Shown here: positions 1 through 29,645 of the stretch, one piece after another | Numbering within the stretch: position 1 is the first letter of the stretch | Layout: every line of letters starts with the position of its first letter | IMG/VR virus record: IMGVR_UViG_3300010392_000184 | Span: 1-29,645 of that record | Direction: 5' to 3' (one strand) | DNA from: a virus | DNA length: 29,645 nucleotides | The notes under the pieces: model-generated | What the model saw: only the letters and a program-made list of their open reading frames with translations | What the model was told of the DNA's origin: nothing | Database searches by the model: none | Made by a program: the position numbers and the translations under genes

Positions 1-113
1 CTCTTGGCACTCAGATTATTAAAGAACTTGCACCTGGGACATTTGATTTCCAGGGCGATATAAATGGCTTTTGCCAGCAATTTTCGGCAGCCAGAACAGC
101 GTACTTCGTGCAT
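1..113 (-). CDS. com: Com-like zinc-finger translational activator (5' part, runs off the left edge)
   Basis: Reading down from an ATG at 113, the frame encodes 37 residues with two zinc-knuckle pairs, C6xxC9 and C25PRC28. The stretch IKCPRCK matches the Com family. In phage Mu, Com binds a stem-loop in the com-mom mRNA and opens the mom start site for translation. Mom then modifies adenines in phage DNA against host restriction. The ribosome site AGGATGG lies 7-9 nt before the ATG. The gene is the last one visible at the late end, exactly where Mu carries com-mom, so a mom-type gene is predicted just outside the window. That prediction is inference. No GATC (Dam) sites are present in 114-411, unlike the Dam-controlled mom region of Mu. 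Confidence 0.8.
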   Translation of the reverse strand, partial: MHEVRCSGCRKLLAKAIYIALEIKCPRCKFFNNLSAK

Positions 114-134
114 GTGAACCCATCCTATTTCTGA

Positions 135-412
135 TAGGCTTCCCCAGCTGGTCGCGACCGGCGGGGCAGCCTTGGTTCACAGTGCTTGCTCACTGTGAGC
201 GGGTAGTCTGGTGTTACCGCACCGGGCTACTCGCTGTCTCTCTCCTATTCCTGGCCGCCTCACTATCGGCGACGGCCTAATCCAACCCTTCCTCCAACCT
301 AGCCGTCTCAGTTGGCCGTCATGAAACGGGGCACTATCTGGCTGCGCTTGGGCTTACTACTCCACCGGTTTCCCGCAGCTCACCGGCTCGCACACCCTCA
401 GTATCGTGCCCC
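135..412. ncRNA. Candidate structured RNA or highly structured leader next to com
   Basis: No convincing ORF fits here, but the segment is filled with inverted repeats. H1 pairs 137-153 with 156-171 (about 14 bp, one bulge, one mismatch). H2 pairs 175-184 with 191-200. H3 pairs 203-213 with 220-230 (11 bp). A stem pairs 271-277 with 314-320. A closing stem pairs 328-334 with 406-412 and encloses 341-346 with 374-379. Five non-Watson-Crick positions (149/160, 176/199, 207/226, 209/224, 340/380) are G-T on the plus strand, hence G-U if RNA is made from plus but A-C mismatches if made from minus. That favours a plus-strand RNA, opposite to all genes. Alternatively it is the leader of com. No T-run terminator is seen on either side. 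Confidence 0.45.
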
Positions 413-1020
413 TATTGGGTATAAAGAGAGGAAACCGATTGAGTCGCCACCCTGGCACCAAAGTAGCCGATACGCTCAATGTCGAACATGTCGCTATGGG
501 CCTTACTGGTCACCTCGTAATCGGTTTCCTTATTGAAATTCCGCACCCGGGTATCGTTACCCTGGTACCCAGTTGCACCCATCTCTCCCCAGGGTCGCGC
601 ATTGGCGGCGGGCAACCACTTTGCCCACTTCACCGGAGCATCGCTGGGGCTGTGCCAAACGTGTAGGCTTTTAATCCCGGCTGGCGGCACTATACGCGGG
701 TCCAGCGCCGGGTTGATGTACACAGCCAGGTCAATCTTTGCACCGAACTCTCTGCCAGCCAGGTGTGCGATCGCACAACCATTAGAGTGAGCTGCGACAA
801 TCACCTGGTGGCCACCCAGCTTGGCGTTTTGCACGGCGGTAGCCACCTGGCGGGCAATCTTCATGTTCTTGAAGCGGGTATCCAGCAGTCCGAAATGGCC
901 ATAGTTCACCATGACATAGGGCACCCCCATGTCGGCGAAAAAGGGCCTCAACTTACCAACGGTAGCCCGGCCACCGTCCCACACATTGAACCCGTGAATG
1001 AGAATAACCAAGGGCGTCAT
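412..1020 (-). CDS. Alpha/beta-hydrolase fold esterase/lipase-like protein
   Basis: 202 residues. The N-terminal strand ends in the oxyanion motif HGFN (9-12). The nucleophile elbow is AHSNG with S79, the acid is probably D127 in a SPSDAPV context, and the base is probably H175. So a full Ser-Asp-His triad is visible and the length fits a single hydrolase domain. There is no signal peptide. It starts by ATGA overlap with the upstream lipoprotein gene, which implies coupled translation. It sits in the terminal cargo segment of the phage, between structural genes and com, and is not needed for known Mu functions. A role in lysis, exclusion or host-surface change is possible, but the substrate cannot be inferred. 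Confidence 0.75.
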   Translation of the reverse strand: MTPLVILIHGFNVWDGGRATVGKLRPFFADMGVPYVMVNYGHFGLLDTRFKNMKIARQVATAVQNAKLGGHQVIVAAHSNGCAIAHLAGREFGAKIDLAVYINPALDPRIVPPAGIKSLHVWHSPSDAPVKWAKWLPAANARPWGEMGATGYQGNDTRVRNFNKETDYEVTSKAHSDMFDIERIGYFGARVATQSVSSLYTQ

Positions 1021-1394
1021 TGAGGCACCTTCACGGCAGATAAAATGGACCGCAGAATCTCGGCATTAGCTTTTGTCACCTCAGCCTGTGAATTGATCAG
1101 CTCAACGCTGGCTGCCACCGGATCGCTGGCTTTAGCCCCTGTTTCGTCCAGTGTTAAATTGACCTCGCCTGTTTGTGGGTCTTTGCTGAACGTTACCTCA
1201 AGATTGGCGATGTCCTTTGTGTTGAATATCTCCGCCTCAGAACACACCGGCTGACCGCCGGTGCCCTCCTGGCAATTAGTCAGATGGTAGCGAGCCTGCC
1301 CCGCGTTGCTGATACCAAACGGGGCGGTCGTCGAACTGCAGGCAGATAGCAGGGTGGCCACCAGCAGCAAAAACACCAGGTTAATCACTTTCAT
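1017..1394 (-). CDS. Small phage-encoded lipoprotein
   Basis: 125 residues. It begins with a basic residue, a hydrophobic stretch and the lipobox LLSAC, with acylated Cys predicted at residue 19, so it should be exported and lipid-anchored. The mature part is polar with two further cysteines (about C41 and C51) and a predicted C-terminal helix. It overlaps the hydrolase by 4 nt, so the two are probably co-expressed. Phage lipoproteins can act as outer-membrane spanins or in superinfection exclusion. The length and lack of a Pro-rich linker do not single out either, and no lysis gene adjoins it. Function unknown. Confidence 0.75.
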   Translation of the reverse strand: MKVINLVFLLLVATLLSACSSTTAPFGISNAGQARYHLTNCQEGTGGQPVCSEAEIFNTKDIANLEVTFSKDPQTGEVNLTLDETGAKASDPVAASVELINSQAEVTKANAEILRSILSAVKVPQ

Positions 1395-1404
1395 AATTGC
1401 CCCT

Positions 1405-1632
1405 TTAAGCTGCTTTCAATTCCGAGGCCATGATCGGGCCAGCGGTATCGATCGTGATACTGAAATCCACGCCAACGGGGGTAGCGCTACCAGGCATACC
1501 TTTCAGCAACAGACGTCCGTATTTGATGCCGTCGCCCGCAGATGCTTCGCGGGCCGTCAGATCGCCCAATGCACAGCTACCAAAACCGTTGGCAGCCAGA
1601 AGGATATTGGGTAGCAGCGTCTCCTGGGTCAT
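1405..1632 (-). CDS. Hypothetical small phage protein
   Basis: 75 residues, not recognised. It has a mixed hydrophobic and glycine-rich composition with no clear membrane segment or motif. It is the first gene of the terminal cargo operon and is followed 10 nt later by the lipoprotein gene. A 110-bp non-coding stretch upstream carries a 17-bp motif (1734-1750) shared with the regions before lys and gpI, so its expression probably starts there with the late genes. The ribosome site is weak (GAAG before the ATG). Confidence 0.5.
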   Translation of the reverse strand: MTQETLLPNILLAANGFGSCALGDLTAREASAGDGIKYGRLLLKGMPGSATPVGVDFSITIDTAGPIMASELKAA

Positions 1633-1733
1633 TATCGGTTACATCTTCACGCCCTCACCGGCACCTTAAATAGTCAAAAATTAGCGTTTGATTGGGACTT
1701 AAAGTGTCGGCGAATCGGGCGAAGGCATGGGAG

Positions 1734-1750
1734 TAAACCGGTTTATTGTT
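1734..1750 (-). promoter_or_regulatory. Conserved 17-bp late-promoter motif, copy 3 (cargo operon)
   Basis: On the minus strand it reads AACAATAAACCGGTTTA. It contains the perfect 12-bp palindrome TAAACCGGTTTA and overlaps the stop codon of the gene ending at 1743. Closely related copies lie at 14474-14490 before gpI and 22913-22929 before lys. The dyad suggests a dimeric activator, the Mor/C-type protein encoded at 26441-26875 being the natural candidate. The assignment is inferred. Confidence 0.5.
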
Positions 1751-2297
1751 CGGGCCAACCCGCATTGATATCAGTCAACGGATCAGTCGCAACAGCTTGC
1801 TCGAGGCTGTCGCTGTATGCGCGGATCGCCTTGATTGAATCCCAGACGGCCTGAATATCTGCGATTTCCTGTTCCTCGGCTGCTGACAGCGACCCCTCGG
1901 CCACCTGTTTTTTGAGCAGCTCCAGACCACGGGCAGACAGGTTGCGCTGCTTCCACTCTGGATACATAGCGACAATCTTCTGGTAGGCGATCTCATTGAT
2001 CTTGGGCAGCTTCCGCGCCACGATGTCGGCGTCGTCGCGCTGCGTCAGGACCGGCGTTGCCATCACTTTGTCGGGGCCGATCTCGTATGAATACGAGGAG
2101 ACGTAGTGCGTGTCCGGGTCGTACTGCACCGCCGCAACCTCTTCCGGGAGCCAGCCAAGGGCAATAACGTCTCCCGTGTGACCCTTGCTCCACATCTCTG
2201 CCAGCGGATATTGGACGCCGTTGTCGCTGCTCCACATCCTGGGCAGCGGAATCGGCCCTTCGATGATTGAATTGTCCTCTACTCTAAAAAAGTTCAT
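1743..2297 (-). CDS. Tail fibre-associated or fibre-assembly-like protein
   Basis: 184 residues from the ATG at 2297 (MNFFRVEDN). A longer in-frame start at 2357 would lie inside the upstream gene and is less likely. The gene follows the LamG-type fibre gene by 1 nt and ends the structural operon. The N-terminal half has short aromatic repeats, and residues around 100-170 are helical and acidic. The position after the fibre is typical of fibre chaperones or small tail-tip decorations, but I do not recognise a defined domain. The stop codon overlaps the conserved regulatory motif at 1734-1750. Confidence 0.6.
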   Translation of the reverse strand: MNFFRVEDNSIIEGPIPLPRMWSSDNGVQYPLAEMWSKGHTGDVIALGWLPEEVAAVQYDPDTHYVSSYSYEIGPDKVMATPVLTQRDDADIVARKLPKINEIAYQKIVAMYPEWKQRNLSARGLELLKKQVAEGSLSAAEEQEIADIQAVWDSIKAIRAYSDSLEQAVATDPLTDINAGWPEQ

Positions 2298-2298
2298 T

Positions 2299-3030
2299 TT
2301 AGCCTCGCGTGGGGAATGGATCTGTGGGGATGGGGAAAGAAGCGGTATATCGAGCAACGCCTCTCGTTATCCGTACTGGGCCAAAGTGCCCGTCAAAAGC
2401 GTTTTCGCCACTTACTGCACTTGCTCCGATGGTGGCATCGTCAGATTGAGCAGCCAATGAGCCACTTCTTGAGTAAGTGACATCCAAAGTTCCGTTCACA
2501 AATCCACGGAAACTACTTCCTTCCCTGGCAACCGCAATGTGGGTCCATGCTCCGGTTGGAATATTTATAGAGCCTGTCCCAAACCCTCCATTAATGTTCC
2601 ACGAACTACCACCGATAGTGGAGCCAATGATGTAAAGCCTGTTGTTCCCGGACACGTTTTTAATGCCGAGGAGAATTGGAGACGATTCTCCAAAACCAGA
2701 TCGCTTACCGAACAGGTGCTGCTCGCCAGACGCAACATCTGGCCGAATCCACCCCTCGATGCAAAAATTGTCGGAGCCAAAATCTAATCTGTTGTCATCC
2801 GGTGTTTGGATGAAGTCCCCTGAACCGTCCCCCAAGACAGACCGACCGTAAAATTTCGACTGAGCGGTATCGATCTGAACATTGCCCTTGGCGACCAGGG
2901 TGCGGTTGAAGTCGGAAAGGTCGGTAAATGATGTGCTGCCATCAGCTTCGGTTCTCGGCTGAAGCAACAATTCAACATTTGCCCAATACGGGTCTCTTGG
3001 GCCAGCGATAAAGCCGCGATTAAACATCAA
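2299..3030 (-). CDS. LamG/concanavalin-like tail fibre or receptor-binding protein
   Basis: 243 residues. From about residue 55 it follows the LamG-like jelly-roll pattern: GDGSGDFIQTPD, an FCIEGWIRP strand, then GAWTHIAVAREGSSFRGFVNG and a closing GPVRITRGVARY. Proteins with this pattern at the tail tip bind glycans and act in host recognition. It overlaps the preceding fibre gene by ATGA and is followed 1 nt later by the last structural gene. It is short for a complete fibre, so it probably works as a separate tip module on the product of 3027-4043. Diversity-generating target repeats were looked for at its 3' end and not seen. Confidence 0.75.
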   Translation of the reverse strand: MMFNRGFIAGPRDPYWANVELLLQPRTEADGSTSFTDLSDFNRTLVAKGNVQIDTAQSKFYGRSVLGDGSGDFIQTPDDNRLDFGSDNFCIEGWIRPDVASGEQHLFGKRSGFGESSPILLGIKNVSGNNRLYIIGSTIGGSSWNINGGFGTGSINIPTGAWTHIAVAREGSSFRGFVNGTLDVTYSRSGSLAAQSDDATIGASAVSGENAFDGHFGPVRITRGVARYTASFPIPTDPFPTRG

Positions 3031-4043
3031 GCAAACCCTTGTGCGATGCCCATGAACTGGAGCTTTATGCCGTTACTTCTGAAGGACAGCAGGTCCTCCG
3101 CACCCGCTGCCGTAGACAGCGTTGGACTGCCTGCGTCCCCAAAGTCGAAATCGGCGGAATAGGCCAGCGTCCTGTTCCCTGTTCCGTCTTGAATAGCCAG
3201 GAACGAACACCATGTGCCAGCCGGGGGAATGGCGGTCGCGTCCAGAGTGCGGTTGCCACCCAAGGTCGCCTTGGCCTCCGCCCCGTTTGAGATATTCCAA
3301 CTGATGGTCGCGCCGTCGGTGAGGGTCTGCTCGGCAAGATAGGGGTTGCCACTGACTGATTTGTTGCCGGTTGTGCTTGATCGCAGGTACTGCTCTTGCA
3401 ATACATGTATCTGCATCCTTTTCAGCACACCACCATCGTTGATCAGCAGTTCATCGGTTGCTGCCAAGCCACTTCCCAATGCTGGCTTCCCGGTTATCGC
3501 GGCAACCTGCAACGTGGTCGCACCGTCACCGCTGGAGGTGACATCGCCGGAGTGGTTGGGGTGGACGTAGAGCGAGATCACCACCCAGGTGGAACCGTTA
3601 TAGACCCGCAGGTTGCCCGCCGAGGTATTCCAGTACAGTGCACCGGTGAGCAGTGCATCGCCGTCATTGTCAGTCGTCGGGTCGCTTGATTTTGCACCCA
3701 AGTAGCGGTCGTCGAAGTTGTCCAGGGCGGCCTCAGCCAGCGCCTGTGCCGCCTCGGCTACGCTCTGTGCAGCCAGGGCGCCTGATTCAGCATTGCCCGC
3801 ATTGGTTTCAGATGTGGCCGCGTTGCCCTCTGACGTGGATGCGGCGCTGGCGCTATTGGCCGCCGATGTGGCATCGGCATCCACCTGAGCCGCCACGTTG
3901 TTCATTTCCGTGATGGCAGCGTTCTCTTCGGTCACCATGCCGGGCAGTGCCGCCAAAAACGTGTCCGCCTTGTTGGCAAAGGTGGTTGGATCGTCTGTGC
4001 GCTGCGGCGCAGCGGGCAGCGTTGTAATTAACGGTATGCTCAT
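3027..4043 (-). CDS. Tail fibre/spike protein with Ala-rich collar
   Basis: 338 residues. Residues 45-115 are an Ala/Ser/Glu-rich helical repeat (AASTSEGNAATSET style) as in the coiled-coil shafts of trimeric phage fibres. It is followed by a module with LYWNTSAGNLRVYNGSTWV, a widespread fibre motif, and a C-terminal beta-rich domain ending with an NRTLAYSADFDFG pattern. It starts by ATGA overlap with the 311-aa tail gene and ends by overlap with the LamG gene. The three probably form the receptor-binding tip. Confidence 0.75.
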   Translation of the reverse strand: MSIPLITTLPAAPQRTDDPTTFANKADTFLAALPGMVTEENAAITEMNNVAAQVDADATSAANSASAASTSEGNAATSETNAGNAESGALAAQSVAEAAQALAEAALDNFDDRYLGAKSSDPTTDNDGDALLTGALYWNTSAGNLRVYNGSTWVVISLYVHPNHSGDVTSSGDGATTLQVAAITGKPALGSGLAATDELLINDGGVLKRMQIHVLQEQYLRSSTTGNKSVSGNPYLAEQTLTDGATISWNISNGAEAKATLGGNRTLDATAIPPAGTWCSFLAIQDGTGNRTLAYSADFDFGDAGSPTLSTAAGAEDLLSFRSNGIKLQFMGIAQGFA

Positions 4044-4975
4044 ACGAGGCCCTCAATTTGGATCGAGCAATCGGAGTACTCAGGCCCCGATAGCACAATG
4101 TCGAAATCTCTGAAATAGCCGTAGATCAGGGTGCCCCAATCGCCGTCTGACTTGCCGGCCCACACCGCCGGGGTGGCGCGCAATGCGGCCAGCTGGTTGC
4201 GTACAATGCGCGTCTGGTGCGTTTGCAGGATCAAATCGAACTCGCCGCGCTGGGAGTAGTCGCGCTCGATCACCACGGCGTTGCCGAAGGTGTCACGATC
4301 TTTGCGGGAGTAGTCGATAATGCCGATGCTGGCCCCGAACTGGGTGTCGCCGATTTCTGTAAAGCGGCCCAGGGCGATCTCGCCGACACTCGCGTCGCCA
4401 CTGGCTACATTCAACGTGATGTCGATGTCTGCGGCGGCATAGAGCGGCAGATCGAACAGCACCAGCTCGCGGTAGTTGATTATGGGATCGTAAAAGTAGT
4501 GATACCAATCCGACACCGAGCCGTTGTCAACCAGGTCGACTGTCGTGGTGTAAACCACCCCGTCCACCGGGTCGGTGATGGTGATGTCCACCGAGTCGGC
4601 ATCCACGTTGAACATGGCGACGCTGTTGGCAATCGCCCCCAGGGTCAGGGTGATCGAGATGCCCCCGGTTCGGGTCGACGGATCGGCCAGGCGCTGGTCA
4701 AACATTTTCCAGCGGTTGGTGGCGGATACCTCCAGCCACTTGTCGGCATTGTTGGTCTGATCGGTGGGGTCATTGCCGGTGTTGGAGGCAATCAACGATT
4801 CGTAGATTTTGTGGGTGGCCGTCGCGGCCCCGCCACCGGTGCCGGTCACCATGACCTTATCGCCCAGGGCATAGGTGGTGGCACTGCTGTATTCCGTCTC
4901 ATCCGTTTCAGGGATGTTGGTCGCAGTCATTTTGCCGTTGGCCGGCGTCACATCGATGGGATTGATGATTCTCAT
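4040..4975 (-). CDS. Tail-tip protein directly after the tape measure (distal tail/hub candidate)
   Basis: 311 residues. Residues 25-95 resemble a small tip domain seen in tail proteins (ATTYALGDKVM ... NKWLEVS-like pattern, then RWKMFDQ). The middle is beta-rich (ITDPVDG, VDLVDNG), and the C-terminal 120 residues (GDTQFGASIGIIDYSRK ... IQIEGLV) look like a tail structural domain. It overlaps the tape-measure stop by 4 nt. Siphophages need a distal tail protein and a hub. As no other candidates are present, this gene probably covers at least one of these jobs. The function is inferred from position. Confidence 0.55.
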   Translation of the reverse strand: MRIINPIDVTPANGKMTATNIPETDETEYSSATTYALGDKVMVTGTGGGAATATHKIYESLIASNTGNDPTDQTNNADKWLEVSATNRWKMFDQRLADPSTRTGGISITLTLGAIANSVAMFNVDADSVDITITDPVDGVVYTTTVDLVDNGSVSDWYHYFYDPIINYRELVLFDLPLYAAADIDITLNVASGDASVGEIALGRFTEIGDTQFGASIGIIDYSRKDRDTFGNAVVIERDYSQRGEFDLILQTHQTRIVRNQLAALRATPAVWAGKSDGDWGTLIYGYFRDFDIVLSGPEYSDCSIQIEGLV

Positions 4976-7900
4976 GATACTGAGCGAGTCTCCGGCAAGC
5001 CGTCATTCTCCCAGCGGTCGGCGATCTTGGCCGACTTCAGGGTATTTTTGGCGATCTGGTACTGGCCAGTTCGGTTTTCTCCGCGCATGCGCTCAACCTC
5101 GGCCCGCAGCGCCCTAAGCTCTGCCACCACTTCGCTGTTGTCCAGCAGCCTGCTGGTGTCGCCGGAGTTGGCGATGTAGGACGGGCCGGTAAACTCCAGC
5201 TCCGGGCCGGTTTCACCGACCACACGCAGCCCCCCGGCGTGATAGCCACCGGAGGCAAAGCCGGGGATATTGTCGATGGTGCCGCCCCCGGTGAAGTGGG
5301 CGCGCAGAAAGTCGGTGCGCGAGGCGAAGTTGTCCGGGTTCAGGGCCTTGGCGATGTCTTGCACCACATCCACCGTGGCCTCGCCGGCGGTAATCACCTG
5401 GTCAAATGCCGGCGCCAGCGTCAACATGGTGGCGAACATGTCCCGGCCACTCTGCGTGGTCAGGTCGAACGACTCCACCAGGCTGCGGAACTCCATACGG
5501 GTTTCCGGCATGGAGAGATTCAGCTCGCCGATGACGGCCACCAGCTGATCGTTGATGCGGGCCAGCTTTTCCTCTTCGCTATAGTATCGATCGTAATACT
5601 GGCCTGTGGCTGCCGACAGGTTCTCAATGCCGCCGAAGGATGCCGCCACTTTTGAGGCTTCCACCATGCCGGTGATGCTGTCGGCAAACGTCTGGAAGCC
5701 GAGGTTGCCGAGAATGTCTTGCACACCGGCGAACTCTTGCTGGACACGGATCAGGGTGTCGGCCAGCAGCTCACCCTCTTTGGACAAATCCAGCAGCGGC
5801 TGTACATCAACCGCCGTGCCGGTCATCTCATTGACCGTTGATATCCAGGCGTTCAGGAAATCATCCGGGGCGCGCTTGAGCTGGTTGGTGTCGACCCGGT
5901 TGAAGGACGCGGCCCCGATCAGGTTGCCAACGGCATGGCCCGCCTCGCCCTTGCCAGGCAGCGTGGTCTTGCTCAAGTCAATACCATCGACGCCAAGGGA
6001 GTTGTAAACGCCCAGCAAAGCCGCATCGATTGATGCGAACATATCGCGCAGCTCGCGGGCAGCCTCGGCCCCTTTGCCACCAACGCGTTTTGCTACAGGC
6101 GTCAACCACAGGCCGGACTCCGCCTGTATGGCCTGATTTGGAGCCCAGCCGGTGCCGAACTTGCCGGTGGCCACCGCCAGGTTCACCCGCTTTTTGCCGT
6201 CGCCGCCGAACGCGCCATCCAGGAACCCACCAAGAGTGCCGCCGAAGAACGCGCCGATGGGGCCGCCCAGCAGCGCACCGCCGATGGCCCCTACGGTTGA
6301 TCCGATATTGGAGTTGGCCTGTTTGCCAAAAAGTCCTTCGCCGAGGCCGGTGCCTACAAAACTGCCAGCCAGCCCGCCGAGTGTCGATAGCGCCAGACCA
6401 CCGGTGGTAATGCCATTAAGCTGGCTGCCGATCGCGCGGAGCGTTTGTGAGCCGGTGTTGGCCCCCAGGGTGTAGATTGTTTCTCCGATGCCGCGCAGAG
6501 GGTTGCCACTGAGCAGCGCCTTGCCGGCGCTGTAGATGTTCGACACGCCAGACAGCAGGCCACCGCCGCCTGATCCGCCACCGGTGATATTACTCAGCAG
6601 ACCGCCCGCGCTTGCCGCGCTTGACCCGCCACCCAGTCCCAGTGATACCAAAATGGGCTTCGTCACTGCCTGGTGGGCCAACTCTGCTAACAGGCGTTTA
6701 AAGCTATTTTTCAGGCTGTCCGCAAAATCCTCAAAGCTATCGAACGCACCTTCCCAGGCATCGGCAAAAGACTCATCAATGCGCTTGGTCGCCTCCTCCC
6801 ACGCATCGGCGAACGGATCTGCCTCTTCCTTAACATTCTCGATTTTGTCCTGGTAATCGCCCAGAGCTTTTTCGGCATCGTAGCGGGCCGCTATCTCTTC
6901 CCGCAGGCGCTTCACTTCCTCGGGCAGCAGATTTTTTGCATTGGCCCGGCGCAGCTCCACCTCAATGTACTTCTCGCGGTTGAATGCCTCCAGGGCAGCG
7001 CCACCAGCAATGGTGGCAGACAGCTCACGCTTTAGCAGTTCCGTTTCAAACTGGAGATTGCCGACGGTTGCCTGGTATGTTTCCTGGATTCGCGCCTTTT
7101 GCTCCGCCAGCTTTTTCTGTTCATCAGTCAGCTCACCTGTGGCCGTAGCGACATTACCAAGCTCTTCTTCAAGGCTCGGTAATCCCTTGACGAACTCGCT
7201 AATTGCAGCGGGAGCTTTTTCATAGGTTTTTATTGCATCCTCAAGGCGCTTTTTATTTTCACGCAACGCCTCTGCCTGATTCAAAAGGGGCTGGATAACA
7301 GCTTCAAAACCGGACTCACTGCTATTCAGTCGGCGGCTTTGATCTGCAATTTCCTTCTCGACTTTAGCAAGCGCCTCATTAATTTCATCCAGCTTAACTT
7401 GAGCGCTCGTTTTGCCGAGGTTCTTCATTGATGCAATCAGTTCATCAACATCACCGGTAAAGTTTTTAACCTCGGCTTTTGAATTAAAGAGAGCGTCACG
7501 AAACAGGTAAATGCCAGTTGCAGCCGTAACAGCAAGTCCAACTGGGCCGCCTATCAATCCCAATAGTCCTCGCATACTCAGCATGGCTAAATTATGGGCT
7601 TTCTGTGCTGTTGTCAGCCTGGTAATAGCACCGGTATAAAGACTTACCGAAGTTCCCGCCGTTCCATAACCAGCGGACGCAGCCAATGCTGCGACTCGCT
7701 CTTTAGCCCATAATCCTGTGGAGGTAGCAAGACTTGTCGCTAAACGTACACCAATAACCGCAGCCAACACCTCGGCCACTGATAGAACCTGCTCAATGCT
7801 TTCAGGGTCTAGTGCATCAAGCCTCTGTGAAACAGCTTGTATACCTTCAGCCAAGCCTTGCATGGCCGTAGTTTTGTCATCCACCAGGCCAAGAGCTCTA

Positions 7901-8673
7901 GCCACACTATTGGCCAGCATGGTGGTGGCACGTTCAACAGAAAGGGGAATTTCCTCGAATTCCTGCGCAATTTCCGGGGCCTGTTTCAGCAAGGCATCGA
8001 AAACGTCCTTACTCAGAACTTCGCCCTCAAGCACGGCATTACGCAGCTGGCCGACTGTTTTTCCGAGTCCGCTTGCGATCCGGTTGGCTAACTCCGGCGT
8101 GTTCTCGATCAGGGAGTTGAATTCTTCAGCCCGGACAATCCCGCCCGCCATTGCCTGACTGAACTGCAGCAGGCCATTTTTCATCTGCTCGTTGGTGCTG
8201 CCGCCAATTACACCCAACTGCTGTACCAAATTGGTCAGTGTGAGAATCTGCGAGTTGGTGGCGTTCAGCTCAGGGGCAGTACGAGCCAAGGACTGGAAAA
8301 GCTCGACCGTAGAGGCTAGCTGCGCGCCATTTCGTTGCGTAATCGCAAAGAGCTCGCGCTGCACATTGAGATAATCACCGGTGGAACGAGTAGCAGTCTT
8401 TACCCGTTGGTCGAGAACATTGTATTGATCGGTCAGCGAGACAGTCTGCCGAAACAAATAGCCGACACCGACAGCGGCAATCGCGCCTTTTAGCGTATTA
8501 AAGGACTGGCTGAGATTTTTATTGGCTTGAGATTGGCGCTCAGTCTGACGCGTGGTTTTTTCCACCTCACCGGTAAACCCACGCACCTCACCCCGCACGT
8601 TGCCCAGGCCGCGAACAACGACCTGCTCACCGTTGAGTTCGAGCTGCAATCCAAACTTCAGGTTGTCATTCAT
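4972..8673 (-). CDS. Tail tape measure protein
   Basis: 1233 residues, the longest gene here. The N-terminal 260 residues match the tape-measure N-terminal family: LTDQYNVLDQRVKTATRS, ELFAITQRNGAQLASTVELFQSLART, IVRAEEFNSLIENTPELANRIASG. Around residues 340-390 there are hydrophobic segments, then coiled coil to about 620. A Gly/Ser-rich and hydrophobic stretch at about 680-820 would reach the host membrane, and the C-terminal part carries the usual GFASGGYHAGG ... VGETGPELEF. It sets tail length and helps DNA pass the inner membrane. It follows the G/GT frameshift pair with an 8-nt overlap, the canonical siphophage order. About 1.5 angstrom per residue would give a tail near 180 nm. Confidence 0.95.
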   Translation of the reverse strand: MNDNLKFGLQLELNGEQVVVRGLGNVRGEVRGFTGEVEKTTRQTERQSQANKNLSQSFNTLKGAIAAVGVGYLFRQTVSLTDQYNVLDQRVKTATRSTGDYLNVQRELFAITQRNGAQLASTVELFQSLARTAPELNATNSQILTLTNLVQQLGVIGGSTNEQMKNGLLQFSQAMAGGIVRAEEFNSLIENTPELANRIASGLGKTVGQLRNAVLEGEVLSKDVFDALLKQAPEIAQEFEEIPLSVERATTMLANSVARALGLVDDKTTAMQGLAEGIQAVSQRLDALDPESIEQVLSVAEVLAAVIGVRLATSLATSTGLWAKERVAALAASAGYGTAGTSVSLYTGAITRLTTAQKAHNLAMLSMRGLLGLIGGPVGLAVTAATGIYLFRDALFNSKAEVKNFTGDVDELIASMKNLGKTSAQVKLDEINEALAKVEKEIADQSRRLNSSESGFEAVIQPLLNQAEALRENKKRLEDAIKTYEKAPAAISEFVKGLPSLEEELGNVATATGELTDEQKKLAEQKARIQETYQATVGNLQFETELLKRELSATIAGGAALEAFNREKYIEVELRRANAKNLLPEEVKRLREEIAARYDAEKALGDYQDKIENVKEEADPFADAWEEATKRIDESFADAWEGAFDSFEDFADSLKNSFKRLLAELAHQAVTKPILVSLGLGGGSSAASAGGLLSNITGGGSGGGGLLSGVSNIYSAGKALLSGNPLRGIGETIYTLGANTGSQTLRAIGSQLNGITTGGLALSTLGGLAGSFVGTGLGEGLFGKQANSNIGSTVGAIGGALLGGPIGAFFGGTLGGFLDGAFGGDGKKRVNLAVATGKFGTGWAPNQAIQAESGLWLTPVAKRVGGKGAEAARELRDMFASIDAALLGVYNSLGVDGIDLSKTTLPGKGEAGHAVGNLIGAASFNRVDTNQLKRAPDDFLNAWISTVNEMTGTAVDVQPLLDLSKEGELLADTLIRVQQEFAGVQDILGNLGFQTFADSITGMVEASKVAASFGGIENLSAATGQYYDRYYSEEEKLARINDQLVAVIGELNLSMPETRMEFRSLVESFDLTTQSGRDMFATMLTLAPAFDQVITAGEATVDVVQDIAKALNPDNFASRTDFLRAHFTGGGTIDNIPGFASGGYHAGGLRVVGETGPELEFTGPSYIANSGDTSRLLDNSEVVAELRALRAEVERMRGENRTGQYQIAKNTLKSAKIADRWENDGLPETRSVS

Positions 8674-9546
8674 CTCTCAGCTCTGCCATGCATTCCAGGG
8701 CGGCGTTTTGCATGATGGTGATGTCCTTCCACAACCGGTCGGTTTCGGCCTCGTCCAGAGCCCGGCACTCGGGCAAATACCTGGCTCGGGTTTCTACCTG
8801 CTGCCAGTCCAATCCGGTGCGGATCAACTGGCCGCGAGGGGTGACAACCACTTGCCACTGATTGGCGCACCCCATAAACAGTTGCAATACCGGCAGGTTG
8901 GCCTTGAACACGTGAATGCCTTCCCTGGCGATCGCTTCCTGCTCGTTGAGCCCGGCTTTCTCGATGTCCTCCTCAGAGGCACCCATCCGCCGGTACTGTT
9001 CTTTCATGCGCTCAGGATCAACTACCCGGCGTTGCTCCCCGTTGAACTCTCGCCAGTCGCTGGCCCAGCCACGGGCGAGGTCTCGAAGTTTCCCAGGCGT
9101 GCCACTTCACCTCCCTGGCTTTGCCGGTGGGCCTCCTTCACCGCCTCGCGGATCATTCGCTCTTCCAGCAACTTGCGGCGCATTTCATCCGTCTTCGGGA
9201 AGGGCTTGCCATGCTCGTCGGTCAGGTCATCGCCCCAGCCGACAAAGATGCTCATGTAAAGATCAATCTCGTAACGGGTGATGCGCTGGGCCAGCGTCAG
9301 GGCGTCCAGCTCGCCATCAGGGTTTGCCGCCTGCTCTTTCGCCAGCACCTTTTCATGCTCAACCGCACTCTCCAGGTCGGCAAACAGCTTGGCGGCTTCG
9401 GTCAGGGATAGATGCTTAAACTCACCGGTGAAACGGTGTGTTTCAAACACACCCTCGCCAGCCTGATTCACCACCGGCACCTTCACATCCACAGGCCACT
9501 GGTAATTGCTTAGCGCAGTGATGGAAAAACCTTTTTTTACACTCAT
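8666..9546 (-). CDS. GT-type tail assembly chaperone made by -1 frameshift (G-T fusion)
   Basis: The downstream frame from 9106 to 8669 has no stop and no good own start. An ATG at 9007 lies deep in the conserved part and its nearest purine-rich stretch is poor. The frame encodes a DUF1799-like domain (QVVVTPRGQLIRTGLDWQQVETRAR). A slip at GGGAAAC (9094-9088, read as G GGA AAC) joins residues 1-153 of the upstream gene to 140 residues of this frame, giving a 293-residue protein. Lambda GT, 279 residues, is built in the same way at GGGAAAG. GT recruits tail tube protein to the tape measure and is left out of the virion. Confidence 0.8.
9022..9546 (-). CDS. G-type tail assembly chaperone (zero-frame product)
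   Basis: 174 residues. It has an N-terminal beta region (SVKKGFSITALSNYQWPVDVKV), a helical core with TEAAKLFADLESAVEHEKVLAKE and LYMSIFVGWGDDLTDEHGKPFPKTDEMRRKLLEERMIREAV, and a low-complexity tail after the slip site. Size and position between tail tube and tape measure match lambda gpG, which coats the tape measure during tail assembly. The start has AAAGG 8-9 nt upstream in a leader nearly identical to that of the gene at 11935. Most ribosomes should end at 9022, and a minority shift to make GT. Confidence 0.85.
   Translation of the reverse strand: MSVKKGFSITALSNYQWPVDVKVPVVNQAGEGVFETHRFTGEFKHLSLTEAAKLFADLESAVEHEKVLAKEQAANPDGELDALTLAQRITRYEIDLYMSIFVGWGDDLTDEHGKPFPKTDEMRRKLLEERMIREAVKEAHRQSQGGEVARLGNFETSPVAGPATGESSTGSNAG
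9088..9094 (-). promoter_or_regulatory. GGGAAAC slippery heptamer for programmed -1 frameshifting
   Basis: On the minus strand the codons are CTG GGA AAC TTC, so the heptamer is in the required X XXY YYZ phase. After the slip the next codon is CTT at 9088-9086, and the frame is open to 8669. Its place at the junction of the G and T frames matches lambda-like tail operons. Confidence 0.8.
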
Positions 9547-9572
9547 TTTTGGAACCTTTTATCCGGCGTTAA
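9544..9572 (-). repeat. Near-identical gene leader, copy A (before the G-type chaperone)
   Basis: On the minus strand this reads TTAACG-CCGGAT, AAAAGGTTC, then CAAAAATG. It matches the leader at 11933-11960 with only a few changes over about 28 bp. It includes the AAAGG ribosome site and the start codon. It may be a duplicated translation-initiation region or part of a promoter. Confidence 0.5.
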
Positions 9573-9579
9573 TCGGTGA

Positions 9580-10521
9580 TTAACGGTGGGTAAATGTGTA
9601 GTCGTTGCCCTTGGCGGTGGGGATGATTCCGCAGGTCGCCGTCAGGTAGGCAATGCCCTGTTCGAACGATCGCTCCACGTTGCTGATATCCACGTTCGGG
9701 GCATCAAACTCGAAGATCCGGCCATCGTTGGTCACATCCACACCGTGCTGCATAGCAAAAGCCCCGACATCGTTGGCGCGGGCCGCCTCAAACCAGTCTT
9801 TGGTGGTGACATCGTCTTCGCGGAACTTGATGGAAATAGTGCTGGATCGGCTGGGGAGAATGACTTCCTCTTCCTCAATCAGCGCCAGGAATTCCGGGCT
9901 CATACCTTGCTCAATGGTCACCGACATGGCGTTAACGGTCTGGCCGTGCAGGGTGAGAGTGGGCACGGTGTCTTTAGTCCAGCGCAAGGGCTTGAGCACG
10001 GTGCTGAAGTCGACACCGGCCAGCGCGGACTTGATGGCGGCCACGTACAGCCCCATACCACGGAACCGCAAACGGGGCAGGCCCTTGGTGCCAAACTCCC
10101 ATGTCAACGTGCCGCGCACACCCAGGATGGCATGGCGGTGCTCGCCTACCTGGTAGTAGATCGCGCCGCTGTCCAGATTGGTGTCCACCAGGGTGTAATC
10201 CACACTGGTGGAGGCGGTGACGGCCTCGGCATGGCTACAGATTTTGTAGATGCTGTTGTAGTACGGTGGGGTATCCACCGCGCCGCCGCCGGACAGCTCA
10301 ATGGCAAAATCCAGGCTCACGTAAGTGTTGAGGCGCACACTGCCCTGGTTGCCCAGGAAGCCCTGCATGTTGGCCCGCTGAACGACATCGCCTTCCAGGA
10401 GGCGCACGGTGATATCACTCACCATAATGGCGTCGGCGCCTGCCGGGCTGGAATCAACGCCGTAAGTACTCTCCAGTTTCAGGGCAATTAACTGTTCCTG
10501 TTCTCGCAGCAAAATACTCAT
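9580..10521 (-). CDS. Major tail tube protein
   Basis: 313 residues, beta-rich. It begins MSILLREQEQLIALKLESTYGVDS, the usual start of siphophage tube proteins in Mu-like chimeras. The middle has GVRGTLTWEFGTKGLPRLRFRGMGLY and a C-terminal segment near IFEFDAPNVDISNVERSFEQGIA. Such proteins stack as hexamers to make the tail tube. It sits between the tail-completion genes and the G/GT chaperones. The start has a strong site, GGGAGGTGACAA before ATG. No sheath gene adjoins it, which supports a non-contractile tail. Confidence 0.85.
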   Translation of the reverse strand: MSILLREQEQLIALKLESTYGVDSSPAGADAIMVSDITVRLLEGDVVQRANMQGFLGNQGSVRLNTYVSLDFAIELSGGGAVDTPPYYNSIYKICSHAEAVTASTSVDYTLVDTNLDSGAIYYQVGEHRHAILGVRGTLTWEFGTKGLPRLRFRGMGLYVAAIKSALAGVDFSTVLKPLRWTKDTVPTLTLHGQTVNAMSVTIEQGMSPEFLALIEEEEVILPSRSSTISIKFREDDVTTKDWFEAARANDVGAFAMQHGVDVTNDGRIFEFDAPNVDISNVERSFEQGIAYLTATCGIIPTAKGNDYTFTHR

Positions 10522-10703
10522 TTGTCACCTCCCTTTGCTTGGGGCTTCGCGGGCTTGCGGGTCTGTTTCATCTCCCCGGTTTCCGGGTTGAACTGGTAGT
10601 CGCCACCGCTCTGGATTTTCTGCAGCTGCTCCGGGGTGGGGCGCTTTTTCGGCACCGGTTGTTCCGGGGCTGCCTTGGTGCTGTCAGTGTCTGACTTAGC
10701 CAT
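10518..10703 (-). CDS. Small lysine/proline-rich phage protein
   Basis: 61 residues, highly charged and probably disordered: Lys- and Pro-rich ends around a core PEQLQKIQSGGDYQFNPETGEMK. It overlaps the tail tube start (ATGA) and the preceding gp37-like gene. A short gene of this kind often occurs at this position in B3/D3112-type operons. Function unknown. It may help tube polymerisation or cap addition, but nothing in the sequence shows it. Confidence 0.6.
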   Translation of the reverse strand: MAKSDTDSTKAAPEQPVPKKRPTPEQLQKIQSGGDYQFNPETGEMKQTRKPAKPQAKGGDK

Positions 10704-11139
10704 TGATGGGCTCCTCGTATCGATCAGTCATAAACTCGTCCTGGTGCCAGTGGGCACCCCCTGCAAAATCGAAAAGGGTTGAGGGGCCGCGAACGATCGC
10801 CCCCTCAAAATTCGGCGGCACCCAGCCGAACAGCTTGTCGCGGATACCCTGGCGAACCTGGTCCGATCGGGCATTGGTTTTTTCGCCGTGCATATCGTTG
10901 GCCACCTTCACACAGGTGATGACGGCAACGTGGTAAACGACCCGCTGCAACACGGAAAGGCCGGTATCCCGCTGGTCCGGCTGGGGCTGTTCGCGCAGCA
11001 CCACCACGTAGGCTGCCGGGGTTTTATTGGGAACTCTCAGCTCACCGCCATCGCGCAGGGCCGCAAATCCTGCGGCTCCCTCCACCAGGAGAAGGCCGCC
11101 AACATCGGCAATGCGCGCTTCGATATCGGAGCCCAACAT
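10696..11139 (-). CDS. Mu gp37-like (DUF1834) protein, tail terminator/completion candidate
   Basis: 147 residues. It shows the DUF1834/Gp37 pattern: MLGSDIEARIADVGGLLLVEGAA, a central AYVVVLREQPQPDQRDTG segment, and VRQGIRDKLFGWVPPNFEGAIVRG near the end. Members lie between the gp36-like connector gene and the tail tube gene and are thought to be tail terminators or neck proteins. It overlaps gp36 by one nucleotide and the next gene by 8 nt, indicating tight operon packing. Confidence 0.7.
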   Translation of the reverse strand: MLGSDIEARIADVGGLLLVEGAAGFAALRDGGELRVPNKTPAAYVVVLREQPQPDQRDTGLSVLQRVVYHVAVITCVKVANDMHGEKTNARSDQVRQGIRDKLFGWVPPNFEGAIVRGPSTLFDFAGGAHWHQDEFMTDRYEEPING

Positions 11140-11561
11140 CAGATGAAGCCCTCGCTGTCACTACGGCCAAAGATGCGGCCATCGGACTCCATCTGAGGCA
11201 GGCCGCCAGAGGCCGGGGGTTGTTCGTCGGCACCCAGGGACGCCTTACCGCTGACCACCGCTTTGAGAAAATCCACAGCGGCGTCGTAGGCTTTCTGCAC
11301 AGCCTCGGGAATGCTGTTGCTGTACAGGTTGTAGCGGGCAACGGAGCAGGCGATACGCTCCAGCACGGTAGGCACCGGGCTGAATGGCATCTTTGAGCGA
11401 TAGCGCTGTTCCAGGTAGCTGTCGATCAGGGCCTCCGCGTCGGCGATCGCTTCGGCCACCACCTGGGTGTCCACCGCGTTGTTCCCGCTGCGGTCACTCA
11501 GGTCGATCAGCTCCTGTTCGCCGTAGCGGCGCTCCAGGTCCGCCTGGGTGCAATACGCCAT
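11139..11561 (-). CDS. Mu gp36-like (DUF1320) head-tail connector protein
   Basis: 140 residues. It opens MAYCTQADLERRYGEQELIDLSD and continues VVAEAIADAEALIDSYLEQRY and ERIACSVARYNLYS, the helical DUF1320 pattern of Mu gp36 and the lambdoid adaptor proteins. These bind the portal ring and join head and tail. The C-terminal 40 residues are Gly/Pro-rich. It abuts gp35 (1-nt overlap) and gp37. Confidence 0.8.
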   Translation of the reverse strand: MAYCTQADLERRYGEQELIDLSDRSGNNAVDTQVVAEAIADAEALIDSYLEQRYRSKMPFSPVPTVLERIACSVARYNLYSNSIPEAVQKAYDAAVDFLKAVVSGKASLGADEQPPASGGLPQMESDGRIFGRSDSEGFI

Positions 11562-11935
11562 TACTCAGCGTCTCCGCCTTCCGCGACAATGCCGTCAGCG
11601 GGAATGGTGCACTCTTCCACAATCAGCTCGGGCTCATTCGTGATGGCCTCGATCTGTTCTTCGCTCAGCACATCCAGGGCGATGCCGTGGCCATGCTCGG
11701 TAAACTTGTGGCCGGCACGGCAGAAGCTCTTGGGCTTCGAGCGGATGAACAGGGCGGGGATCTCCTTCGGCTCTTCCTTCTTGGTGGCCTTGGGTTTTTC
11801 TACGGCCTTTGACGCGTCCTGGGCCGCTGATTTTTCAGCTGCAGGCGGAGTGGCCGGCGCGGTGCTCGCGGTGGCCTTCTCGCTGGTAGCCTTTGTCACT
11901 TTTTCCTGGGTTGCTTCTTGCTTTTTAGTCGCCAT
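11561..11935 (-). CDS. FluMu gp35/HI1506-type protein
   Basis: 124 residues. Residues 1-58 are a Lys/Ala/Thr/Pro-rich low-complexity arm. Residues 59-110 (ALFIRSKPKSFCRAGHKFTEHG ... LSEEQIEAITNEPELIVEE) fit the small FluMu gp35/HI1506 N-terminal fold found next to the capsid gene of Mu-like phages. Its role is not established, and it may belong to the capsid or neck. It is the first gene after the capsid terminator, and its start lies in the leader shared with 9546. Confidence 0.65.
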   Translation of the reverse strand: MATKKQEATQEKVTKATSEKATASTAPATPPAAEKSAAQDASKAVEKPKATKKEEPKEIPALFIRSKPKSFCRAGHKFTEHGHGIALDVLSEEQIEAITNEPELIVEECTIPADGIVAEGGDAE

Positions 11936-11960
11936 TTTTCGAACCTTTAATCCGGGTTAA
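11933..11960 (-). repeat. Near-identical gene leader, copy B (before gp35)
   Basis: This is the counterpart of 9544-9572. On the minus strand it reads TTAACCCGGATTAAAGG, then TTCGAAAAATG. It starts where the T-run of the capsid terminator ends, so transcripts for gp35 onward need read-through or a new start here. Confidence 0.5.
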
Positions 11961-11993
11961 AAAAAGGCCAGGCGGTACCGCCGCGCTGGCCTT
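11959..11993 (-). terminator. Rho-independent terminator after the capsid gene
   Basis: On the minus strand, AAGGCCAG (11993-11986) pairs with CTGGCCTT (11971-11964), with a GC-rich centre containing the palindrome GCGGTACCGC. A run of seven T follows. It lies 18 nt after the capsid stop. A partial terminator here would lower expression of connector and tail genes relative to capsid. Confidence 0.85.
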
Positions 11994-12011
11994 GTCAGAG
12001 TCAACCGGTTA

Positions 12012-12917
12012 TCAGCCGGGACCGGTGCTGCCCCAGGCCAACTGCCAGAAGCCGTAGCCACCCGCAACTCGCGCTTCAGCGCCAAACAGGAACTTCTTGC
12101 GCAGGTACACGTTGTCCGCTTCGGGATCGATCTGCTGCACAAATACCGGCTTTTTGCGCTCCTGGTAGATAAAGGGCTTCACCGGTCGGGAGGTGTCCAA
12201 CAGGAACCAGGCGGTGTCGCTGGTTGCGCGGTCCAGCACCAGCACTTCGATGGTGCCCTTGTATGGGTTCGGCTTGCCGTCTTCAAGCTTGTCGTTATTG
12301 GCCAGCACGTTGGCCACATCTTCCAGCGCGGGCGGCACCACAAGCACCTTGGGACGGATGCCCAGCGGGCGACCTTGCTCATCCTTGAATTTGCGCATGG
12401 CGGTACGGGCTGCACCCAAGCTGGCAATAGCGGCTGCCTGGGTGGCGGCACTCAGGGCCACAGTGCCCTTGTTGGAAACCGTGCTGTCACCTACCGGGTG
12501 ATCGGTATCGATAAAGTACTGGCCATCGAAGCACTTCATCGTAAAGGCACCGTTTACCAGGTCGGCCACAACCTCATCCGGCAATTGCGCGGCGGATTCA
12601 CCGGCCATCTCGGCCTGGGGCCGATAGATGCCCAGCTGATCGTCGTCGATATCATTGCGGTCCACCTCGACGGTGACTTCATAGTCGTCGTTGGTGATGC
12701 TGTAGGTGGAAGCGGACAGCGCGTCGACCTGCTTGTCCCCAATCCACTTGCGCATCTTGGGAATTTTGCTCAGCCACTTGTAGTCGTTGGTTTTGGTGGT
12801 GGAAGGCACCAGCATGGCGATCTTGTTCCACTGCGGCTCCACCTTGGCAAAGGCGTTGTTGAACAGGGTTTTCAGGGATTTGAATACCGCGTCCAGGGTG
12901 CTTTTGTTCAGAATCAT
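12012..12917 (-). CDS. T: Major capsid protein, Mu gpT family
   Basis: 301 residues, the expected size for gpT. It opens MILNKSTLDAVFKSLKTLFNNAF and has PSTTKTNDYKWLSKIPKMRKWIGDK, then YEVTVEVDRNDIDDDQLGIYRP. These are the most conserved parts of the Mu-like major head subunit, an HK97-type fold. It forms the icosahedral shell around the gpZ scaffold. The start has an AGGAGAG site. It follows the decoration gene by 26 nt and ends at a strong terminator, in keeping with high expression. Confidence 0.95.
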   Translation of the reverse strand: MILNKSTLDAVFKSLKTLFNNAFAKVEPQWNKIAMLVPSTTKTNDYKWLSKIPKMRKWIGDKQVDALSASTYSITNDDYEVTVEVDRNDIDDDQLGIYRPQAEMAGESAAQLPDEVVADLVNGAFTMKCFDGQYFIDTDHPVGDSTVSNKGTVALSAATQAAAIASLGAARTAMRKFKDEQGRPLGIRPKVLVVPPALEDVANVLANNDKLEDGKPNPYKGTIEVLVLDRATSDTAWFLLDTSRPVKPFIYQERKKPVFVQQIDPEADNVYLRKKFLFGAEARVAGGYGFWQLAWGSTGPG

Positions 12918-12943
12918 TTCAGTCTCTCCTGCTCAATTCCGGG

Positions 12944-13342
12944 TTATTCAACCCAAATACCGTCGGCGTCCACGCCAACCACCACACCGGCAGCGGAACG
13001 GGTGCTCGTGCCATCGGTGGCGGCCACGGTCTCGTCGTCCTCGATGTAACAGACCTTCCCGAGGCTGGCCTGGGTCACCGGGTCGGTGCCGCTGTTCTTC
13101 CACTTAAAGGCTTTGTTGCGGCGCACAATGGCGGTTTTGTCACCGTTGGCACCACCGGTGTTGTCCACAGCCTCTTCAAAACGGCCCAGGTACGTCAGGG
13201 TGGTGGCGGTGGAACCTTTATCGCCATAACCATTGGCGTCGGCTACAGCCATGCCGCCGGCGTAGACCACCGCATTGGCAGCCAGGAGCACCTCGATAAC
13301 CTCGGCGTCTTTCATCTTGGTATTGCGGTCAGCGCTCAACAT
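12944..13342 (-). CDS. Head decoration-like protein
   Basis: 132 residues, mostly beta, with VVYAGGMAVADANGYGDKGS and a closing AAGVVVGVDADGIWVE. It lies between the protease/scaffold gene and the major capsid gene, where many Mu-like phages have a small head decoration or stabilisation protein of this size. The family call rests on position and general sequence style. An AGGAGG site precedes the start. It is probably made at high level with gpT. Confidence 0.6.
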   Translation of the reverse strand: MLSADRNTKMKDAEVIEVLLAANAVVYAGGMAVADANGYGDKGSTATTLTYLGRFEEAVDNTGGANGDKTAIVRRNKAFKWKNSGTDPVTQASLGKVCYIEDDETVAATDGTSTRSAAGVVVGVDADGIWVE

Positions 13343-13347
13343 GGTGA

Positions 13348-13848
13348 TCAGGCCTCCTGTTCAATGTCTTTCGGGTCCAAACCCATCTGGCTGCACACGG
13401 CAACCAGCGTCTCATCGGCCTCGGTTGCCTTGCCTTCCGGCTCTTTGCCGTGGGTCTGACTGCCACTCAGGGCCGCGATGGGCTGGGCGTTATCGAGGTA
13501 GGTGCGAAGGCTGGCAATGTTGGATTTGCCCAGCTCCAGCGCCCAGGGCTCCTGAGCCTTGAGCAACTTCTTGTCGGCGATGCCCTGGCTCACCAGGTCG
13601 GCAACTTCGTCGTTGTGGATGCGGGTAGTCAGCGCAGCAACCTCGGTTTTGAGGCTCTCCACGACAGCGACCGGAACATACTTCTCAGGGTCCGGATTGC
13701 CCGCTTCTTCCAGCTTCGAAGTGAGTGCGGCCACCTGGGTTTCCGCCGTTGTTTTTGCCTCCATCAGGGCAGACAGCGCCGCCTCGATTTTGGCTTCGTC
13801 CGCATCCTCGGCCAGGCCGAGCTGCTTTCTCAGCTTTACAAGATCCAT
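13348..13848 (-). CDS. Z: Nested scaffold protein, Mu gpZ type (internal in-frame start of gpI)
   Basis: An internal ATG at 13848 (gpI residue 200, MDLVKLRKQLG) would give a 166-residue acidic, helical protein identical to the gpI C-terminus. The ribosome site TGAGGA lies 7-8 nt before it, better than that of gpI itself. In Mu and lambda the scaffold is produced in this nested way and outnumbers the protease. The start coincides with the shift from the globular protease domain to coiled coil. It should assemble inside the prohead and be degraded on maturation. Confidence 0.75.
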   Translation of the reverse strand: MDLVKLRKQLGLAEDADEAKIEAALSALMEAKTTAETQVAALTSKLEEAGNPDPEKYVPVAVVESLKTEVAALTTRIHNDEVADLVSQGIADKKLLKAQEPWALELGKSNIASLRTYLDNAQPIAALSGSQTHGKEPEGKATEADETLVAVCSQMGLDPKDIEQEA

Positions 13849-14445
13849 TTCTGGTTCCTCAGTTTTTTTTGAGTGCGTGAAAAACGTGCTGGCAGCGGCG
13901 AGGATTTCATCCATGCCATCCACTGCCGGAAAGTTGGTGATTGCAGCCATCAACAGCTCCACCACCTCGCCGGTTTTGGTGAACGAAAACACCGGAGAGA
14001 TAAAGCGGTATTCCTTGTCGGCCAGATAAGCGGTGGCTTTCTCGGTCCAGGCGACATCAACGGCATAGAGTCCATCGCCTTCGCGCCACTCCAACTTGGT
14101 GAACCAGGCAGCCGCCGGCGCAGGATTGCCCGTCTGCTTGGCGGTGAGCGTTTGGTGCTCGTAGTCGATGACAAAGGGGGTTTTTCTGGTCTCGGCCAAG
14201 GCAATGACCCTGGCGGCTATCTCAGCATCGATATACCAGGTATCGGTATTGACCTCGTCCATATTGCCGGGGCGACCGTCGCGGGCCTTAAAATACCCGG
14301 CGGGCATCAGCTGGACTTCGGAGGAGCCCGGTTTTACCTCCAACTCGGCAGCACAGGCGCTGACAAAAAGGTCGCCACTGGCCACCTCTGTGGGAAGGGC
14401 AGCGCAGATGGCAATGGCGAGGGCAGTACGTTTCATGCCCTCCAT
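13348..14445 (-). CDS. I: Head maturation protease, Mu gpI family
   Basis: 365 residues. The N-terminal 190 residues hold the protease domain: VQLMPAGYFKARDGRPGN, then TPFVIDYEHQTLTAKQTGNPAPAAAWF with the conserved acidic/His segment, then EYRFISPVFSF and LLMAAITNFPAVDGM. The C-terminal part is acidic coiled coil typical of a scaffold. It cleaves scaffold and itself during capsid maturation. Two starts are possible, ATG at 14445 or the in-frame ATG 9 nt later, and neither has an ideally spaced site. A conserved 17-bp motif lies 29 nt upstream (14474-14490), matching the place of the Mu PI late promoter. Confidence 0.9.
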   Translation of the reverse strand: MEGMKRTALAIAICAALPTEVASGDLFVSACAAELEVKPGSSEVQLMPAGYFKARDGRPGNMDEVNTDTWYIDAEIAARVIALAETRKTPFVIDYEHQTLTAKQTGNPAPAAAWFTKLEWREGDGLYAVDVAWTEKATAYLADKEYRFISPVFSFTKTGEVVELLMAAITNFPAVDGMDEILAAASTFFTHSKKTEEPEMDLVKLRKQLGLAEDADEAKIEAALSALMEAKTTAETQVAALTSKLEEAGNPDPEKYVPVAVVESLKTEVAALTTRIHNDEVADLVSQGIADKKLLKAQEPWALELGKSNIASLRTYLDNAQPIAALSGSQTHGKEPEGKATEADETLVAVCSQMGLDPKDIEQEA

Positions 14446-14473
14446 TCTGGGGAGCCATAAAAACGCGCGGGAA

Positions 14474-14490
14474 TAAAGGGATTAATTGTT
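14474..14490 (-). promoter_or_regulatory. Conserved 17-bp late-promoter motif, copy 2 (before gpI)
   Basis: On the minus strand it reads AACAATTAATCCCTTTA and matches copies before lys and the cargo operon. It lies 29 nt before the gpI start, where Mu has the late promoter PI. A TTTTTAT stretch downstream at about 14456-14462 could be the -10 region. Confidence 0.5.
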
Positions 14491-14505
14491 AGACAGGGGC
14501 GAGGC

Positions 14506-14613
14506 TCAGAATTGGCCTGTAAGGGATTTTCTCCACTTTTCCGCCACGGTGACACCAACCAAAGCAGCAAACGCGGCGACAGGGAAAATTAAACGGGTTT
14601 TAAACGGGGTCAT
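14506..14613 (-). CDS. Possible 35-residue membrane peptide
   Basis: From the ATG at 14613 the frame encodes 35 residues: MTPFKTR, a hydrophobic segment from about residue 8 to 24, then a basic tail with KWRKS. It would be a single-span peptide. There is no good ribosome site (pyrimidine-rich just before the ATG), so the call is weak. It lies in the 257-bp gap between gpG and gpI. The rest of this gap holds only the regulatory motif at 14474-14490. Confidence 0.25.
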   Translation of the reverse strand: MTPFKTRLIFPVAAFAALVGVTVAEKWRKSLTGQF

Positions 14614-14702
14614 GCAAGGGAGGACAGGTGGAATTTTGCAATATCCGGCAAAATCCCCCGGTTTTTGTCCGCCTGGCAAAGCTGCGGCCAGCAGAGTGCA
14701 TT

Positions 14703-15164
14703 CTAGCCCCCCAGGTGGCGATGCATGATGTTGAGCGTCTCCTGACGGTGCTGCGGCGTCAGCCCCGCATAGTTCCGAGCGGGGATGGTCACGGCATGGT
14801 TGCGACCGGCTTTCCCACCCAGGGCCTGGATGCGGGCATAGATTTTGTTGCTGCCAGCGGTGGCGAAGTCATCACCACTGATGGCCGACAGACTGGAGGC
14901 TAAGCCACCCTGGCTCAGCTGCAGCATCTTGCCTGGCCACTTACCCTTGGCCTCCCGCTGCAGGATAGTTGCCGGAGCCAAGGCCGGCCAGGCAACGCCC
15001 GTATCCGGGTCCGCTTCATCCTCGAATGCCTGCTCCATGCTGTCCAGCATGGTCTCTGAGATGGCCCGCATGGCCGGGGCTGTGTCTTCCACCTGGCCGA
15101 TCAATTGGCGCAGCGCGCCCTCGATGTCGTCGCCAGTAATGTTGATGGCAAAATCCGCTGCCAT
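14703..15164 (-). CDS. G: Virion morphogenesis/tail completion protein, Mu gpG family
   Basis: 153 residues. The pattern INITGDDIEGALRQLIGQVED, FEDEADPDTGVAWPALAPATILQREAKGK, LQLSQGGLASSL, ending in ALGGKAGRNHAVTIPARNYAGL, is that of the phage virion morphogenesis family (Mu gpG, P2 gpS). The residues PARNYAG near the end are characteristic. It helps complete heads and tails at the neck. It has a good AGGAG site and follows gpF by about 210 nt, an unusually large gap that is partly the result of the gpF truncation. Confidence 0.85.
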   Translation of the reverse strand: MAADFAINITGDDIEGALRQLIGQVEDTAPAMRAISETMLDSMEQAFEDEADPDTGVAWPALAPATILQREAKGKWPGKMLQLSQGGLASSLSAISGDDFATAGSNKIYARIQALGGKAGRNHAVTIPARNYAGLTPQHRQETLNIMHRHLGG

Positions 15165-15363
15165 TGCCTATACTCCTGGTTCAAAGGTTCTGCGGCAAAA
15201 CCTCGCCGCGAAAGCCGCGCCGAGAGCCACCGGCTCAAAGCGTATCCAGTGCCTGGCTGGATTGGGTACCGTTCCGGGATGGCGAGTCCGGACGCAGAAC
15301 ACAGGGGGCTACCAGGCGCAGTCCCCACCACCTCACCGCTTGTCCAGCAAGACCTTCCACTTA

Positions 15364-15397
15364 TTTCCAGCCGTTGCTACTTTCCAGCCGTTGCTAC
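15364..15397. repeat. 17-bp perfect tandem duplication at the 3' end of gpF
   Basis: The unit TTTCCAGCCGTTGCTAC occurs twice without a gap (15364-15380 and 15381-15397). Seventeen is not a multiple of three, so the second copy shifts the gpF frame and makes a TAG at 15379-15377. With a single copy the frame would go on through NKWKVLLDKR to a TGA at 15335-15333. Confidence 0.9.
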
Positions 15398-16639
15398 TTC
15401 CTTGCCATTGCTGTGGCGGAAGCTCTGCAGGTACAACTTGCCGCCCTTGGTCGACTTTACCACCGCCACAAAGTACTTATCCGCCTGGCGGTAGAACAGC
15501 AGATGGCTGGCGCGGTCTTCCACCACCAGCACGGCATCCTGCAAGGTGGGCTGCACCTGCAGGTAATCCACCAGGGTCAGGGCATCGTTGCGATTGATCA
15601 GCTGCTTGGCCAGGGTGTCATCACTCAACCACACCGCCTGGCCTTTGGCGCCGATCGCACTCCGATACCTGCTGTTCAGCACAGCCACCGGGAATTCATC
15701 ACCACCCAGGTGTGGCCGCAACTGCCTGCGCAGATCCGCGTCGCCAATATCCGGGGCATCGGCCCGCGCCTGGGCAACCATCCCGGACAGTCGAGTGTAA
15801 AAGCGATCAAACGGCGGGCCAGTCAGCACCCCCTCGGCATATTGCCTGGCGGTAGCGTAGGGGTATTTGTCCAGATCGGGGAACCAGTGCGCTGCGCCTG
15901 GGTTGTAGCTCCAGCCCACGTCCGGGGCAAACACCTGGCCGTCACCCAGGTCAAAGGTGGTCACCGGCTGCAACTCCCCGGTGCGCTTACTCACGAGGCG
16001 CTGTGATTCCCCCAGCTTACCCTCGGAGGATTCCACCTCGATGCCCATGTCGGCCACCTGCTTGGCGGTCAGCGCCCGGATGCGACAGCGACACCCCCAG
16101 CCGTTAGGCGGGTGGATGCTTTTCCAGATCGGATCATCCCAGCGAAATACCCGGCCATGCAGGGCGCGGTGCTCCGGGCGGGTCTTGCTATCCAGGACAG
16201 CAATGTACATCCAGTAGGGCCGTTCGGCGGCATTCTCCACCATGCCCTTGTAGCGCCCGGCCATGTAGGCGGTTTGCAGGTTCGTCTGGTAGACAGTACG
16301 CAGACGGCGCACACTGCCCAGCTGCACGCTCTGCAACTCGCCCTGGGGGTTGAGTACTTCCTGACGACCCCACCAGCCCTTGCGGCGCAGGGTGGGCTCC
16401 AGCTCTTTTCGGAAGTCGGCAAAGGTGGTGCCGTCGCGGAGGGCATCGCCCACGCTGGTGCGGATATCCTCCAACACATCCAGGCGCATGGCCTTAGCCA
16501 CGGTAAAGGCGCGGGCGTTGGCCTCCTGCCAGGTTTCGTACCAGGGCCAGGAAATACGGTGGCCCTTGCTTTCAAAGTACTCCACCGCCTTTTCCGGCGT
16601 CAGGCTGAACGCGTAGGCCAGATCGACGGGATCAGCCAT
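15377..16639 (-). CDS. F: Head morphogenesis protein gpF with C-terminal PBECR-like nuclease domain
   Basis: 420 residues. Residues 110-190 carry the SPP1 gp7/Mu gpF signature: RTVYQTNLQTAYMAGRYKGM, then LDSKTRPEHRALHGRVFRWDD and HPPNGWGCRCRI. This minor head protein is packed with the portal. From about residue 310 a second domain (AVWLSDDTLAKQLINR, LQDAVLVVED, LLFYRQADKYFVAVVKSTKGGKLYLQSFRHSN) resembles the phage Barnase-EndoU-ColicinE5/D-RelE (PBECR) nuclease-like domains fused to gpF. It overlaps the DUF2786 gene by TAATG. A 17-bp tandem duplication changes the last residues and stops translation early by about 9 codons. Confidence 0.85.
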   Translation of the reverse strand: MADPVDLAYAFSLTPEKAVEYFESKGHRISWPWYETWQEANARAFTVAKAMRLDVLEDIRTSVGDALRDGTTFADFRKELEPTLRRKGWWGRQEVLNPQGELQSVQLGSVRRLRTVYQTNLQTAYMAGRYKGMVENAAERPYWMYIAVLDSKTRPEHRALHGRVFRWDDPIWKSIHPPNGWGCRCRIRALTAKQVADMGIEVESSEGKLGESQRLVSKRTGELQPVTTFDLGDGQVFAPDVGWSYNPGAAHWFPDLDKYPYATARQYAEGVLTGPPFDRFYTRLSGMVAQARADAPDIGDADLRRQLRPHLGGDEFPVAVLNSRYRSAIGAKGQAVWLSDDTLAKQLINRNDALTLVDYLQVQPTLQDAVLVVEDRASHLLFYRQADKYFVAVVKSTKGGKLYLQSFRHSNGKEVATAGK

Positions 16640-17361
16640 TAAAACGCGGGCTCCCGTTCTTCCCCGGCACCTATGCCCTTGCGTTCGGTGCCGTTGACTC
16701 CCCGGTGCAACTCAGCTTTCCGACCAGCTTCATGGCCGGCGATGCAGTCGCTGTAGTCGCGAGATGTCAGCTTGTCGCCGGTCCGTGATCGGGATTTCAA
16801 CGATTGCAGATTGGGGTGGTGTTTCTGCATATAGGCTTCGATTGCCCGCTGCTGCTCAGGTGTGGCGGCAAATGCCTGGATCAGTTCGGTAACTGCCGAC
16901 ACCCAAGACTCACAAAACACGTCAGCTCGGCGGGTTTTGTTGGCCGGCTTGCAGCGTCTTAACCGCTTGCTGATATAGTCCTTTCGTGCGCGGCGACATT
17001 GCCGCAGCAACACCTTAAAAGCATACTCGGCAATTTCCGTGTTTGGCACACAGCCGATAAAGCACCAGCTGGCCGACCGACCAAATAGGCCACGCTGGAA
17101 AATGGATCGGCAGCCAAAGGCAACACATACCCTGGCCGCGAGATACGCTTCCCAACGGGCCGGGGTTTTGGTAGCGCCAGCCTTAACCAGGCGCTCCTCA
17201 GCGTCGGCGGCCTGAACGTCCTGGGCGGTGATGCCATGTTGCTCCATGAGCTTCTGTGCCTGGCGCAGAGCAGCCTTGGCTTCGTGCTCGTTACTGCTGG
17301 CGGAAAGAGCCAGGCATTTTTTGATCTTGTCGAGAATTTTATCTTTGTCTGAACCGGACAT
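16639..17361 (-). CDS. DUF2786-domain protein inserted between portal and gpF
   Basis: 240 residues. The N-terminal 45 residues fit DUF2786 (KILDKIKKCLALSASSNEHEAKAALRQAQKLMEQHGIT). It is followed by a second domain (CVAFGCRSIFQRG ... FIGCVPNTEIAEYAFKVLLRQCRRARKDYI) and a basic C-terminus, as in other DUF2786 proteins. The family has no settled function, and nucleic-acid contact is suggested by the basic residues. In Mu no such gene lies between gp29 and gpF, so this looks like an accessory insertion, yet it is perfectly packed (TAATG overlaps at both ends). Confidence 0.8.
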   Translation of the reverse strand: MSGSDKDKILDKIKKCLALSASSNEHEAKAALRQAQKLMEQHGITAQDVQAADAEERLVKAGATKTPARWEAYLAARVCVAFGCRSIFQRGLFGRSASWCFIGCVPNTEIAEYAFKVLLRQCRRARKDYISKRLRRCKPANKTRRADVFCESWVSAVTELIQAFAATPEQQRAIEAYMQKHHPNLQSLKSRSRTGDKLTSRDYSDCIAGHEAGRKAELHRGVNGTERKGIGAGEEREPAF

Positions 17362-17618
17362 TACTTGCTCTCAAATAGCTGTGGATGCAGATCCCTGAAC
17401 AGCAGGTCTTCCGCCTCTTGCCGAACCTCTCTGTGGGCCGATGCGGTGATCGCATCCAGGCTCTGTTACTCATAGAACCGCCCCCAAACCCAGCCGCCAA
17501 CTTCCTGACACCAACGGATATTCTCTCCACGGTTGCGCAGTTTTCTGGCCCGTCGAGGGTTCAGCACCAGACGCAGTTGCTTGGATTTCAATTTCTGATA
17601 AAGCTCGGCCTCAAGCAT
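17361..17618 (-). pseudogene. 84-codon gene interrupted by an in-frame TAA (codon 51)
   Basis: From the ATG at 17618 the frame encodes a basic protein (LEAELYQKLKSKQLRLVLNPRRARKL, in two parts) with an aromatic stretch GGWVWGRFYE, then TAA at 17468-17466. The same frame then runs on for 34 sensible residues (DAITASAHREVRQEAEDLL, then HPQLFESK) to a TAA that overlaps the next ATG. The 5' end overlaps the portal stop by 8 nt and the 3' end overlaps DUF2786 as TAATG. The packing at both ends says this was one gene. A single C-to-T change (CAA to TAA) would explain the stop. Stop read-through or sequencing error are alternatives. Product unknown. Confidence 0.65.
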
Positions 17619-19200
17619 TCAACCGCCCCCAGGTTTCGGCCACAAAGTAAAGGCGAGATAGCAACTCCTGGATGTCGTCGACGTTCAGGTCCGGGTAGAG
17701 GTCAGACAGTTCGTCCTCGATGCGCTCCAGGCTTTCGCCGGCGTTGATGCGCTCGATCAGCGGGGCCAGCATGGTTTCCATCTGGCGCTGCTGTCTCTCT
17801 GCAGGAACGGCTTTTAAGACGTCATCAATGGCCTGTTGAGGGCCGGGTAAATCAGTCTTAAGTGCGGCTAGGTGTTCATGCAGATTTGCTCGGAGATCAG
17901 CTCGACTGGTGTTGTCCTGGTTTGGATCGACAGGGGCTTCTAGTACATCGTCACCTTCTTCGGCCTGGGGAATACCCAGTCGTTCATGCACATAAGACTT
18001 GGGTATCTTCAGCCCCAGACTGACCAACTTACCAAGCGGGTAGGCATAGGAATCCATGTCCTCCGGAACACTGGTGTCGAACACAAACCGGGGGCAGTCG
18101 CCCAGGCCATTAATGCCCGGCACGTTGAGTGCCAGGATGGGATACAGCAGATCCCGCGTAATAGTGGCGGCGATCTGTTTCAGATCGCTGTCGCGGATAT
18201 CCATGCGCACGTCATCGTGCACGTTGCCCAGGGCGTTGGTGCTGGTTTTGCCATCAGCCTGGCTGGTGAGTGTGCCGCCGAGAATGGCCTTGCTCTGTGT
18301 GCGCTCACAGAATGCCATCATCGACTCATAGGGGCCGCTGGCGCCCTTGGCCGCTTCCTTGAAATCGATGTCCATGCCCTCGGGGATGATACCGGCAGCA
18401 TTGTGACCAATGCCTACCACTGCTTGCATCAGGGTCCACTTTTCGGCGTCGCTGGCACCGCTGGGGTATTTGCCCAGGCGCAGCGGCAGCCCGTAGATTT
18501 CCAGGAATTCCGCCAGGTCGCGAACGCTGTAGTTCTTGAACAGGAACGGCCAGGCCAGCACCCGCACCAGGCCGGCGCGGGTCACATAACCGGGGCGGGC
18601 TTTATGGATGTGCCGAATCCAGCCAAAGGTTTGCAGTTTTTCACCCTGGCCAGTTTCGTTGCGCAAACGGATTTCGTTGCGGTTGTCATAGGGCGTCATA
18701 AACCAGGTGGCCGGGCGGTGCTGCAGCGATACCGGTAGATGGTAGCCCTCGACCAGGTGCCAGCCGTCAAACTCCAGATTGGCGTAGCCGTGGCCGATGG
18801 CGTCGGCCATGTCGAAAATAATGTCGTCCAGGTCGGGAATGTGATTAAACAGGTCGCTGACCAGCTCGGTATATTTCTTGGCCCGATCATCGGCCCCCTT
18901 GGGGGGTACGATATTCCAGGGCACGTTCAGCAGCGAGCGGCGGCGCTTGCCCATTTCGGCAAAGATGTGGCCGTCCTTCTCTTCCATGTCCTCCATCAGT
19001 TCGCTCTGCTCCACCAGGTTGCCCTGTTCGGCATCTTGGAGAATGCGGGCCACCTTGGCCGGGGTCAGGCCGCGGCTGGGGTGACCCTCAAAGGTGCTGT
19101 GGAGAAACCCCAGCTCACTGCGATCGGTCTGCGGTTCTTTCAGGTCGCGGATTCGGAAGGGGTCGCCGTACTGGTCCACGATTGTGCTGTTGCGTATCAC
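17611..19200 (-). CDS. Portal protein, Mu gp29 (DUF935) family
   Basis: 529 residues, the usual size. It starts MIRNSTIVDQYGDPFR and has GHGYANLEFDGW, then GLVRVLAWPFLFKNYSVRDLAEFLEIYGLPLRLGKYPSGA, the strongest DUF935 block, followed by the ILGGTLTSQADGKTS segment. It forms the dodecameric ring at one head vertex through which DNA is packaged. It starts with GTG overlapping the terminase stop (GTGA). The C-terminal 100 residues are helical and acidic. Confidence 0.95.
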   Translation of the reverse strand: MIRNSTIVDQYGDPFRIRDLKEPQTDRSELGFLHSTFEGHPSRGLTPAKVARILQDAEQGNLVEQSELMEDMEEKDGHIFAEMGKRRRSLLNVPWNIVPPKGADDRAKKYTELVSDLFNHIPDLDDIIFDMADAIGHGYANLEFDGWHLVEGYHLPVSLQHRPATWFMTPYDNRNEIRLRNETGQGEKLQTFGWIRHIHKARPGYVTRAGLVRVLAWPFLFKNYSVRDLAEFLEIYGLPLRLGKYPSGASDAEKWTLMQAVVGIGHNAAGIIPEGMDIDFKEAAKGASGPYESMMAFCERTQSKAILGGTLTSQADGKTSTNALGNVHDDVRMDIRDSDLKQIAATITRDLLYPILALNVPGINGLGDCPRFVFDTSVPEDMDSYAYPLGKLVSLGLKIPKSYVHERLGIPQAEEGDDVLEAPVDPNQDNTSRADLRANLHEHLAALKTDLPGPQQAIDDVLKAVPAERQQRQMETMLAPLIERINAGESLERIEDELSDLYPDLNVDDIQELLSRLYFVAETWGRLNA

Positions 19201-20777
19201 CAGGCACCTCCTTTGGTCATAGGCATGTCGCTGTCTCTGTCGATGTCATCCCACTTGCTTCGAGAGGTGGGGGCCGGGGTCCAGTCGATTTCACCGCCGT
19301 CTTCAAAGCTGGCGGAATAGGCCAGACAAATAGCCACCGCCGCATCGCCGTGGCGATTCTTGTTCTTGTTGGTGGTGTTGGTGTTGCCATCCGGAATACG
19401 GGGAATGCCCTTGACCAGCTGGATGGCCCGCAGGTCGCTGGCCACCTCGTCATCCTTGGGAATCTGGATGTCATCATCCTCAAACCCGGCTTTGAGTTTG
19501 GGCATGTTTTCCAGGTACCAGCCCTGGCTGAGCATGATCTCATCCACTCTCGCTGCCCCATAGGCGTAGCGGGCTTGCTCGGCCAGGTACTGGCCATTGC
19601 CTCGGGCGTCCAGCTTGGCCTTGCACAACCGTGGCAGGCGATCGCAAATGTACTTGAGAATCTGCTCCTGCTGCCTGAACGGGACATTCTGCAACTCGAC
19701 GATAAACGGCACCCGGCGCACCAGGTTGGCCTCAATGGCCATTGGCACCATGACGGTGAGGTCGCCGTTGCGGGCGAAGTCCTCGCCAAAGCTGTGGCGC
19801 AATACAGGGTTAAGCTGCTCCAGGAGGGGCAACAAGTTCTGTTCGCACCAGTCGCGGACTTCCGCCTCGCGCAGGTGTTCCGGCCAAGCGTTGAATTCCG
19901 TCGAGCCGGTGTAGCGAATCACCGGCGCGTCATACATGCGGGCCTCAACCAGGGCGCGGGAAAGGTAGGCCCCGCCACCGGACTTGGGCACACAGCCGTA
20001 TTCCTCGTCGGCATCCTCTTTCGAGGCGGTGTCGTTGTAGAGGTCGGCCTTCCACTGATTTTCCGCTTCCTGGGACCAGGGCTTTTTGGTGATCTGGCAG
20101 ATCCGCTTATACAGACCCTGGGCACAGGCGTCCTCCAGGGTGATGCGGTGCACCGAGTAGCGCTTCTTCCCGGCGCGGCTGTCGTTGATCAGCTCGTTGA
20201 ACAGATTGTCCACGCCATTGTGAGTGCTGATGATCCGCACCTTATTGCCCCACATGGTGAGTGCCAGGGCGGCCTTGAGCACTTCCGCCAGGCGTTCGTG
20301 GAACGCGGCCTCGTCAATCACTACGTTGCCCTGCATACCTCGCAGGTTTTTCGGGTTTGAACTGAGCGCCTGGACTTTAAAACCGCTGGCGAAGTACACC
20401 ACGAAGGTAAGGATGTCCTTGTCTTCATCCTCGAAGACTTCTTCCTGAATTTCAGTGGCGGCCAGGTTGTAGGCGCCGGCCCACATGCCCACGGCGTCGA
20501 TAAACTCGCGGGCCATTTCCTTGTTGGAGCCGATGTAGAAGGTGTTGCAGCCGCCAGCGGACTTCGACTTGGATGCCTCCAGGGAATCGTCGGCGGCTTC
20601 TGCCCAGGTCAACCCGGTACGGCGTGACTTCTCGGCGATCTTGAGGGGCGATAAATCAGCGCACCATTTCTTCTGATACGGCAGCAGCACGTCCTCCGGA
20701 TTGAACGCTGTGTGCCAATCGGGGGCATTGACGGTGCCACCGCCCAGGGGCTTGTTGATGCCAATCTCAGCGGCCAT
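19197..20777 (-). CDS. Terminase large subunit, Mu gp28 family
   Basis: 526 residues from the ATG at 20777 (MAAEIGINKP). A longer frame reaching 20879 runs through the upstream gene and is unlikely to be used. The ATPase centre shows a Walker-A variant, EKSRRTGLTW (about 49-58), and Walker B VVIDEA (about 152-157), then the coupling motif ISTHNG. The nuclease half has acidic residues in the block FGEDFARNGDLTV and near the C-terminal HGDAAVAICLA. It cuts and packages phage DNA. The start overlaps the gp27 stop by 11 nt. Confidence 0.95.
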   Translation of the reverse strand: MAAEIGINKPLGGGTVNAPDWHTAFNPEDVLLPYQKKWCADLSPLKIAEKSRRTGLTWAEAADDSLEASKSKSAGGCNTFYIGSNKEMAREFIDAVGMWAGAYNLAATEIQEEVFEDEDKDILTFVVYFASGFKVQALSSNPKNLRGMQGNVVIDEAAFHERLAEVLKAALALTMWGNKVRIISTHNGVDNLFNELINDSRAGKKRYSVHRITLEDACAQGLYKRICQITKKPWSQEAENQWKADLYNDTASKEDADEEYGCVPKSGGGAYLSRALVEARMYDAPVIRYTGSTEFNAWPEHLREAEVRDWCEQNLLPLLEQLNPVLRHSFGEDFARNGDLTVMVPMAIEANLVRRVPFIVELQNVPFRQQEQILKYICDRLPRLCKAKLDARGNGQYLAEQARYAYGAARVDEIMLSQGWYLENMPKLKAGFEDDDIQIPKDDEVASDLRAIQLVKGIPRIPDGNTNTTNKNKNRHGDAAVAICLAYSASFEDGGEIDWTPAPTSRSKWDDIDRDSDMPMTKGGAW

Positions 20778-21339
20778 CAGCAATACCCAGGATTTTATCT
20801 CGGATGGCGCGGGCTCCCTCGTCGGTGAGGCCGGCTTCGCGGGCACTGGTGGCCGCCTCTTCCGCCGCCTGCTCAGCAAACGCTGTGCGAATTTCTTTCT
20901 CGCGCTTGGCGTTCATCTCGGCGGCTCGCGCCAGGCGCTGGATGGAGAGGGTGACATCCTTCATGGCGTCGGGATCAAACAGCTGATCGTCATCACCCTC
21001 GGAGGCTTTGAGGGCATACTTGAACAGTGCGCCCTGACACATCTCCACCACCAGCTGCAGCACGTCGCTGGTGGGCTCATCGCCGAAGCGGGCCATCCAG
21101 ACATTGGCGACTTCGCGGGTTTCCTTGAGCCGGGCACCCACGGCCTCCATACGGGTGGCGTAGCGGTTCAGGCCGCTGCGGCTGAGGTGATCGTCTTCCG
21201 GCAACAGTTTGTTGATGTGCTCCAGAATGTCCTGTTGGGTGTGGCGGCCATCGCGCAACAGTTTATTGAGGGCATCTTTTACCTCTTCCGGTAGCTGGTC
21301 CACTTTTGACGGACGGCCCCTTGTCTGGCGTTTGCTCAC
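20767..21339 (-). CDS. Small terminase-like protein, Mu gp27 (DUF3486) family
   Basis: 190 residues. It opens with RGRPSKVDQLPEEVKDALNKLLRDGRHTQQDILEHINKLL, the DUF3486 signature and a helical DNA-binding domain, followed by SGLNRYATRMEAVG. It probably recognises the packaging site and partners the gp28 terminase directly downstream. The start is GTG overlapping the upstream stop (GTGA), with AGGAG 9 nt before it. Confidence 0.9.
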   Translation of the reverse strand: MSKRQTRGRPSKVDQLPEEVKDALNKLLRDGRHTQQDILEHINKLLPEDDHLSRSGLNRYATRMEAVGARLKETREVANVWMARFGDEPTSDVLQLVVEMCQGALFKYALKASEGDDDQLFDPDAMKDVTLSIQRLARAAEMNAKREKEIRTAFAEQAAEEAATSAREAGLTDEGARAIRDKILGIADGR

Positions 21340-21542
21340 AATGGCTGCTCCTGTTCACATTGGGTCAGGAAGGTCGGGCCGGTATCCTGGATAAAAATGG
21401 CCTTGAACAGGCCACCGCTTTTAGCGGCTCCTTCGGCAAAAAAATACCCGGCGACGTAGCAGCCGAAGCAAAAAGAAATGACAAACACCAGGGCATTCAA
21501 CCAACCCTTAAACCGGCCTTTTTTGGCCCCTTTATTGTCCAT
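21336..21542 (-). CDS. Small single-span membrane protein
   Basis: 68 residues: a basic N-terminus (KGAKKGRFKGW), one hydrophobic segment (ALVFVISFCFGCYVAGYFF, about 17-35) and a short polar tail with a Cys. It lies within the head-gene operon, overlapping gp27 (GTGA). A holin or spanin-like role is possible, since no clear holin is seen near lys, but one span with a basic N-terminus is not diagnostic. Confidence 0.6.
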   Translation of the reverse strand: MDNKGAKKGRFKGWLNALVFVISFCFGCYVAGYFFAEGAAKSGGLFKAIFIQDTGPTFLTQCEQEQPL

Positions 21543-21543
21543 A

Positions 21544-21840
21544 TCACTCTCCCGGCCTGGGCTTTTTCACGCCAGGCACGGTGGCGGCACCACTGGCGAC
21601 ATCTGCCCCGCGAGCGGTCAGTTCCGCCACTACCACGGAGCGCACTTCACGGGTATTCACCAAGCCCTGTTCTTCCAGCCAGGCCAGTTCGCCATGCAGC
21701 TTGTCGCGACTCAGGCGGTGGCTGAACTCGGCCAGCCCAGCCTGGATGATGGAACTGTTCAGGTCGTATCCGGTGGCCTCGGCCAGCAGGCGCAGGATCA
21801 CCAGGCGGCAGTCTTCCTGCAGGAGTTTTTGATAATTCAT
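21544..21840 (-). CDS. Mu gp26-like winged-helix phage protein
   Basis: 98 residues. The pattern CRLVILRLLAEATGYDLNSSIIQAGLAEFSHRLSRDKLHGELAWLEEQGLV is that of the VpaChn25_0724/Mu gp26 group, often misnamed ArsR-like because of its winged-helix look. The role is unknown. It always lies just before the terminase genes, so a packaging or head role is plausible. It abuts DUF2730 (shared ATG/stop nucleotides). Confidence 0.7.
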   Translation of the reverse strand: MNYQKLLQEDCRLVILRLLAEATGYDLNSSIIQAGLAEFSHRLSRDKLHGELAWLEEQGLVNTREVRSVVVAELTARGADVASGAATVPGVKKPRPGE

Positions 21841-22172
21841 TAGCGGCTCTCCCGGTGATTGAGCAGATGGTCGTGTATGAGCCCCAGGGTGCGATTCATC
21901 TGGTGCAGCTCTCCTTGCATTGAATTCTGGCTGGCCATCAACTCCGTGGTGCGCTTGTGCAGAACATTGAGGTCGTTTCTGCTGGGCACCTGTTTGATTG
22001 ATGTTTCTAGTGTGGTGACGCGCGTTGAGACGCTATTTATGGAAGCCGTCATATCGGAGGCGAACTTGTGCCGCACTTTGTCCCGATTGGCGAACCAGCT
22101 GTATATCCCAACCACGGACAACATCCCGGTGTTGACCATGTTCCAAATCAAATAAATTTTCTCCAGGTCCAA
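21840..22172 (-). CDS. DUF2730 (Mu gp25-like) membrane-anchored coiled-coil protein
   Basis: 110 residues if the start is TTG at 22172, which has AAGGAG six nt upstream. A GTG at 22208 would give 122 residues but lies inside the upstream gene and lacks such a site. An N-terminal hydrophobic segment (IYLIWNMVNTGMLSVVGIYSWF) is followed by coiled coil (SVSTRVTTLETSIKQV). The family sits between lysis and terminase genes in Mu-like phages. The topology suggests a membrane-tethered helix bundle, and a spanin-like or entry role is only a guess. Confidence 0.75.
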   Translation of the reverse strand: MDLEKIYLIWNMVNTGMLSVVGIYSWFANRDKVRHKFASDMTASINSVSTRVTTLETSIKQVPSRNDLNVLHKRTTELMASQNSMQGELHQMNRTLGLIHDHLLNHRESR

Positions 22173-22186
22173 GGTGCTCTCCTTAA

Positions 22187-22402
22187 CTACTCGTGGTAGG
22201 ACTGGCACTCGGTGCAGCGCACCGCTGAGGGGTTGGCTTTGAGGCGTTTCTTCTCAATGGGAAACCCGCAATCCTTGCAGATGCGCTTGCCATTCAAGAG
22301 CTGCGGTGTTTCAGCTGGGGGGCGACCCTCCCGCTGTGCTTTCAATGCTCTGCTGAGCCGCAACTGCTCCAGTTCGCTGGCGCGGTCGGCGTCGTCACTC
22401 AT
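22187..22402 (-). CDS. TraR/DksA-type zinc-finger protein
   Basis: 71 residues from the ATG at 22402, which has AAGGA six nt upstream and overlaps the lysin stop as ATGA. The alternative ATG at 22408 lacks spacing. It has an N-terminal acidic helix (DDADRASELEQLRLSRALKAQ) and a C4 zinc finger, CKDCGFPI ... CTEC. The short TraR class binds RNA polymerase in its secondary channel without needing ppGpp, so it could bias host or phage promoters during late growth. Mu-like phages commonly carry it at this site. Confidence 0.85.
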   Translation of the reverse strand: MSDDADRASELEQLRLSRALKAQREGRPPAETPQLLNGKRICKDCGFPIEKKRLKANPSAVRCTECQSYHE

Positions 22403-22875
22403 AAACATTCCTTGTTTGTTGGGAGGCCTGTTACGTAGGTTGCGCGTCCGTTTTCATCGAGCATGGAAGTAAGCACTTCGCGGCGCGGCTCCACGCCATT
22501 TGGGGCAATGCTGACGTGAGTCCACTCGTCGAACTCCAGGATGATTTGATCGAACGGAAGCAGGCTTTGCTCGATGATTCGGCACACCTCTATCGGCGTG
22601 TGGCCACTGGCCACAATGTCGGCGGCCAGGCCAAGAACGTGCTGGCTTTTCTTGCTGCCACGCAGCAACCGGTTCAGCTGGGGCGGCCTATAGCCGGAGG
22701 TGATATGGACAGGACCAATGACATTGCGCACCGGCTGCAAAATGGTGGTGGCCAAGCGGCGAAGATTTTCCACCACGGCTTCTGTCGGCGTCATATCCAC
22801 GCCATGCCGCGAGGCGGTCTGCGATCGCAGAAACTCGTCGAGGTAAAAGTTTTTGGCTAACTTGATTCTGGTCAT
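22399..22875 (-). CDS. Endolysin, peptidase M15 family
   Basis: 158 residues. It has KNFYLDEFLRSQTASRHG, then VHITSGYRPPQLNR, SQHVLGLAADIV and EWTHVSI. This is the zinc DD-peptidase M15A signature, with ligands H79, D86 and H120. It cleaves peptidoglycan crosslinks for lysis. No signal peptide is present, so export would need a holin, which is not obvious nearby. The ATG lies inside a perfect 12-bp hairpin (22870-22898), and a conserved late-promoter motif is 38 nt upstream. It heads the late operon, as lys does in Mu. Confidence 0.9.
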   Translation of the reverse strand: MTRIKLAKNFYLDEFLRSQTASRHGVDMTPTEAVVENLRRLATTILQPVRNVIGPVHITSGYRPPQLNRLLRGSKKSQHVLGLAADIVASGHTPIEVCRIIEQSLLPFDQIILEFDEWTHVSIAPNGVEPRREVLTSMLDENGRATYVTGLPTNKECL

Positions 22876-22898
22876 GACCCCATTTTGGGGTCATGACC
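22870..22898 (-). promoter_or_regulatory. Perfect hairpin enclosing the lysin start codon
   Basis: The arms GGTCATGACCCC and GGGGTCATGACC are separated by 5 nt (12-bp perfect stem), and the inner GGTCATGACC is itself palindromic. On the mRNA the ATG (22875-22873) and the only SD-like GGGG both lie in the 3' arm, so translation should be blocked until it is melted. As DNA it could equally be an operator. Confidence 0.7.
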
Positions 22899-22912
22899 GG
22901 GAGGGGTTGAAT

Positions 22913-22929
22913 TAAAGGGGTTTATTGTT
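22913..22929 (-). promoter_or_regulatory. Conserved 17-bp late-promoter motif, copy 1 (before lys)
   Basis: On the minus strand it reads AACAATAAACCCCTTTA. It begins within the stop region of the preceding gene (TAA at 22930-22928) and lies 38 nt before the lysin ATG, the position of the Mu Plys late promoter. See the copies at 14474-14490 and 1734-1750. Confidence 0.5.
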
Positions 22930-23191
22930 ACCCGGTGGGATCAAGGGCTTGACCTTTCAGGGGGTCCCGCAACGGTGGTTCGGCACGCAACAGGCGCTCT
23001 ACCTCTCCCACCTGCTGGCGAAGGGTGGAGCGTACAAGGTAAAGCAGGCACACAAAGTGGTCAATTTTCACCATTTGTAAATCGCCATTGGCTTCCCCGC
23101 ACAGGGCCATTGTTTCAACCCCTTCTAGGGCGTTGACGGTCATTTCCACCTGGTACAGGGCATCCAGTGCCGCAATGGTTGGATTGCTCAT
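22928..23191 (-). CDS. Hypothetical phage protein
   Basis: 87 residues, not recognised. The core TIAALDALYQVEMTVNALEGVETMALCGEANGDLQM is helical and is followed by a hydrophobic stretch (FVCLLYLVRSTLRQQV). The first part resembles small helical phage proteins that pair with regulators. It overlaps the Rha-type gene by 4 nt and is the last gene before lys, so it closes the middle operon. Confidence 0.6.
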   Translation of the reverse strand: MSNPTIAALDALYQVEMTVNALEGVETMALCGEANGDLQMVKIDHFVCLLYLVRSTLRQQVGEVERLLRAEPPLRDPLKGQALDPTG

Positions 23192-23820
23192 TGGGCACCT
23201 CCCTGACGTTTGGCCATCATTATTGCCCGGCCCTTGGAGCCGGCGGCAATCAGCCTGGGGTTGGGCTTGTACTCCACAAGTCCAACAGCATCCATCTGTT
23301 TCAGGTTTTCCCGCACATTCTGGCTGGTCATGCCAACCAACTTGGCGATTTCGGCCTGTGTCAGTCCCATATCCCGGTACTTCATGATCCTACGCCACAC
23401 GGGCCGCTCCCGGCAGGCAAATACTCTCAGCACACTGACTTGTGTCTCCAGCCGCTTAATCTCTTCCGGGGCAGGCAGGGCCTGCGCCTGCTGGACACGG
23501 CGGCGAATCAGCTCTTCTTCCATATCGTTAAACGCCTTGATATAGCGCTCTTTCCAGATGGCCGCCTCCGGCCCGGTAAAGCCCATGCACAGAAACACAA
23601 ACCCGTCGCGGGTAATCGTGTACATGGGTTGGGGCTTGTTCTGACTGTTGTTGTAAGAGGACGGCAGAAAATTCTGCCGAGCAAACTCCTGTGAGCATTG
23701 CAGATTGTTGATGGCATCCAAGATTGTCTTGTGCTTCCGACCGAAGCAGTGGGATATATCCAGCGAGGTAGTGGCAAGAGTATTGCCACCGTTGATGGTG
23801 ACTAAGGGTTGGCTGGTCAT
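23188..23820 (-). CDS. Rha-family phage regulatory protein with C-terminal HTH
   Basis: 210 residues from the ATG at 23820, chosen because AAGGAGGT lies just upstream. The frame is open further (to 23943), but that part is leader. Residues 10-105 fit the Rha domain (TTSLDISHCFGRKHKTILDAINNL, MYTITRDGFVFLCMGFTGPEAAIWKERYIKAFNDME). Residues 140-185 form a helix-turn-helix (GLTQAEIAKLVGMTSQNVRENLKQM). Rha proteins interfere with lytic growth in hosts lacking IHF in P22-type phages. The role here is probably regulatory at the middle-to-late switch. Confidence 0.85.
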   Translation of the reverse strand: MTSQPLVTINGGNTLATTSLDISHCFGRKHKTILDAINNLQCSQEFARQNFLPSSYNNSQNKPQPMYTITRDGFVFLCMGFTGPEAAIWKERYIKAFNDMEEELIRRRVQQAQALPAPEEIKRLETQVSVLRVFACRERPVWRRIMKYRDMGLTQAEIAKLVGMTSQNVRENLKQMDAVGLVEYKPNPRLIAAGSKGRAIMMAKRQGGAQ

Positions 23821-24010
23821 AATGACCTCCTTTTGGATTTCAGTTGGTTGGCTTCCGCATGGAAGCCAGGTGTCAACTGGAGCTCCAAAAGAGGCTCCGG
23901 GCGCTATTTCCCCTTGCGGGGTCTTGTATTCACGCCTCTCCACCCGGCCATTGCTGGCTTGCCCAAATTACAGGCATAAAAAAACCGCAGTGCTGTCGGG
24001 TGCGGGTAAC
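23821..24010 (-). promoter_or_regulatory. Structured leader with attenuator-like hairpin before the Rha gene
   Basis: On the minus strand CCGCA (24005-24001) pairs with TGCGG (23989-23985) and is followed by seven T (23984-23978), a weak rho-independent terminator. Downstream lie GGAGCTCC (23879-23886), an outer CAGTTG/CAACTG pair (23841-23846 and 23874-23879) and an inner GGCTTCC/GGAAGCC stem (23850-23856 and 23861-23867), then the SD. From memory, leaders of this kind precede Rha-, Ash- or Icd-like genes in many gammaproteobacterial prophages. It may work as an attenuator or RNA-controlled leader. Confidence 0.5.
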
Positions 24011-24066
24011 CGCTTTTGGATTTCCAGTGCGGCCAACATACACCCGATGGTTGAAAATTGTCAACG

Positions 24067-24423
24067 TCAAGCAATACCGAAGAAAAGCGCTACCAGCCAG
24101 ATAATGCCGCCCACCAAGGCAATACCGATCAGCCCCCAGACGATGCCGCTGCCAGTATCGTCGGCAGGCTCAGGTTCATGGCCCTGCTGCGCCTGCACCA
24201 TGATGAGGGTGTTGTGAATGGCTGCCGCCAGCCCGTTGCTATAGACCAGCCAGATCACCCCTTGAAACAGTACGCCAATCATCAGCGGTACTCTCAAGCG
24301 GCCCAGTTCGGGCATGGTGTAAATCATCACAGCCGCGAATATGGACAGCAACAGCATCATGATCCCCATGCCAACAACCCATTTTGCTGACGCTGCACCC
24401 TTTGGCTTTCTTGCGTTATTCAT
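24067..24423 (-). CDS. Three-span membrane protein
   Basis: 118 residues. Hydrophobic segments lie at about 15-37 (VVGMGIMMLLLSIFAAVMIY), 45-62 (VPLMIGVLFQGVIWLVY) and 93-117 (IVWGLIGIALVGGIIWLVALFF). The N-terminus is basic and the loop before the third span is acidic. This could be a superinfection-exclusion protein or a holin, being the only multi-span protein near the lysin, but the distance of about 1.2 kb and the intervening terminator-like hairpin argue against simple co-expression. Unrecognised family. Confidence 0.7.
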   Translation of the reverse strand: MNNARKPKGAASAKWVVGMGIMMLLLSIFAAVMIYTMPELGRLRVPLMIGVLFQGVIWLVYSNGLAAAIHNTLIMVQAQQGHEPEPADDTGSGIVWGLIGIALVGGIIWLVALFFGIA

Positions 24424-24447
24424 GACAATCTGCCTCTCCCTCGAAGA

Positions 24448-24849
24448 TTAAAATTTGTCAAATGCCGCGCTATTGGCAGTGGGCTTCGCCCAGCTGGTGT
24501 CAGTTAACTCGTCCCTTAAAGACCGGTTACGGGATGATTGATTCGCTGTCGCCTGGCGCTGCTGTGGCAGCCCCGGCAGATTATCCGGTGAAGGCGGGGC
24601 CAGATCCTCGTCTTCCCAGCAGCCCTGATTTAACCAGGTGCTGGGCATTTTGACATAGGGGTGTCCATCGCCCATAGCCATAGCGTAGCGCATGGCTCCG
24701 TGAATCAGCACCTCGGGGGTGGCTTTCAGGTCTTTGTGCTTGCCGGTGCAGATGGCGGTAAACTTGCGCCGGGCATCGGCCTTGGCGGTTTTTCGGCCCT
24801 TGGGAAATGTCTTCCAGAACGCTTCAAAGTGGTCATTGATACTCGCCAT
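24448..24849 (-). CDS. Replisome-organiser C-terminal-like protein (phage O/DnaT style)
   Basis: 133 residues. The pattern FEAFWKTFPKGRKTAKADARRKFTAI ... YVKMPSTWLNQGCWEDED is that of the C-terminal helicase-loader-contacting region of many phage replication O-like proteins. Here it stands alone, without the N-terminal winged helix that binds an origin. The tail is polar and Gln/Ser-rich. It overlaps nothing downstream and has a strong site (AGGAGGTC) upstream. In a transposable phage, replication is by MuA/MuB with host PriA/DnaT, so a loader-recruiting factor would be notable. Confidence 0.6.
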   Translation of the reverse strand: MASINDHFEAFWKTFPKGRKTAKADARRKFTAICTGKHKDLKATPEVLIHGAMRYAMAMGDGHPYVKMPSTWLNQGCWEDEDLAPPSPDNLPGLPQQRQATANQSSRNRSLRDELTDTSWAKPTANSAAFDKF

Positions 24850-25038
24850 TTATCCGACCTCCTGATCCTGCACTACTACCGCCTGACCTTTATCGCCAAC
24901 CTGCAAGCACAGCCTGCCTATGCTGGCATTAAAATCAGGCTCCCTGTTGCCGGAACTCGATTGCTCCGGTAGCCCCCTCAAGCAGATGTTAGTTTTATCA
25001 GCAGGGCAGTTGCATTCTGGGTAATTACAATAATCCAT
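24850..25038 (-). CDS. Small Cys-rich N-terminal protein
   Basis: 62 residues. The first 20 (CNYPECNCPADKTNICL) hold four cysteines plausible for one metal site. The rest is unremarkable. GAGGA precedes the ATG at a good distance, and the gene ends at the start region of the replisome-like gene. Short proteins with a C-x-x-P-x-C-x-C start are common in phage early regions. The function is not known. Confidence 0.6.
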   Translation of the reverse strand: MDYCNYPECNCPADKTNICLRGLPEQSSSGNREPDFNASIGRLCLQVGDKGQAVVVQDQEVG

Positions 25039-25061
25039 TCACTCGTCCTCAAAGTTCGGGG

Positions 25062-25775
25062 TTATACCCTATCCCACCCGTGGATCATGGCTATTTCAAG
25101 CAGGTGCGGGTAATGCTGCTCTGTGATTTTCTGGTAGCGCCTAACCAAATTGCTCTCTACCTCACCAACCACATAGATTCCGCTGGTGTCGTAAAGACAT
25201 TCGAATTCACCGGAAAAACAGTCATTGCCAAGATCGGTGGCCCGATGAATGTCCGCTCCAGTGCGCGTAACCAAATCGCCATCTTTAAATGGTCGATCAT
25301 CAGGCAACAATTCATCCTTCACACGCTCTTCGTTGAATGCAGCTTTTACAGCGTTCAAAATCCGACCCAAGTAGTGGTATTCGGTGGTGTAGCACTGGGG
25401 CAAATCAATCATCCAATCGCCACCAAAGCACTCCGCCATTTCGTCGGCCATCATGGCCACCTCAACATCGCTGGTGACGCAAATATTCGGGAATCCTCGC
25501 TTGTGCGCCAGCTCATTTATTTCGTTAAAGTCGGTTTGCCTGGTGTCGCCTCGTATCAACTTCATTGCCAGGTAGGTGTTGTCTGCTTTAAGCACAAATT
25601 CCTGTAGCGCCCGATCACCCATTGCGCCCCAGTAATGGGCCCAGGCTTCGCCGTAGCACTCAATAACCAGTTTGCCCTGGCCCAGCTTGTAGTTCGTCAC
25701 ATACACCGTCACGGCGTCCAGGTCGCCAAAGCCGGTAATCACATAGGTTTCGGTAGTTCGTTTTTCCGTATTCAT
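25062..25775 (-). CDS. Conserved phage hypothetical protein
   Basis: 237 residues from the ATG at 25775 (MNTEKRTTETY), with GGAGAG upstream. The longer reading from 25856 overlaps the previous gene without a site. The N-terminal half has a striking motif, LVIECYGEAWAHYWGAMGDRALQEFVLKADNTYLAMKL. The central part is helical (EVAMMADEMAECF), and the C-terminal 60 residues form a small acidic domain (DGDLVTRTGADIHRATD). I recall similar proteins in other phages, but no function is assigned. Confidence 0.75.
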   Translation of the reverse strand: MNTEKRTTETYVITGFGDLDAVTVYVTNYKLGQGKLVIECYGEAWAHYWGAMGDRALQEFVLKADNTYLAMKLIRGDTRQTDFNEINELAHKRGFPNICVTSDVEVAMMADEMAECFGGDWMIDLPQCYTTEYHYLGRILNAVKAAFNEERVKDELLPDDRPFKDGDLVTRTGADIHRATDLGNDCFSGEFECLYDTSGIYVVGEVESNLVRRYQKITEQHYPHLLEIAMIHGWDRV

Positions 25776-25843
25776 CGTGCTCTCCAATCGCAGCCTAACA
25801 ACGCCAGTCAGCGCGACGGCTGCGCCGCGCCTGCTGGCGAGGG

Positions 25844-26128
25844 TTATGCGCGCCATACATTGTCATCCCACTCCAGTTTTTTGGGCCTGAAATGAGGGTT
25901 CTCCTTCCGGTTAATGGGCGCGTGTATCATTCCGTCGTAGGCAAACTGTGCATCTCCTGGAGCCGGGAAAATGCCGGTGTAGTAAAAACGCCTGGATGCC
26001 TCCCCGGAGCCGCACGGGCGGCGGTAAATTATGGTCGGCTCCAATTCAGCTGCTGCACTCACATGCTGATATGTGCCGGGGGTTATATATTTCCGCTCTT
26101 TTGTTGAGTATCTGATTTTCATCTTCAT
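25844..26128 (-). CDS. Hypothetical phage protein
   Basis: 94 residues from the ATG at 26128 (GGAGAG five nt upstream). A GTG at 26134 is less likely. Basic N-terminus, with aromatic and arginine residues in RRPCGSGEASRRFYYTGIF and a C-terminal HFRPKKLEWDDNVWRA. The composition suggests a small beta protein, and it may bind nucleic acid. Not recognised. Confidence 0.55.
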   Translation of the reverse strand: MKMKIRYSTKERKYITPGTYQHVSAAAELEPTIIYRRPCGSGEASRRFYYTGIFPAPGDAQFAYDGMIHAPINRKENPHFRPKKLEWDDNVWRA

Positions 26129-26448
26129 CCGCACTCTCCATGCCTCGCAAACTGCCTCATTTCGCGCAGTACAGCGGCAATCATCTGCCGCCAGTTCTTG
26201 GCGGCAAGTACATCGTACAACTTCAGGTCATAACAAAGTTCAGCGCGCGTCCCCTCAGCCCGCATCTTGATTCTCACCACAGGCCCCCAGGAGACATCTT
26301 CCACGCAGCTATAGCGCACAGCTTTGCTGGGCGGTGTGGCAGCCAGCCAGCGGTATAGGTTGAAGCGGTCTTCGGCGTATTCCCAACGGGCGAGTTGCGG
26401 AATACACGACCGCAGGTCGGTTACTTGCAGTGCGGTAGGCTCAATCAT
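26125..26448 (-). CDS. Hypothetical phage protein
   Basis: 107 residues. Short beta segments (SWGPVVRIKMRAEGTRAELCYDLKLYD) are followed by a C-terminal helix (AAKNWRQMIAAVLREMRQF). A strong AGGAGG site lies 5 nt before the ATG, and the start overlaps the Mor-like gene's end by 8 nt. The operon context places it among middle genes. No family recognised. Confidence 0.6.
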   Translation of the reverse strand: MIEPTALQVTDLRSCIPQLARWEYAEDRFNLYRWLAATPPSKAVRYSCVEDVSWGPVVRIKMRAEGTRAELCYDLKLYDVLAAKNWRQMIAAVLREMRQFARHGECG

Positions 26449-26875
26449 TGGTGCCTCCTAACGGTAATTGCGGCTGCACTTTGGCCCGGTGCAGGGCGCG
26501 TTGTTCTTTGATGATTTTGTATATCTGCACCTCGGACAGGTGGTATTTTCCGGCCAGCTCACTGACGTTGTTGCCGGTAAATTCTGACCATATTTTGGTA
26601 TCACGCAGTGCGATGCGCAGTGCGCCGCCCTGGGGAATGTAGAATTGACGCCCACCAAAGTGCTGGCCCAGGGTGAGCACCACCCAACGGGCAATTCGTT
26701 GGGCTTTCTCTTCTTCCTGGACGATGCCTTCCCGAGTAGCGGCGGCGCTGTAGACGTCCACCAACTCCGCCAACATGCGCGGCCAACGGTGCAGGTCGAC
26801 GGCTTCAAGCTCGCTGGCGAGCAGGTCGTTGCCGTGGGTGTCATCACCAAAGATGTCGTTTTGCTGTTCAGCCAT
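26441..26875 (-). CDS. mor: Mor/C-family transcription activator
   Basis: 144 residues from the ATG at 26875 (GGAGG six nt upstream). The upstream reading to 26917 overlaps gemA. The C-terminal half fits the Mor/C family: LGQHFGGRQFYIPQG, RDTKIWSEFTGNNVSELAGKYHLSEVQIYKIIKEQRA, with a dimerisation region before and an HTH after. In Mu, Mor turns on the middle promoter and its paralogue C the four late promoters, binding a dyad upstream of -35. Only one family member is visible here, so it may serve the late motif copies at 22913, 14474 and 1734 directly. Confidence 0.9.
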   Translation of the reverse strand: MAEQQNDIFGDDTHGNDLLASELEAVDLHRWPRMLAELVDVYSAAATREGIVQEEEKAQRIARWVVLTLGQHFGGRQFYIPQGGALRIALRDTKIWSEFTGNNVSELAGKYHLSEVQIYKIIKEQRALHRAKVQPQLPLGGTND

Positions 26876-27320
26876 TGCTGGCCTCCATGCGTTGACGCCA
26901 TTGTTTGAGGGATTCAATCACCCGGCTGGCTTCATAAGCGTTGAGCCAGTCGGGGCTGTATTTACCAACCATGCGATGGCAGTAGCGGCCAAGGGCTTTC
27001 TCGCTACCGTCCTGTAAACAGCCTGATTGGTGCATGTCGATCCAGAGTGCGCGGATTTTGTCAGCCTGGCTTTTCTCACCGGGATTCTTCTGCCTGCTGG
27101 GCGGACTGACTTTGCGGCGCGTCTTCTGGTTGCTGCGTGGCTTCCAGCCCTTGGCCTTGAGGGAGCGGACCACCTGACGCAGTTGTCGCTCTGTCATTTC
27201 GCCGCAACTGGTTTTTCCGGTGACCTGCATCAGCATGTGCCGGTAGGTGTCGTCGTCCAGCGCCAGTTCTTTTTTGGCGATGTGGATCTGTGCCTTGAGT
27301 TTGTCTGCCGGGGTTTTCAC
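26868..27320 (-). CDS. gemA: GemA/gp16 (DUF1018) family protein
   Basis: 150 residues. It opens KLKAQIHIAKKELALDDDTYRHMLMQVTGKTSCGEMTERQLRQVVRSLKAKGW, the DUF1018 core. A basic linker follows (KTRRKVSPPSRQKN), then a second conserved block (KIRALWIDMHQSGCLQDGSEKALGRYCHRMVG). In Mu, GemA alters host gene expression and DNA supercoiling during lytic growth. Start GTG overlaps the upstream stop. It precedes mor as in other Mu-like phages. Confidence 0.9.
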   Translation of the reverse strand: MKTPADKLKAQIHIAKKELALDDDTYRHMLMQVTGKTSCGEMTERQLRQVVRSLKAKGWKPRSNQKTRRKVSPPSRQKNPGEKSQADKIRALWIDMHQSGCLQDGSEKALGRYCHRMVGKYSPDWLNAYEASRVIESLKQWRQRMEASNG

Positions 27321-27709
27321 TGGGCTCTGTCCTCTGCGACATCAATCCCCAGCTGTCCGGCCAGGTCTGGCATAGCACCTCGACGCAAACCGCGCACCTG
27401 CTGGAGACTGGTGAGGGCACGATCGCGCAGGTGTTTGAGGGTTTCCTGCAGTTCCTCTTTTGTCTCGGCCAGGTAGTAGCCGTGGGAGGGACAGGCGCAG
27501 ATGGGGATGCCCTTCTTGCGCAGCTCTACCACTAGGTGGCGAATTTGCCGTTCCACGGCCTGACTACCTGGCTGGCCGGTGATCTCCGACGCCAGCTGGT
27601 GCACGGTGATGCCTCGCGCTTTGCCGCGATGCCGGGTCATCAGTTGGCCGACGAGTCGGCCTTCACTGATCAGTGATTGTCGTCCGTTGTTGATAGCTTT
27701 CGATTTCAT
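27317..27709 (-). CDS. Winged-helix-like phage early protein
   Basis: 130 residues from the ATG at 27709 (GGAGGA eight nt upstream). Residues 25-85 look like a winged helix: GITVHQLASEITGQPGSQAVERQIRHLVVELRKKGIPICACPSHGYYLA. Residues 86-115 form a long helix (KEELQETLKHLRDRALTSLQQVRGLRR). This is the general style of small phage DNA-binding proteins next to gemA. A regulatory or transposition-accessory role is possible. It ends by GTGA overlap with gemA. Confidence 0.7.
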   Translation of the reverse strand: MKSKAINNGRQSLISEGRLVGQLMTRHRGKARGITVHQLASEITGQPGSQAVERQIRHLVVELRKKGIPICACPSHGYYLAETKEELQETLKHLRDRALTSLQQVRGLRRGAMPDLAGQLGIDVAEDRAQ

Positions 27710-27818
27710 GGGCTTGTTCCTCCGGGGGAATGCCGTCTTTATCCAGGCTGACAACAGCGCAGAGCAGCAGCACCACGCACAGTTCGAAGATCCGGTTACG
27801 CCACGTTTTCCACTTCAT
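27663..27818 (-). CDS. Small overlapping membrane protein
   Basis: 51 residues from the ATG at 27818: MKWKTWRNR, a hydrophobic segment (FELCVVLLLCAVVSL, about 11-25), then a polar tail (DKDGIPPEEQAHEIE). GAGGT lies 9 nt upstream. It overlaps the end of gam by 23 nt and the start of the next gene by 47 nt, which is dense but common in early phage DNA. It fills what would otherwise be a gap between the two genes. The topology would be N-in with one span. Function unknown. Confidence 0.55.
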   Translation of the reverse strand: MKWKTWRNRIFELCVVLLLCAVVSLDKDGIPPEEQAHEIESYQQRTTITDQ

Positions 27819-28308
27819 CCTGTTCCACCTCGTACCAGAACTCGTCCGCCCTCACGAGACGGCAGCCGAGTTGTTCCATTTGGCTTTCTGGCAGTTCGCG
27901 GATGGCCTCTTTGTTAAGCTCCTTTTTCACCCGCAGCAGGAAGGCGAAACCCTTCGTCGCAACTACCTTGTCTAGCACGTCGGCCCACTTGAGTTTCGGC
28001 AGGGGCTTGAGACTGGATGTCTTGCGGAAGCCGTATCTACCGTGGTTGGCGTTGATGGTCTTCACCTTGGTGAACAGCTCGGCCTTGTTGTAGGTGGCAT
28101 AGGCACCCAGGGCGTCGCCCAGGGTTTTTATGCGGGCCTGTATCGGCGCGGCCTTATCCCTGGCATCAGCCTTGGCGGCATCGATTGCGGTGTTCATCTC
28201 CAGATCGATGGTGGCGAGTTCGCGGGTGAGGCTGGCGATCTCTGCCAGGGTTTCGTCGGCCTGGTTGGCGTTGGCGATTTGCGGGGTTTTGGGTTTTGTT
28301 CTACTCAC
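27796..28308 (-). CDS. gam: Host-nuclease inhibitor Gam, Mu Gam family
   Basis: 170 residues. A long N-terminal coiled coil (ETLAEIASLTRELATIDLEMNTAIDAAKADA) leads into the Gam C-terminal fold (KLKWADVLDKVVATKGFAFLLRVKKELNKEAI). The last block lines up with the Mu Gam segment ending KQEINKEAI. Gam binds DNA ends as a Ku-like dimer and shields injected phage DNA from RecBCD. GTG start with AGAGGA upstream. Confidence 0.9.
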   Translation of the reverse strand: MSRTKPKTPQIANANQADETLAEIASLTRELATIDLEMNTAIDAAKADARDKAAPIQARIKTLGDALGAYATYNKAELFTKVKTINANHGRYGFRKTSSLKPLPKLKWADVLDKVVATKGFAFLLRVKKELNKEAIRELPESQMEQLGCRLVRADEFWYEVEQDEVENVA

Positions 28309-28323
28309 AATGGTTTCCTCTTT

Positions 28324-28629
28324 TTAGTGAACGGCCACAAGGCCGGTGGTTGTGATGGCCGGGATCATGGGCTCTTCCCAAATCACCAGGCATTGATTAA
28401 GGGCAGCGCGGTGCACCCACACGCGGCGCTTGCCATCCGGGTTGCGGCAGTAGCCGTGGCCCTTGAGCTTTTCCAGCGCTTCGGAGTGACGAACGTGGAT
28501 GACCGGATCGCTGTAGGTGCCCAGGTCAATGCGGGCAATTTCGACGTCATGCTCCATCAGGGTGGCGATGGTGCGCTGCGCCCGCTCCATACAGGTGGCA
28601 ATGAAATAGTTTTGTTCGGCGGCGATCAT
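28324..28629 (-). CDS. Hypothetical phage early protein
   Basis: 101 residues from the ATG at 28629 (GAGAGG upstream). The reading to 28743 lies within the upstream gene. The N-terminal helix (YFIATCMERAQRTIATLMEH) is followed by an alpha/beta region (DPVIHVRHSEALEKLKGHGYCRNPDGKRRVWVHR). It overlaps the HTH gene by 4 nt. I do not recognise a family. Confidence 0.6.
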   Translation of the reverse strand: MIAAEQNYFIATCMERAQRTIATLMEHDVEIARIDLGTYSDPVIHVRHSEALEKLKGHGYCRNPDGKRRVWVHRAALNQCLVIWEEPMIPAITTTGLVAVH

Positions 28630-28970
28630 GGCTTTTTCCTCTCGGTGATCTGGCTGTTGGGGCAACCGGCACGGCAGGCGCGGTAAAGCTGCACTCGCTG
28701 GGGATTGGTGTTGGCAAATGGACGCTTCTGGATTTCCAGGCATTGATTGACAGGGATTTCACCCATCACAGGGCAGTAACAGGTTTCGCCCATGTAGGCA
28801 CCGCGCACGGCTTTCTCAACCTTGGCGACATCGCCGGGGTATTTGCCGCGCAATACCTGGTTGACGACAGCGGAGCTGTAGCCGATTTCATCACCAACCT
28901 GTTTCTGCGACTTACTGCGGCACTGGTCGCGCAGAGTGGCTATCCACACGGGGTCATTAAAGTTGTTCAC
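28626..28970 (-). CDS. Cys-rich helix-turn-helix DNA-binding protein
   Basis: 114 residues. Residues 10-55 form an XRE-like HTH (LRDQCRSKSQKQVGDEIGYSSAVVNQVLRGKYPGDVAKVEKAVRG). The rest has a Cys cluster (CYCPVMGEIPVNQCLEIQ ... CRAGCPNS) that could bind metal. Similar HTH-plus-Cys proteins occur in early operons of Mu-like phages. It may be an early repressor or activator. GTG start with GGGAGG six nt upstream. Confidence 0.75.
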   Translation of the reverse strand: MNNFNDPVWIATLRDQCRSKSQKQVGDEIGYSSAVVNQVLRGKYPGDVAKVEKAVRGAYMGETCYCPVMGEIPVNQCLEIQKRPFANTNPQRVQLYRACRAGCPNSQITERKKP

Positions 28971-29193
28971 TGTTGGCCTCCCGAAGCTGTTTCATGCGCC
29001 GTTGAATGGCCTGCCGGACGGTTTTTTGTAAAATCTCTGGCAGTTCAATTGCGGCTATGCATTGCTGCATATCGAAGCTCTTCACCTTGTAGATGCGGTC
29101 AGCTGCAGACAGATCGAAGAACGGACTGCCTTTAATTGATCCGCAATAAAACGGGTGCTTTTCAGGGTGTTTTTTGTAATCGATGGCAGTCAT
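28957..29193 (-). CDS. Small HPEKHPF-motif protein, copy 2
   Basis: 78 residues. It opens TAIDYKKHPEKHPFYCGSIKGSPFFD and ends in a basic helix (TVRQAIQRRMKQLREA). It is a paralogue of the gene directly upstream: both share D-x-K-x-HPEKHPF, a Gly turn, an aromatic block, an EQCI/QQCI-type helix and the same GGGGGTGCG leader. Start overlaps the copy-1 stop (ATGA). Function unknown. Confidence 0.65.
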   Translation of the reverse strand: MTAIDYKKHPEKHPFYCGSIKGSPFFDLSAADRIYKVKSFDMQQCIAAIELPEILQKTVRQAIQRRMKQLREANSEQL

Positions 29194-29435
29194 TTCGCAC
29201 CCCCGATCTTCCGCGCCTGATCAACAAGGGCTATCACCACGCTTTTCTGGAAAGGCGCGTCGTGCCCCTCGGCATCAAATACCAAGGCGTCAATGCACTG
29301 CTCCCTGGTAAAGCCTTGAACCAGTTCAATGCGTCGATAGGAGAGACACTCGATATGGGGCTTGCCCGTGCTTTCGCATTTACCGATAAAAAACGGGTGC
29401 TTTTCCGGGTGTGCTTTCAAGTCAACTCGGCTCAT
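29190..29435 (-). CDS. Small HPEKHPF-motif protein, copy 1
   Basis: 81 residues from the ATG at 29435. It reads SRVDLKAHPEKHPFFIGKCESTGKPHIECLS, then FTREQCIDALVF and a terminal helix. The HPEKHPFF segment with a following Cys pair may be a metal site, though the second copy lacks one of these cysteines. Overlaps the partial gene upstream by ATGA. The ribosome site lies in GGGGGTGCG, shared with the paralogue. Confidence 0.65.
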   Translation of the reverse strand: MSRVDLKAHPEKHPFFIGKCESTGKPHIECLSYRRIELVQGFTREQCIDALVFDAEGHDAPFQKSVVIALVDQARKIGGAK

Positions 29436-29645
29436 TGCGCACCCCCTTGCTGGCTCCACACCACCTTGTCGAGGTTGGGGTCGTAGAGCTGCTTTATTCG
29501 CTGTACCTGGGGCGGTCGCGGCCCGGTGTTTTTGCTATCGAGAAGCCGGTAGCGACTGAGCTTCCTCCCTTTGCCAAGGCGCAAGACAGCCAGGTAGCCG
29601 GCCTTGGCGAGAATTTCGCAATACTGCTTGGCGGTGGCGGGAGCC
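29432..29645 (-). CDS. C-terminal part of a winged-helix-like early phage protein (runs off the right edge)
   Basis: About 70 codons are visible, open to the right edge. The segment ATAKQYCEILAKAGYLAVLRLGKGRKLSRYRLL looks like the recognition helix and wing of a winged-helix domain, followed by a Pro-rich linker and a C-terminal block (VQRIKQLYDPNLDKVVW). It is typical of early phage DNA-binding proteins located after the transposition genes. The rest is outside the window. Confidence 0.65.
   Translation of the reverse strand, partial: APATAKQYCEILAKAGYLAVLRLGKGRKLSRYRLLDSKNTGPRPPQVQRIKQLYDPNLDKVVWSQQGGAQ

Follow-up and report, generated by a model that had tools for sequence, protein, structure and literature searches.

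Late operons and repeated motifs in the window

The window analyzed here is a virus record of 29,645 bp, and its features are listed in Table 1. Because the record is truncated, the early region is absent from the window. The endolysin gene lys, the protease/scaffold gene gpI and a cargo operon all lie on the minus strand, as does a gene for a Mor/C-family activator. Com (PF10122; 112-1) is the final cargo-operon ORF within the window and runs off it; ORF 412-1020 of the same operon has a weak alpha/beta-hydrolase match. For gpI, an alignment of 13 gpI starts favors the ATG at 14436 over the first in-frame ATG at 14445. No Rfam match was found anywhere in the window.

Table 1. Position and strand of the features discussed in the text (window coordinates)
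Feature	Position	Strand	Remarks
Source DNA	1-29,645		IMG/VR record IMGVR_UViG_3300010392_000184; 29,645 bp
lys, M15-peptidase endolysin	22399..22875	(-)	PF08291; predicted transcription start at the A of ATG, 22875
gpI, Mu I-type protease/scaffold	13348..14436	(-)	PF10123; start reassigned, predicted leaderless
Cargo operon after copy 3	1..1632	(-)	ORFs 1405-1632, 1017-1394, 412-1020, Com
Copy 1, putative activator dyad of lys promoter	22911..22929	(-)	16-bp core 22926-22911, axis 22918.5
Copy 2, putative activator dyad of gpI promoter	14472..14490	(-)	Axis 14479.5
Copy 3, before cargo operon	1732..1750	(-)	Best palindrome of the three
-10 element CAAAAT, lys promoter	22882..22887	(-)	Register as [TC]AnnnT of aligned promoters
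-10 element CAGAAT, gpI promoter	14444..14449	(-)	Flanking repeat CTCC/GGAG short
Perfect inverted repeat GGTCATGACCCC-AAAAT-GGGGTCATGACC around lys -10	22870..22898	(-)	3' arm contains lys ATG
Mor/C-family activator gene	26441..26875	(-)	PF08765, E 6e-32; only such gene in window

An earlier note on this DNA had placed three copies of a 17-bp motif upstream of lys, gpI and the com-containing operon. All three 17-mers are found on the minus strand, at 22929-22913, 14490-14474 and 1750-1734, and the endolysin, PF10123 and PF10122 matches bear out the identity of the genes that they precede. The symmetry described in that note is also present: TAAACCGGTTTA in copy 3 (1750-1734) is a perfect 12-bp palindrome, and copies 1 and 2 are imperfect versions of it. 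The window has no fourth copy, even when up to 3 mismatches are tolerated. The first base of the motif lies 54 nt from the ATG both at lys (22929 to 22875) and at gpI (14490 to 14436).

In favor of a chance or repeat-derived resemblance with no regulatory function, two copies out of three overlap the stop codon that ends the upstream ORF, and relatives do not conserve the literal sequence. We strongly disfavor this explanation given the identical 54-nt spacing to two start codons, the conserved position of dyads in relatives (see below) and the low number of matches expected by chance (mean 0.08, maximum 1, in 100 dinucleotide-preserving shuffles). The lys and gpI copies very probably mark late promoters of a Mor/C-type activator.

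For the copy in front of the cargo operon, we borrowed the register of copies 1 and 2. This gives a weak -10 candidate, GACACT, at 1708-1703 and a predicted transcription start near 1696-1692; the mRNA would have an ordinary leader. Relatives scanned with their own dyad patterns had no clear counterpart of this Pmom-like third copy. Since no counterpart in relatives is confirmed, a role for copy 3 as the equivalent of Pmom is plausible only.

Dyads and the Mor/C-family activator in relatives

The relatives compared are loci with lys homologues, taken from viral contigs and bacterial genomes. A gpI-based search of viral contigs returned no relatives and cultured phages gave no near DNA match to the window, so the comparison used distant homologues. 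The literal 17-mer is absent from the lys-homologue loci, apart from one near-identical contig (L120). Viral contigs were also scanned for AACAATAAACCNNTTTA, the literal motif, but the matches listed are about as numerous as a rough chance estimate for 15 fixed bases predicts, and they were not used.

In many loci, other dyads occupy the same place directly upstream of lys, including GGAACCnGTTCC, ACTGAAGCGCTTCAGT, ATTAAAGCGCTTTAAT and CGAACC-N7-GGTTC. A dyad stands at this conserved position in dozens of relatives, and within one phage lys and gpI carry the same dyad. When long relative records are searched with their own patterns, each record's dyad stands out at the heads of two late operons. 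Record G002 has a third match, which is weaker; in record G001, the short degenerate search pattern also gives matches at chance level; and in G012 and G013 the second dyad copy is not at a recognized gpI. The earlier note had expected the motif to recur upstream of lys, I and com homologues in related phages. A dyad at lys and gpI does recur, but the 17-mer as such is not conserved and the cargo copy is unmatched.

The activator encoded in the window shares 39% identity with Mu C and 37% with Mu Mor (BLASTP), and its relatives include proteins of solved structure (1rr7, 9l0x, 9vw8). The same note had suggested that a single activator might replace the Mor-to-C cascade of Mu, and gene counts support this idea. 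One Mor-family gene is present in 22 of 25 related records and none in the other three; eight of the records are 35-41 kb long. The complete genomes of D3112, B3, VW-6B and the Klebsiella phage each contain one such gene, and the same search finds two in Mu. The count is thus one for the window, where the early region is missing, at most one for each relative and two for Mu.

The best evidence on what binds the dyads comes from phylogeny. Among 28 common taxa, dyad class requires 4 changes, the fewest possible, on the Mor tree; the lys tree requires 10. Relatives L188 and L144 have sister lys genes, yet their Mor proteins differ and so do their dyads. Because dyad class follows the Mor tree, we infer that the Mor-family protein reads the dyad; tree agreement is evidence of co-inheritance, by descent rather than by binding. 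All genes of one phage share a history and the link between Mor and dyad is drawn from sequence, so the dyad might instead be bound by another regulator, such as a host protein or a phage repressor, with the agreement reflecting shared descent only. We regard this as very unlikely: over one and the same set of taxa, the Mor tree accounts for dyad class with no extra change and the lys tree does not, and the dyad axis sits at the known position of Mor (PMC4390567). The three motifs are very probably docking sites for the phage's single Mor-type protein.

Promoter register and predicted transcription start

We aligned 50 promoters (42 non-redundant) without gaps on the start codon and compared them with 124 control genes. 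This alignment fixes the register on the ATG by construction and leaves the -10 element, the base at -1 and the dyad axis free. A hexamer [T/C]AnnnT starting at -14 to -12, and so ending 6-8 nt before the ATG, is found in 93% of the 42 promoters, whose lys members were chosen by eye for showing the layout, and in 0% of controls. Base -1 is C in all 42, compared with 31% of controls; one of the start codons is GTG. Shine-Dalgarno-like sequence is found in 5% of the 42 promoters and in 80% of the 124 control genes. The column composition of 35 promoters shows a -10 element and no -35 hexamer, with the dyad filling the -35 region.

Dyad symmetry is maximal at -43.5 when the A of the ATG is taken as +1 (z 6.1, actual versus swapped halves). 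The window agrees exactly: the axes of copy 1 (22918.5) and copy 2 (14479.5) are both at -43.5, from the lys ATG and from the gpI ATG at 14436, respectively. At Mu Pm, the Mor dyad is centered at -43.5 from the mapped transcription start (PMC4390567, PMC4287176). From the spacing of the -10 element, the C(-1)A(+1) pair, the lack of a Shine-Dalgarno sequence and the dyad at -43.5, we infer that late lys and gpI mRNAs start on the A of the AUG and are leaderless.

The same promoters could instead start a few bases upstream or downstream and make a short conventional leader, with leaderless initiation unused. Leaders with ribosome sites do occur in Mu and in several relatives (L148, L217, L220), and the leadered variants also include the lys genes of the Klebsiella phage and VW-6B. 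Such a start at the layout promoters is nevertheless improbable, since C(-1)A(+1) is invariant, the distance from the -10 element to the ATG is fixed, Shine-Dalgarno sequences are nearly absent and the dyad axis falls at -43.5 from the A itself. In many Mu-like phages, a Mor-type activator appears to start transcription exactly at the first base of the genes for lysis and the capsid protease. Searches of openly accessible literature turned up no account of leaderless late mRNA in Mu-like phages.

Cultured phages that fit the layout are D3112, LPB1, B3, CF5a, VW-6B, DMS3 and the Klebsiella phage, the last at I and P. In four relatives (L123, L124, L205, L207) the layout is missing at lys and present at the first gene after Mor, in L207 without a clear hairpin. 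None of these cultured phages and loci belonged to the set from which the pattern was defined. The Pasteurellaceae, Vibrio and Firmicutes relatives do not share the layout: it was not found at gpI of Mannheimia, Pasteurella, Vibrio martha and Faecalibacterium phages.

Hairpins at the start codon and the proposed mechanism

In the aligned promoters, an inverted repeat commonly brackets the -10 element or spans the start. The lys stem of the window has 12 bp, includes the AUG and folds with -25.4 kcal/mol (z -5.3); the gpI hairpin of the window is not significant (fold z -0.35). Stems of at least 6 bp occur in 38% of the 42 promoters versus 1% of the 124 controls. The arms covary: across the 42 promoters they average 5.36 bp, compared with 4.30 bp (sd 0.13) after arms are swapped between promoters (z 8.1). 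Because the stems are displaced by a few bases from one promoter to another, a pairing test of all promoters in a fixed register gave little information. No clear stem is seen in L129, in L146, at gpI of L279 or in L207. Within a phage, lys and I have different arms, evidence against a protein site common to both.

Same-strand ORFs extend right up to the lys promoter of the window, and all sites resembling a terminator within 22700-27000 of that strand lie at least 690 bp upstream of lys, making readthrough mRNA plausible. By analogy with gene e of T4, the hairpin may be a lock on such readthrough mRNA. There, the translation start is hidden by a hairpin that forms in longer early transcripts, and late mRNA escapes this hairpin because the late promoter lies within the 5' strand (PMC3014915).

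The inverted repeat could also act as DNA, with extrusion or bending that presents the -10 element single-stranded in the loop and aids open-complex formation. The -10 hexamer makes up the entire loop in many promoters, and open-complex formation is the step on which Mu C acts at Plys, PI and PP (PMC4461284). We nonetheless rank this reading lower and consider it unlikely, if a little less so than the short-leader alternative, because leadered relatives retain the hairpin without the -10 element in its loop. At the lys genes of L148 and the Klebsiella phage and at gpI of Pseudoalteromonas HS6, the loop does not contain the -10 element, and the 5' arm ends at or close to the predicted +1, a placement that fits only a role in RNA. 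At lys of VW-6B, the hairpin is followed by six T and resembles a terminator; late transcripts could not form such a hairpin.

These observations suggest the following course of events, with the hairpin acting in RNA. Early transcription would yield the Mor-family protein, and a dimer of this activator would bind the dyad at -43.5, substituting for a -35 element. The bound activator would bring host RNA polymerase to the weak [T/C]AnnnT -10 element, and at lys and gpI the polymerase would take the A of the start codon as its first transcribed base. The resulting leaderless mRNA would need no Shine-Dalgarno sequence. The hairpin has its 5' arm before the start site and its 3' arm at or on the start codon, and would form only in messages read in from upstream. 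It would probably keep lys, and in many relatives also I, untranslated until the late promoter fires. Of these elements, the comparison shows the promoter layout, the tie between dyad class and Mor and the covariation of the arms, whereas binding by Mor, the precise 5' ends, translation of leaderless mRNA and the lock are predicted from it. We consider this model as a whole, with dyads for one Mor/C activator, leaderless late lys and gpI mRNAs and a hairpin lock on readthrough, to be quite probable on the comparative sequence evidence.

Mu Pm with Mor likewise has a dyad centered at -43.5, lacks a -35 element and uses host RNA polymerase and a Mor-family activator (PMC4390567, PMC4287176). Here, in contrast, the dyads are at the late operons of lys and I, there is seemingly one activator and the start is predicted on the start codon. 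The operons are those that C serves from Plys, PI, PP and Pmom in Mu, and C is a slightly closer match to the window protein than Mor is. The starts of Mu I and lys are likewise spanned by inverted repeats, with paired segments of 7 bp at I and GCCATCA/TGATGGC at lys; the Mu late start sites as we place them are putative. Mu differs from the window in that its late genes carry leaders in which ribosome sites are annotated, its dyad is a different one and activation runs through a two-step Mor-to-C cascade.

The cI mRNA of lambda made from PRM is leaderless, with its 5' end at the AUG. In that case the leaderless gene serves lysogeny, whereas here leaderless lysis and head operons are predicted in many phages. 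T4 gene e shares with the window a hairpin that hides the start in longer transcripts, late mRNA that escapes it and a lysis function (PMC3014915). In T4, however, the sigma factor is the phage's own and the leader is conventional, whereas here we predict an activator, a host sigma-70-type -10 element and a mostly leaderless start. The hairpin described here, unlike that of T4 gene e, is also found at the capsid-protease gene.

It is likely, though less so than the model for the window, that a large and widespread share of Mu-like phages, D3112 and DMS3 among them, have leaderless lysis and head operons started by one activator, with an independent T4-like hairpin lock. The comparison locates late promoters and a probable activator site in Mu-like phages, where previously only Mu had been worked out, and predicts base-exact transcription starts for phages in common laboratory use. 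Unexpectedly for proteobacterial phages, entire late operons with lysis and head genes may be leaderless. With its two activators, the textbook phage Mu would be the exceptional case. The comparison also corrects the annotated gpI start codon in D3112, DMS3 and B3 and indicates that the annotations of D3112 and DMS3 lack a first late gene. Neither the predicted start on the start codon nor the hairpin beside most such starts appears in the earlier note.

Predicted gpI starts and an unannotated putative late ORF

The gpI start codons annotated in phages B3, D3112 and DMS3 appear to be misplaced: the promoter register, which sets the predicted transcription start on the A of an ATG with the dyad axis at -43.5, points to a neighbouring ATG instead.

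gpI starts and the position of the register ATG relative to the annotated start
Phage	Locus	Register ATG
B3	L313:19857	downstream
D3112	L312:11919	upstream
DMS3	L325:10100	upstream

D3112 (L312 ~2740-3050) and DMS3 (L325 ~1198) also carry an ORF that is absent from their annotations. It begins ATGAGCACATCTAGCCCC immediately 3' of the predicted late promoter, after the Mor gene and before the first annotated late gene.

The lys promoter region in relatives

In VW-6B, the predicted lys start site cuts the 5' arm of a terminator-like hairpin with six T (L315 3300-3410). This hairpin could terminate upstream transcripts and yet be unable to form in late ones. In one group of relatives (L257, L258, L260 and L261), as in B3 (L313:124-486), the Mor gene lies far upstream on the strand opposite lys; despite this, the position of the lys dyad, a putative Mor-family activator site, is unchanged.

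Neighbouring genes

In D3112 and DMS3, the stretch separating gpG from the late promoter of gpI holds anti-CRISPR genes (D3112: AcrF2, L312 10928-11575; DMS3: type I-E, L325 9338-9755). Immediately upstream of lys, the window encodes a Rha-family regulator (PF09669) with a C-terminal winged-helix match (23188-23943). The cargo operon encodes two proteins ahead of Com (window 412-1394): one bears a weak resemblance to alpha/beta-hydrolases, and the other is small and resembles a lipoprotein.
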